Shown: positions 1 through 64,000 of the stretch, piece by piece
Layout: each line of letters opens with the position of its first letter
Numbering within the stretch: position 1 is the first letter of the stretch
Assembly (NCBI GenBank): GCA_963920765.1
Contig: OY987242.1
Coordinates: 23,336,002-23,400,001 of the forward strand
DNA length: 64,000 nt
DNA from: Ulota crispa
Lineage: Eukaryota; Streptophyta; Bryopsida; Orthotrichales; Orthotrichaceae
Direction: 5' to 3'
The notes under the pieces: model-generated
The model's input: only the letters and a program-made list of their open reading frames with translations
Databases searched by the model: none
What the model was told of the DNA's origin: nothing
Position numbers and translations under genes: made by a program

Positions 1-833
1 CCCAGGTACGACTCAGAGAACAAATATTGCTTTGTGGTTTTGATGATCATCCTGTGCTCTCCCTTTGAAGCAAGTCTTCATGAACGGTCCAACTGCTCTC
101 CATCCATCACTAAGGTAGAGGGTAGTATTCGCATCACTGTTTCAACATTTCAACGTACGTATGGTTGTATTGTCTCGAAAACCAGTATAGACCTCTGGGT
201 AGATGTCTGGCTACAACAGCCAAATCTGTGGCGTCGAAACTTTTTTTTATCATGCATGAGTTTTTCTTATGCTATTAACGCGTTATTCATTAAATTGGGA
301 AAAAGCAGTGTCCCAAATGTATTTTGGGAATACTAAATTTTGCATTTGTGAGAATATTTGGTGATTTGAAGTAAGTTTTTTTGATAATTTCTGTAAGGTA
401 TTTCATCATCGATGTTAGGTCTTGAAGAAATCATCATAATATTCACTCTAAATCACCTAAAAACTCTTAAAAATGAAAAGTTCAAAAGTCCCAATATTTA
501 AGCTTTTTTTTCCCAATTTAAGCAATAACGCGTTTATTGCAACTGGGAGGATGTAGAACAGACAACCCCATTCAACTTATTCAAAATTCAGTCAGTCTAG
601 TCATGCTTACAGCACTTGCCAATAAGTCCAATTAAGTGTATGGATGTTTGAGTTGCTGTCGGTAACAAGGATCAGTATTGGAGACTGAGGACGGCGTTTG
701 GTTCCTATGAGTGTAGTATTTTCTCTGCCGTGTTTATGATATGTTATGTTGATGGGAGGATGTGGAAAACAGTACTCTAGTTCTGGAAGGTCCGACATGG
801 GGATGTGACGTTCGTGAATGGGATTTTCTGCAG
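1..833 (+). other. Intron (or upstream part) of the dehydroquinate synthase gene
   Basis: No reading frame here resembles the N-terminal half of dehydroquinate synthase. The stretch ends in a pyrimidine-rich tract and CAG at 831-833, a good splice acceptor directly before the first recognisable codon. I therefore read it as the last intron, with the earlier exons left of the window. A family C MITE lies inside it. Confidence 0.6.
277..534. mobile_element. Family C MITE, copy C1
   Basis: The ends are AACGCGTTATTCATTAAA and its inverted counterpart TTTAAGCAATAACGCGTT. They are flanked by the 4-bp duplication TATT (273-276 and 535-538). At 258 bp it matches the standard length of the family, whose members at 37359, 43162, 44098 and 44706 have the same ends but different 4-bp duplications. 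It is non-coding and lies in the synthase intron. Confidence 0.85.
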
Positions 834-1523
834 GTAGACTCGTCGGTTGGGGGAAAGACAGGCGTCAACCATCCACTGGGAAAGAACATGATCGGAGCTT
901 TCTATCAACCGCAATGTGTGCTTGTAGACACCGACACTCTCAGCACGCTCCCAGACAGGGAGCTGGCATCCGGGGTAGCTGAGGTGACCAAGTATGGACT
1001 GATCCGGGACGCAGCCTTCTTTGAATGGCAAGAGGAGAACATGGAAGCGTTGCTGCGGAGGGACGCCAAGGCTCTTGCATATGCAGTGCAGAGGTCCTGC
1101 GAGAACAAGGCCGAAGTGGTAGCGCTGGACGAAAGGGAAGGCGGGCTTAGGGCCACGTTGAACCTTGGTCATACCTTTGGCCATGCAATTGAGGCGGGGA
1201 TAGGTTACGGTGGTTGGCTGCATGGCGAAGCCGTCGCTGCAGGGACCATCATGGCTGCTGACATGTCGTTACGGCTGGGCTGGATCGATGAGGCTCTCTA
1301 TAACCGGATTGTGAATCTGCTGAAGCGTGCACGCGTGCCTTTGTCCCCTCCAGACTCCATGACTGTGGAAATGTTCAAGACAATCATGGCTGTTGATAAG
1401 AAGGTGGCCGACGGGTTGTTGAGGCTCATTCTTCTTCAGGGTCCTCTTGGGAGCTGTGTGTTCACCGGAGAGTATGACCGGAAAGCTCTTGATGACACTT
1501 TACAAGCTTTCTGCAAATCTTAA
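834..1523 (+). CDS. DHQS: 3-dehydroquinate synthase, 3' terminal exon
   Basis: This exon encodes 229 residues, the C-terminal part of the enzyme that converts DAHP to 3-dehydroquinate, the second step of the shikimate pathway (plastidial in plants). It opens in phase 0 after the acceptor CAG, with [10 protein letters not shown] and [15 protein letters not shown]. The family's metal ligands are visible: the Glu of GVAEVTK, the His pair region [14 protein letters not shown], and LHGEAVAAG. It ends [20 protein letters not shown] and stop, as plant enzymes do, with no downstream fusion to other shikimate domains as in the fungal AROM protein. The residue after AEV is Thr where Ile is usual. The upstream ATG at 762 is intronic and not a real start. 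The N-terminal domain and transit peptide are outside the window. Confidence 0.95.
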
Positions 1524-2198
1524 ACATTCTTGAGTAGGTTAGTGTGAACTATTATAGTCCTGTGTTGCAGTGCAGGGAATTCGAAGTTAGATTACATAAA
1601 GAACTGCTGCATTATGCTTCTGTTATTTAACTCTGGTTGCATTTCAGCTGCATAACCTATGAAGATTGTCAGTTGTTGAGTCTATATGCAGTGAGCTCAT
1701 CGCTGTGAATCCGGTGATTATATTTAGGTGAAGCACAGAAGTCGTTAGAGTCGAATCTGGTAATATTTTAGTCTATTCTGGGTTTGGCTCTTCATATTCT
1801 CATCATTTAATTTCGGTTTTACATAAAGCGTTCATTGAACCAGTTTCTTCATGTATTTCCAGGCTTTTTTTTTGATGAATTTGACCATTCTTCGGGTCAT
1901 CTTTTTGATGTTACTAATCATCAAGGCCGTGCCTGTGTACCTATGTCTGTCAGCTACCTTCTCTACTAAGAACTTCATGAACAACAGTGTAAATAGGTTT
2001 CGTTCTTTTTTTTTGGCTCACCCGACTTGTATCCTTCCAAAGCAAGATTTTAGAGACTGTCAAATGAATAGCTTATTGAGTAGAGCATCGACTGTTTTTA
2101 TGAAAATCAAATCCTTCATGCCTCTTCTTACATTATAAAAGGTGTGGAACTATGTAATCCTGCAGGAGGTGCATCGATCATGCATCAAAATACTACGG
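1524..2198 (+). other. 3' UTR of the synthase gene and unique intergenic DNA
   Basis: The stretch is AT-rich with no convincing coding signal. The first several hundred bases are probably 3' UTR and termination region, but no single poly(A) site can be assigned. Confidence 0.4.
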
Positions 2199-2563
2199 TT
2201 AACCCTTGAAGGACTGACCCTGAACCCGTGGTTTAGTCCAGGAGAGTGTGCACTGTTCATGGGCAGTGTACAGCTTGTGACATGTCTCCAAGAGAGATAA
2301 TATTCTCCTCAAACAAAGGAAAAGTTAATAGTGTATCATGCCCTCACAGAAAGGGCAGTAGGGACCTTGTATATCTCTTTACAAATTGGTGTTTTAATAA
2401 ATATGGAGGCATTGAAAGCAGCTATTTTTGGCATTCAATGATGTGGCACATCTCTCTGTCCACTTTCAAGAAAAAATTTGAAAAAGAAATCTTTTTCCAC
2501 CCTCAAGGTGTGTTTTCGGCATGGAAAGGATAATTTTTGTCCTCTTGGACGGTTAGGGGTTAA
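2199..2563. mobile_element. Family A (TTAA, piggyBac-like) element A1
   Basis: It is bounded by TTAACCCTTGAAGGACTG on the left and CGGTTAGGGGTTAA on the right. The terminal match is weaker than in other copies, so the call rests on the paired TTAA-CCC and GGG-TTAA ends. It contains no transposase and is separated from A2 by only about 20 bp. Confidence 0.6.
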
Positions 2564-2583
2564 CTTATAGTACGCCTAGATTA

Positions 2584-3214
2584 TTAACCCCTAAATGCCC
2601 AAGGCACCCAATTTGGGTGTTTGCAAAACTTTGAAGACAAATAAAATCTTATCAAATCACTATTTTTGGTATTTTCTTTTTAACACAAGTTTTTTCTTAA
2701 GTCTATTTTCAGTATCAAAAATCTGATTTTGAAAATGAATGTTCATGATTTTTCTATTTAAGATTTTGTACAAGGGTGTCCACTCCAATCTTGAGTTTTC
2801 TAGTGTTGGAAGAACTTGAAAATGAGCCTCAAATACACTAGAGCTTGGAGAAAAATTTGCATTAGAAGTCCATTTAAAAAAAATACAAGAGTAGATTTTG
2901 AAAGCCGTAAATTGATTGAGGTTAAACATGTAATGACCTTAAACCTCATATTTTTTTGATGACCAAATGAGGATTAGAAGACTTCAAGTCACTTTTACAA
3001 TTTTGATATCCTCATGTTCAAATATTATAATCTTTCAAACTATAAGTGATATTGTTGTGTTTTCTTTTTCCATGTAATCTCTAACATGTCAAGTTTAAGT
3101 TTGTACAGTTACAGTTTTAAAAAAATTAATGAGATTTATGAAGAGGTTGGTTGATTGTTCACTTTCCTGAAAATGCCAAGAAGTTCAAAAAGGGCTTGGC
3201 CATTTAGGGGTTAA
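2584..3214. mobile_element. Family A element A2
   Basis: The ends are TTAACCCCTAAATGCCCA and TGGCCATTTAGGGGTTAA, giving TTAA at both outer edges. The interior is about 620 bp, AT-rich and non-coding. The same subfamily recurs inverted at 15196-19160 (there split by a CACTA element), and its right-end type also occurs at 10326-11163. Confidence 0.85.
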
Positions 3215-3544
3215 AGATTAAAGTATGCTGATTAGAACGACCTTTTAGTCTTTGTAAATAAATCGAAGGTAGGAAATGGTAAGGAACAGGAACTCAGTCT
3301 ACCCAAAACCATCATTCTTTGCAACCTCGGAATGAATGACACATTTTAGTACATTATAATTAAACAATGTATTTTTTCAAAACCTGCAATTTTTAACATC
3401 TAAAAAATGACACTCCTTTTTGTGCATAAATCTTGATTCTTAATGTTTTTTTTATTGAAGATCATAGTATATGTGGAAATAATATCAAAATGATATTAGC
3501 TTTCTAGCACTAATTGAATAATCTAATTGAAAGAATCAAACTAA

Positions 3545-3667
3545 GAGTACATTCACACTTGGTGTTAGGAGGGGTATTAGCAAAGGAAAATAAGATGTAT
3601 TTGGATGCACTTTTAGAGTACATTCATATTACTAATATCCCTTCTAACACCAAGTGTGAATATACCC
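3545..3667. mobile_element. Tourist/PIF-Harbinger-like MITE
   Basis: It is a 123-bp hairpin element. The left arm has CATTCACACTTGGTGTTA and the right arm TAACACCAAGTGTGAATA. The arms continue through GGAGGGGTATTAG and CTAATATCCCTTC. The direct repeat TAA (3542-3544 and 3668-3670) fits the 3-bp preference of PIF/Harbinger elements. A short reading frame across it is an artefact. Confidence 0.75.
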
Positions 3668-3670
3668 TAA

Positions 3671-4241
3671 CACAACAAGAAAATGGATATTTTATGTCTT
3701 TAAGTAATGACTATTGTGAATCATTCATAATTCTAAATGACTCATGATAATCATTAGTGAGAGTTGTAAAAAGCCCATTTTCTTCTAGTATAAGTAGGTC
3801 ATGAAATTACTACTTTACCTATACGTGTAAGACTTGTGTTATTCTTAAGCCATCTTTAAATGTTACGGCACATGCCACCATTTCTTGCATACAAAAATCT
3901 CAACTTAGAATTTGGCATTCATTAACTATAATATAACTTGTGTCCACTGTTGATATTGTATTCCTTGGATGTTCATCCTAACAAAGTGGAAGTTAGCTTC
4001 CATCATGACCGCTTGGCAAAGTAGTGAGCTCCTTTGCCCATTACCTTAACCAACCCCTTGAGTTTATATATAGGAAAAGACCCTTGTTTCCAAGTCATCT
4101 TAAGATATGTGGTGGCACACTATATGATGTCACCACAAGGCCAACTCCTACTCTTTTCTTGACTTATGCAAAAAGATCATGTGCACTTTGCTTTAGCTTG
4201 TGCAAAATACCTTTGGTGTATTTTGCCTTTGCTTGCAAATA
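3671..4241. other. Intergenic, no feature recognised
   Basis: AT-rich DNA. I see no gene, clear repeat end or RNA here. Confidence 0.5.
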
Positions 4242-4244
4242 CTT

Positions 4245-4375
4245 CACTACAAGAAAACATGGTCGAATCTACAAAAAAATTGACAAAAACTGTGACCTAA
4301 TTTACAGTATATTGTAGATTAGGTCACAATTTTTGTCAACTTTTTTGTAAATTCAATCATGATTTCCTTGTAGTG
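4245..4375. mobile_element. CACTA (CMC) MITE
   Basis: The ends are CACTACAAGAAAACATGG and the inverted match ending CCTTGTAGTG, with the 3-bp duplication CTT on each side. This is the hallmark of CACTA elements. The 131-bp element is almost entirely a foldback: its halves share CTACAAAAAAATTGACAAAA and the inverse. It is non-autonomous. Confidence 0.9.
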
Positions 4376-4378
4376 CTT

Positions 4379-4983
4379 AAACATGTTGTCTTTGCTTTAC
4401 AATAGGCTTTGAGCACATTGTTTTTTTTTGCATTTAAGCTCTTGATGCCATTGCAACTTTGAGGTGAGATCTCACATCTTTGGGATGAAGTTTAAAAACC
4501 CCTAGGTTCTTTTCCATGGCATCTTATCTAAATTCCATTTCAACCCATGACAAGTTTTGGAATCTCCACTAGAACACCATCCTTGTTTTTGTGTTGGTGA
4601 AACATATGTTTTTGAATCTTTAACCCAATAACGCTTGTGGTCGATTCTAGGGTGGGCAATCCTTTGTATGGCCATTTGGGGCAAAATTTAAAGCTATTGT
4701 ATACAAATGTCTACCACAAATCTAACTATACAGATGGAATATCTTGCAGGGTTTAGTGCTATGCATCATGCATTATGCTCACTCTTTAGTTGTTATGGCC
4801 ATCTTTTTGCAAATATTGGTATATTTTCAGCCCGCATTCTTTTAGTTCTTTCAACTCTCTAGCTACATGCCACCTCAAATTGGCTTGGTTATTGTCCTAA
4901 ACTCTTCACTTTCCAATTCCTCATACCTGTCCCTTTTGACACGTCATCAAATTCCTTAACATGTTATTTTTACAAATTGAAAA
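4379..4983. other. Intergenic, no feature recognised
   Basis: AT-rich DNA with scattered short frames in both strands. I see no supported gene or repeat boundary. Confidence 0.5.
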
Positions 4984-5145
4984 CACTAAAAGAAAAATGG
5001 CAATAAACAACTAAGTAATTTAGTTGTTGTGCAGTTATTGTGACCATATGTGACCATATAACAACTATGAAACAACTACATATGGTCACAATAAGTGCAC
5101 AACAACTAAATTACTTAATTGTTTCTTGCCATTTTTCTTCTAATA
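4984..5145. mobile_element. CACTA-like foldback MITE with decayed right terminus
   Basis: The left end CACTAAAAGAAAAATGGC pairs with GCCATTTTTCTTCTAATA. The right end should read TAGTG but has mutated. Long inner arms (CAACTAAGTAATTTAGTTG and its inverse, then ACCATATG) make a hairpin. AAA flanks both sides, consistent with a 3-bp duplication. Confidence 0.65.
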
Positions 5146-5862
5146 AAAGAGTCAAAATCGACCAAGAAATGGTTGACCAGACATTAATGGGTTAATCTCT
5201 AAAAGATAATATGGGTGTAACATTGATTTTTTTAATGTAGATTTTAAGGCCCAAAATTAGTTAGAACTCTGTCATGTTCCGAGTATGAAAATGTATAGAC
5301 TACATAAGAGATCATAAATTATATGCAATTAAATTTTGTTCATTTTCAAACCGATTTCTTTAAAAAGTTTAAAGTACTTACATCTTATTGCACAACTCCA
5401 AATCAGTAGAATTAAAGACAATCATTCAAAAACCAACTCAATTGGTGTCTTCTCACAACCGGACTCAAAAGCTTTATTGAATTATTGAGTTTTTCCTTCT
5501 AATTTGCACACAATAGAGGAAATTTATAATCCTATTTAAAACATTTTGTTCACATTGAATTATCCTAGATTTCATTTTATGTTATTTTATTTTTTGGTAC
5601 TATTACTTTTGTCTTTTTTCAATTTTCTCGATGTATTCTCTTCCTCACACATTGAAAATGACAAAAAAAAAAAAAACAACAACTTGCAATCGCAAATCAA
5701 GCAAGGACTTACTACTGTTCTTACTTGTTTTGTGCACTAAGAGAATATTTAACCACATTTTCCTTTCAATTTTTTGTAAAGCTTTTGAATAAAAAATCAC
5801 TTAAAAACAAGACTTTGTTCTAAAAAACAGCCAAAAGTCTGCGGTGAGTTTCTAAAGTAAGC
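5146..5862. other. Intergenic, no feature recognised
   Basis: AT-rich, with an A-run near 5662. I see no gene or repeat boundary. Confidence 0.5.
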
Positions 5863-6084
5863 TTAACCCTTAAACGTCCCTTGGGTTCTGGAGATACGGT
5901 ATCAAATATGATCACAATAGAATTTTGAATCAGCTAGAAATCAAGTGCTATAACTATACATATTAAAGAGTTGTATGATGATGGATGCATAATTTTTTTG
6001 AAAAGCCCTCAAAATAGCTCAAATACGCCTGTACATATGACCATGAGTGCGGTCACAAAGGGCATTTGGAACGATCGGGGTTAA
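5863..6084. mobile_element. Family A element A3, just upstream of the PPR promoter
   Basis: It is a short (222 bp) copy with TTAACCCTTAAACGTCCC at left and GGAACGATCGGGGTTAA at right. The TTAA edges are intact. It directly abuts the promoter-proximal hairpin of the PPR gene. Confidence 0.65.
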
Positions 6085-6172
6085 GCCCACCTCCATCTTT
6101 CTCGAAATCCCCTCTTTCCCGGGTTTTCCCGGGTCCAAAAGAAGGGGTTTGGGAAAGATGAAGGCGGGCCCC
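6085..6172. repeat. Promoter-proximal inverted repeat
   Basis: The arms CACCTCCATCTTTC ... AATCCCCTCTTT and AAAGAAGGGGTTTGGG ... AAAGATGAAGG fold over a CCCGGGTTTTCCCGGG core. It is either a tiny MITE or a structured part of the PPR promoter. Confidence 0.6.
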
Positions 6173-6250
6173 TAAAAAAAACTCACGTCCGGATTGCTTC
6201 TAGTGCGCGGCGATGGGTTGCATGAAGGTGATCTCAGGGGTTTAGGGTTT
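6166..6250 (+). promoter_or_regulatory. Candidate core promoter elements of the PPR gene
   Basis: GGGCCC at 6166-6171 resembles the site II (TGGGCY-type) element. TTAGGGTTT at 6242-6250 is the plant telo-box (inverse of AAACCCTAA). Both are common upstream of plant housekeeping and organelle-biogenesis genes. The position fits initiation near 6190. Confidence 0.5.
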
Positions 6251-6438
6251 AAGAATGGATGGGACCTTCGCAAATCTGCGGCAGTCTGCTCAACTTTGCG
6301 AGCTCGGGCGCTGGATCGCGCCTGCTTCACGCGATTCATTTCCCCGAATCATACAGAGCAGCCTCTGCTACACGACGATTAAGCAGATTTTACAGTTTAG
6401 TAGCATGCCGTGGACGGCAAATTCGGCACTCTAACCTG
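6190..6438 (+). other. Probable 5' untranslated first exon of the PPR gene
   Basis: The stretch is richer in G and C than its surroundings and ends at the splice donor CTG|GTATGC (GT at 6439-6440). A matching acceptor TTTGCAG ends at 6957, one base before the PPR start codon. The exon carries an ATG (6259) frame open to the donor whose product is rich in Arg, Ser and Ala, like an organelle presequence. Joined at these sites it is one base out of phase with the PPR frame, so I call the exon untranslated. Confidence 0.5.
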
Positions 6439-6563
6439 GTATGCATTCCTCTCTTCAGTGTCTTAGTAGCATTGAATTCGATCTGGTACTTGATTTCTCT
6501 CTGACGAGGATGTAAGCAAGCTCCAGACCTTTCACTCTATCTCTGTAGCGGCGCATTTTTCTA

Positions 6564-6858
6564 GGGAAAATTTCATGGATACCCCTGAAGTTTGCAATAT
6601 TTTCATAGATACCCCTGCTTTTTCAGAAATATCACAAATATCCTTGGGCCAAAAAATTAGGCGTTTGATTTGTTGTGCATGCCACTTCCCTTCTTCCTTT
6701 GTGTGCATGCATATCAAGAAAGAAGAAATGTGCCCACAAAGAGAGAAGGAAGTGACATGCATAACAAAACAAGCGCCCAAATTTTTGGCCCAGGTATTTG
6801 TGATATTTCTGAAAAAGCAGGGGTATCTATGAATATATTGCAAACTTCAAATTTTCCT
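6564..6858. mobile_element. Family F Mutator-like MITE, copy F1, in the PPR 5' intron
   Basis: The long terminal inverted repeat starts GGGAAAATTTCATGGATA and includes CCTGAAGTTTGCAAT. The right end is its inverse, slightly decayed (TTTTCCT). The flanks ATTTTTCTA and ATTTTCTA match a 9-bp duplication with one base lost. The second copy, at 42056, has a perfect 9-bp duplication. The whole element folds on itself. Reading frames on both strands are shadows of the palindrome. Confidence 0.85.
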
Positions 6859-6958
6859 ATTTTCTATGAGCCTACACATGTGCAGTAAATGAAATTCCAT
6901 CTAAATCTAAGTATCCAATTTCCAATCAGGTCTATGAAGATTTTTTCAACTTTGCAGT

Positions 6959-9450
6959 ATGAGGCGCACTCTATCTACGGAGCGCCGACTGCTCGCAAGG
7001 ATCGGGATGGTTGCAAATTACATCGTCGACACCAAGCATTTCAAGTGCGAGATGGCGAGTGTTTGCGGCATTTGGGAGCCTCAGTTTCGGGACGCAACGA
7101 AGGAGCAGCTAAGATCGCTGCATTGCGAGGTTCGAAATGAGACGAATCCAGCCATTCTGGAGCACGAAGATCTCTCTTCCGAAGATTCACTACAATCTAC
7201 TGCTTCAGGGCGTGATGTTGTGTCTAACCCTAACCATAGTGTTCGGCGGAAGCAACAAAATTTAGACATGGATGTGGAGAGCACTTGCCGAATATTGGCC
7301 CGAGGGTTTTGGGGACGAGACAAGGAGGTTGCACTCGTAGGATTAGGGTTAGGGTTCCACCCAGGCTATGACTGGAAGGTGATGCAGAATCTGGCCAATG
7401 TGGACGTGGCCTACAGTTTCTTCAAGTGGGTGAGCACTCAGCAAGGGAGACCGAATAGCTTTCGAGCATGCAATGTGCTCATCTCGATGCTGGGCAACGC
7501 AAGACGCTTCACTGAAGCGGAACAAGTTTTGTTCGAAGTGAACAATTCTAGGGTTAGATTGCTCCCTCGGATTTTTATCGAGCTTGCACGATGCTATGCA
7601 AGCGCGGGGCTGTTGGAGAAGTCTGTGGAGGCTCTGAAACGCATGGAAGATCATGGATGCTTGCCTTCAGTACCAGCGTACAATTCTCTCATTGACGCTT
7701 TTGTGAAAGCAGGATACCATCAGAAGGCACTTGCGGTTTACAGAGTCATGGGACAATCAGGTTTGCGACCTGACACGTATACATTCAATGTGCTTATGAA
7801 TGCATTCAAAAAGGCGAAGAAGATCGACTCCGTGTGCAAGTTGTTCAAGGAAATGCAAAACCAGAATTGTATCCCTAATGTCGTCACGTTCAGCATGTTG
7901 ATCGATGCGCTCTGCAAGAGTGGCGAGGTTGGGGAAGCGGCGAACGTGTTTGCGGATATGAAGGCCCGTGGATGCAAGCCTAACGTTTTTACGTATACTT
8001 CGATGATTGATGGACTTGGGAAGGCTGGTCAAGTCGACAAGGCCTTTTTCCATTTTGAAGAAATGTCGGCAGAAGGCCTTGTGGCTAATCAAGCTGTGTA
8101 CAACTCCCTCATCCATGGGTTAGGAAGAACAGGTCGAGCGGATGCCGCAGGGAAACTGTTTAGAGAAATGGTTTCCAAGGGCTTGCAACCTGATTGTGTC
8201 ACATTCACCTCGCTTGTCAAAGGGCTCGGTGTTGCAGGCCGGACTAGTGAAGCTCGCCGGATATTTGAAGAAGCAAGGAATGTTGGCTGTGCATTGGACA
8301 CCAGTTTGTACAATGTCCTGATTGACTCTCTTTGCAAGGCTAAGCGACTTGACGAGGCATGGGAGATTTTTGGAGATTTAGAAGGTAAGCTCCTCAAGCA
8401 GAAGACACCGTCAATTATTACCTAGTAAGAAACACCAAGGTGCCACGATTTAAGGTAGAAGATACTACTTTACATTTTAACATATGTAGGAGTGTGATTT
8501 CTGGGATGTGGATAAAGTTGTGGGAGAGATCTTTGGGTACTAGAGCCAAACCTGCTGACACCAACTTTTTATCCCTTTTTACGCATTTCTTGTGCAAATT
8601 CAATATTGGAGGTTGTAGAACCATAGACTACCCCATCTCCATGCAAACACCATCTCCATGCAAACACCATCTCCATGCAAACACCAGTGGACTTAGGCAT
8701 TAAGCCAAGTTGTGCTTACACCAGTCCAACCACGATGAGTTGTGACAGGGGTGAGTTTGGGAGGCGGGATCAGATCCCTAATAGTTTTAGTGTCCTCTAC
8801 CTCAGTTAAAGTTGCAGAGACAAGTATGTTTCAACATGTTTATTATAAAAGGTGGTGGTCTATATGTGAATTTGACGAGTTGTTGTGCCTGTTTTCCAGA
8901 GGACGGGTTGGTTCCCGATGTGTACACATTCAATGCTCTTATGGACGGGCTTTGTAAAAGTGGCCGTGTTCACGATGCTTTCACTCTGCTTGGAGACATG
9001 AAACGTGCCGGATGTTCTCCAGACGTGGCCGTGTACAACACCCTGATTGATGGGCTTCGGAAGTCGAGCCGGGTGGAAGAGGTTGGGGAGCTCTTACGGG
9101 AAATGCGTTCTTTGGGTTGCGAACCGGACGCTGTCACGTACAACACACTCATAGACGAGTCATGCAAAGGAGGCCGTATTGAAGATGCGTTGAAGCTCTT
9201 TGAAGAAATCAGTGGGAAGGGATGTGCGGACACCGTCACGTACAACACCCTGCTCAATGGGCTCTGCACGGCAGGCCGGGTTGATGAAGCGTACAAACTC
9301 TTTGACGAGATGAAACAGAAGGAGGCTTTCGATGGTGACATTAACCCTGACTTTGTCACTTACACTACTCTTTTGAATGGTGCGCGCCAGGCTGGGTTGC
9401 CGGAACTCACACATTCATTGAAGAGGTGGAGGCGTAACGCAAGAGTCTAG
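6959..9450 (+). CDS. P-class pentatricopeptide repeat protein (exons 6959-8384 and 8900-9450)
   Basis: The 658-residue product is a sequence-specific organelle RNA-binding protein by family. Donor GAAG|GTAAGC (8385) and acceptor TTTTCCAG (8899) join codon halves to give GDLEEDGLVPDVYTF, restoring a canonical repeat. Residues 1-160 begin MRRTLSTERRLLARIG, Arg/Ser/Thr-rich and plausibly a mitochondrial or plastid presequence. From about residue 166 to the end run some 14 tandem 35-residue motifs of P type (for example NVVTFSMLIDALCKSGEV and DTVTYNTLLNGLCTAGRV). No E, DYW or SMR domain follows, so editing or nuclease activity is unlikely. Motif 12 lacks one residue and motif 13 is longer by five. 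The start is the first ATG after an in-frame stop at 6935 and directly follows the acceptor at 6957. Upstream lie a probable noncoding exon and a MITE-bearing intron. Confidence 0.92.
8385..8899 (+). other. Intron of the PPR gene
   Basis: A 515-bp GT-AG intron. Without splicing the first-exon frame runs into a stop at 8425, inside a repeat motif, while the continuation resumes in phase at 8900. Intronless copies are the rule for P-class genes in seed plants, so the intron is noteworthy. Confidence 0.85.
8634..8685. repeat. 17-bp tandem repeat in the PPR intron
   Basis: Three consecutive near-identical copies of CATCTCCATGCAAACAC. Confidence 0.9.
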
Positions 9451-10325
9451 GTCACGCTCATGCATTTTCGAGACTTCTGTTCTGAGGAGAGCGATTCGTG
9501 TGACACATCTGGAACGAAAGGAGCTGAAATTTCATTCCTTGGAAGTCAACTCTTCATTTGATGAAGAGTCCGGATATCCAACATGCTCCAATTCTCTGAC
9601 ATCTCCGTTCTTTGGTACACATCTTCCCACATTTACGAATGAATGTGTTGTCATAGGGAACTATCGAAGTGTGTTAGAAGAGCTTTTTTGCAAGCAAGTG
9701 ATGAGTGGCTGGTTGTTGCGGTGGCAGGTCTTGGTCACATGAGTCATCTGCGAGCTATGCAGTTCGGCAGATGTTTGATCTCAAGGCTGGCTGTTCTAGA
9801 GCGGTTTCCAACCCAAGTTCTGTAAAAAGCCGTATTTGGAGGTCTGAACCTACGTAATCAGGTACGGGTAGGGCCTTGTGAGCGCCATTGAACTATTACT
9901 GCTCTTGTCAAAGAAGGGACACAAGAACATGGATTGTGTGCGTGTTCTTCTCTTGAAGAAACATTGCGACGTGACAGGGTAAGCAATGTAGTCTCCAGAA
10001 TTGCTCAGGAGAAAACACTTAAGTATTAAATTATTGTGATGTTTTGTCACGTTAGGGGTGCCTGAATTTGACTACCCACTTTTAGGAGTTGGAGGGTGGT
10101 TGATGCAGAGATTGTTGCTGTATCTTTCTCTCTTTAAGCTTCCTTTTCCACCTTAATAGGATTCAATCCATCTTTCTATGTTGCACCTACTAGAGGCTTA
10201 GGAAGTAAGTCCACGGAGTGGAAACATGCCAATGTTCTATCAGAGCGAATATTCACCACTAAAGAGGAATTGCAAATATACTGATGAGTCCCTTTTTTTC
10301 ATTTTGGTCTGCGTTGGGCATCTTA
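9451..10325 (+). other. 3' flank of the PPR gene
   Basis: Unique sequence, the first few hundred bases probably 3' UTR. I recognise no second gene and no repeat boundary before family A begins. Confidence 0.45.
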
Positions 10326-11163
10326 TTAACCCCCAAATGCCTGAGGGTACATTTCTCGGTTTTGAAACTGTCCTCGTAAGATTACTATTAAACATTGAAA
10401 CAAAATTGTAACTGTAGGATCTTGAACTTCAAGGCTTATAGATGATGCTGCCAAGACAAACTCCTAAAAAGTCACGCAGTTGTTAAGATGTTTGTGATCG
10501 AATGTGGATGAGTAAGGAATTTTCTGGTTTTTTTGGAGTTGCTTGAAATTTCTAATGCAAAAATGACAAATTTTGAGTACAAAATTGGGAAACAACTAGT
10601 TATGATGATTTAGTGTTTGTTGTTGTTACTTCAAAACTAATGACTCCTCTTCCAAATCCATAATCACAATCATGAGCTTACAATGCAATTGTTAAATAGC
10701 TACCACCTAATTCAAAGAAAACATTTAGCTCCAATTATTGACCAAAAATCATTATGAAAGAAAGAGAATGCAATAGTGAGGGAATTCTACTTTGTATAAC
10801 AAAAACATTCTTAGTGAAATAAGTGCAAAATTGCATTTAGATTTTATGAGGGAATGCCCAAAGGAAATCTTCACTTTGTTCTCAGCTTGTTGCTTGTCTT
10901 TCACAATGTGGCAACTTGTCAAAGGCTATTTTTAGTGACTCTATTCATCACACTTTTTGATGTACAAAAGGTATGCTTGTAGTTTAGCTTTCACAACAAA
11001 TAATTGAAATGTAGTATGGAGGACGTTAAAATTGAATATTGAAACTAACTTTAGATTGCATCTTCTTCAAAATAAAATTTATAAAAAATCAAAACTCTCC
11101 TTTAACAAGGTCTTAAAGTTTCCTAAACACCCAAATTTGGTGCCTTAAGCATTTAGGGGTTAA
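10326..11163. mobile_element. Family A element A4
   Basis: The ends are TTAACCCCCAAATGCCTG and TTAAGCATTTAGGGGTTAA. The right 55 bp matches (inverted) the left end of A2. The interior is about 830 bp and non-coding. Confidence 0.85.
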
Positions 11164-12591
11164 AAATGACAAGGTAATCACAAAAACAAGTATTGTTCTT
11201 TTAGATGCTAGTACTTGGAAGTACGTGGATTAAAGAAAAATAATACTATTTCTAATTTCATTTGGGCAATATGGATTGAACCCTGATGGAAGCATGTTGT
11301 TTGGTTCTAGCGTAGTAAGGTAGAAGCACCCAAATGTGACACTTACCTCATATGTGGTAATTTGGAGGGTCTTTTGAGAATGTAATTGCATGTGCTTGTT
11401 AAGGAATGGGTATAGATTCAAGCAAAATTGTTTCTAGAATTTTCTGAGATCATATGAATAAATTATGAATTGTTGAAGATAACTGCCTAGATTCATCTAT
11501 TGTGGACACTAAACCCCTTGATAAAATGACAACAAAAAGAGCATGTCACACCCAATCAAAAACTGCTACCTACACAATTTTTATTCCCTTATGTCAACTT
11601 GGGTGTTTAATTTGGGTGCATTCGTGTCTAGTTTGGGTGTATTTGTGTCTACTTTAGGTTTAATTTTAGATGTTACAAAATAGATAGTGTTGCAATTAGG
11701 TGCCCCTACCTTATAGTAATACACTCAAAACATAGCCATTGCATACGCACTTGAAGAATCTCTATTTTGTGACATGTGACACTTCAACTCCTTAGCTGCC
11801 TATGTGCATGAGCAATAATATTTCTGGCCTCCTCTTTGTTACTTATTGACCTCTAGTGGCCACTTTGCAACAATATTTTGGTTCTCTTAACATTTATTTG
11901 AGCAATTGAATACAAAGTGAAACAAACTTTAATCCCAAAGTTATATAAATTCATACTTTGTACAATGAAAGGAGTGCTTACATTGGTGTTCCATCTAAAT
12001 GATATTTCATTCTTTTAAAATTTTCTCCGAGTCTTTAGAAGTTAACTTTCCTATATGACTAATTTCATGAATTTGAGAGAAGTAGCATTCATTTAGAGAT
12101 AAAGGCCAAAATATGCAAAAACAAAAAGAGGCATCTAGATATGTAAGAATTAATTTTTGTCCAAGGATAGACCCTTTGGTGACAAAGCATTTTTCTTTCT
12201 TTGAGGAGGATTTCCAATCTAGCAACTTTTCGATAAAAATAAGGGCCGGTTTTCATGATGCAGTGGAATTAAAGAATTGCAAAAACAACAAAAGATTTAC
12301 AAAGTTATGTATGAAAGTGCAGTACAAATTACAAAATTGGACATTAGAAATGATGTTTCTTCAAGTTTCTCTTAAGAAGCAAGGGATTTTTGGAAATTTG
12401 TAATTTTTGAAGTCAAAAAACACTAAATGCTATGAAGGCAATTCACAAGCAGCATGGAAGTTGGCCCAAAGAGTATTACAATCACATGAGGGCTCTTGAA
12501 AAAAATCAAATGAGGATCTTTGAAAAAAACCAACTATATCTTCCATTCTCTCACACTCGATGAAAATATATACTTCGTGAACATATCATAC
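11164..12591. other. Intergenic, AT-rich, no gene seen
   Basis: It includes a short imperfect repetition of TTTGGGTGTATTTGTGTC around 11595-11665. No TIR pair or coding signal is otherwise visible. Confidence 0.5.
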
Positions 12592-13523
12592 TTAACCCCT
12601 AAAGCACTGAACACCCTTTTTTGGCAACATAGCAATTTTGGGCAACTCACTACCAATGGGATTTTCATATTTTTCCTTTGAAATTTTCAAATATGATGTG
12701 TCCAAAGAGTAGCTTTAAGGCCCAACAATTTTCATAACTTTTGGCTTCATGGTTCAAAAGTTATTGCATGAATTGTAGTTTTCTTTGCTTGGCAAGCAGC
12801 CAAAAAACTTCTTTAAAATTTACATTTTTTGAATTTTGTTTTTTGAGATTGGTTCTTCAAATTTATATATACTTGGAAGCTTTGAATCATTCCATTTTGA
12901 TCAATGAGATGAAAGTTATGAGGAGATTTTGTTTGAGGGCAGTTATGGATTTTCTCCTCTAAAATAAACTTTGAAATCCATTAATTTACTCAATTTTTAT
13001 ATTTTAGAACAAAACAAAATAACAAACCGATGTAGGTTGTTTATCACAACATAAGAACCATTGGGATTGGAATTTTTCATTTTCATGATTAAGTTCCTAA
13101 CAATTTAGTGGTTTGAATCATTCTCTACTTCTTTTTACTTACTATCGTTTTTCCATGTGTTTTACAGTTCCAAATGATTTGAACATTTTCAAGTATGTAC
13201 CCAAACTGCTTAGAAGATAAAATCCAAAAAATCACAACTGCATTTTGGAGTTTTATTCATACAAATATGACATTGTGAAATGCAGCTGCACATATTTTTG
13301 CAAAGAAAAAATGCTTTTTGTCAATTAAAACTCAAATATCTAACAATCTACATGGTGAAAACCCTTGGATTTCTTTTCACATTTTTTGATACTAGTGTAG
13401 TACAAGATCTTACGATTATATTTGTCAAAAGAAGTTTTTTTTCTAAAGTTTGGTACTTGTATTAGAAATAATAGTTTTGGAGTAATTTTGGTGAAACATT
13501 GAGCTTAGTGCTTTAGGGGTTAA
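12592..13523. mobile_element. Family A element A5
   Basis: The 20-bp ends match almost perfectly: TTAACCCCTAAAGCACTG and the inverse of TTAACCCCTAAAGCACTA. It is a full-length copy of about 930 bp in the same orientation as A20 (60595) and A12 (30177). It shares internal blocks with A20 such as ACCATTGGGATTGG and TTGAATCATTCTCTACTT. It contains no transposase. Confidence 0.93.
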
Positions 13524-14421
13524 TTGGTCTTTTCAAGTTGCTCATGAATATTGATTTCAGGTTTATGTTATTGTTTTTATTAGGCCCATCAAGAACACAC
13601 CTTTGTTTGTATCCATACATAAGAGCATCCGAACCCTTACATGCAAAATTTTACTTGCTAAGTGTTTATATCTATTTTTGAAGAGCCTACAAAATTCTTG
13701 TCCCCCATCCTTGCTTTTTAGACGAGTCCTACAAATAATCAATTAAATAATCATCAAGTGGAACATAGGATAAAGCTCACTAAACTTGGGGTGAATAACA
13801 ATTTCAAGGGTCATTATCAAACACACTCAATTTGAGTTTCAAGAGAACATTTTAAGGGATCTTTTACACTTATCATCCAAACATCGTGTGTGTTAGAGTT
13901 TTTGCGTGTATCAATGCAAATGCCCTAAGAGCATCATCAACCCAAGACAAGGAATGAGACTATAACTTCATTTCTATAGATGGGGGCTAATGGTATGGGA
14001 GAATGAGGTACTTTTAGGCTAGAGCGCAATTACGGCAACACATAACCAATACAAGGCCCCGTCAAAAAGCCACTCTCCCATTGCAATTTTCCTCTTTCCC
14101 TAGTGCCCTTGGTCTTCCCATGTAACATGTGCTTGACCGCCACACTGCTTGCAACAACTAGCAACTTCTTTGCAACAACTTGCAAGAGCTTGTAATTGAC
14201 GTTTTCTAATGCCTAGATCTGCAACAGGAGTGGGAATATTTGACATGTGAATGGGGTTGGAGACTAGGAGCAGCGTGACATAGAATCAACTAGGTCATAG
14301 TCTAGAACCTCATCTCCAGGTTGATGATGCCCTAATGTGTTTACAAATGCTCCCACAAATAGAGCTATTAAGTATACTAAGTGATGAGCAGACTTTGGTG
14401 GAGTAGGTAGGTTTGTATTGG
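13524..14421. other. Intergenic, no feature recognised
   Basis: Mixed AT-rich DNA. I see no gene and no paired repeat ends. Confidence 0.45.
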
Positions 14422-14423
14422 TA

Positions 14424-14833
14424 AGGTAGAGAGATAACATTTAAGGATTTGGGTTACTGCAAGGTCTCAAAAAATTTAGGAATTTTTTTGTAGGGTTAGC
14501 CTTTCAACAAGCTATCATGGAGCATCATTTTGTGGAAAAAAGTACTGTTAAATGTTTAATATTAAAAGACAAAGTTTCAGCTCATAGGACCCTCAAAGCA
14601 ATTGTAGACTAACACTACAATTGTTTGGATGTGTTCCTATAACAACACTTGACTATAACAACACTTGACAATCCAATCTCAACCCTCCCAAATGAGCTTA
14701 GCAATTGACATGTGACAAGACGTGCTTGTGCAAATAACATTCACATTTCTATTTTGGATTCAAGAGTGTATGATGAACACCCCAAATGTAGGGTGCAAAA
14801 TTGAGAGCCGCTTGGGAATGGGTATGTCTACCT
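14424..14833 (+). mobile_element. Family B MITE, copy B1 (410 bp)
   Basis: It starts AGGTAGAGAGATAACATT and ends GGGTATGTCTACCT, each flanked by TA. The ends are imperfect inverted repeats of the family consensus AGGTAGRYATACCCAT. Other copies are at 25079, 38984, 45938 and 62266. The TA duplication suggests a Tc1/mariner-type origin, but the superfamily is not proven. Confidence 0.8.
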
Positions 14834-14835
14834 TA

Positions 14836-15195
14836 CCAATGGTATCGCATTTTGAGGCATACCATGTGGAAATAAAAATCCACCAGAGAGGCTTTGTGTT
14901 TACTTAGAATAGTTTGCTCTTGTTGGAAGCAGTGTTATGCTTGCCTGGATTTGGGCCACAAAGTGCTGAATCTGTGAAGACAAAGTTAGATAACCGACTT
15001 GTCGCACGATTCTTCTGTATTTTCTCCGAAATATTCTAGTATTTTCTCTGATTTTTTTTCCCTCTGTAAAATGTGGCTCAGATATGCACCGATCAATATC
15101 CGGGGAGAACCGGCATTCAGTGTATTGTCAGCCAGTTTGAGTTACAAAAAAGCTGGTTGCCAGTCAAATTTTACAGTAAAACTAATTATAGTAAC
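14836..15195. other. Intergenic, no feature recognised
   Basis: Short spacer between B1 and A6 with no supported feature. Confidence 0.45.
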
Positions 15196-15879
15196 TTAAC
15201 CCCTAAATGCCGAAGGCTTTTTTGAGCTTTTAGGAATTTGCTCTAAACTGAACAAAAAGTCAACTTTTGGATAAGTTTTATCAATTTTTTTAAAATTGGA
15301 ATTGTACAAATTCAAACTAGATATGTTAAATATCACACAGAAAAACAAAACACACCAAGCGCACTTATGGATTGAATGATTATAATGTTTGATCAAGAGG
15401 GTGTTAAAACTGCAAGAATGACTTCAAGTCTTTCAATCCTCTTTTCACATGTCAAATCTAAAATGTTGGTCACAAAAAATATGAGGTTAAAGGACATAAC
15501 ATACATAACTCCAATCCACTTACAGCTTTTCAAAATCTCTTTTATAATTTTCAAAAACAAATTTCTAGTGTGAATTTGTCTTCAAGATCTAGTGTACTTG
15601 AGGCTCATTTTCATGAGCTCTCAACACTAAAAAAGTCAAGATTGCAATTGACACCCTTGCACAAAATCTTGAATAAAAAATTCACCATCAATGATTTTTG
15701 AAATCGGGTTTTTGGTGGTAAAACCACTAGTAGAAAACTCCTTCCAAAACAATAGAAACCCAACAATTTCTTGTTGATTTGGGCACTTGCCCACGCTAAT
15801 TGACTAATTTAACAGAATTCTGTAAAAAACTAAATACATTCTGTTGATTTGGACACCATTATCTAAATCAACAAAAATT

Positions 15880-16880
15880 TTGGAATCTTATGAAGATCTT
15901 TTGGGATTTTTTTGTGAATCTTCAAGAATCTTCAAGAATCTTTTGGGAATCATTGAGAATCTTTTCAGGATTTTTAAGAATATTTAAGAATCTTTCCGAG
16001 ATTTTAGAATCTTTGAGAATCTTTTAGGAATCTTCATGAATCTTTGGAAATCTTTCGAAATCTTTTCAAGTTTTTTTGGAATCTTTTTGGAATCTTCAAG
16101 AATCTTTGGAAATCTTTGAGAATCTTTGAGAATCTTTGAGAATCTTTTGAAATCTTTGGGAATCTTTTCTTTTTTTTTTGGAATCTTTGAGAGTGTTTGA
16201 GAAAAATTAAGAATCTTTGAGAATCTTTGAGAATCATTGAGAATCTTTTTGGAATCTTTAAGAATCTTTGGAAATCTTTTCAAGTTTTTTTGGAATCTTT
16301 GAGAATGTTTGAGAACAATTGAGAATCTTTAAGAATCTTTGAGAATCATTGAGAATCTTTTTGGAATCTTCAAGAATCTTTGGAAATCTTTGGAAATCTT
16401 TGAGAATCTTTGAGAATCTTTTAGGAATCTTTGAAAATCATTTGGAATCTTTGGGAATCTTTTCAAGTATTTTGGAATCTTTGAGAATGTTTGAGAACAA
16501 TTGAGAATGTTTGAGAATGTTTGAGAATCTTTGAGAAATCTTTTAGGAATCTTTGAGAATCTTTTGGAATCTTTGGAAATCTTTTCAAGTTTTTTTGGAA
16601 TCTTTGAGAATGTTTGAGAACAATTGAGAATCATTGAGAATCTTTGAGAATCTCTTTGGAATCTTCAAGAATCTTTGGAAATCTATGAGAATCTTTTGGA
16701 ATCTTTGGGAATCTTTTCAAGTTTTTTTGGAATCTTCGAGAATGTTTGAGAACAATTGAGAATCTTTGAGAATCTTTGGGAATCTTTTGAGAATCTTTTT
16801 TGAAATTCAAAAAATCTTTGAAAATCTCTAAGAATTTTCAAGAACCTTTTTGGAATCTTTGAGAATCTTTTTAAAATTTT
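15880..16880. repeat. Tandem array of about 10-bp units inside the CACTA element
   Basis: The unit is GAATCTTTGA with variants (GAATCTTTTG, GAATGTTTGA, GAATCATTGA). A higher-order block containing CTTTTCAAGTTTTTTTGG then GAATGTTTGAGAACAATTG recurs about five times. Long minus-strand frames made of Lys, Asp, Ser, Phe and Ile are by-products of the repeat. Confidence 0.93.
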
Positions 16881-17732
16881 TAAGGAATTTGTTAAAGTAC
16901 TTCAAAATACTTATAGAAATAGAATCTCTTAGATTGAATTAGAGTCCTTTAGGAATCTTTTTGTAAATCATCAAAATACTTTCAAAAAAACTATCACAAT
17001 AGTTTAGGTTTGTTTTTGAAATCTTTCTAAAATCTTTTTGGACCTCATTAAATTCTTTTGAAGTTTTAAAAAATAAAAGAAGTTTTCAAAAAAAAAGAAT
17101 CTTTTAGAAGTTTGAGTGTACATTGACTGGTTTTATTTTCTTTACTTTTCACAATTTGGTAAGATTTAAAATTAGTAGCCTTTAAAGTCAAGTAAAAACA
17201 TGACCATAATAACAAAATACTCAACAGTTTTTTGTTGATCTAGATGCTTTTGGACACAACTTCACTAATTCAACAAAATTTTGTATAAAAAGTACAACAT
17301 TTTGTTGTTTTAAATACCAAAATTTCTTTACAAACAAATATAAAAGATGCTCCTCAATTCTTTGAAGAAATCATAAATGTCCCTTAAGGATTAAAAGTAC
17401 CAAAAATATCTTTGTGTTACATGATAACCAAGTGTATAGTTTAATGCAAATTCTTACAAGAAACCAAAGGTAATTTTTACATTTCAAATAACACAAGGAT
17501 ATATTTAACATTTCAAAATAGAAGAGTTATTTTATTAATTTTCCAAAATAATAGGAGTATAATTGATATTCCTACAAAAAATAAGGACTATTTTTTATGT
17601 TTCACATATTTTCGGCATAAACTTGATATTTTGAAAGACTTAAAGGGTATTTTTAGTATTTTTCCTTCTATTACTAACCAAATGAATTAAAAAAAATAAT
17701 CTTATAAAATATTTTTATAAGTTTTAAAAGAT

Positions 17733-18140
17733 GGGAATTGATATGTGTACCACACTCTTCTAATTACTATACCACACCACGAGGTAAATTTTAGATTTCA
17801 TCAAAAAGCTGAATTTGAAAATTTTGAATTCAGATTTGGACTTAGAGACCATGGTATTGTCTAGAACCATAAAAAAAATTGCAATTCAACAACACCTAAT
17901 GAAAAAGTTTAGTTAGGGAGAAAATTGTTAATTTTACTTTTGTTTATAAAAAAAGATAAGCTTTTTCATTGGGTGTTGTTGAATTGCAACTTTTTTTATG
18001 GTCCTAGACAATACCATGGTCTCTAAGTCCAAATTTGAATTCAAAATTTTCAAACTCAAATTTTTGATGGTAGAAATCTAAAATTTACTCCAGGGGTGTG
18101 GTACAGTAGTTCAAAGGGTGTGGTTCACATATTAATGCCG
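17733..18140. mobile_element. Family E foldback element, copy E1
   Basis: It starts GGGAATTGATATGTGTACC and folds on itself: CAATGAAAAAGCT-type sequence on one arm and AGCTTTTTCATTGGGTG on the other, with ACCATGGTATTGTCTAG and its inverse outside. The flanks TTAAAAGAT and TTAAAAAAT could be a decayed 9-bp duplication. A second copy is at 53427. Confidence 0.75.
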
Positions 18141-18652
18141 TTAAAAAATATCCAAAACTATTCAAAAGTCAACAGAATTTTGATTTTATAATTGCAAGGT
18201 TTTAATTCCGTAACTTTTCACGACTTCATGTTATTTGAAGCTATCAAACTATGGAGGCTATTTTAACAAAATAAGGTTATTTTTACAAAAAAACTAGCAC
18301 TAAATAATAATTATTAATGAATACAACCTTTGCTTGCAATAATCCTTATGAGATTTGTGAATTCCAATAAAAATTTATAAACAAAATAAAAAAGATAGAA
18401 ATAAACAATTTATTTAAAATTTCTAAACACCTTCTCTGACTTTAGCTCATAACTTTTGATAAAAAAATTGAAATCCAAAAAAATTGTTGGAGGTGAAAGT
18501 AAAGTACATTTACCAACTTTTCTTAGTTCTAAGTTTTTTGAAAAAAAGTCCTTTAATGGGCGGAAATAGCCTTCAAAGTCTACTGGATTACTAAAGACAT
18601 GAACATTTAATGTACAAATAGAATCAAGATACCTATGTGTACATGTGCATTT

Positions 18653-18790
18653 GCACATTCTCTAGTGGTTTTGAGAATGTGCTAAAGTTGTGGAGTGTTA
18701 GAGGAGAAGTGGAGGGTTCAAACCCCACTACCAGTAGCTGCCCGGGAGTTTGGGCAGCTGCCCGGAAGTTCGAGCAGTTGCCCATCTCCT
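18653..18790 (+). repeat. Possible tRNA-derived SINE or Pol III-like segment
   Basis: GGTTCAAACCCC matches the Pol III B box. A weak A-box-like TAGTGGTTTTGAG lies about 50 bp upstream. Two hairpins are present: GCACATTCTC with GAGAATGTGC, and AGCTGCCC with GGGCAGCT. There is no poly(A) tail or clear duplication, so the call is tentative. Confidence 0.3.
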
Positions 18791-19160
18791 AAAAAGTTCA
18801 CATTTTTGTAAAATAAAAACAAACTCTATGAAAAAAAAAATTTAAAAATGAAAAAAAAAAGAATTGAACAACATAAAATACGTAATAGAAATTAACAACA
18901 AATTAACAGAAAATTGTAAATAATCAATAGAAAATCAATAGAAAAGTACCCAAATCAACTTGACCAAATTCACAGAAAAAATCAATAGTTTTTGGTTGAA
19001 ATTCTGTTGATTTTGTGCTGAATTTTCTACTAGTGAACCAGACTTCAAAAATATCATCTTTGAAATATAAAATACTAAAAATAATAACTTCATTAGGTTT
19101 TATTGAACATCAAAATATTATCGGCACCAAAATGTGGTGCTTTTGGCAATTAGGGGTTAA

Positions 19161-20199
19161 AGTGTAAATGTAGAGAGTTTTTGATGCAATTTGGTGAAAA
19201 AGTAATTGAAAATGAGAAATGTTGGATTTTAGTCAATGAAGTCAAGATTTCTCCCCAATTGGTGACATTGATCTATTACACTAGCAAGTTTCAGATGCCC
19301 ATTGAACTAGTTTTGCAACTTTTGCTGTTTGGTGAAGGGTGTCTATGGTCCTTAGGAAAGACATCAACAAAATGACCTTTAGCTTACATATATTAAAAAA
19401 GGGTGGTTCATAATATATCAACAAGTTTTAGGTACCGGTTGTACTAATAGAGGCAACATGTATATCCGTAAACAAATTTTGTAGTAACAATCTTATCACA
19501 AAATGTGGTCAATTTTAAAATTTAAACAACAAGACTAATTAATTCACAAACTTTATCAACCTAATTCAATGTAAAGTCTCAATGTAAACCACTTTATGTA
19601 TGTACCCCTCTCTCTACTTTATGCATGTACTCCTCTCTCTACTTTATGCATGTACTCCTCTTTTCATTTTATGCATGTATCCCTCTCTCTACTTTATGCA
19701 TGTACCCCTTTCTCCACTCTAGCATGTATATCCCTCTCTCCCCTATTGGTCCTCCATTAGAAGAACTTAGTGTAAACCACTTTGCGCATATATCCTTCTT
19801 TCCAACGCATTTTTTTTGGCAAACTATTGCCAAATTGGCAAAAAACTGATAGGTTTCTATCTGTCTAGGATAGTCCTTCCATTTATTATCCAGTACTCCC
19901 ATTGACATGTGTAATTTGAAAAATGAAGAAAATGCCTTGCTTCTCTCATGTGGTGGTTAACAATAAAGTATGACAACACTCTTTTTAACCAATTAGATTG
20001 AGCCGCTGCACTAGACGTTAACATGTCATTGGTAGTTGCACCACAACACTCTCTCAAACCAATCAAAATGAAGATATATTCTTTAATATATATGAGATAT
20101 ATAGAATCTATCTAAATTCTCAAACTTTGATTGGTCCAAAGGTTGTAAAGTGGGATTCAATATTTCACAAGTTTCAAACTTGGGTTCATTTATGAATGT
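19161..20199. other. Intergenic with one minisatellite
   Basis: Apart from the minisatellite at 19590-19736 I see no gene or repeat end. Confidence 0.45.
19590..19736. repeat. 25-26-bp minisatellite
   Basis: About five and a half copies of ACTTTATGCATGTACTCC followed by TCTCTCT, diverging at a few positions. Confidence 0.9.
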
Positions 20200-21123
20200 T
20201 TAACCCTTAATTGTAGAAGGGACATTTTTTGCCCCCTAGTCATCAAAAAACACTTTGTAAGACCAAAAAAAAACTATTTTCCATCTAATTTTTTATTAGA
20301 ATTGATCATAGATACATGATGCATCATGGAAAGCAAAAAACAACCTCATAAAAATGTGCTTGTATTTTTTAAATGACCTAAATTGTGAGAAGATTGAGAG
20401 ATACAATGTTAGGTTCCATGCTTCCCTTCTTGCAATTTTCATGAGGTTTACATGCACTATTGACTTTTGCAACTTTTAGAAATAGTATTATAGTCAAGCC
20501 TCTCTTATTGCATATTCCCTATTTGCATAACTACTTGGAGTTCTTAAATTGCATATTCTCTATATGCATAAAGTGTGGTTCAATAATCATGGATGGAGTT
20601 ATTTTTGTCAGAGTGGGACCACCAAAGTACAATGTCACCAATAGAAAATGTGCTTGAACCTCTTTGTGTGCGTACTACTAAAAAAAACTCCCCACCATTC
20701 CCATGCAATAACAAGGGTTTGAATGTATAATGTGTGGGCACTTGACACAACACTATAGAACACCTCAGAGCAATTGTAGAAGGGCAATCAAGGTAACTAG
20801 TCAAGAGTTCAATGGTTAAACAACAACAATATTTTTGGAAAGTATGTCACAAATGAGGCTATTTTGTGAGCATAAAATAGTGAGCCATGAGTGTTGAGCC
20901 AAGATTTTTGTGGAAGGGAACCAATTTCAAACTCAACAATGCAAATACTAGAAAAATGACATGTTTATCAAGAGATGAAGTTTTAAAATACACAATTATA
21001 GAGCCCTATGTGCACAAGTTATAGGTGAAATTTAGTATTATAACAAAAAGTATAGGCTCCCGCCTCACGGATCCTTGCTCACGGTATGGTATTTGTCATA
21101 ACCAAATCCCAACAACACACTCC
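20200..21123. other. Intergenic, with an unpaired family-A-like end
   Basis: TTAACCCTTAATTGTAG at 20200 resembles a family A terminus, but I find no convincing partner before A7. The rest is AT-rich without genes. Confidence 0.35.
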
Positions 21124-21364
21124 TTAACCCCTAAAGGATTGAGCAACCATTGTACATACAATGTATAATGCTGTATAAGTGATATTTGGAATGCATTCAC
21201 ACCTCTACTACGTTTGATATCAATACAAAAGTTAGCATATAGACAAATGCAATTCTAGCGGGCTAGTCAAGATCCTAAATTAAAACTTTTTGTTGGTAGC
21301 AAATGCTAGTTATATGATAACGTACATCTACATACAATGGTCACTTGGTTCTTTAGGGGGTTAA
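21124..21364. mobile_element. Family A short element A7 (241 bp)
   Basis: TTAACCCCTAAAGGATTG pairs with TTCTTTAGGGGGTTAA. The same short subfamily is inverted at 45465-45703, sharing blocks such as GCAAATGCTAGTTATATGA and its counterpart. Confidence 0.85.
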
Positions 21365-21915
21365 ACGTATTCAAACATCGTATTACTATATTTAGTTTCT
21401 GGGATTTTGGCATTGATTTGGACTTGCCAAGGTGGGAGGTGGGACAAAGAACCACTCTTGATAAAATACATGTGTAAAGATATCCAAAAAAACAATAATA
21501 AGTCAACCAAACCAAATAACAAATCAAATGATAAAACTTTGAATGTATATGACAAAAATTAGCAAGTTTTCAATATACCAACAAATTTTCAAAAAACATT
21601 TAATCCCTGTATAAACATATAACTTAGGCAATAATACCCGATGCATGCAATGAGAAACGCTTGATCTTCGCCAGTGAAGCTCAAAATATCCTACTGATGT
21701 TATGTATGTTGATGAAAAGATTATCTTGGGGGACTTGTTCCAGACCATTGACCCCTGCCAATGAAAAGTACTGTGTATCTTTTTCGTTTTGGAATAAAAT
21801 TACTTTCCTTGAGTCAGAAATAATTCACTCAATGCCATCATTCAAGGTACTTTGAACGTAGACGACCACTTTATGGACACCAAAGTTTTTATGTGATAAA
21901 CCTACTTGGGCTCTA
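21365..21915. other. Intergenic, no gene recognised
   Basis: Includes a slightly more complex patch at 21650-21780 without a recognisable product. Confidence 0.4.
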
Positions 21916-22158
21916 TTAACCCTTAAAGGATGTTGCCTACCAAAAGTGTTGTATGTATTTGTAGGAGAACCATTTAGTACTTGAAAAGAAAACTTTACAA
22001 CAAATGTCAAAAATTTCCCAAAAAATCCTAGTTGACCAGTATTATGTTTCTAACTTGATTTGAAATTTACAACTCCAATGGGATTCTTGTGCTATCCAAA
22101 TATCCCATCTGTATACAACATGGGAGACCGTATACAAAACAGCACCATCCTTTAGGGG
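21916..22158. mobile_element. Family A short element A8
   Basis: It starts TTAACCCTTAAAGGATG and ends CACCATCCTTTAGGGG, after which the expected TTAA is missing where it meets the next element. Confidence 0.65.
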
Positions 22159-22402
22159 TCCTGAGCGCCCAGCCCATATTCATCAAAATCTAAACCCATT
22201 CACACTCAATCCAACCAAATTGTTTTCACAAACAAGATTCACAAAATCTAACTGTATTGAATGGTAGGTGAGACAAGCCCCAAAATATAAGGAAAAGGAC
22301 AAATGATTTGACCGTACCAATAGAAAGATTATAATAAGTCAAACAGTAACTTTTTCATTTTTGAGCGCTCCATTTTGAGGTCTTGGGGTGCTCACGGGTT
22401 AA
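22159..22402. mobile_element. Family A-related element A8b, abutting A8
   Basis: The left end is CCTGAGCGCCCAGCCC and the right end GGGGTGCTCACGGGTTAA, the GAGCGCCC variant of the terminus also seen at 39252 and 63767. The left TTAA appears to have been lost at the junction with A8. Confidence 0.55.
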
Positions 22403-23540
22403 TTGTCTTTTCACACGATTTATAACTTTGTTGAATATTAAGGAGGAAATAATGAAGCACTGTCCTCATAGGCTCATACTGCCCTTCACAAAGTGTCTTT
22501 CATACACCATCAATCCAGAATTATAGAGGGCTTTCACTCTTGACTTCCCTTAAAGAAATAAATAAAAGTTGTCCCACTTCGATTTATAATCATGGTACTC
22601 ATATTTAGTTTGTTATGAGCTTTTGAAATTAGAATCGGGTAATGCATAAAATTTGTTTGAATTTGAATTGCTCATCATCAGTTCACTGAAAACTTTGATA
22701 TGTAGTTATATTTTAAAGCACACTTTTAGAGGAATGGTTGTATAACGCACTATAGTTGTTTCGCTTTGAGCTCCCATTATCATACTTTCGAAGATCGCGT
22801 TACATCACATTTAAAATCACATAATTGTCTTATATCCCTCAAAAGGCAAACATCTCAAGTGCAATATATACAATCTTCATGAGCAAGTAGGTAAACTAAA
22901 AAGGAAATCCTTCTTTCACCCTCTACCATGTTGTTGAAAATAGTCAGCATATCACACAAAAATTATTATTTCTTGTCATTGATGGATGTGAAATGACTAG
23001 ATAATATTGATTCACAAACACATTTTTTTAATCCTCATCTAACAAGCATCTATGTTACAAGAGGCTTTGTCTTTGTAGCACTTGCTTATATTTTGAGTAT
23101 TAAGGTACCTACTCAAACACCTCATGTTGAGGGCACTTAAGTCAAAGTAGCTAATTTGAAATGGACAAAGAAGTAAAATACATTTTTGAAATATTGGAGG
23201 ACAACTACTTTGCTCGAGGTTTTATGCATTGTTTTACTAAAGATAACCTTTCCACCCTTCAAGGACAAGATTTTAGAGTTAACAATTTCCAAAAACTCAA
23301 AATTGCCAACTTTGAATAAAATAAATATAGAAAATAACACAAAATTCAAAGATTTGACTTTTACACGTAGAATTAGGTGCTTTCTACCACTTGTATTTTA
23401 CAAAAATCCGTTCTAGAACAACATTGTAATTTGGAATGGCATGGCCTTCAATGTACCTTCTATTGTGTAAGCACATATTACCACACACAACACATTGGGT
23501 ATCCAATAGAAATTATATGTAAAAAAAGACCACGAACTTA
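22403..23540. other. Intergenic, no feature recognised
   Basis: AT-rich DNA. I see no gene or paired repeat ends. Confidence 0.45.
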
Positions 23541-24432
23541 CTTTTACTTTTAATTGGGAAAGTCTAAAGTTGGTTTTTACTTTTGAGCCAACTAGGGTTT
23601 AGTATATAAGCTAGGCTTTCTCCTTGACTTGTTATTTTTTACCAAGTCAATTTTTGTGAAGTTTTTGAGAGAGGTTTTGATATTTTCCTTTTTAATTTCC
23701 GGATTATTATATAATGAACTCTTTTGTGTTTTTCCTTACAACTTGGATTCTCCCATGAGCAGAGTGAGAGATAGCTTGACTACATAGAGTGCCTTGATCA
23801 TGTATCATATCATGTATCATATCACTTGGTAACGAATCAAACAGCTTATTTCTTTCTTGAAATATTGTGGTTTAGCAAAATTTTAAGTGTTTTTTTGTTT
23901 AGTGCTTGGATTTGTAAGCACTTTGAGAGATTCCTTCAATTAAAAACCACATATTGTGGTTGAGTGCACTTGAGGGTTTCTGGTGGCTCATGGCTTGGGT
24001 TAGAGGTGTCAAATCACAATATATGGTTTTTAATTGAAGAAATCTCTCAAAGTGCTTACAAATCCAAGCACTAAACAAAAAAACACTTAAAATTTTGCTA
24101 AACCACAATATTTCAAGAAAGAAATAAGCTGTTTGATTCGTTACCAAGTGATATGATACATGATATGATACATGATCAAGGCACTCTATGTAGTCAAGCT
24201 ATCTCTCACTCTGCTCATGGGAGAATCCAAGATGTAAGGAAAAACACAAAAGAGTTCATTATATAATAATCCGGAAATTAGAAAGGAAAATATCAAAACC
24301 TCTCTCAAAAACTTCACAAAAATTGACTTGGTAAAAAATAACAAGTCAAGGAGAAAGCCTAGCTTATATACTAAACCCTAGTTGGCTCAAAAGTAAAAAC
24401 CAACTTTAGACATTCCCAACTAAAAGTAAAAG
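23541..24432. repeat. Near-perfect 0.9-kb palindrome (two 418-bp arms)
   Basis: Arms 23541-23958 and 24015-24432 are inverted copies with about six differences by eye and no indels, separated by a 56-bp spacer. Each arm carries a TATA-like TATATAAG, at 23603-23610 on the plus strand and mirrored in the right arm, next to GGGTTTAG, so transcription could start from either arm. A transcript would form a long double-stranded hairpin. Frames across it are palindrome shadows. Origin is unknown: it may be a recent inverted duplication or a large foldback element. Confidence 0.9.
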
Positions 24433-25076
24433 CAAAAGACATTGTAGGATGAACTACATCCAACGTGACTTAACCCAAGATGCCACATCACGTGACACTT
24501 CTTAGACTAAAAGCCTATAGAGCAAAAATAAAAATAAAAAATAAAAAATAAAAAATAAAGCTAACAAATACAACCTTTCATGCCATCATCACAAATAAGT
24601 GATACTTGACAACTACAACTACAATTTTGGTGTGATGGTTGAAAAGGAAATTTGACTAGAATCACAAGGAGCGTGAGAGTCTTTCCAATAAAGTCATCCA
24701 AAGCAAGGTGGGTGTAAAGTAGAAAGTTCTTTTAAAAGAGGAAACAAAAGACAGGCATATATCCAAACATTCCACTTCTTTTTTTGCAGTTTCAGACAGA
24801 TATGGGCTCTCTTCACGGCATCTTTCCAAGCGTACATTGAAAGGGAAGGTTGCAGTACTGGTGTGGTGGGTGACGGACGGTTTTATTGCCAAAGCTAATT
24901 GCACGGACTGAGTTGGGTGTCGCCGTGCAATGAACCATTTGCAGGAGACCTCCATACCAATACCATAGAAAACTGGAGGCCCATTGCGTCATGCTAGCTG
25001 ACAAACGTCGACATCCTTGATGCCAAAACTAGTGTTTACAGAAAACTTCAAACGGTAAATTTGCAAAAAGTTGGGC
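24433..25076. other. Intergenic with an AAAAAT microsatellite and a GC-richer patch
   Basis: A run of AAAAAT units sits at about 24524-24558. The patch 24780-25010 is less AT-rich and unique in this window, but no frame in it is recognisable. Confidence 0.4.
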
Positions 25077-25078
25077 TA

Positions 25079-26402
25079 AGGTTAACATACCCATTCTCAA
25101 GCGGCACTCAATTTTGCACCCTAATTTTGAGGTGCTTGATGTCCACTTTTGAACCCAAAATGGAGTAGTGAATGCTGCTTGCACAAGAAAATTTTGTCAC
25201 ATGTCAATTGCTAAGTTGCTTTGAGAGGGTTGGGATTGGGACCATCCAATGCCACTATGAGAACATAGCCAAGCAGTTTCAAGGTTAATCTAGAGTCGCT
25301 AATAGGGACCCTACAAGCTGCAACTTTACCCTTTAACCCCCAAAGGACCAAGTGGTTGTTTAACAACCACTTGAGAACTAGGGTAGGGTCATATAAAGTC
25401 ATTTTTTATTGGATGTTCCCAAAATTGTTACACAAGGTGCAAATATGTATCCCCTAAGTGGAGATGTAAATTTTCCCCACTTGGAAGGATGGTTCAAAAA
25501 TTATGTTGCCCAAAAGAATTTGGGCAACTTGGGCAGCTTTGGAGAATTATGCTAAAGCTCTCATCAACTTTTGAAATTTGGCAAGCATGTAACTAAAAAA
25601 ACATAATGTACAATTGTCTAAAAAAGAAAAGAAAAAAAAAAGAAAAAAAAAGAAGAAAGCTCTCACATCACATTTAGAAGGGAGTCAAAATTTGCTAACT
25701 ATGTTTGGATAGTTTCAAGTAAAAAAATTCCTCTAACTTTGGGCTCTATTATCTTTCAATCTATAAATCAAAAACCCTTGAAACTTTTTTTTTACATATT
25801 CCAAATGATTGTCTCTAACTTTTGACCATTTAGATTTCAAACAAAAGACTTCTTCATTGCACAAGAAATCATGAAAGAATTATTAATGTAACGCCAATTC
25901 ACTAAACCTCCTTTGCATTGCAGTGTGATTTAGAATAAGCTAGATTCTATCTTTGCATCTGAAACTTTTCATGAGTGAACTTAACATCATATACTTGTGA
26001 ATGGTCAAAAAGCTCAAATTTCTATAGAGCAAAAATTTTACTCTAGGAAGGTTCAAAGTCTGCTAACCTTGTTTTGCAAGAATGAAAAAAAGCTATTTTT
26101 TCTCACTTCAAATGTTATAATCTTACAATTTGCAAGGTCAAATGGGCTGAGTTTTTTTGCACATATCAACTTATTTGTTTGACACACTTTTGTACGGTTG
26201 GAATTGAGAAAAAAGGTTTTTTCTCAAAAAAACACCCTTGTTCCTTTAGGGGTTAATATAAAACATTCTACAATGCTTTTTCCAAAAAAAGTGACATTTC
26301 ATGATAGTTATTGAAAGGCAAACCCAATGGATTTTTTTCTTGAATTTTCCGAGACCTGGAGGTACCCCAAAGTCCCAAACCCTTAAACGGTTCTGTCTAC
26401 CA
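25079..26402 (-). mobile_element. Family B MITE, copy B2, split by A9
   Basis: The left edge GTTAACATACCCATTC follows TA at 25077, and the right edge reads GTTCTGTCTACC. Removing A9 and one TTAA restores a colinear match to B4 across the junction. Confidence 0.8.
25333..26256. mobile_element. Family A element A9 with a provable TTAA insertion site
   Basis: The ends are TTAACCCCCAAAGGACCA and TGTTCCTTTAGGGGTTAA. It lies inside B2. The uninterrupted B4 copy reads CTTTACTCTTTAATATAAA at 46171-46189, while here the left junction reads CTTTACCCTTTAA and the right TTAATATAAA. TTAA is therefore single in the empty copy and double here. The interior is about 916 bp and non-coding. Confidence 0.96.
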
Positions 26403-26409
26403 TACGGTG

Positions 26410-27550
26410 CATGACACTTATAACAAACAACGGCCAATTTAAGTGGTTAGCCTAAGGCTTTGTCAAAAAAAAAGTTATCAAAAAATTGAGTCCACCAAGA
26501 TGAAGCTTAACCCCTAAAGGACCAAGCCCTTTTTTCAGTGAAAGTTACTGAAAACTGCCACTTTTGGGGGAATGAGTACAAAGGTAGGAAAAGCAATTAT
26601 TTTTGGAAATCCAACCGTAAGATCTTGCCCTAGACTATGGGAGGTAATTGTGGGAAAAAAATTAGCTCATTCTAGATGTAGAGGAGTGAGATATTGACTT
26701 TTGAAGTGAAAAAAAAAGTTTTTTTCCCTGCTGCCCAGAAATTTCAGAAGCCTTTGATTGCCTTTAAATTAAAAAAAATGCTCTACGCAAATGTGATGTT
26801 TATTTTCCCATGTAGAAGATCAAGTTAGGTAAGTGTGGGAGAATTTTCAAAGGAATTGGAGGTGTGAATCATATTTTGTAAAATCTTGCAATGCCGTGAG
26901 GCCATCAAATTTGCATATACACTAGGCAAAATTGGAGGATTTATGTAAAATTGTGAAATGTGAATTACTTTGATCCAAATGATGAAAACCAAGGAATCTT
27001 AGTCTACTACTACAAGGAAAAAAAAAAGTCAAAAAAATATTCACAAAGAGCACAAAAAGTATAGCATCAAAGGCAAAAGGAATGGAAGTATGGGAGTTCC
27101 GTACCTACCCGCAAACTAAAACTTTTCAATCATAAATTGGAATTGAATGATTCAAAGCTCCCCACATATGAATAAATCTAAAGAACCAATTTCAAATTTT
27201 TATTTTGAAAAAATATTATTTTTAGAAAAGTTTTTGGTTGCCCAATCTCCACCTTTTTGCAGAAATTCATGCATAATTTCTTCAATAAATGTCAGAATGA
27301 AGAAAAAATTAGATGCCCATGTAGGTTTTTGAATTCCTCATCTTCCATAAAAGTTTCAAAAAATCATGCAAAGTAGTTTAGTTGTAAGTACATGCCCGAA
27401 ATCCCAATTGTCCCCCAAGGGGACAGTTGGTTCTTTAGGGGTTAAGGTTTAAGCTTCATCTTGGTGGACTCGATTTTTTGATAACTTTTTTTTTTGACAA
27501 AGCCTTAGGCTAACCACTTAAATTAGCCGTTGTTGATTATAAGTGTCATG
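26410..27550. repeat. Palindromic element (two ~100-bp arms) split at its centre by A10
   Basis: Left arm 26410-26510 and right arm about 27449-27550 are inverted copies. They share CATGACACTTATAA, TTTAAGTGGTTAGCC, TAAGGCTTTGTCAAAA and AGTCCACCAAGATGAAGC. Without A10 they would form a hairpin with a loop of only about three bases. Confidence 0.88.
26507..27445. mobile_element. Family A element A10
   Basis: The ends are TTAACCCCTAAAGGACCA and TTGGTTCTTTAGGGGTTAA. It is 939 bp and in the opposite orientation to A5, A12 and A20. It closely resembles A16 (51558): both open with AGCCCTTTTTT and ACTGAAAACTGCCACTT. It is inserted at TTAA in the centre of a palindrome. Confidence 0.95.
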
Positions 27551-27714
27551 TACTATAGTACAACATGAAGAATGGAATCTCAAAATATGCATGTGGAGTC
27601 CCATTTCTGCAAATATCTTTGTTTCCTTTGGCTTTTTGTAAAAACTAGTGACAAGACTTATTTCTTTGGTAAAAGTAGATCCTTGAAATTTTTGTAATCA
27701 TGATTATGTTCCAT

Positions 27715-28397
27715 TTAACCCCTAAAATTCTTTTGTGTTTAGAGGCCCAAAACTTCTTCAAAATACTAGTCTCCAAACTAGGGTCAAAATCTTCATTGAA
27801 ATTTATTTTTTAACAAATCCAACCATAGGATCCTTTGGTTGCCTTGCACAAGTACATTGTCCCAAAATTTCAGAATGAATATCCCCACCAATTGCAAGAC
27901 CAATGTGCCTAAACTTCAAAATCTAGGCTTTTCTAGTCCTTCTAGAAGGTGAAGTTTTGTTTTTCAAACTTTTTAGAAAAAAACACGTATGTTGTATTTC
28001 TTGTGCAATTTTTGCAATATGTTGGAAAACCGGTTGAAAGCATATATAAAAAAAATTAACCAAATGTTTTTTTGGATTCATTTTTACAAAAATTGTAAAG
28101 TGAAAGGTATTGATGAATGAAAGATATAACTAATATGCTAATAAGTTTTGGAAGAATTTGAAAACCATTAATTCCAATGGTGAGAATGCTCTAACATACA
28201 ATCAGTAACTTCATTTTTCATTTTCATTTGAAAATTTTCAAAATTGAGAGTAAAAGACAACTTTATATGTTTTTTCTACCCTCTTCCTACCTTCATTGCC
28301 CACAAAATAAAACTCCTTTGAACTCTTACCTCATTATTTGGAATTGAGTGGTTCAATTTTTTTTTTTTTTTTTTTTGAATAGGCATCATTCTATAAA

Positions 28398-28444
<47 letters not shown>

Positions 28445-28651
28445 CTGCCCAATTTGACATTGAAATTGAAAAGACCTTATAATTTTTGCATTACTTGTTG
28501 GAATGACATGAAATAAAGCTTCCCATGTAGATTATGATGAGTAGCATCCATTCTGAAAATTTCATGAAAATTTTCCAAATTATGAAGTCAATAGAGCCTG
28601 CCCGAGTTCTCATAAAGCCCAAAGTGGGCTCCTTTGGCCATTAGGGGTTAA
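27715..28651. mobile_element. Family A element A11
   Basis: The left end is TTAACCCCTAAAATTCTT and the right end TTTGGCCATTAGGGGTTAA. A17 (55913-56829) is the same subfamily inverted, including the unusual AAAATTCT end. Only the first 12 bases (TTAACCCCTAAA) are shared by all ends, which suggests that these suffice for mobilisation. Homopolymers of 20 T and 41 A lie inside. Confidence 0.9.
28357..28441. repeat. Poly(T)20 and poly(A)41 tracts inside A11
   Basis: T run 28357-28376 and A run 28401-28441, separated by 24 bp. The paralogous region of A17 has only short runs, so the tracts expanded in this copy. Confidence 0.9.
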
Positions 28652-28883
28652 AATCAGTAGTTTTGAGTCTTTAGAAACTATTGTTCCTATAAACTCCTGG
28701 CTACCTTTGAATGAATTAGTAAACAATGATGCGTAGAACCTTGAGGAAAATGGTTGTCCCCCAATACTCCAAAATTACATTTTTACTTCATCTGTTCCAC
28801 ACACACGGCACACCTGCCTTTGCCTTGACGAAGGTTTTTTGTACCATTTTCAAAACACATGGATTCCGTTTTTCCCATTACAA

Positions 28884-29188
28884 GGGATTTGGACCCCCAA
28901 AGGGGCTGTGAGTTTTTCTATTCTCAATGTTGGGAACCAGCCCTTGCTGGTCGTCAGAAAGATTAATTTAAATAAAAATAAAATAAAAGTCTTAGAAAAA
29001 AATAAGAATTTTTTTATTTTATTAATTTTTTTGATTTTTTTTTCAAAAAATAATAAAATAATAAAATAATACATGCTGACGTGGTTGATGTAGTACCAGC
29101 CTGGCCTACAACACACTGCCCATGTGGAAGGTGTTCCCAAAGCTCCCATGGATTTGGGGGAAGGGGTCTCTTTGGGGGTCCAAATCCC
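28884..29188. mobile_element. Family H MITE, copy H1
   Basis: GGGATTTGGACCCCCAAA at left and TTTGGGGGTCCAAATCCC at right are inverted ends. The interior has GGGAACCAGCCC and CTGGTCGTCAGAAA, shared with a second copy cut by the window edge at about 63851. No target duplication is clear, so the superfamily is unassigned. Confidence 0.75.
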
Positions 29189-29995
29189 TCCTAATGAAAT
29201 AACAAATTTGCAAACTCCACTTTCAACGGAATAGTAAACAAATTACTAATTTTTCATCTTACTTTTTATGTCCAAATCCATTCCCTGCTAAAAATGGCCT
29301 CCTTTCTTTCATGTTGACAATCCACTTGGTGCAAATACCTAAGAAATATATTTGCACCTATAGATTAGAAGTAAATGCAAGGAAAAAGCACCTACGCATG
29401 CACATTCCACATATAATGGGTATGATAGTTGAAGTCTTTGTCATGTGTTTGCATCTCTTTAATTTGTGCAATTGTTGGATATGAATTGTTGTTCATTGCA
29501 CAAAACATCTAGTGAAAATTTTCGTAAAGATTTATTTTGAAACAAACTAGGAGTATAGTATAATAAAGTTATTTCAACCAAAGACCTTTAACACTAATTT
29601 GGATGAATTACATATTAACTAAATCTAATTAGCATGAAACACATGGCATGGAATGAGTGCTTCCATTGCTTTCCAAATAAGGATATGGGCACAATCTTTT
29701 GCCCCCTCTATGCAGCAACAATTAGCTTTGCAATTTTCATAATACAACATCCTTCACACTCTTCTTAGTTGAGGGGTATTAACAACATAGTTTTTGAAAT
29801 TTGGGCACTTGAGTCACAATATTTGATATGATATTTATATAATGTGACTCAAATTTTATCAAATTTATTTAAATTGATGTGAACTTGATTTATTATAGCA
29901 CCTTGCAAATTTGCTTATTAGTATGAGGCACAAATGCATTATTCTTTAATTTGGGAAAAGCGTACAAAGTGGGACTTTTGGTTTTTTTTCCAAAG
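29189..29995. other. Intergenic, no feature recognised
   Basis: AT-rich DNA with no supported gene or repeat end. Confidence 0.45.
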
Positions 29996-30684
29996 AACGC
30001 CATATTCATTGAATTGGGAATCCGCTGACTGTTCTCCAATGAAGTGAGATTTATATCCTCCAGATATACGCTCTTTTTGGATAGAAAGTTCATTAACTTT
30101 TGAAATTTTGGACATAAGTTCAAAAAACTAGGTTTTAGGTGACATCCTTAATTTAAACTAAGGTGGCAATTTTGGATTAACCTCTAAAGGACCATTGTCT
30201 CTTTGGGGGACAAATGGGATTTTGGGCAAATACCTGCGGCCTCAATTTTTGTCTCAGTTTTTTGCAACTTTTTTTGTAGACAAAAAAACACATGCCTTTG
30301 GGGAGAATAATTTTTATTCCAATCAATGCCAAAGACCAAAAGTTATGCCCAAATAAGCCAAATTTTGGGGAGTCCGGGCAGCAATTTTTGTTTTACAAGA
30401 ACTTAAATTTTTTTTTAATTTTGTTTTCTTATAGATTATATCTTTGTCTACATTTGAAGCTTTGATTCATTCCATGTGGACTACTTATAAGAAAGTTATG
30501 GACAATCTTGTTTTTTGGGCAATTCAAGCATCTTCTTAAATAAATAACTTATAAAGTTCATTTTGAATGCAAGTTTAACATTTTTGCAAAAAAAGATGTT
30601 GGACATGGTGAAGTTTGCTTTCTAGAATAATCTCACTATTGGGATTATTGTGTTTCAATTCCATTGGGTTAGTAACAATGTAAG

Positions 30685-30985
30685 TGTAAGGGGCAGGCTC
30701 TAAGAGCACTTAGCGCCGGGATACAAAGATGGATTTGATAAGAACTATTAGGGTTTCTTGCCATGTTTCTACCGAGAGCAAATGGAGGAGAGATCAATGC
30801 TCACTTCCTGTGCTCAGGGAAAGTAATATAAAGCTATGACTAACCTAATTGTAAGCTATGACTAAACTAGTTGTAAAAGAGGAAGACATATGAAGCTACG
30901 ACCATGAGTACCGAGAATCAAACTTGGAGTGTCATCAATCAAAGGTGGCCACTGAGAAATATACCCTGGGCTCCATCCCATCACA
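30685..30985 (-). repeat. 3' LTR of the Ty3 element
   Basis: On the minus strand it begins TGTGATGGGATGGAGC and ends GCCCCTTACA, giving TG...CA termini. About two dozen differences from the other LTR by eye, mostly transitions. Confidence 0.95.
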
Positions 30986-31120
30986 TTACCCCCATCGTTA
31001 AGGTGGTGTGTCACTGCGGCAAAAACTTGGGGGTAAGTGGCCTTTAGCATTCCAAAAAGCTGCTGAGTACTAATCCCATCAATCCAAAGCTGTGGTGTCT
31101 TGTAAATTCTTAGCAAGTTT

Positions 31121-31360
31121 TCATGTGGGTAAAGCATAAGTAGTCCATTTAACTTCAAAATATTGCCAGCAGCCGTGCCCTTGCCGTGTCCACTTTTCGG
31201 CAAGAATTTCATCAACACGGAATTCATCTTGGCCGTCGACCTGTATAGGCAGAGGTTGTTCGTTGTTGATGTGTTGATTGGAAAGTGGATATGTGGCCGC
31301 AAGGCCAAGACGGTTGACATGAAACATGTTGTGTGGACCGGGAGGCATATTCAGGCGCAC
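31121..31360 (-). pseudogene. Chromodomain segment of the Ty3 polyprotein
   Basis: The product contains PLPIQVDGQDEFRVDEIL followed by WQYFEVKWTTYALPT. This is the family pattern of a chromodomain after the integrase (acidic linker, VEEILDxR, then YLVKWKGY). Chromodomains direct integration to heterochromatin. The frame shifts at its end, just past the core, and the rest of the C terminus continues in another frame. Confidence 0.85.
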
Positions 31361-31455
31361 AAAGTGTTCGTCAATAATCTCGGTGACCGTGTACTTGGCT
31401 ACCTTCCAATCAAGCTTCTTATTCTTTTGACTGTTAGAGAACTTCTAGCCTAATC

Positions 31456-32521
31456 TCAACCAAACTCTGTCACCAATCTCATATCAAGTTGCTTCTTGTC
31501 AATGGCAATTGGCTTGTCTCTCCTGCTCCTGTTGGACTTTGGCCATTGCAGCTTCTGCCAATTTGATTGCCGTGCTAAGCTTACTAACAATGTCTTCTGC
31601 CTTTTCTCTTTTGCTTTTAGCATGGTGACCCAACCATGGATCTGGACCTTGCGGTAACTCAAGCTGGACAGGATCTACATTATAGCCGTGCTAGAGGAAG
31701 AATGGACTGACCCCTATCGTCGTAGCATCTTGTCCTTTTATTGCAATCTACGCCATCGGACACAAGGTTGCCCAGTTATTTTGACTCCAGTTGGCATACG
31801 GTCGCAAGTACGCTTCAATCATAGCGTTCATTCTTTCTGTTGACCCATCTGTTTGGGGATGAAACGTAGTGGATAAGCGTCGATTGATTTTCAAAATTTT
31901 GCAAAGACGTTCCCACATCATGCTCAAGAATTGGGCTCTCCAATCTGAGACTATAGCATCCGGTAACCAGTGGTGTGCTACCACATTTTCAATAAAGGCT
32001 CAAACTACTGTGTTGACATCTGCGTTGGGTAAGGGAATCAATGCGACATCCTTACTCAAACGATCGGTGATCACCATGAGGATGGAATTTCCTTTGCTTT
32101 CTAGTAAACCTTTGACAAAATCCATAGAAAGTTCTTTCCATATTCGTTCTGGAATGGGAAATGGTTTCAAAAATCCGTGTAACCCATCGCACCATGGTTT
32201 ACTCCTTTTGCAAGCATCACAATTCCGCAAATACTGGCGAACGTCTGATGACATATTTGGTCAAAAATAGTCTTTCATCTAAAGTTTATAGATTACTAGA
32301 CTACCCGGATGGCCGCTAGCTAATGATGTATGAATTTTGTGAATGATCTTTGTTTGCAGCAGTTCTGACTCTGGGACCCATTTCCTGTCTTGATAACATA
32401 GAATGCCATTTTGATCTAGAGAGCATTCAGAAATTGCTGCTTTGATCTTCAAGTGGGCCAGAAAATTTTGGTCACCATTTTGTACGCTCCGAGTCAATTT
32501 TTGATAATTTTTGTCTAACAT
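31456..32521 (-). pseudogene. Integrase region of the Ty3 polyprotein
   Basis: Four broken frames follow one another. The H2C2 zinc region has HTSLASGHPG and CDACKRSK. The core has the first Asp in LSMDFVKGL, the second in DAIVSDWRAQF (normally DRGAQF), and the Glu in TDGSTERMN. A basic C-terminal part follows. The catalytic triad residues survive, but stops and frameshifts between them destroy the enzyme. Confidence 0.93.
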
Positions 32522-32879
32522 AGCAACATCAAGCCAGAAATGTTCAATTTTGTTGATCGTGATGTCAATACCGGTCTGCTGGGTCTGATGCTGAGGCTTG
32601 GCTGATCTTCTTCCTATTCTTTGGTCTTGGACCGGGCAGATAGTTACTTGTCTTCACATTCCGCGCTCTTGAGTTGGGGCTGCAGTTACTTGTGTTGTGC
32701 ATATTGATAGTACCATCGTAGACAGCTCCTCTTTGTCATCTTATGACTTGGGTCTCGTCATTGTAATGGGTTTAAGCAGCTACAGGTACCAATGTTGTAT
32801 GTGGGGATTGTCTTTTCCTTTAGGCCACTCCTGCTCTCTTTGTGATAAGGCATCAATGCGCTTGTTTTGCTTTCCAGGC

Positions 32880-33221
32880 CGATGCACCATCTCAAGGTCA
32901 TAACGTCCCAAAATCAACAACCACTGCATCTACCTTTTGTTCAATACTTGGGGCTTTGTGAAATATTTCAAATTTTTGTGGTCAGTCACAACTAGAAATT
33001 TCTTTACATAACAAAACTTGGAATCCCATTCCTGGTGGCAACAAATAACAGCTAATAGTTCTTTATCGTGAATATTGTAGTTACACTTGTAGGGGCTGAT
33101 TTTCCTTGAAAAATAAGCACAAGGATGAAGTAATCCTGTGTTGTCATATTGAGAGAGCACTCCACCAATGGCATATCTTGAAGAGTCTGTTTCTAGAATT
33201 GTTTTGCGATCTGGGTCAAAG
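32880..33221 (-). pseudogene. RNase H region of the Ty3 polyprotein
   Basis: Recognisable from GGVLSQYDNTGLLHPCAYFS and IHDKELLAV through VVTDHKNLKYFTK, the standard Ty3 RNase H signature. The open part is 32930-33160 and stops interrupt either side. Confidence 0.9.
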
Positions 33222-34260
33222 CTAGCCTAGCACGGGTTCACGGATAACCATTGCCTTCAATTTTTTGAAAGTCTCCTGTTCAATTGTGGTCCAATGCCAA
33301 GTTACATTCCCGGTGAGGTATGTGAGTGGGGCTGCAATATCAGAGAACCGACGTATAAACTGCTGATAATAGTTGGCAGATTCCAAAAAACTCCGGATAC
33401 CTTTTACGGTAGTGGGAGCTTGCCAGGCTTTGATAGCTTCAACTTTCCCGAGGTCCATTTGTACGCCTCTCCCAGCATCGATAATAAATCCTAGGTACTT
33501 TGTTGATTTCACCTTGAGTTCACACTTTTTAATATCCAAGTAAAGTCCTGCGTCCTGTAGTTTACTCAACACCAAATTCACCTTCTGTCTATGATCACAA
33601 AGAGATTCTGATGAATATATGAGTATATCATCAAGATATGCTGAACAAAACTCACCTAAATGCTCACATAATGTCCAATTCACGTAACGTTGGAACGTGC
33701 TTGGAGAATTTGCCATGCCGAAAGGAGTCACCAACCATTCATAGAGTTCGAAACGAGTACGGAAAGCTGTTTTCCACTCATCCCCTGCTGCAATTTGTAC
33801 CTTGTAGAAAGCGGTTGTGACATCAAGCTTGGTGAACCATTGGGCCTTACTGATTTACGCCAATGTTTCATGAATTATGGCAATGGATAACGGTCCTTTT
33901 TTGTAATTTTGTTTAAGGCACAATAATTGATGCAAAATTGTAGTCCCCCACTAGGCTTTTTAACAAATAAAACTAGTGCAGCTGCAGTAGAATGGCTGAC
34001 GCGTATAACCTTTTTTATCTAAAAGTGAGGTAAGCTCCTTTCGAAGGACCAATAGTTCTCCTCATGACATGCTGTAGAGTGGTCCCCATGGTGGATCCAA
34101 TTCCTTTCCGTCCTTGGTTTCCAACTCAATCTTGTGGTCGATACCAGGCCCGCACAGTGGTGGGAGTTCCTCAGCTTGTGAGGAATTAAATAATTCCAAA
34201 TGATGCCAATAAGTTTGAGGGAGCCGAGTCTTGGGATCAATCGGCCTTTTTGAGGCAAGG
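33222..34260 (-). pseudogene. Reverse transcriptase region of the Ty3 polyprotein
   Basis: Motif A reads TKLDVTTAFYKVQIAAG (about 33785-33835). The block VTPFGMANSPSTFQRYVN and the catalytic FCSAYLDDILIYSS (about 33610-33650) are intact. The thumb and connection follow (KKCELKVKSTKYLGFIIDAG, IRRFSDIAAPLTYLTG). The 5' part is frameshifted. Non-functional as a whole. Confidence 0.95.
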
Positions 34261-34265
34261 CTTTA

Positions 34266-34796
34266 TCAATATCTGCTAGAGAGGTAGCAAAAACTTGTAC
34301 TATGCCAACACAGCTCTTCTTCACACATTGCACATAAGTTTTGGCACTGATTTCTTGTATTGGTGAATTCAGATGGTCGTTTGTGTCTCAAGAGAGTCTT
34401 TTGAATAGGCAAACGTCCTTCTTGGCTCTTAACTTGTGTTCCAAAGCTCCGAATGTATAAAGATTTCTTTGTAGGGGAAATCTTAACATTGTTCCTATTC
34501 ATCCATCCTCTTTCCAGAATCAAATCGTGTCCCATAGTATTCTTAAAGACATATGCGAAACCAAACTCTTTATGACCGTGGATATCAAAGTAGAACTTTG
34601 CAACTTGCCGAATTGGTGTGTCCTCCCCATCAATTCCTTGGATGAGTCGAGGTCGTATGTCAAGGCACCCAAGCCTGGCTTTCCTGGCAAAATGAGAGCT
34701 AACAAGAGAATAACACAAGCAACAGCTGTCAATCAAGGAATCCGCAACATCCGTTTGATTAATAATTGCATATACTAAAATAGGCGGTGTTGTCAT
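34266..34796 (-). pseudogene. Aspartic protease and linker region of the Ty3 polyprotein
   Basis: ADSLIDSCCLCYSLVSSHFA occupies the position of the retropepsin active-site loop, with DSC where the catalytic DSG or DTG is expected. Downstream GHDLILERGWMNRNNVKISP fits the LG-x-W(L/M) region, and KKSLYIRS the step before reverse transcriptase. The Gly to Cys change would probably inactivate the protease. Confidence 0.8.
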
Positions 34797-34949
34797 GTAG
34801 TTTTTCCTAAATCGCTCCCAATCTACGTCTTAAGCTAGGTCTTGCTCTGGCTATTTCCGACTTTGAGCTAGACTGACTTCCAGCTACTGATGAACTTTGC
34901 GCTTAACTTATCACAAGGCTTGCTTGAGCTTGCTTGACAGAAATTCGTT

Positions 34950-36100
34950 CATTTAAAGGGGGACGTGCTACACGGTAATGGCATGGAGAGATGAAATGGC
35001 CTGCAATACCACATCATAAACATCATTTCTCTCTCTTCTTTTTCTCGACCCCCTCTTGATCAACCCATTTAGCTCGTCTAGCCTGACTAGTATCTACTGC
35101 TGCTGATCCTACTCTAATAGGCTCCCAATCCATGGGATCCCCAGCAGTAGCATCTGTTGATATTCTCAAGGAACCAAGTCGGTTCTTTCCCGTAATCTGA
35201 AGTCCTGCTCAGAAATGAGTGTCAGAGACATGTACCACCTCATTGACGAATCTCTCGAAGGATAGTTTCTGGGGAACAAAAATGATAGCCTTCTAAAGAT
35301 CTGCGTGGAGGCCGCAGGTAAACATTGCCTTCTTGACAGGGCCTCCAAGTTTTGCTCTGGCTAGAAGAACTTGTTTGTTAAAATCCGCGTAAAAATCTCT
35401 GACGAAGCGCCTCCCTTGTTTCATGCCCTGCAGCTTGTCAAGGGCTCTTTCACGCTGGTGAGGGTCTTCAAACTAATCATTCAAAAACTCCCAAAGTCGC
35501 TTGGCAGTGACCCCATATTCCATGTCCAACCACGGCTGAGTTACAAGTGCTGCTTTCCCCGTGAATTGCGAGAAGATGTATCCCACCCTCAGCTTTCAGT
35601 GTTGTATTGATCAGCATCATATTCCATTTTATCATCCATCTATGGTCAAAAGAGATGATATAGTGTTTGATCTCCCTCAAACCTCTCAGGGTCAAAAAAA
35701 TGCAGTCGCCTAACAGGTTGTGGTGTTGCAAGTGCAAGCATCATCTGCTGTTGTCGTAACGCTCGTAACTAGCTTTTCAAACGTTCAATCTCCAGCTCAT
35801 GCTAGAGCTGCTGTATCTCAGGCCACTCGCTTGAGGTCCTTTGGCCGTGGCTGGTGGTACCCTCCTCTATACGAGGGAGAGCATCACTCAATCACTTGTC
35901 ATTCCTTCCGCTTGCCAATTCACTTGCTATAGCTTGTAACGTGGTTGTTGTTTGTTTGTCAGATAGGCCCTGCTGTTGCAGATGCCTTCACAATTCCGAC
36001 TCCACATGTTCTTGGGAATTGCCGCTAGTTGATAGTTGGGTGGCCATTTGGGCCGAAGTTACTATAAGCTCATCCATTGTCAACACTCAATATTTGCAAG
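34950..36100 (-). pseudogene. Gag region of the Ty3 element
   Basis: A CCHC zinc knuckle lies at 34981-35022 on the minus strand (C-x2-C-x4-H-x4-C, with GIAGHFISPC), carrying a stop codon at its third position. The rest is fragmented into short frames with no long open stretch. Confidence 0.7.
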
Positions 36101-36119
36101 TTGTGAGATTGAATCCAAA

Positions 36120-36420
36120 TGTAAGGGGCAGGCTCTGAGAGCGCTTAGCACCGGGATACAAAGATGGATTCGATAAGAACTATTAGGGTTTCTTGCCATG
36201 TTTCTACCAAAAGCAAATGGAGGAGAGATCGATGCTCACTTCCTGTGCTTGAGGAAAGTAATATAAAGCCATGACTAACCTAATTGTAAGCTATGACTAA
36301 ACTAGTTGTAAAAGAGGAAGACATGTGAAGCTACGACCATGAGTATTGTGAATCAGACTTGGAGTATCATCAACCGAAGGTGGCCATCGAGGAATATACC
36401 CTGGGCTCTAGCCCATCACA
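36120..36420 (-). repeat. 5' LTR of the Ty3 element
   Basis: Minus-strand termini are TGTGATGGGCTAGAGC and GCCCCTTACA. The sequence immediately inside (TTTGGATTCAATCTCAC) contains TGG but does not match the common initiator-Met primer site, so the primer is unassigned. Confidence 0.95.
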
Positions 36421-36928
36421 TTAAGTTTTTGTTCAATCTCATACCTTCTTCTACCTAATGTTTTTTTAAAGAATGAAAATTAAGTATTTTTTATTTTGAT
36501 TTTTTTTCAATGTTTTCCCAACTCAACTTCCCACCACAAAAGAATAAACTTCCAAACTTTGTGGTGCAAAAAACTCAAGTTAAAAAAGTTCAAAGTCAAA
36601 TAATCATGTCATGCAAGGTGCAAAAAACCTTGTTTTTTACACTTTAAAAGCAAATATCTTGGAACTTGTGCTGTCAAAAATTTTGAATTCTTTTTGCACA
36701 CTCTTATACTTAGTCTAATACAAGATCCTACAGTTAGATATGCCAAAAGACCAATATTTTTTTAATCTTTGTGATAAAATTTGTAGTTTTGAGTGTCTTT
36801 TGACAAAATAAAGGCCATGGTCCTTTAGGGGTTAAGGTGAGGTACAATATGGTTCCCATTGTTTTCCCAAATTAATGAATAACATGTTCACAATAATTGA
36901 AACACCTTGTGTACACTGAATATTGCAT

Positions 36929-37733
36929 TTAACCCCTAAATGCCCAAGGGGGTAAGGACAAAACATAGATGTATCATAAAATAATACTTATGTAACTTTG
37001 ATGAAGTTTGCTTCAAAAAAGAAAACAAGAATCAAGATGTTTAGTAATTATCCATATAGTTAGACATTCAAAAAAAGTTGAATTTTTATTTAATGAATTT
37101 AGAAGCATTTACCATTTGATATTCACCAAAATTACAAATTTTATGCATAGATTTTAAAATTTGGTATGATTGGTTAAAAAAAAACATTCTATCGTAAACT
37201 TCAGAAATGCAATCTTTTCAAAGGAGAGAACATCATTAGTTTCCCGAAATAGTAAATTTTACAACACTAGCAAATATTGAAGTGTTTGTCTTTGAAAAAT
37301 TCTCCTTGATGGAGTTTAACTTGGATTGACATGATTCAAGTTGGGCTGGAAAGTAGACAACACCATATTAGGTAAATTGGGAAAAAGAGTACATTCTGGG
37401 ACTTTCACTATTTCTATCATTATGTAAAATTCAGCATATTACAAAAAAAAACATGTAATTGCTTGTACAATATCGAAGTCTCAATGATTAACCACAAGAA
37501 TTTCAAAAAAATTTCAACTTTGAGTTATAGCTATGCCTACATTTATTGTATGTAAGATTAAAGTGGAGTACAAATTGGTACCTCTGTTTTTCCCAATTTA
37601 CCTAATATGGTGTTAGACTTGATTTTCTATTACAAAAAATTAGTTTTTTTGAAAAAGTTTTTTTTTCATCTCAAGCAGCATGCAAAAAACAGGCAGCGAC
37701 CAGAAAATGGTCGATTGAACGCTTAGGGGTTAA
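36929..37733. mobile_element. Family A element A13, itself carrying C3
   Basis: The ends are TTAACCCCTAAATGCCCA and TTGAACGCTTAGGGGTTAA. It is inserted in D1 where intact D copies read GCATTTAGGTTG, so the target copy must have had TTAA in place of TTAG. It contains a complete family C MITE. Confidence 0.85.
37359..37614. mobile_element. Family C MITE, copy C3, inside A13
   Basis: The ends are AACACCATATTAGGTAAA and TTTACCTAATATGGTGTT. AGAC is duplicated (37355-37358 and 37615-37618). Family C therefore inserted into family A here, the reverse of C2 and A12. Confidence 0.92.
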
Positions 37734-37980
37734 GTTGTCCCACACTAATTTCTTGACTTTTTATATTGTATAAATATTTATTGTTGAGTGCTACAACAAT
37801 TTTTATCAATAGCAACAAAATTGTAAAAAATCAAATTAGTGACATTCAAGTTGTAAACCATGTGAAATCCAAGTATCTAGAGGGTTGCATGCACCTCCAA
37901 CAAACCAAATGATGAGTCATGAGGTAGCTTACCAGATGGTGAGGCAACCTAATTGTAAAGGCAACCTAAACCACAGCAGT

Positions 37981-38369
37981 CCGGGGGAAATTCAAAGCGA
38001 GAATCATTCATTCTGCATGACATCCAAATTCCAATCCTCGGAGATTCTACCCTCAAGACTACCTTCATAGACATTCCATTATGCAAGGAATATACCATTT
38101 TTCATGCTGCGTTATTACGATTCTAAGTGCAAGAGAGAGGTCACGATAACCATGCTCTCTGCCTCGGCGACGTAATTCAGGGATGCTCTTTGACTCTTGC
38201 AGCAAAAGTTGTTGCCATTGATTACACGGTGACACTTGCTGCTTGATGTAGCCTACTGGAGGACTTTTCCTAAAGCAAGACGGTCCATCATTTGGTGCTC
38301 CTGACGCCGCTATGTGAGAAAGCCTTTCCTGCGACACTATTAGGTTGTAACTTAACCTGGACATTATTA
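37981..38369. other. Unique GC-richer patch, possible gene relic
   Basis: A minus-strand frame of 99 codons (38065-38364) includes SIPELRRRGREHGYRDLSL. I do not recognise it and see no splice or promoter context. It may be a captured exon or chance. Confidence 0.25.
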
Positions 38370-38970
38370 GTGGGTGTCAAACCTGGCATTTTTCAAGGTT
38401 TCAGGATAATTTTGTCCCGATTTTTTAATAAAGTTATGGGGTGATGGCTGAACTAAATTCTCCAAAGTTATGACCCTCGCAAAGTTTCACAAACTACTTG
38501 ATAAAAATTTGAGTAAGTTTTCATAACTTATGTATGGGATAACGTCACAAAGATTGATGTGTGATACTAAAGAGGGAGGGTGTGACATTAAAGAGGGAGG
38601 GTGTGACATTAAAGAGGGATGGTGTGATATTAAAGAGGGAGGGTGTGATATCAAAAAGGAGGGTGTGATATTAAAAAGGTTAGGGTGTGATATTATAGAG
38701 GTAATTTAGATTTTAGTAGTATGATTAGTAATAACACTAACATCTTTAATGTCACACCCTCCCTCTTTAGTATCACAATCTCCCTCTAGAAGAGAGCTAC
38801 AAGATCACTTGATAACTTTTATAAAGAGAGGCCATAACTAGTTTAAGTTTTCAACCACCTCTAGAGGTGGGTGATGAAGTTATCATGCCTTATAACTTCA
38901 AAAAGTGGTTGAGTTGTGGGTGGACCTAGCCAAACTTGTTGAGTGGGAAATAGCCAAGTTTGACACCCAC
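38370..38970. mobile_element. 601-bp element with GTGGGTGTCAAAC ends
   Basis: GTGGGTGTCAAACCTGGC and GCCAAGTTTGACACCCAC are inverted termini, and TATTA flanks both sides (38365-38369 and 38971-38975). Inside are a tandem array and, further on, an inverted partner GTCACACCCTCCCTCTTTA. The superfamily is unassigned. Confidence 0.75.
38565..38700. repeat. About 20-bp tandem repeat
   Basis: Six to seven units of the type AAAGAGGGAGGGTGTGACATT, drifting to AAAAAGGAGGGTGTGATAT at the right end. Confidence 0.9.
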
Positions 38971-38983
38971 TATTAATCAGGTA

Positions 38984-39633
38984 ACTTTACCCATACCCGA
39001 GTGTTTAACCTTAAGCACCCAGAGTTGAAACAAAAGAAGCCTGACTTGTGTGTAATCAAAGTGTCCATGTGGACTGAAAAATACAATCCACAAGATCCGA
39101 CCATATGAATTGTTAGTGGAAAGAGTCTCCATCATGCTAGGCTTGATTGGAAGTCATTTCACCCGACGTGCAATGAGATTAGAACGGTCAAAATTGAGTT
39201 GACCAAACTTTTTGAGCAACAGTATACTATTGCCCGGGCGCTCAGGGGTTAAGGGTTTAGGATTTAGGGTACTTCAAGGTCTTGGAAAATTTAGGGAAAA
39301 AATCTGCAAGGTTGGCCTTTCAACAAGCTATTATGGAATGTGATTTTTGTGAAAAAAGTATTGTAGAATATTTTTTATTAAAGGATAAAGTTATAGCTCA
39401 TAGGGTCCCTAAAAGCAACTTTAGACTAACCTTGAAATTGTTTGGAGGTGTTCCTATGAGGACACTTGATGGCCCCAACCCAACCCTCTCAAACTAGCCT
39501 AGCAACCAACATGTGGTAGGATTTGCTTATGCAAGTAGTATTCACTGCTCCACTTTGGGTTCATAGTGAGTGGTGAACACCTCAAACATAGGGATCGGCT
39601 TTGGGGACCCATCAAGATTGGGTGTGTTTACCT
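38984..39633 (+). mobile_element. Family B MITE, copy B3, split by A14
   Basis: It follows TA at 38982 (ACTTTACCCATACCCGAG) and ends GGTGTGTTTACCT before TA. Its halves join colinearly with B1 and B5 when A14 and one TTAA are removed. Confidence 0.8.
39005..39252. mobile_element. Family A-related short element A14
   Basis: The ends are TTAACCTTAAGCACCCAG and GGGCGCTCAGGGGTTAA. The host B3 reads CCCGAGTGTTTAA on the left and TTAAGGGTTTAG on the right. The uninterrupted B5 reads CCCAAGCGTTTAAGGGTTT at 62571-62589, again a single TTAA. This GAGCGCCC variant (also A8b and A21) thus uses the same target rule as the main family. Confidence 0.9.
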
Positions 39634-39635
39634 TA

Positions 39636-40784
39636 GAGTGTCTCTTGCAACCCTCCAAATGTTCAAGCTTCGCTCAAATCCATATGAAAAGCAATTAGTT
39701 TTAGTTGTATTAGGCTCTACATTTACCTCCCCCTTCAAATATGGCTTATTTAAAGGGGTCTCTAAACCCTCTATAAGTTATATTTTCTTGTGATCATAGG
39801 CTCATAACTTATTTTATTATTTTTGAAAATTCCTTGACTTGTGATTATTTGGCACTATACTTAGCAGATTGCACTATTGGAATATAAGTGGCCATTCCCT
39901 CTAAAACATAAAGAGAGGAATTGAAGGAACCTGGACATTTAGAGGGTAAACAGGAGATGCTCCGTTAGTCTTCATCGATCACTGCATGTTGATCGATCGA
40001 AGAGTGTACTTCCGGAGCCGGTCATGGCTGCAGCAAAGGTACACACCAGGGGTCTCCTGTGAGGAATCTGTGTCTATAAACCTCACTGCATGAGTGCAAG
40101 TCTCTCATTCCCCTACGAACCTCAACATCAGTTTGCCACCTGTCAAGATTTCCATACAATCTAGACAGATGTCATTAGTGGGAACAGTGAAACTCACGTA
40201 GGGAATCACATGCCAGTATATTTCATAATTCGAGAAAGAGGAAAAAGTAGAAATCAACGACCGTGACGATGGGAGTCACAGGACTGAGCACGCGCTTGTA
40301 GTTTTCAAAAGGGTGCGAAATAAGTGCCCAGATTGTCTGATCGATTCCATAGGGAACTAGACTTTGGAGAGGATTGCTTTTCCTCGGTAATTCAGCCGCT
40401 ATGTCTGGTCGATCGCCCTAGGGACAGAGACAAGTGCAAATTTTGGTAGCTGCTGTTGACTTGGGCCTTTCTTTTTCGAATGATCTGCACCTGTGGTTCG
40501 CTGTATCCCTGGATAGCAAACAAGGCTTGCAACTCTTTTAGCCCCATTTCTAGTAACTCTAGGTCGTTATTCTCAGACAGTGAAGACCGCAACAAGTCGC
40601 TGGATCGGTCGCTTGGTACCGGTCAATCGACTTCGAAGAAGAGGTTTGTTGACACCGATTCGTAGAGTGCTGCGAAATCTGCTTGCTTGAGTTTTAGAAG
40701 GAGCTTAGATTCGACTAGTGTAGGTTTTTGCTCGTGTTGGGGAAGCTTGCGTGGATTGGTCGCAGGGTCGGTGGTGGTGTGAGG
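39636..40784 (+). promoter_or_regulatory. Upstream region of the first 102-residue gene
   Basis: From about 39950 the composition becomes GC-richer and unique. A TATA-like CTATAAAC lies near 40074, implying a long leader if used. A minus-strand frame at 40392-40595 (containing LELLEMGLKELQALF) is of unknown meaning. No boundary can be assigned firmly. Confidence 0.35.
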
Positions 40785-41093
40785 ATGGATTTGTATAGAA
40801 GGCTGTCAAGGATGTTGATGCGGCGGAAGTATGCGCGCGTGGAGGAGAGAGGCACCACGCCTGCGGTGACCAAGAGCAAGTCCATAAGGAATCCCCGAAC
40901 GGAGAAGAAAGTGGAGCGGAGCAGCAGACCCGCGCCACCGCCCACCGCGTCGGAACCACGAGTGGTGACCATGCCCAAAGGCTTCACCTTGCGCTCGTCC
41001 AATAACGAGGTCATCGATGACGCCTGGTTCAACAGCGCCCTCCGCCGCTCCGTTGCTGAAGGCCGCCTCAATTTGAGCAACCTCGCCGCCTAA
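40785..41093 (+). CDS. Uncharacterised 102-residue basic protein, paralogue 1
   Basis: It starts at the ATG of MDLYRRLSRMLMRRKYARV, chosen because the paralogue at 50121 starts at the same residue; the frame is open 57 bases upstream but without another ATG. Two blocks are conserved between the copies: the N-terminal LSRxLMRRKY block and a C-terminal block PKxFTxxSS then a Val-(Ile/Val)-Asp-x2-Trp motif and ALRRSVAEGRLNL. The middle (residues 22-60) is Lys, Arg, Pro and Ser-rich and probably disordered. No signal peptide, membrane segment or known domain is seen. It is a single exon with no transposon inside. I do not recognise the family. A basic soluble protein is all that can be said. Confidence 0.75.
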   Translation: MDLYRRLSRMLMRRKYARVEERGTTPAVTKSKSIRNPRTEKKVERSSRPAPPPTASEPRVVTMPKGFTLRSSNNEVIDDAWFNSALRRSVAEGRLNLSNLAA

Positions 41094-42046
41094 ACATCGT
41101 CATTCTGGCAATGGCAACACGGTCACTCTAGCGATGGCAACATAATCACTCTGGCGATAGCAACAAGGTCACTCAAGCGGTGGCAACATGGTCACTTTGG
41201 CGATGGCAAAGCTTGTGTCTACGGCCACGTGATATTTCACAATAACTTGTAAGAAATCATCAGTGTTGCACAGCTTCTAGTGAGAGCCATGGTTGCTTAG
41301 TTATCCATAAGTAAGGCACAACAAAATCTGAGAAGGAAAATCCGTTCCATATACTTTAATATACTTTAGTGTGCATGTTCATCAAATTTTCATGCCAAAT
41401 TCAAGTTTCCAGGCTAGTTGTGGGGTACTTGGATCTTTTAGGTTTGTCAAAAGAAAGTGTACCCTCAAATGCTTCACTCAATACGACAAACAAAAATACA
41501 CATGTAGATTAACCATGGTGACTCAGAATTATGTCCAATAACGCTCTCAAACCTCCGGACTCTTAAGAGTAATTTTTTTCTAAAGCAAGCGTCAGGTGCC
41601 CCTGGTTTCTGTACAAGTGCTGAAGAGAGCCTTGTGATGTAGTAAAGTATCAATGTATGCAAAATCAGCACTGCTTTTGCAGGATCACGGGTTAGATGTT
41701 GTTAAGGTTTCGGAATCTGCGTTGTTTAGGAATGATGTGAGTTGGGTGAAAATCATGTGGACGAAAGGCCCTGGTTTACAGTGCAGAAAGAGCAATAAAA
41801 TTGCAATCACATACTCCTCGAATTTGAGTTGCTTGGAGATGAGCTATCTTAAGGTCATTTTTTGTTCTATTGGCACGGTTTAGTGTGCCAACAAAAATTG
41901 CTACATTTAACGGCACGAAACCCTAAAAACTAGGACTGCCATGGATTTAGGTTTACGTTTCAGGGCGACTATCTCGAGAAGTGGCTATGTCGTGAATTTC
42001 CGGAACTGAACAGTCCCGTTCATCAAAGTTACAATTTCATAAACTT
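41094..42046. other. 3' flank of the small gene and intergenic DNA
   Basis: The first 120 bases contain diverged repeats of GGCAACAYGGTCACTCT-like units (about 22 bp, 41110-41215) in the probable 3' UTR. The rest is unique with no recognised gene. Confidence 0.5.
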
Positions 42047-42055
42047 TAAAAAGAA

Positions 42056-42537
42056 GGGAAAATTTTATGGATACCACTGAAGTTTGCAATTATTTCATAG
42101 ATACAGTGGTGCCTGCCTAAGATGAACAGGTCCGGACAGAAAACCAATTCGTCTTAGGAGAGCATTCATTGTAGCCAAGCGCAATTACTTCGAAGTAAGT
42201 CCCGGCCTGAATGGGACAGGACAGTCATCTTAGCCAAGTGTTTTTCTAACAAGGGTTCGTCTTAGCTAGGCACTACTATACCTTGCTTTTTCAGAAATTT
42301 CACAGTTACCCTTGAACTAAAATTTTCAAGCATTTTTTTGTTGTCATGTTACTTCCCTTCTTCCTTTGTGCGCGCACATAACAAGAAAATAGTGTGCACA
42401 CAAAGGAAGAAAGGAAGTGACATGCATAACAAAAAATGCTTGAAAATTTTGATTCAAGGGTACGTGTGAAAGTTCTGAAAAAGCAAAGAAATCTATGAAA
42501 TTATTGCAAACTTCAGGGGTATCCATGAAAATTTCCC
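42056..42537. mobile_element. Family F Mutator-like MITE, copy F2, carrying a pogo-like MITE
   Basis: It opens GGGAAAATTTTATGGATA and closes TATCCATGAAAATTTCCC. The perfect 9-bp duplication TAAAAAGAA (42047-42055 and 42538-42546) is diagnostic of Mutator-like elements. F1 lies in the PPR 5' intron. Removing the pogo-like insertion restores colinearity with F1. Confidence 0.95.
42104..42278. mobile_element. pogo-like (Tc1/mariner) MITE, copy P1
   Basis: The termini CAGTGGTGCCTGCCTAAG and CTTAGCTAGGCACTACTA are inverted and flanked by TA. The same place in F1 reads CATAGATACCCCTGC, with one TA, so the TA duplication is shown by an empty paralogous site. Confidence 0.9.
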
Positions 42538-42546
42538 TAAAAAGAA

Positions 42547-43157
42547 GCCCAGCCCCTAAGTCCTAAACTCCACCATACTGACATGTATAAGCTCAATTTG
42601 GAAGCACTTAATGGCCACTTCCAAAGTGACTCTGAAGGAGAAAAGCAACTGAAACCAAATTGACCTTCTGCATCCCTATTTTCTCCATGCCCCGGTTCAA
42701 AGTTAGAAATCATCAAGTATGCCAAAAATCATTAGGGATAGTCACGGCACTTTTATCTCCAAAAGTGGAAAATGAGAATGCAGACATGTCCTATCATTGG
42801 AGCTTGCGTGAAACTTCTCATAGCCTTGTTCTTTTCCTCTAGAGGTGAAGAATGGAGTGGAGAATGAGTTAGTGTATGAAATTCTTACCATGGTTTGCTC
42901 GTTTTCCCTGCTAATGAATCGCTTTTCACCTTAGCTCTTTTTGCTCATCCAATTGCTAGCCATGTTGCCTTTCTCTAAGTAAATCATTCTCCATTCTCCT
43001 CTCTCAATCCTCCATCACACACAAATGGGGTGTCACAGCATTTTCACAAAGAACAAGCTCCTATTGGCTTAGTTGATTCTCAATCTCCATTCTCTTTTCA
43101 TTCTCCGAAGTGCCGTGACTACCTCTATTACGAAACCAATTGTGAACCCAAAGCCTT
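42547..43157. other. Intergenic, no feature recognised
   Basis: An inverted pair around CTCTTTTCATTCTCC-like sequence is weak. I see no gene. Confidence 0.4.
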
Positions 43158-43161
43158 AAAC

Positions 43162-43418
43162 AACACCATATTCACTAATTTGGGAAAAATGATACATTTT
43201 GGGACTTTCAAGAAGTTTGAGGTGATCACCTCAAACTGAGCTCAGTGTTTTTTTTTGTACACATGCCCTCACCTGAGAGGAGAGATTTGCGAGGGAAAAA
43301 ATCTTAGTGGCTCAGACTAAATTTGGTACCTTCAAATTTGATTTAAAGTAACTTTTTGGGTTTAAGGTGGAGTACAAAATGGGACACCTGTTTTTCGCAA
43401 ATTAACGAATATGGTGAT
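43162..43418. mobile_element. Family C MITE, copy C4
   Basis: The ends are AACACCATATTCACTAAT and AACGAATATGGTGAT, with AAAC duplicated (43158-43161 and 43419-43422). 257 bp. Confidence 0.9.
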
Positions 43419-43422
43419 AAAC

Positions 43423-44093
43423 CCTAAAATTGCTCGTAACTACTTCGTGAAAAAATGAATTTTGTGATTACAAAAAGCAACAAAAAAACCAATTGCTTAT
43501 CTATACTGAAAATACCGTATCAATCCTTTTGTCCCACCGTAGGAAAGGATATGCAAAATATTCCTCTCCCGTGTACATGTACTGAAGTCATTCTCATTCA
43601 ACAATCACTTAACTAATTCTGAACTACCTGTGTAATTCCAAACTATGCAAAACATTGAGAGATCTCCCAAAAAGTTTTGCGAACAATTCCAAACTTTCTT
43701 GCCCTATGAACCCTGAACAGTCTAGAATTAGTTAAAGACTGCGCATTCTCGCACCAGAGAACTTTTTCAATCCAGGTCTTGCATAAAGTTGGGTTAGAGG
43801 GTGCATCCTCCTTCACGTGCGCATATGCCACTCCGTCAACGAAACTCACAACATAGTGCTAAGGCGATGTCTCGTTCACAAGCACATGTATTTCTTCTTT
43901 GGACCCATTTGTGTCGGTTTCCATTTTCCTTGGGTTGAGAAGTCACCTATTTACAATGCAAGTGTCATTCATACACATGAGACTTGCGAGAAATGAGATG
44001 CTCTATTGCAGCAAAAAATGCTTCTAAGGACAGTCACAATTGGGACCCTACGACTTCAACCTGCAACAAAGTCATAACTTGCTCATACAATGT
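43423..44093. other. Intergenic, partly unique
   Basis: A GC-richer patch at 43640-43990 has a 68-codon minus-strand frame that I do not recognise. No repeat ends. Confidence 0.35.
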
Positions 44094-44097
44094 CCAA

Positions 44098-44354
44098 AAC
44101 GCGTTGTTCGTTAAATTGGGAAAGAGCTTACATTTTGGGACTTTTGAAGGTTTCAAGAAGCCTCTTGAAATCGAGCTGAAAATGTTTTATGGATACACAT
44201 GTCCTCATTTGAGAGGAGAAATTTGCGAAGGAATAAATCTTAGTGGCTCAAACTGAATGTGACACCTTTGAATTTGGTTTAAGGGGACTTTTTGGATTTA
44301 AGGTGGAATACAAAATGTTACCTCCGTTTTTCCCAATTTAACGAATAACGCGTT
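44098..44354. mobile_element. Family C MITE, copy C5 (intact reference copy)
   Basis: The ends are AACGCGTTGTTCGTTAAA and TTTAACGAATAACGCGTT, with CCAA duplicated (44094-44097 and 44355-44358). It contains the uninterrupted TTTGGATTTAAGGTGG, the empty counterpart of the A12 insertion in C2. Confidence 0.95.
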
Positions 44355-44358
44355 CCAA

Positions 44359-44701
44359 ATAATGTATGTTTTAGTGAACTATCATGCGGAAGGTATGTAA
44401 GGACCTTTGTCAACCGTCGCACATATGAGGACAAGATGTAGCATAAAAAATAATGATAGAAACCACTCAGAACAGCTGAAATCCAAGGGAGCAGGTTCTC
44501 GACCTAATCATCGTCTTCTCTAAAAGAAAACCATCGACATGCTACTCATTATGCATCTACCAAGGCAAGGACAGGAGAGCAGCTGCACCTTGTCCTCAAC
44601 GCAGATGCCAAACCAAGAGGAAGGCTTGCTTGTGCACACGAAAAACATGATGTGCTTCACACTTTAACTACGGCTTTGGAAAATCATTCTTAGAACAGAA
44701 C
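44359..44701. other. Unique intergenic patch
   Basis: Moderately GC-rich DNA without a recognisable frame or repeat. Confidence 0.4.
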
Positions 44702-44705
44702 ATTT

Positions 44706-44969
44706 AACGCCATATTAGGTAAATTGGGAAGAATAAAGGTACCATTTTGTACTCCACCTCAATTCAAAATAGTCACCTCAAGCCAGATTCAAAATTCAAA
44801 AGTATCATGTTCAGTTTGAGCCACTAAGATTTGTTCCCTCACAAATTCCTCCTCTCAGGTGAGGACACGTGTACCGCTGGAGCTCGATTTGGGGTGATTA
44901 CCCCAATTTCCCCAAATTTTGAAAAGTCCCAAAATGATCGTTTTGACCCAATTTACCTAATATGGCATT
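44706..44969. mobile_element. Family C MITE, copy C6
   Basis: The ends are AACGCCATATTAGGTAAA and TTTACCTAATATGGCATT, with ATTT duplicated (44702-44705 and 44970-44973). Confidence 0.92.
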
Positions 44970-44973
44970 ATTT

Positions 44974-45431
44974 ATTTAAATATGGCTTATCAAAAGTTCA
45001 TATTATTGAAATTGTTTTGGTTTGCAAAATATTGAGTGATATATGTACAACATCAAGAGATATGTCCAAATCAAACTGCATATAAAATTTGGGGAAAAAG
45101 ATATGCAAAACATCTAGAAGGCTACTGTGTTCAAGGACATAGAAAATCTGTAAATACATGAGTAGTCCGTAATTAATTAAATGTGTCATTCAATATGAGG
45201 TCGACCTCACCTTTGTGCCTTAGTCTCGTGACCTTTGGGTACCATGATCACATTGTCTGCAATACTGCAAATTGCGAGCATGGTGTTAATTTGAATGTTT
45301 CGTACATTTTAGGAGTGTTTATAGCAACTTGAGCTAATTATGAAAAACATATTTGGGAAAACTGAAGGGTAGATTCACAGTGACAGGGCAACCGAAGAGC
45401 ACCCAATACTGACACTGTCTATATGTTCACA
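44974..45431. other. Intergenic, no feature recognised
   Basis: No gene or paired repeat ends. Confidence 0.45.
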
Positions 45432-45435
45432 CTTA

Positions 45436-45796
45436 AACGCCATATTCATTAAATTGGGAAAACCTTAACCCTTAAAGGACTACTCTATGTATTACATAGT
45501 AAATACGTTACCGTATAATTGGCATTTGTTACCAATAAAAAGTTTTAATTTAAGATCTTGACTAGCTCACTAAAATCGCATTGATCTATATTCTAACTTT
45601 TTTGTTAATCTCAAATGTAGCAAAGGTGTGGATGCATTCCAGATACAAAAAAATACTAAATATTGTATTGGCCGCAAAGGCTCCTTAGTCCTTTAAGGGT
45701 TGAACCTGAAAATTAGTTTAAGATGAGTAAGGTGGGACCTTAAACCTAGTTAATGTCCATAATGTTCCCAATTCTTAATTTAATGAACATGACAAG
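45436..45796. mobile_element. Family C MITE, copy C7, split by A15
   Basis: The left end AACGCCATATTCATTAAA is intact for only about 30 bp before A15. The right remnant runs to TTTAATGAACATGACAAG. The 4-bp duplication is not preserved (CTTA against TCTT). Confidence 0.7.
45465..45703. mobile_element. Family A short element A15, inside C7
   Basis: TTAACCCTTAAAGGACTA pairs with TAGTCCTTTAAGGGTTGA, the right TTAA having become TTGA. Inverted relative of A7. Confidence 0.83.
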
Positions 45797-45937
45797 TCTT
45801 GTCAATTTACTGAGCTCAAGCGTTTCAGCCATTTGAAGTACAGTAGGGCCTCCATACCTGTTACTCCTTGGGAGTAGCTCCGATCATAATACATGTAAGG
45901 TAGAAAGGGAGCTGCATTGGGATTGAAGAACTCCGTA

Positions 45938-46339
45938 AGGTAGATAGATCTTTCTCTCCATAATGTCATACTCTACATTTGAGATGTTCACAATTCACTG
46001 TGAACCAAAAGTGGAGCAATGAACACTTGCACAAGTAAATCTTGTCAAATGTTGGTTGCTAAGCTTATTTGGGAGGGTAGGGATTGGAACCGTCAAGTGC
46101 CGTTATAGGTACACATCCAAGCAGTTTCAAGGTTAGTCTACATTTACTTTTAGGGTCTTATGAGTTATGACTTTACTCTTTAATATAAAATGTTCTACAA
46201 CTTTTTTCCACAAAAATGACATTCCATGATAGCTTGTTGAAAGGCTAATCCTCTAGATTTGTTTTCTTAAATTTTTCAAGACCTTGTGAAACCCCAAAGT
46301 CCCAAACCCTTAAATAGTCGGGTATGGATATACCTACCT
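45938..46339 (-). mobile_element. Family B MITE, copy B4 (uninterrupted)
   Basis: Flanked by TA (45936-45937 and 46340-46341), with AGGTAGATAGATC at left and GATATACCTACCT at right. It carries the single TTAA at 46180-46183 that is the empty counterpart of the A9 insertion in B2. Confidence 0.88.
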
Positions 46340-46341
46340 TA

Positions 46342-48450
46342 AATGTTGAGAGAGTCATGCAAGAAAATGTGCTATAAAACAACAAAATTGGAAATTATGT
46401 TTTGGCAAGTTTCTTGCAAAAAACATTAAAATTTTTGGGATTTGAGTCTCCTAAAGTTGGAAACGTTGACCGTTGAGATCAATTCCAATGTATCATGGAA
46501 CTTTGCCCTAACACTATACTAGAAATATGAATGTGTGATCAAAAGTATTTATATGTGCAATACAAATAGAAGTACACCATAATGAGAAGTAATGCATATG
46601 AAGTAGCAACCATTTTTTGATGTTACAACCGTGCTTCATATTGTGATGTACAGTACATTGACATCGTACTATTGACAATAACAATCAGATCATTCATTAA
46701 CATACTGAAAAATAAATCCTTGAAAATTGTTGACAATCCACTATGTGACAAGATTTCACCTCCCTATCTAGTGCTTGAAGGTTTTTGATGAAAAATATGT
46801 CATTTTAAGACCTATTGTATAAAAAACTAGTTAGATATGGTGCATGCTCATTGAACCTTGTCACTTTTGAATGCTTGTTATTGTCCACATACACCACCTT
46901 CTTTATCAACTAGTTCAAGTTTCTTTAAGTCTATTTTCTTTTTATTCACTAATCCATATGGATTGTCAAAATAAAATTCAAATTTGTAATTGACATGTTT
47001 GTAAGCATTTGCAATAGGGTATATGTTTCAATGCTTGTGTTAATGTTGTATGCTTTTTATTTAGCAATGGTAAGATATTCTTAAGCTCCCAAGAGGAATG
47101 AAGGAGAGTACTAAGGAGAGTTGCCAATATTTCAATCCCAACCTATGAAATTGATCATGTCAATAGGATGTTTTTTTATATTTCTACAATTGTGAGTTGA
47201 AAACATGTGATAACATTCCAATAAAAACAATTGGGCTTTTCATTTTTAGCTCACTTGATTCTTGGAGTTGAAGTCTTCAGGAGCCATGTCATATATTGCT
47301 TTTAGAGCATTCAAATAATTTTCAAAATTTTGGCCTTGACTCTTAGTGTAAAAACCTTTGACTTTATTTTTAGACATTTAAGCAATGAGAGGTCAAGATT
47401 GGGACATCTGGCTTCCAAATTTGCATGTACAGAAACTTGAAAGCAACTCTAATAAGAAACAAAAAGATATGCATGAGGAGGTCTAGAGTTCAAATCCTAC
47501 GTACCTATAGCTTATGCTCTATCACCTAGATAGATGCATTGGCGGAAGTGAACACTCCCACAATCGATGGGGGTGTTGCCCCAAGCAATAATGCTAAGTT
47601 AGGGTTAGTCCAGTTACTCCTTGTTGCTTGTGTAATTAGTGGTACAATATTTGTCAAAAAAATTGTGTCAAAATTGTGTGAACTTGACTTGTAATGACAA
47701 CATAGGTTAGAAGTAGGAATCAAAAGTATAGTGATGCTTGGATAAGGTCAATCATTGTATGAGAAACGTTTGGATAATGTCAACTCCCAAGGTCCCACTT
47801 TTTTTTTGTGTTTCAAGCTTAATCAAATGAAGTGTTTGTTTATGATCAATGCTTGGATATGATCAACATTTTTTTCTTCATGAGGCATTGACCTTATCCA
47901 AGCATCATTGTCAACACTAGTGTAAGCATGATTAATGAGCAAAGGAGATCCAAAAGAGGATAAAACGTTAGCCAAACAAAATGACAAAATCACCAACTGA
48001 AATTTGAATTTATCGGATAGAAATTGGTCAGATATTCCAAAAATATCAATTTACTGTATAAATATGTAGACTGTATTCAAATGCATTCATTCAAAAAACC
48101 GAAGAAAATGGGAAATGTCAGATTTTGCCCAGTGAAGCTCTTCCCATATACTGAGCATGACTGCCACTGCACATGTGTTTCAACACCGAGTCAAGGAAGA
48201 TATCCCCAGTCTTCACAGGATGGCTTTCAGCTGTCATTCCTGGTTCTCAAGCAACTGCGGCTGCAAACTGTGGACCAGAGCGCCAGACCAGTAATCCAAC
48301 ATCATTATTATTATTATCCTTATTATTATCTTCATACTTCGACTGAATGATGCAGGGAAAATTTGTTGAATTTTACCAGAATCTTACAGCATTTTCACAC
48401 GACCTACTTTAACACATTTCAAAATTAGATGAAAATTTGCACAAAATTGT
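46342..48450. other. Long intergenic stretch, no gene supported
   Basis: AT-rich, with an ATT microsatellite at about 48301-48335. A patch at 48110-48300 is less AT-rich but lies in a frame that runs into the microsatellite. AGAGTTCAAATCC near 47486 resembles a Pol III B box without supporting structure. Confidence 0.45.
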
Positions 48451-48454
48451 CAAA

Positions 48455-48602
48455 AACATCATATTCAGTAAATTGGGAAAAAACGCAATTTTGGGACTTT
48501 TGGGTTTTGGGTTTTTTAAGTGCATTTAGTGAATCTTCAAAAAAAAACAAAATCCAAAAGTTCCAAAATTGCAATTTTTCCCAATTTACTTAATATAGTG
48601 TT
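48455..48602. mobile_element. Family C MITE, short copy C8
   Basis: The ends are AACATCATATTCAGTAAA and TTTACTTAATATAGTGTT, with CAAA duplicated (48451-48454 and 48603-48606). At 148 bp it is an internally deleted or distinct form with long GGGACTTTTG-type arms. Confidence 0.88.
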
Positions 48603-48857
48603 CAAATCTCTTAAAAGAATATTAGGTGTGCCAAAATTTGGATGAAAGTTATTAATGTCACCTGATTTTATGAATGAACTTGCATACATGGCCATGGTCC
48701 ATGGGTGACTGAGTGACTCTACTTTATTTTTTTCTTACCCTCTAGAAAAAAATTGTGAATTTAGTAAATAAAAAGGTGTTCAAAAATCACAAAAACTCAT
48801 TCTAGTCACTATTTATTCATTGTGCACAAGGTTTTTTGTTTACTAGTTTCTTATCTA

Positions 48858-49464
48858 CATTAAATATTGCATTTAGGTTGCCCCACACTAATTTCTCAAT
48901 ATTTTACACCATAAATACTTATTGTAATAACTACAGTAATTTTCATCAATAATTATTGCAACAAATAATTTCAAAAAGGCATGACAACAACAACAACAAA
49001 ATTGCAAAAAATAAACTAGCAATATCTAAATTATAAACCATGTAAAATCCTAATATCTAAAAACACCATATAATATAACCCATATTCATTAAATTGGGAA
49101 AACAAGATTCACAAGTTCTACTTCACCTTAAACCCGGTGTTTCTCTTTAAACCGTTTAAACATCAGATCCAAAGGTATTAGATTCGGTTGAGCCACTGAG
49201 ATTTTGTCCCTCGCAAGTTCCTCCTCTTGGACTCTTGGGTGAGGGCATGTGTACCAAAAAAACTGCTACTGAAACCTAGAGCCCAATTTAAGGTGATCAC
49301 CTTAAACCTAATTTATTCCCAAAATGGACGTTTCTTCCCAAATTAACAAATATGGCGTCTAAAGAGTTATACGCCTCCAATTGACAAAGCAATAAGTCAT
49401 AAGATAACTTTCCTACGTAAGGCAACCTAATAGTTAAGGCAAGTCCTAAACGCAACATTCAATG
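48858..49464 (+). mobile_element. Family D MITE, copy D2, carrying C9
   Basis: It starts CATTAAATATTGCATTTAG after TA and ends CTAAACGCAACATTCAATG before TA. Removing C9 and one TAAA gives a match to D3. Confidence 0.83.
49062..49359. mobile_element. Family C MITE, copy C9, inside D2
   Basis: The ends are AACACCATATAATATAAC (with a short internal duplication of the terminus) and TTAACAAATATGGCGTC, with TAAA duplicated (49058-49061 and 49360-49363). Confidence 0.85.
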
Positions 49465-49466
49465 TA

Positions 49467-50120
49467 CTAGTTTCTCTTTCTACTATTGACGAACATCCAT
49501 TCAAGGGTGTGTGTGGCTTGACCAGTGAAAAACCAAAAAAAGACCCCTTTCGCGCGTTTAGCTTGACCGATGAAAGAGCAAGAAGAATTCAGTAGAATGA
49601 TCAATGATGTGTGTACATTCCCACTGACACCATTATTCTTTATTTTCTTATTTCGATCAAATGACGCGTGTACAACCAACATCATCAGAAAGCGTCTGTT
49701 CAGTCTCCATCACTGCTCCCTCGGTACTCTACTGTAGTAGACTAGTAGTGTAGTAGTGTAGTACCTCCTGTGATTCTACAAGCGTGTTTTCCAAGGATGC
49801 CGTCGTAGACTTTCGGGCCCACGATACGAAAGAACACTAAAGAGTCAACCACGCTGTATCGAACGCACTAATAATAAACCCACTTCCAAGCCAATCATAT
49901 AAGAATGTCTCCATGCACGCTCCACTCATCACAGGCAGCTCAGTTGCAAGCAGTTTTAAGCTTGTATTGCCAGTTGCAAGCATATTGAAGTGAAAGAGAG
50001 CTTGTGCAGGTGCAGCTGGAGTGATTGTTCAGCCATCGTCTTCAAGCTATTGGTGATTAGGTTTGTGAAGATCCGGCGGGGGTGTTGAGTCTAGTTTGCA
50101 AGGGGAGTTAGGTGACAAGG
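49467..50120 (+). promoter_or_regulatory. Promoter and 5' UTR region of the second 102-residue gene
   Basis: CCAATCATATAAGAA near 49891-49905 combines a CCAAT motif and a TATA-like CATATAAG, predicting initiation around 49930 and a leader of about 190 bases. A GTAGTA-rich tract lies at about 49728-49762. The region is GC-richer and free of transposons. Confidence 0.5.
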
Positions 50121-50429
50121 ATGGATATGTATGAGAAGCTCTCACGGGCGCTGATGCGGAGGAAATACGAGAAGGTGGACGTCAGTGGGCGGTTCCAAAT
50201 GAAGACGAAGAAGCCGGTGACGATAAGGGTCCCGAAAGCGGAGAAAGGGAAGAACGTTGTCCGGGAAGAAGACACACTGGAGCCCCTGCCAGTGCTGGTG
50301 CCCAAGCGATTCACGATTCTGTCATCGTCCAATGACGTTGTCGACCAAGACTGGCTGGAGAGAGCTCTTCGACGCACCCTCGCTGAAGGTCGACTCAATC
50401 TCGTCAAACCAAACCCCTCAGATGAATGA
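50121..50429 (+). CDS. Uncharacterised 102-residue protein, paralogue 2
   Basis: It begins MDMYEKLSRALMRRKYEKV, an ATG in the context AAGGATGGA. It matches the gene at 40785 in length (102 residues), in the N-terminal LSRxLMRRKY block, and in the C-terminal block PKRFTILSSSNDVVDQDW then ALRRTLAEGRLNL. The middle differs strongly (Lys and Val rich here, Pro and Ser rich there), so the two ends carry the selected function. Single exon, no targeting signal or known domain visible. The conserved Trp and the amphipathic ALRRxxAEGRLNL helix look like a protein-binding surface, which is inference. Transcribed in the same direction as its paralogue 9.3 kb away, probably by duplication. Confidence 0.8.
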   Translation: MDMYEKLSRALMRRKYEKVDVSGRFQMKTKKPVTIRVPKAEKGKNVVREEDTLEPLPVLVPKRFTILSSSNDVVDQDWLERALRRTLAEGRLNLVKPNPSDE

Positions 50430-51443
50430 CGTAAACCCCAGCTAGGTCTATAGATTTTTGCTATTCACAAGGATTTTCGAAGAGGGTGAAACCTAATTGA
50501 GATTTTCCCTTCTGGACCTTCGATTCTCTAGTGTACTGATCGACGGAGATGACTGACGCTTCGGTGACACGTCGGCTCTTTGGAACAAACATTTTTTGTA
50601 CACGTTCTCTCCAGAACTGCACTCCACCTGTTAACCCTAGTGCCACAGAAGTCATATTAAGCTTGTGTCCGCATATTGCGGTGATGGAGACGAAGCCAGG
50701 CATTCAACATTCAAGTGATCTGCCAGCTGCTGCAAGGACAGATAGCAGGGCGAACAGTTTTCTGTCACTTTGAAGTTGATTGATCAGGAGAAATATTGGT
50801 TATTCATATAAGATTTACAGGTTTAGGTTGAAGTCTCAACGAATCATGGTCGCTGGACGACGACATGATCGATCGATGTATATAGAGGTTCGAATAAAAT
50901 TTAACTGTGGCCCTGATTGCACTCAAACTCGTGCAACTGTGGGGCTTCAACTCTATTGCTGCACTCGTATGATTATGTATTTGGAAGGCTTGATGGATGT
51001 TTGTGATTTATTGTATGTGGGAGCTTCGGAATAAAACTGTCTTGGAGTTTTTTGAGTAAGATTCTAGCATTCTTGCTCAGCTCTGCCTTCAAGAAAGACC
51101 GGGAATAGTTAACTGAACAGCTTGTGTATCGAGATCATGCAACGTAGAGCTCGTCACTCTCTGACAAGTAGCAACAGTACCCGAAATTCAAGAGGCTCCT
51201 TGGAATTGTGTTCACAATTGGCATGTGGACGTTGTCCAATCGAACGTGTATAAAATTAAAACATTCTCAATCTGGTTTTTTCGTATTTTTCTCGTAGAAA
51301 CAACTGATTTCAGGAAATTGGGATTGTCGCTTATAATAAAAGATTTTTTTTTGGTTAACAGTCACTATCTCTTGACTAAAACAAGTCACTCTAAACACTT
51401 TACCATGTCCACAAGGACATGGTTATTTATGACCAAGTAGACG
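50430..51443 (+). other. 3' UTR and flank of the second small gene
   Basis: Unique, GC-richer sequence. AATAAA at 51030-51035 is a plausible poly(A) signal, implying a 3' UTR of about 620 bases. Short frames here are not conserved in the paralogue's flank. Confidence 0.45.
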
Positions 51444-51557
51444 TACAGTAGTACCTGGCTAAGATAAACCTATGTAAGAAAAATGCTTGGATGACATGAA
51501 AGTAGCTTAGCAGATTCAATCTTGGGGAGCTGCAAGGGGTATTTGAATATGATGGAT

Positions 51558-53226
51558 GCTTTCCCTAAAGGATTGAGCCCTTTTTTCTATCAAAATCACT
51601 GAAAACTGCCACTTCTAGGGGATGAGTAAGAAGGTAGGTTCTTTTTTATTTTTTGAAAAATCCAACCGTAGGATATTGCCTTAAATTAGAAGAGGTACTT
51701 GTGGGAAAAAAACCAAATCATTCTAGATAGAGATGAGAGAGATATTTACATCTGAAGTGAAAATTAAGGTTTCTTTCTGTGTTGTCCAAAAAACTTAGAA
51801 CCCTTTGACCACTCTTACATGAAAAAAATCGCTCTACACAAAGTTGAGGTTTATTTTTCCCAAGTAGAAGATCACGTTTGGCATGTGTGGGAGAATTTTC
51901 AAATCAATTGGAACTATACCACACATGGGAAAAAAAAAGTAAGTAAGAAGAAGTAGAGAATGAGTCAAATCACTAAATTGTTAAGAATTTAATTGTTGAA
52001 ATGAAAAATGAAAATCCCAATGGTTATAATGTTGTAATCAGGGTGATTGCAAGAAACACTTGTACTATTTTTTGTCCCCTTCACCTCTTGCAGGTGCTTT
52101 CTGGCTTGTAACTTTTGCGCAGCAAGTTCTTTTGAGCTGCAATTTCAAAAGAAGGTACATGTCATAGTTACAGACCTTCCCTAATTTTTGCGGTTTTTTC
52201 TAAATTATTTTACTATTTATGAGCAGCCTCCAAATAGGTGTCTACTTGGCCATTTTGAGGGTTTTTAGTACTATTTTGGGTCCAAAAATCTTTTCTATGG
52301 CTATAAATCAGGGATGTTGTTTATGGAGCATGTTTACATGCATTTGTAAAAGAGTTTTGCAAAATTATAAATTCCATGGCATCTACATTGTCTCAAAATG
52401 GGCATCCAATCTCCCTTCATTGGCAAAATATGAAGAAATTCCTCAGCAAAGCAATTGTACCATGTGAATGTGTAATGGGTTCTCAAATGGCCAGTTCATT
52501 TTATTTTTTTGAATTATTTTACTATTTTCTAAAAAGCAAGAAAGAAATTGGCTTTTTGTTGGTGATTTTGTTTTATGCATAACTTTTAGAATAAAATTTT
52601 TCTAGGTCTTAATTTTCACAAGTTTGCTATTTTAAGTGCTTTACAAATTTTCCATATTTTCTTTTCTTTAAAAAAATTATTTCAAAAGCTCATAGTACTA
52701 CATAGTACTACCAGTTTTAAAGGTGTTTGAGACAAAACAGTGAAGTGTTTCTTGCAACTACCCTAATAAACAATCTACTTCTTTTGGTTTAATTTTTTTT
52801 CCAAAATATTGAAAACTATGGAAAATACATGACTTCAATTTTTATTTTAGAGTAGAGGATCCGTAACTGCCCACAAACTAAAACATCTCATAACTTTCAT
52901 CTCATTGATTGAAATGGACTGATTCAAAGCTTCCCACGTGTAAAAAAATCAAAAGCACCAATTTCAATTTTTAATTTTAGAAAAATGTAAATTTTAAAGA
53001 AGTTTTTGGGCTGCCCAAATTGCCCTCCCACCCTTGGGCAACAGAAATTCTTGCATAACTTCTTTGCCAAATGTCAAAATGAAGAAATAATTAGATACCC
53101 ACATAGATCTTTGAATTCCCCATCTTCCATAGAAGTTTCAGAAAATTACACAAAGCAGTTTAGCCATACGTACATCCCCAAAATCCCCATCATCCCCCGA
53201 AGGGACAACAGTCCTTTAGGGGTTAA
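51558..53226. mobile_element. Family A element A16, inside P2 and itself interrupted
   Basis: The right end CAGTCCTTTAGGGGTTAA is intact. The left end TTCCCTAAAGGATTGAGC has lost TTAA. Body sequence matches A10 in the same orientation. An unrelated element at 52039-52764 interrupts it. Confidence 0.85.
52039..52764. mobile_element. Nested 0.7-kb element with GGGTGATTGCAAGAAACACTT ends
   Basis: GGGTGATTGCAAGAAACACT and AGTGTTTCTTGCAACTACCC are inverted termini. By comparison with A5 (inverted) the interrupted host sequence has an apparent 3-4-bp duplication (AAT or TAAT). No transposase; superfamily unassigned. Confidence 0.78.
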
Positions 53227-53426
53227 GATGAAATGAATATTCTGTCCGGATACCTTCATCTTAACTAAGCACTATCATAGTGGGCTTGTATTGCATAAAT
53301 GATCTTGTTCTCAAGGTATACTAGCAATACTGCTATATCTTTTGTCTTATGGTTGGGTTACTATTAGGGTTCTTGTAACTCACAAAGAGAAGTTAGTGCT
53401 GATATGAACACACAGTAATTTAGAAA

Positions 53427-53833
53427 GGGAATTGATATGTGCACACCGGGGTTGATATATGTACACCACTAGGTAAAATTTTAGATTTCTACCATGAAAA
53501 AGCTGAATTTGAGAATTTTGAATTCAAATTTAGACTTAGAGACCATGATTTAGTCTAGAACCATAGAAAAAGTTGCAGTTGAACAACATCCAATGAAAAA
53601 GCTAAGCTAGGGAAAAAAATATTATTTTTACTTTTGTTTGTAAAAAAAAATAAGCTTTTTCATTGGGTGTTGTTTAATTGCAACCTTTTTTATGGTTTTA
53701 AACAAAATCATGGTCTCTTAGTCCAAATTTGAATTTGAATTTCTCAAATTCAACTTTTTGGTTGTGGAAATCTATAATTTACTCCCCAAGGGGTGTGCAT
53801 ATATCAACCCTAGGTGTGCACATATCAATTCCC
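53427..53833. mobile_element. Family E foldback element, copy E2
   Basis: GGGAATTGATATGTGCACA and TGTGCACATATCAATTCCC are perfect inverted ends. The arms are colinear with E1. The flanks TTTAGAAA and TTTAAAAA would be an 8-bp duplication with one change, whereas E1 suggests 9 bp, so hAT or Mutator-like origin stays open. Confidence 0.88.
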
Positions 53834-55912
53834 TTTAAAAATGATGAACATCTATGGACAATTTAATACAACCCAAGACAAAGTAACTTGAACAATGCAA
53901 AACTAGAATGCTCTCTTGATTATAAGGAAGAATACAAGAGAGCAATGTCAAGATGATGAGTTAAAACTTGCTTTATTGAGACCAAAAGTTTTTCAAGTCT
54001 CAACTCCAATAGATACTCCCAATTACAAGATTTAACTTGTCACTTTCATTTCTTTAATAGAATATCATCATAAATATGTAGTACATTTGATATCCTCCAC
54101 TACTTATGGATGCTAATGTTCATCATCATATCAAACTATATGCTGTCAACAAGAAATAACCTAACAATACCCATGAATGTGTCCATAGATTTACCTTTGC
54201 TGAGGTAGTTCCATAACATTATTCACTAATGTTTTTGACAATGTTTTTGATGAAAAAAATCATTGTTTATATCACTATCAATGTCCACAGCTAATGAAAA
54301 TTTACATTATACACAAGGTATCAAATTTCATTGGTATAATTTAAAATGCGGTTGACCTTAGAAGAGAATTTCACATGTCAATGTGACGTTATTACATAAA
54401 AGGTGTTCTTTCTTTATTAAGGTAGGAGCATACATAAGCGTCAGTGTCCCCATAACCGTCACTTCTGAAACCTTGAAAAATTTGTGAAAGTTAATAGATG
54501 TAAAGACAAGAATGTACAACATGTGAACATGAATTCTTAAAAGTGATTATGGGCGCAATGGCAGTTTGCTCTTTAAAAATTCACAACTTATTCTCATAGT
54601 ATCCAAATAATACATTTGAAAGTGCAAATTCATTTTTGTTTCTGTTCCTAATAGGATCCTATAATTTGCTAGTTGTTTATTAATAGTCATCATGTTCAAA
54701 ACCCTTAAACTCACGCTTATGGGTGCTCCTACCTTATGCCTTCTTTTGTACTTTAATTTGATCATAGTCAATTTTATTTCTATCTGAGATTCAAATCAAA
54801 TTAAATAAGGATAAGGATGAGGTATTTACCATATGCTTATCAAATGTCTTTCACACCTTTTGAGATGACAAGGGTTTTAAACTACATACTTGAGATAGAT
54901 TGGAGACATGTTATCTCAATTGCTTCATAAAATGTTCCAGATGCAATGGATGGTTTGAAAATTTGTTCTTTTGAGACTACTTGCGTTTATTGGTTTAAGA
55001 TTTAAATCTGTTCTTTTAATCTCATTGTTGTGAAATGTACAATTGAAAATTGTTTTGACATGATTACAAGATGTTGAGCACATCAAAAATTGTAATGATA
55101 CTCATTATTCACCAAGGCAGGATGACATGTCATTGAGCAAATTTCATTGACATCTATGATTTTGTGCCAAAGGAAGGGCAAATTTATTGCACTTAAGAAA
55201 ACTTCTCTTGAGATCATAAAAAGCTAATAGTAGCTTTTGAACATAATATGCAAAAGTTACAAGAATTTGCATTTAAATTGGTAATGGCTTTGAGAACTAA
55301 TGCCCTAGTGTTGAACATAGTTTAGTGAGTATGTATTATATTTTAAGTTTGTTGGGACACTTAAATTTATCATAATGCATTTTTAAACATTTTAGAATTA
55401 GTTGATCATAACATGCATTCAAACTTTAAATGATCGTTTGAGAAATCAATTCCTGTATATAGCATAAGATCAAGTTCCTAGCCTAAACCAATATGGCAAT
55501 TAGAAGGTGTATGATTGCCACCCTTCTTGATCAATGCCCTCTCACAGTGTTTTTTAACTGGAGTTGTAGTCCAATTGTTATAAATGTCAAATTAGTCAAA
55601 TTGGCAATATGCCATTACTTTGGCACAATTCAATCCACAATGCCTAAGCCTCTAATCTTTCAGTTCCTTGTTTAAAAATTGATAGTAGACCTTTTTAGTT
55701 TGGTAACAAATGAAAATATGACATAATATCACATTAGAAGTAATTTTTAAAAGATCATTTTATCCTATTAATTATTTTGAAAGTATAATTAGAACCTTCA
55801 ACCTGCAAATTAGCCAATCGGATGAGATTTCCTAGCTCAATCAATTTTAAACAACTTTAAACAATTTTAAACAATTTAGAGAGCTTGACTGTTTTGTTGC
55901 CATTGTCTTCTA
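53834..55912. other. Long AT-rich intergenic stretch, nothing recognised
   Basis: I looked for TIR pairs, long frames and RNA-like structure and see none with support. Confidence 0.5.
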
Positions 55913-56829
55913 TTAACCCCTAAAGGCCCAAGGAACCCACTTTGGGCTTTATGAGAACTCAGGCAAGCTCTATTGATTTCATAATTTGATAATTTTTCAT
56001 GAAATTTTTAGGATGGATGCTACTCATCATAATATACATGTGAAGCTTTATTTCATGTCATTCAGATAAGTATTGCAAAAGTCATAAGGTTTTTTCAATT
56101 TCAATGTCAAACCAGGTAGCAAAAAATATATTCTAAATTTTTTTTAATTTTTTTATAGAATTGTATAGATTGATACCTACTCAAAAAAATTTGAATCACT
56201 CAATTGCAAATAATGAGGGAAGAGTTAAAAGGAGTTTTCTTTTGTGGGCAATGAAGGTAGGAAGAGGGGTAGAAAAAACATATAAAGTTATCTTTTACTC
56301 TCAATTTTGAAAAATTTCAAATGAAAATGAAAATTAAAGTTACTAATTGTCTATTAAAGCATCTTGACCATTGGGAATAACAATTTTCAAATTCTTCCAA
56401 AACTTATTAGCATATTAGTTATATCTTTCATTCATCAATACCTTTCACTTTACAATTTTGTAAAAATGAAACCAAATTTTTTTTGGTTAAATTTTTTTAT
56501 ATATGCTTTCAACCCATTTTCCAACATATTGCAAAAATTGCACAAGAAATACAATATATGTGTTTTTTTCTAGAAAGTTTGAAAATCAAAACTTCACCTT
56601 TTGGAAGGATTAGAAGAACTTACATTTTGAAATTTAAGCATATTAATCTTGCAATTGGTGGGGATATTCATTCTGAAATTTTGGGACAATGTACTTGTGC
56701 AAGGCAACCAAAAGATCCTATGGTTGGATTTGTTAAAAAATAAATTTCAATGAAGATTTTGACCCTGATTTAGGTACTAGTATTTTGAAGCAGTTTTGGG
56801 CCCTAACACAATAGAATTTTAGGGGTTAA
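55913..56829. mobile_element. Family A element A17
   Basis: The ends are TTAACCCCTAAAGGCCCA and AATAGAATTTTAGGGGTTAA. It is an inverted counterpart of A11 over its full length, including the atypical AAAATTCT terminus. Confidence 0.93.
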
Positions 56830-56981
56830 CCATGTATTACTTTGAAGTATTGCATGTTTCTTGTGGATATTTATAGATGTACAAATTCCGCTCATGATCT
56901 CACCAAACAATCGATTACTAAAATAATTCATTAGTTCAACTTCAATTAGAATATATTGTTTTGTGAAAACATATCACTTTA

Positions 56982-57321
56982 GGGGCATGAAAACAAGAAA
57001 CATTACAAATCGAGCCACAATTCCAAAATAATTTGTAAGTTTTCATAATTTTTTTGATTGGGACATTGGTTGATTTAAATATATCACATTAAATGTTAGT
57101 TGATTCTCAAAAAACTTAAATGCTTCTCTAAATAAAGCCTAAATATAGAATTTTTAGTTAAGGGGATAGCAATTTTTGGAGAGATCTCTAAGTTTTTTGG
57201 AAGTTGATTAACATTTCATGTGATGTATCTAAATCAATCAATGTCCAAACCAAAAAAATTTACAAATAGTTACAAATTATTTAAAAATCCCTACTTGTAA
57301 TATTTTTTATTTTCAAGCCCC
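56982..57321. mobile_element. Foldback element K (340 bp)
   Basis: GGGGCATGAAAACAAGAAAC and the inverse of GGGGCTTGAAAATAAAAAAT form the ends. The arms continue inward through GACATTGGTTGATTTA and GTTGATT. No clear target duplication. Confidence 0.7.
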
Positions 57322-57415
57322 TATTTGTGATTTTCTCTATTTCTTGAGTTGTGCTTATTGGACATTGGCTTGTCTAGATTTGGTTGAACATGGCATAATA
57401 AATCAGTTTTACTTG

Positions 57416-58178
57416 TTAACCCCTAACGGCCCTAGCGCCTCACATATTGCCTCTCCTGATTTAAAGCCTTGTTTTGAGGCACTGGATTTAACTTTTTGGT
57501 CTTGCTACAACTATAATTATGAAGGCATTCAAGTTGTCCATGTCAATGGAGTAATGGTGAGGAAAGCCAAATTGTTGTACAAGCACTACAAGAGATTTGA
57601 TTTGGTGGAACACCGTACGGGGCAACACGGGTGTGGTGGCAAGTAGCATTTTACAAGCTGCAACTTGTCAGTATCCATCACAAGCTTCCTTGTGTAAGCT
57701 TTGTGGTAGCAGGAAAGTTGTTGGCAAGGGTTCAAGCATGTTCTAGATCCTTATTATGGCAACCGTCACCGATTATGCCAATCATTGTTTTCCATGCAAT
57801 AGCCATTTGAAGTGCTAAAACTTGACATAAAAAGAAGTGCAATCTTCAATAATTTACAAGTGTGTGCATTCACATCTAATCTTGTTGCTCACAAATTTTT
57901 AAATGAATCAGGATATTGTAGAATTTTGTAAAATTCATCAAATAGCAACTACCTACCAAAAAATGAGATTTTGTCATCACATGTTGTTTAATCAAATGTT
58001 ATAATCTCCCATCTCTCATGGTCAATTATTCCCAAAATTTACAAACTTTCTTTTAAGTAGATGTTCCAATATTTTCAATGATCACTTTTGTGTCATTTTA
58101 ACTGAGATACAATGCATCAAAGTTGCCGGTCTCCAAAAACCTGATTTTGGTGAAATCGGCCTGGGCTCTCAGGGGTTG
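57416..58178. mobile_element. Family A-related element A18
   Basis: The left end is TTAACCCCTAACGGCCCT and the right end GGGCTCTCAGGGGTTGT, TTAA decayed at the right. Its first about 90 bp match A21 at the window's end (CATATTGCCTC, TTGTTTTGAGGCACT). A 100-codon frame across its left edge is not recognised. Confidence 0.65.
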
Positions 58179-59815
58179 TGTGAAAGCGACAAGGGTTGAG
58201 CAGGAATATCGATAAATTATCTTTCCACTAAAAGCTGCTGGAGGATCATCTTTTGGGAAAATCTTCCTTTTTGGACTATTTTTTCAACCCACACGGCTGA
58301 TGAAACAAACCAGTCCCCGTCTACTGGGAAACTTTCGATTCTTAATCAAGCCATTTTTCTTTCACACGACGTCCCGAGTAATTATATCCTTACTTTTAGC
58401 GGCTTAAGTTGCGTGAGATTTGCTAATATTCTAATTTAAAAAATCGTATTATTCAGATTTGTTATAAATATACAAATTTTATTATAAAGTTTTACTAACT
58501 TTATCCACATTTATTACAGTGGTTCCTATCACAAGTCCCGTGGGTTGAGAGATTAGAAATTGCTGTCTAGTTTCCCACTACACTAATAGTATTGGCAACA
58601 CTAATTACAAAGCCTAATACTAAATGTCAATAATCCCTTTAATGTTACCAACACTACATGCCAACTTATACACTATTTGTCATCTATAGTGATTTTTGGA
58701 AATATCATTTTTTTACAAGTTTACATTTAGTGTTAATTGGTTCATTTTTATTACAACAAAAAAACATAGATAAATTTACGAGTTGATATCTAAACAACTA
58801 ACATAAATTCCCATATATGTAACCAAAATCCTAATTGTTGAAGCAACATGGACAAAAAAAGGAGTAAGCATTTTTCTTGGTAAATCAAGCTTGAGAAATA
58901 AGCAACCGGTGAAGAAGCAATGGGTATCTTCCCATACTAATTGCATGAGGAGGGTCAAGGCCCATGGAAGGTGGGGGATTGTGTTTACCTTCTAAATTTG
59001 ATTAAACAAAAGCAATGCACCCTTGAAAATTGGAAAAAACACACCAAAATTGTAAAACTCAAGAGAAAATCACCTACTAAACATTGTGGCTCTTTGGCAA
59101 TGTGAGCAATGCAAGGCATGCAAATAGAGCGGCGTGAAACAACAAGCGTGCGTGAGATGCAACCAAGGCCAACCTTCCAAAGTAACGCAACAAAGGCAAA
59201 GTCATGAGGGGAGCAACGTAACTAAAGCAAGCTAGAAGGAGAGGGGCGCAACGTGGGTTGCAGGCAGAAAGGTTGAGTAGACTACATGGGGTTTAGGACA
59301 AGGAGAGGATGCAACAAAGAGTATTGCGCACAAAAAGAAGACAACTCGAATACAAACTAATTGAAATTTAGAATGAGTGAAGTAAAAGTGCAGGTAATGC
59401 TACTGATAACATAACACTAAGTACCAATATTAGTGTACCGGTATGTCCCTAATCTGAAGTTTCAACTGTTTTTGTTCATTTTAAAATGCATACATGGAAA
59501 CATCTTCGGGAAATCTTAGCACCAAGAAAACGAGAATTTGTTTCTACAATGGGGTCCTAACAAAACCAAGAATCCAACTTGGAAGCCAAGTTCCCACACT
59601 GATTTTGAGTAAAACATTCAGATCCTTTTTTCATTATCTTTTAGGCTTCTTTTAGAGCCTTTACAAACCAATAAAATTTTGATCTATTGAATTGGGGCTT
59701 GTAGATTGGGGACATAGAACACAGCGAGGAACACTCCTACAGATCACTGAATTTCAGCAAAGTATTTTGTTCCAACCGCTTGCATGGAGATTTAACTAAA
59801 ATAAAGTTACAATTA
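58179..59815. other. Intergenic, no gene supported
   Basis: A lone pogo-like end TACAGTGGTTCCTATCAC occurs near 58516 without a partner. Otherwise unique AT-rich DNA. Confidence 0.4.
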
Positions 59816-60594
59816 TTAACCCCTAAAGGATCAAAGAACCCACTTTGAGTTATTGGGATATTCGGGCAAGCATTTCTTGAGTAAATACAAAAGATAAGAT
59901 TGTGAAAATAGGGGTGTATGTGCTCGTATTGAAAAGCTTGCTTAACTTTCAAAAAAAAGTGGAATTGAATAATTTTTGAGTGAGACGTGGTATCGAATGT
60001 GATTTAGATGTCAACACGGGCATCTTCAAAAAAATTCAGAAACAAAGAGATTGAGAAAGGGTGTTGCCCAAATAGTGTTCAAAAGCACTTTACAATGGCT
60101 TGGTCAATGGGCAAAATTTGCAATCAACTCACCTTGACTATGTAATAACTTATGTTTTACTTTTTGTTTTTAGAAAAAAAATCCATTGGCAAGTACTCTA
60201 CATAATATTCTAAGTTTACACCGTACAGATTTTGTACTTGAGATTTATTTCTATGAGAATCTTTTCTGTGAAGTTTTCTAAATGTAATGACAATTTTGGA
60301 CAAAGCAATTCCCGCTTCCAATTGTTTTCCATTATGTTTTAAGCATTGGATGATCATGAAATTTGTGAGGCATATAGCCAACTTCATGCTCTATAAGAAA
60401 GCTAAATTGCACAAGAAATTCATAAAGTGGAAGATATCATTTTGAATGACCAAAAAAATATTTGATACCTTAGAGAAGCTTCAAAAAAAAGATTTACCCT
60501 TACTATGAGTGTTATAATCTACTGAAGTATGCCCTCACAAAGTTTGAATTTTTGAGAGGATGTACATAAACAAGTGAAAAAATGGATCTTACAA
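59816..60594. mobile_element. Family A element A19, right end missing
   Basis: TTAACCCCTAAAGGATCA followed by AGAACCCACTTTGAG matches the left end of A17. No right terminus is found before A20 starts, so it is truncated. Confidence 0.6.
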
Positions 60595-61510
60595 TTAACC
60601 CCTAAAGGACCAGACCCCCTTGTTTAGAAACATAGTGATTTCGGGCACGTACTTGTGATTGGAGCTTTTCATATTTTAGGTTGAAATTTTAATAGAATGT
60701 GAAGACAAGGTTTATCTTTCATATGCACTAAATTTCATGACATTTGGAATTATGAGTAAAAAGTTATGGCCTAATATGTTTTTTATGTTCATTGGGCAGC
60801 TTGAGCAGATTTTTGTAAATCACTTTTTTCAAAAACAAAAATTTCAAATTGGTTTAGGAGATTTATGTGAATGTAGGAAGCTTTGAATCATTTTGTTTGA
60901 ATCAACGAGATGAAAGTTATGATAATTTTTTGTTTGCGGGAAGTTATGGATTCTCTACTCCAAAATAAACTTTGAAGTCCTTTATTTTACTCAATTTTTA
61001 ACATTTTGGAAAAAAAACAAAACCAAAGGATGAATATTGTTTATGACAACATTATGACCATTGGGATTGGCATTTTTTGTTTCCATTATTATATTCTTAA
61101 CAATTTTGTGTTTTGAATCATTCTCTACTTTTTATTTACTAATTTCTTTCCATATGTTATACAACTTCAAATGATTTGAAACTTTTTTGACAAGTACTTT
61201 ACTTAGGTGGAATAAGGAATTTAGAGAAGCACCACCCACATGGCCTTTTTTCCTTAGGAACTTCACCTTCTGAAGGGTAGCTACCCAGTTTTTCACAAGA
61301 TGTTTTTGAATATTCAAACTATTCTAACTTCCAATTCACGTGGTGGAAACCTCTGAAATTTTTTCCACATCTTCTAAAACCATTCTTCTACAAGATCCTA
61401 CAATCATATATGCATAAAAATGTTTTTTTTTTCAAATTTGGTTGATGCTCTAAAAATGACAGTTTTGAAGAGTTTTTGGTGAAAACTTTGCTTGGTCCTT
61501 TAGGGGTTAA
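60595..61510. mobile_element. Family A element A20
   Basis: The ends are TTAACCCCTAAAGGACCA and TTGGTCCTTTAGGGGTTAA, an 18-bp perfect terminal match. Full-length (916 bp), same orientation as A5. A good reference copy for the family. Confidence 0.95.
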
Positions 61511-61620
61511 TATGTTGAAAACAATTTAAATTTTTAATTTACATTTTATTGAGAGATATCTAGTTTGAGCCATTTGACCATGTAAACTTGAAAGAATTTT
61601 ACAGGTTCAATCCAATTTTA

Positions 61621-61930
61621 AGGTAGGAGGCACATAATGGAGCATCTAGGGGCTGAAAGTGAATTTTGGGTAGGTGAAACTCCTTGTAATTAATTTCAAT
61701 AAACTTTCCTTGAAAGACAAGAAGAATCCACAATATAACCCAAGTTATTTCATATTTTTTAAAATTTTGTGGAATTAGTTATAAATATTTGAAGTGGAAG
61801 GGCCATAGGGCTCTATAACGAAGCACCTCCTCAAATGTACTTGAGCTGTACATTGTTGAAGGGCTATGAAAAACAAGCTGTACTAATAGAGTACATTTGA
61901 GGAGGTGCTCCGAATTTGAGCCTCCTACCT
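61621..61930. mobile_element. TA-flanked MITE with AGGTAGGAGGC ends
   Basis: AGGTAGGAGGC at left and GCCTCCTACCT at right, flanked by TA. Contains an inner hairpin GCACCTCCTCAAATGTAC with GTACATTTGAGGAGGTGC. Confidence 0.75.
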
Positions 61931-61932
61931 TA

Positions 61933-62263
61933 CAGCAAATCTGATATACATTGCTTGTGAATATAAATCACAATGAAACTACCCGTAATTAATAAGTAAA
62001 CAAATGATACACAACTTGCTAGATTTAGTAGCCTTAACCCGCCAAGTTCTGAAGCCGCCCTCGGAAATAATGAAAAATCAAGCCTAAAAAAGGCCGCCAT
62101 AAGTTAACTGTCCATTCGTCCTTTTCATTGAATACAAAAACATTCTCATCATTTTTTTGAGCAGAGTTACTACAGTGTAGGGTTTTATACCTTTGTAATC
62201 AATGAGCGTGGCGACGCGACGGAAAAGGCCCAATTTATCGTTCATCTTGCTCCATTTTCTCAG
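61933..62263. other. Intergenic, no feature recognised
   Basis: Short spacer before B5 without a supported feature. Confidence 0.4.
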
Positions 62264-62265
62264 TA

Positions 62266-62957
62266 AGGTACACTGAATATTGCGTTTAGGTTGCCCCACA
62301 CTAATTTTTCGAAATTTCACACTATATAAATATTTACTGCTGCTAGAGTGTCTTTCATCAAAAATCACTGTAACAAACCATTTTTAGATAGCCTATCAAC
62401 AACAATGAAGTAACAAAAAGACAAACTAGTGGCTTCCAAGTCACAAATCATGTGAAATTTAAATATTTAATGAGTTGCATGTGCCTCCAAGTGGCCAAGT
62501 GATGAGTCATGAGGTAACTTACTGGGATAAGGCAACCTAAATGCAAATTTCAGTGTAGACAAACCCATACCCAAGCGTTTAAGGGTTTGGGGTACCTCAA
62601 GGTCTTGAAAAATTCAAGAAAAGAATCAGCAAGTTAGCCTTTCAACAATATGTTGAGAAATGCAATTTTTGTGAAAAAAGTATTGTAGATTATTTTATAT
62701 ACAATGGCAAAGTTGCAGTTCATAGGGTTTCTATTAGCGACTCTAGACTACCCTTGAAACTATTTGGATGTGTTCCTATACATGTACTTGACAGTCCCAA
62801 TCTCGACCGTCTCTCAATAACTAAGCAAATGGCGTGTGGCAAGATTTGCTTGTGCAAGTGGCATTCATTGCTCTACTATGGGTTCAACAATGGGTGGAGA
62901 AGCCCCAAAAACTAGGGGTTGGAATTGGAAGACGCTTGGAGAACAAACCATCTACCT
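62266..62957 (+). mobile_element. Family B MITE, copy B5, with D3 inside its left terminus
   Basis: Terminal AGG (62266) is separated by D3 from the rest of the terminus (TAGACAAACCCATACCC). The right end is CATCTACCT before TA. It carries the empty TTAA site matching the A14 insertion in B3. Confidence 0.83.
62271..62555 (+). mobile_element. Family D MITE, copy D3 (285 bp, intact)
   Basis: CACTGAATATTGCGTTTAGG and CCTAAATGCAAATTTCAGTG are inverted ends flanked by TA (62269-62270 and 62556-62557). The TA belongs to the terminal repeat of B5. Confidence 0.9.
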
Positions 62958-63036
62958 TACATACTTCTTGCTTGATATAGGGACCTATGAGACAAGGACC
63001 CTTCTACTAGGATTTTTTTTGTTTCAATGTTCTATA

Positions 63037-63766
63037 CACTAAATAGTGCATTTAGGTTGCTCCACACTAATTTCTGAACATTCTGTATTATATAAATACT
63101 TACTGGTACTATGGTAATATTCATCAATAATCACTACAACAAGCAATCTTCAAAGGACTTGGTAACAACAATGAAGTTGCGGAAAAAAAAAACTATAGTA
63201 CAAAGCAGCATATACCAACAACAGTGTAACAATCATATTAACTATTTATAGAACACCTCATAAAAATAGAACACTTCGTAAATATAAGCAATGAGATGTT
63301 AGCTAAAAAGTTACAAAGAGAAATTGGAGTTATTGTTTGCCAAAAAAAAGTTATCATCATTCAAAAAGGGCCACTTTACACTAAGAAAACAAAGAAATGG
63401 CCGCCTTGGCACTTGATGCTCTAATATTAATAATTAACTTAAATACAATTGGCTAACTGACCAACTAAATTTAAGAAGCTATCACTACATTAATGTCTAT
63501 CCTTATACATCTTGGAATCCGCATGTGAGATTGGTGTTTCTTTACCACATGTTTAGTAGCTTTTAGGGCAAGGCATGACAAAAAGAAAAAGAAACTTTGT
63601 TGCCCAGGGCTTTGTCCGCTTCACAACATTTGTTGTTCTATGGTGGCATGCAACGTAGCTCCATCTGCAAATCATGTGAAATTCTAGTGTCTAAAGAGTT
63701 TCGTGCATCTCCAAGTGGCCAAGCAATGGATCATGAAGTAACTTTTCAAGATAAGGCAAACTCATT
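63037..63766 (+). mobile_element. Family D element D4, enlarged, right end missing
   Basis: Starts CACTAAATAGTGCATTTAGG after TA. D-like sequence resumes around 63655 (ATCATGTGAAATTCTAG) and breaks where A21 begins. About 400 bp of unrelated sequence lies in the middle. Confidence 0.65.
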
Positions 63767-63850
63767 GTTGACCCTGAGCGCCCCAGCGCCCCATATATTG
63801 CCTCCCTTGATTTAGAGCTTTGTTTTGAGGCACTAGATTTAACATTAGGA
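63767..63850. mobile_element. Left end of family A-related element A21
   Basis: TTGACCCTGAGCGCCCCA followed by GCGCCCCATATATTGCC matches the left end of A18. Cut off by H2. Confidence 0.55.
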
Positions 63851-64000
63851 AAAAATCCAGCCCTCCAGAGGGCTGTGAATTTTTGTTGTTCCCAATGCTG
63901 AGAACCAACCCCTACTGGTCGTCAGAAAAATTAATTTAAAAATAAAATAAAATGAAAGTCATAAATTTTTTTTGATTCATTTGATTTCATTCTTCTAAAA
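63851..64000. mobile_element. Family H element H2, truncated by the window end
   Basis: Shares AGGGCTGTGAATTTTTG, TGAGAACCAACCCCT and CTGGTCGTCAGAAA with H1 in the same order. Confidence 0.65.

Follow-up and report, generated by a model that had tools for sequence, protein, structure and literature searches.

The window analysed here, a stretch of 64,000 nucleotides, raises the question of which transposon superfamily gave rise to the many elements, bounded by TTAA and CCC, that are repeated along it. An earlier note had read them as a piggyBac-like family in a plant genome, and the host is indeed a plant, the moss Ulota crispa; homologues of its PPR proteins confirm the plant origin, and DHQ synthase compared with the PDB gave no information on the species. 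We consider it very probable that the copies of the window are MITE-like, non-autonomous piggyBac transposons. The observations that bear on this are the TTAA-CCC ends of the copies, the empty sites, where a TTAA-like motif stands only once, the ends of the same type on transposase-bearing elements, and the existence of end-to-end deletion derivatives.

The elements of the window

Fifteen elements of the TTAA-CCC...GGG-TTAA type could be delimited in the window, with inverted termini starting with CCC, as the piggyBac superfamily requires. Together they sum to 14,540 bp (22.7%), a coverage that falls to 10,575 bp without the pair of ends at 15196-19160; the previous estimate of about 20 copies or ends over about a fifth of the window, 12.7 kb, lies between these two values, and the starts it gave at 12592, 26507, 55913 and 60595 are all accurate. 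The words TTAACCCC and TTAACCCCTAA occur 29 and 24 times in the window, versus means of 2.15 (maximum 7) and 0.04 (maximum 1), respectively, in 100 first-order random sequences. TTAA is exact at both ends in 13 of the 15 elements (the exceptions being TCAA at 45703 and GCTT at 51558), a figure that is partly circular, the TTAA pattern itself having been used to choose most end pairs.

Non-autonomous elements lie at 12592-13523 (+ strand, 932 bp), which matches at 69.6% the one at 60595-61510 (+, 916 bp), whose right 64 bp in turn match at 78% the terminus next to the transposase of locus L011; at 26507-27445 (+, 939 bp); at 27715-28651 (+, 937 bp), 87% like the inverted copy at 55913-56829 (-, 917 bp); at 25333-26256 (+, 924 bp), for which the window has four paralogous empty sites, and at 36929-37733 (+, 805 bp), with three paralogous ones; and at 2584-3214 (-, 631 bp), with CCCCTAAATG ends and a left 37 bp that is 92% like a terminus of the transposase element of locus L012. 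The element at 51558-53226 (+, 1,669 bp) belongs to the 26507/12592 group and is interrupted near 52039-52765 by some 727 bp of inserted sequence, its left end, GCTT, being decayed. Among the shorter elements, that at 21124-21364 (+, 241 bp) shares 142 bp of its interior, at 84%, with the interior of 45465-45703 (-, 239 bp); that at 2199-2563 (strand unassigned, 365 bp) has weaker ends, TTAACCCTTGAAGG / TTAACCCCTAACCG, and a possible one at 5863-6084 (strand unassigned, 222 bp) has weak ends and no relatives found within the window. The long pair of ends at 15196-19160 (+, 3,965 bp) encloses a 10-bp minisatellite and a foldback repeat, and Pfam found no transposase in its six frames, read with stops as X (the best chance match, E 0.0035, being below the cut-off). 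Orphan ends were recognized at 30177-30280 (+; TTAACCTCTAAAGGACC) and 36776-36835 (-), resembling the right and the left end of 26507-27445, respectively, at 57416-57445 (+), and at 59816-59871 (+), which resembles 55913. An Rfam search gave no match at gathering scores.

Ends and target sites

The genome (275 Mb) contains 30,972 copies of the exact 12-bp end TTAACCCCTAAA, and 77 of its reversed control. The window, with 297 exact ends per Mb versus 113 in the genome, is about 2.6 times richer, so that extending the value of a fifth to the whole genome would be unsafe. The inner 16-mer was also searched without requiring TTAA. In the window, TTAA precedes 17 of the 19 matches with up to two mismatches, 22 of 26 with up to three and 25 of 47 with up to four; in the genome there are 3,614 exact inner 16-mers and 3,038 exact 20-mers with TTAA in front (84%), in agreement with the expectation that copies consistently begin at TTAA. 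This test and the empty sites weigh more than the count of exact TTAA pairs in the window, because the TTAA pattern had selected most of those pairs.

Of 16 flank joins, two match further copies of the host repeat over the junction, and the remaining 14 gave no match across it. For 25333-26256 the empty sites are four host-repeat copies, with the target TTAA in three and one without it; for 36929-37733 they are three copies, all with TTAG. An empty site was also found for a transposase-bearing element: that of locus L028 has inserted into a MITE of the 36929 type, at a TTAA, and its flanks, when brought together over a single TTAA, align continuously with 36929-37733, which is an uninterrupted relative of the MITE hosting this 5.3-kb element. 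Taken alone, the empty sites are compatible with duplication either of TTAA or of TA at a TTAA target, since TTAA is its own reverse complement. On the whole, the TTAA target appears to have been duplicated on insertion, as expected of the piggyBac superfamily.

Transposase-bearing elements and their derivatives

The profile of the piggyBac transposase, PF13843, has at least 120 matches in the genome, which all exceed the cut-off (the strongest with 254.5 bits) and are distributed over contigs C1-C11; the search had 528 first-look candidates, 116 of which were scored, and none of 14 control genomes gave a match. A separate search for MULE, a classic plant DNA transposase domain, returned 54 matches from 74 first-look candidates, versus the 528 for piggyBac, the two domains differing in length. 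At least one stop interrupts 110 of the 120 PF13843 rows, so a functional moss piggyBac transposase is putative only; the autonomous-type partner predicted for the non-coding copies is represented by these matches, of which 10 rows are free of stops. At E <= 0.001, PF13843 is the sole Pfam match for five ORFs from the transposase loci; overall, 13 such ORFs gave six PF13843 and seven no match, and no Harbinger transposase appeared among them, the loci having been picked by PF13843.

In an alignment of 12 sequences (L012 ORF numbering), D278 is invariant and D191 is at least 90% conserved, and the third and fourth acidic positions (GVD..DQ) can be read in the second L012 ORF, L017, L022 (as GID) and L041, L018 having GVN in place of GVD; we take these positions to be the catalytic residues. 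The catalytic aspartates seem to be conserved, as they should be in a member of the piggyBac superfamily. In the PDB, at E <= 0.1, the L012 ORF matched two different sequences, piggyBat (9c0f) and a "Transposase" (6x67), presumably piggyBac; the E-values of the pair are 1.7e-16 and 3e-13. As to the cysteine-rich, zinc-binding C-terminal domain of the superfamily, visual inspection of the second L012 ORF shows a Cys-rich stretch, which no profile matched. In the phylogenetic tree, the 16 Ulota crispa transposases form several deep lineages and not one recent clade. Two homologue searches with the transposases gave 17 and 24 matches; the organism-named one is Elysia crispata (34%), and no named plant is among them, in a search of limited sensitivity and with plant proteomes that often omit transposons.

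Reading the flanks of 20 transposase loci (one of which, L025, had been trimmed too near its transposase) revealed seven clear TTAA-CC pairs, two weaker ones and 11 loci without a pair call. The pair score rewarded CCC, and without that bonus the weakest of the seven pairs are near background. The seven clearly bounded elements measure 5.0-5.7 kb. That of L012 (5,746 bp) has TTAACCCCTAAATGCC at both ends and the transposase between them, and the L024 and L028 elements are homologous over their whole length, both TTAA included. A DDE_Tnp_1_7-family transposase is thus present inside elements with these ends, as in the piggyBac superfamily; the long same-ended elements encode PF13843, and this finding, together with the 84% of inner ends at TTAA, supports the piggyBac reading of the family, which neither of the two checks proposed in the earlier note refuted. 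Other loci are less complete. The pair scan did not find a TTAA-CC pair at L041, whose left end aligns to L012, and in the AAAGGACCAAG group a transposase element could be traced at one end only. The left end of L011 was not found, and 38 of the 40 matches listed share only its last 590-810 bp; its right-end region is in line with a transposase region at a second locus, on C10, where no two-ended element was found and the end corresponding to the left of L011 lacks an intact TTAA-CCC. Since similar MITE sequence lies to the right of both, the locus may have been duplicated long ago.

A link between long and short elements concerns 10326-11163 (+, 838 bp), whose terminal 31 bp are 84% like L012, followed by 494 aligned bp at 77% and, on the right, by 205 terminal aligned bp at 70%. 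Searching the genome with the L012 element, we counted 33 short left ends, 29 of which also have the right end (904-1064 bp), while three further loci have an L012-type left end and a transposase region in line. Judging from these alignments, the window copy and the 29 genomic copies are internal-deletion derivatives of one 5.7-kb piggyBac element. For 26507-27445, at least 40 full-length or nearly full-length rows were obtained, itself included, at 90-100% identity (40 of 9,780 candidates scored); the best 12 copies, including that of the window, are 95-98% identical to each other, with different flanks, TTAA at the start in 12 of 12 and at the end in 10 of 12.

Origin of the elements and comparison with known systems

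TTAA is a target common to piggyBac, Kolobok and Sola3, and the MITEs might belong to one of the latter two superfamilies and be piggyBac-like at their ends only, an idea that would also suit the several MITE subfamilies without a found transposase element matching at both ends. It is very unlikely, given the descent of the window copy and 29 two-ended genomic copies from a PF13843-encoding element, the recurrence of CC-type ends around several transposase lineages, and the Pfam scan of 13 ORFs from transposase loci, which gave PF13843 or nothing; for the CCCCTAAATG group such an origin is largely refuted. Harbinger- or mariner-type MITEs, with a duplication of 3 bp (TTA/TAA) or 2 bp (TA), might lie in TTAA by chance and, since TTAA contains TA, TTA and TAA, duplicating fewer bases at a TTAA that never varies would leave an identical sequence; the full TTAA before 3,038 of the 3,614 exact inner ends and the PF13843 transposase enclosed by the long elements make this extremely improbable.

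The sequences might also have come from an animal or fungus living with the moss, as contamination or by recent invasion, as a passage of PMC12732532 describes piggyBac chiefly in animals, fungi and protists and the sole organism-named relative among the matches listed is E. crispata. Contamination is refuted by the chromosomal placement of the PF13843 matches, on the chromosome-scale contigs C1-C11, and is opposed by the abundance of exact ends in the genome, while a recent invasion hardly fits transposases standing at several deep places of the tree, so we attach very little probability to this explanation. An old horizontal origin of moss piggyBac may be envisaged.

According to the piggyBac interpretation, which we prefer, the MITEs would be what is left of longer piggyBac elements after loss of the gene: both ends, with the TTAA target, inverted CCCC...GGGG termini some 14-20 bp long and subterminal sequence. 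The short elements might have been mobilized in trans by the PF13843 transposase of the long ones, through a cut-and-paste process that duplicates TTAA, and transposition would have lasted until recently in evolutionary terms, because the 12 copies of the 26507 subfamily are so similar; we infer the mobility of the elements from sequence. It is also possible, if rather doubtful, that mosses carry an old, many-lineage piggyBac radiation of their own, unseen in named plant protein sets, from which MITE families of about 900-940 bp were repeatedly spun off in Ulota crispa despite unrelated or weakly related interiors; the weak relations seen between some MITE groups lower its odds. Such a size is longer than usual for MITEs and, if this idea was correct, would point to a constraint set by the transposition machinery.

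As for previous records, a passage of PMC12732532 calls piggyBac occasional in plants, e.g., red algae, and passages of PMC10140906, PMC8086355 and PMC10813416 include "plants" among its hosts with no detail. The repeat table of the fern Ceratopteris lists PiggyBac with 1,230 copies and 122 kb (0.00% of the assembly), thus sharing the label in a land plant, in a passage without transposase or termini (PMC6890710). The view that piggyBac is not established in land plants fits these passages, with the reservation that they are mixed. Our literature search, based on titles and abstracts with partial coverage and few subscription papers, found no report of resident piggyBac in mosses; a Niphotrichum paper was rejected, the text match being "piggybacking". 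The moss transposase elements, at 5.0-5.7 kb, exceed the 2,074-3,465 bp given for beetle piggyBac elements in a passage of PMC12732532.

The kind of element is already known, while the host, the scale and the element size compared with beetle piggyBac are new as far as our searches show. Here piggyBac has massively multiplied in a moss, an expansion for which our searches returned no precedent in this plant group. With at least 120 transposase matches and 30,972 exact ends, it can become a major and diverse component of a land-plant genome, which suggests that a dominant family can escape repeat annotation when only the customary plant superfamilies are looked for. The long-standing question of whether plant piggyBac was anciently inherited or horizontally transferred is thereby made testable.

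The piggyBac of Trichoplusia ni and piggyBat have CCC termini. The moss elements are like them (6x67, 9c0f) in these termini, in the TTAA target, in a DDE_Tnp_1_7-type transposase and in the aligned DE and DN motifs. They differ in their only distantly similar sequence, in their long upstream ORFs and in the moss host. As regards the short copies, a Helicoverpa MITE paper reportedly concerns piggyBac-type MITEs of insects, which are gene-less derivatives keeping the parent ends and TTAA. The MITEs of Ulota crispa share all these features with them but, unlike them, comprise several subfamilies of about 900-940 bp, in a 275-Mb genome where the exact 12-bp end is present 30,972 times.

Ends, elements and target sites in the window

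According to the earlier note, TTAA-CCCCTAAAGG termini mark about 20 copies or ends, which cover roughly a fifth of the window; this was borne out by our analysis. Indeed, TTAACCCC occurs 29 times and TTAACCCCTAA 24 times, far above the means of 2.15 and 0.04 observed in 100 first-order random sequences, and 15 elements can be drawn, totalling 14,540 bp (22.7%), or 10,575 bp without the 3,965-bp pair 15196-19160. On the basis of their interiors, 27715-28651 groups with 55913-56829 (87%), 12592-13523 with 60595-61510 (70%), 26507-27445 with 51558-53226, and 2584-3214 with 15196-19160. When the window was scanned with the inner 16-mer, without requiring TTAA, this motif preceded 17 of the 19 matches with at most two mismatches, 22 of 26 with at most three and 25 of 47 with at most four. 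The note had also asked whether copies begin at TTAA genome-wide; 3,038 exact 20-mers including the leading TTAA were found among 3,614 exact CCCCTAAAGGACCAAG (84%), the reversed controls giving 0. The shorter TTAACCCCTAAA is present 30,972 times in the genome (reversed control, 77), and the window is rich in these ends, since it holds 297 per Mb versus 113 per Mb in the genome.

Two of the 16 joined flank pairs, those of elements 25333-26256 and 36929-37733, matched across the junction; the other 14 gave no match there. The host of 25333-26256 is a dispersed repeat with four further copies in the window, and the element's flanks, when fused around a single TTAA, can be aligned across the junction to 46031-46314 (78%), 39528-39249 (78%), 62853-62573 (76%) and 14729-14448 (68%), with TTAA in three of the four copies and an altered target in the 62853 one. 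The joined flanks of 36929-37733 align through the copies at 62268, 48850 and 63035 (77-83%, with just 17-23 bases left of the junction), where the target is TTAG each time. This shows that each of the two elements inserted at one TTAA-like site of its own and was afterwards flanked by TTAA on each side. TTAA being palindromic, the duplication of TA at a fixed TTAA target gives an identical pattern; the empty sites fit either duplication, and it is the transposase evidence that decides.

Other features were observed in the same region. Between the paired ends 15196-19160 lies a minisatellite (15866-17060) whose period is about 10 bp. A piggyBac MITE (a short gene-less element with TTAA-CCC type ends) contains an inserted segment of about 727 bp (52039-52765) that has CAGGGTGATTGCAAGAAACAC-like terminal inverted repeats, the duplication at its site not being discernible. 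A roughly 300-bp foldback repeat recurs both inside and beside piggyBac elements (17799-18091, 53493-53785, L012:2517-2850 and L021:552-906, the last two in transposase loci). The window also contains a palindrome (23538-24435; 424-bp arms, 98% complementary, 50-bp spacing), a degenerate LTR retrotransposon (30677-36423), which has LTR-like repeats of about 300 bp with 91% identity and a fragment of reverse transcriptase (PF00078), and a PPR gene (6938-9450) made up of two open stretches, the nearest relatives of the first showing 68-85% identity.

Transposase genes and the ends that enclose them

The whole-genome search with the piggyBac transposase profile PF13843 gave at least 120 matches, all above the cut-off (best, 254.5 bits), on chromosome-scale contigs C1 to C11; 116 of 528 first-look candidates were scored, the counts are lower bounds, and in some cases two rows represent a single place. 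Ten of the 120 rows are stop-free, and none of the 14 control genomes matched. The MULE domain PF10551, searched as a comparison, had 54 matches out of 74 candidates. In Pfam the ORF of locus L012 matched PF13843 alone; in the PDB its two distinct matches were piggyBat 9c0f and "Transposase" 6x67.

Twenty transposase loci were read as stretches of about 9 kb. Clear TTAA-CC pairs enclose the PF13843 region in seven (L009, L012, L013, L014, L024, L027 and L028), delimiting elements of 5.0-5.7 kb; two (L010 and L016) have weaker pairs, and 11 have no assignable pair, in one case because the stretch was cut. As the pair score was weighted towards CCC, the weaker among all of these pairs rest partly on expectation. 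Three results are free of this score: L024 and L028 share 89-93% identity from the first to the last TTAA base; the L028 element is nested in a MITE of the 36929-37733 type, and the flanks of the L028 element, fused at a single TTAA, can be aligned continuously to the window copy; and window element 10326-11163 carries both ends of the 5,746-bp L012 element, on the left 31 bp at 84% followed by 494 aligned bp at 77%, on the right 205 aligned bp at 70%. The idea of piggyBac in a plant is supported, elements between TTAA-CC ends in this moss encoding PF13843.

A genome search with the L012 element (40 scored of 6,145 candidates) revealed at least 33 short left ends, a count that omits L012, three loci with a transposase and a single row at 76% (C4:17829277); at 29 of the 33 the L012 right end lies on the same strand, for an overall length of 904-1064 bp. 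The left end is in line with a transposase region at no fewer than three loci (C9:1933610, C4:5933793 and C4:14102591, the last two being PF13843 rows too), and its region is present in L041 (C2) as well.

In the AAAGGACCAAG group, 58-64 bp at the ends of 26507 and 60595 are shared with the right terminus of the L011 stretch that carries the transposase. When L011:3943-7037 was compared with the genome (40 scored of 1,719 candidates), the 40 matches listed comprised itself, a second transposase locus and 38 that were confined to the final 590-810 bp; one of the 38 ends well before the terminus. The second locus lies on C10; its transposase and right-end region are both collinear with L011 (about 70%), and no intact TTAA-CCC end remains there. 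Similar MITE sequence lies rightward of both loci. The left end of L011 was looked for and not found, so the parent of this group is only half shown.

Equal or near-equal-scoring transposase matches are paired in opposite orientation, 14-109 kb apart, at C2:36765124 and 36779670, C7:18203169 and 18223004, and C10:676128 and 785346; these are either inverted duplications or assembly artefacts. The match L022:3850-5538 (C1:1180709-1181995) consists of two open blocks with no internal stops, and no TTAA-CC pair was detected around it; it could be an intron-containing gene, possibly taken over by the host.

Lengths and lineages

Two-ended MITEs of 909-939 bp recur in the window (26507, 27715, 55913, 60595, 12592 and 25333) and in L011, L014, L018, L023 and L027, and 25 of the 29 L012-derived copies measure 904-944 bp; lengths outside the main cluster are 222, 239, 241, 365, 631, 805, 838, 896 and 969 bp. 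Against a null of 12 shuffles per pair, the L014 group interior is unrelated to the other groups (z at most 5.9), and those of the 27715, 60595 and 25333 groups show weak relatedness to one another (z reaching about 13). Weak common descent, a constraint on length, chance or sampling may account for the shared length.

In the protein tree (45 rows, 16 own transposases and 29 database proteins), the own transposases form several lineages interspersed among database proteins; six label changes are needed, five of them forced by well-supported branches. These lineages share about 31-39% identity, except L012 and L041 (78%). Among the genomic copies of the 26507 type, the twelve best hits (window copy included) are 95.4-97.8% identical to each other. 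Among the 17 and 24 large-database matches, the only organism-named one is from Elysia crispata (34%), and no named plant relative appeared at the limited sensitivity of these searches.

Proposed mechanism and comparison with known piggyBac elements

We suggest that PF13843 transposases from the long elements bind the termini common to long and short elements, and that these predicted enzymes would cut at TTAA and paste both kinds into new TTAA sites. The short elements probably arose via internal deletion, which in the L012 case kept one long and one short end.

No paper among those listed by the literature searches was recognisable as dealing with a resident moss piggyBac, and the words "repeat" and "transpos" are absent from the main text of the Ulota crispa genome note (PMC11803377). 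The moss elements share with piggyBac the target, the CCC ends, the transposase family and the predicted catalytic motifs. They differ in their host, a moss; in the long upstream ORFs of L013 and L041, which had no Pfam match and may have a part in the transposase; and in their length, 5.0-5.7 kb versus the 2,074-3,465 bp given for beetle piggyBac elements in one report (PMC12732532).
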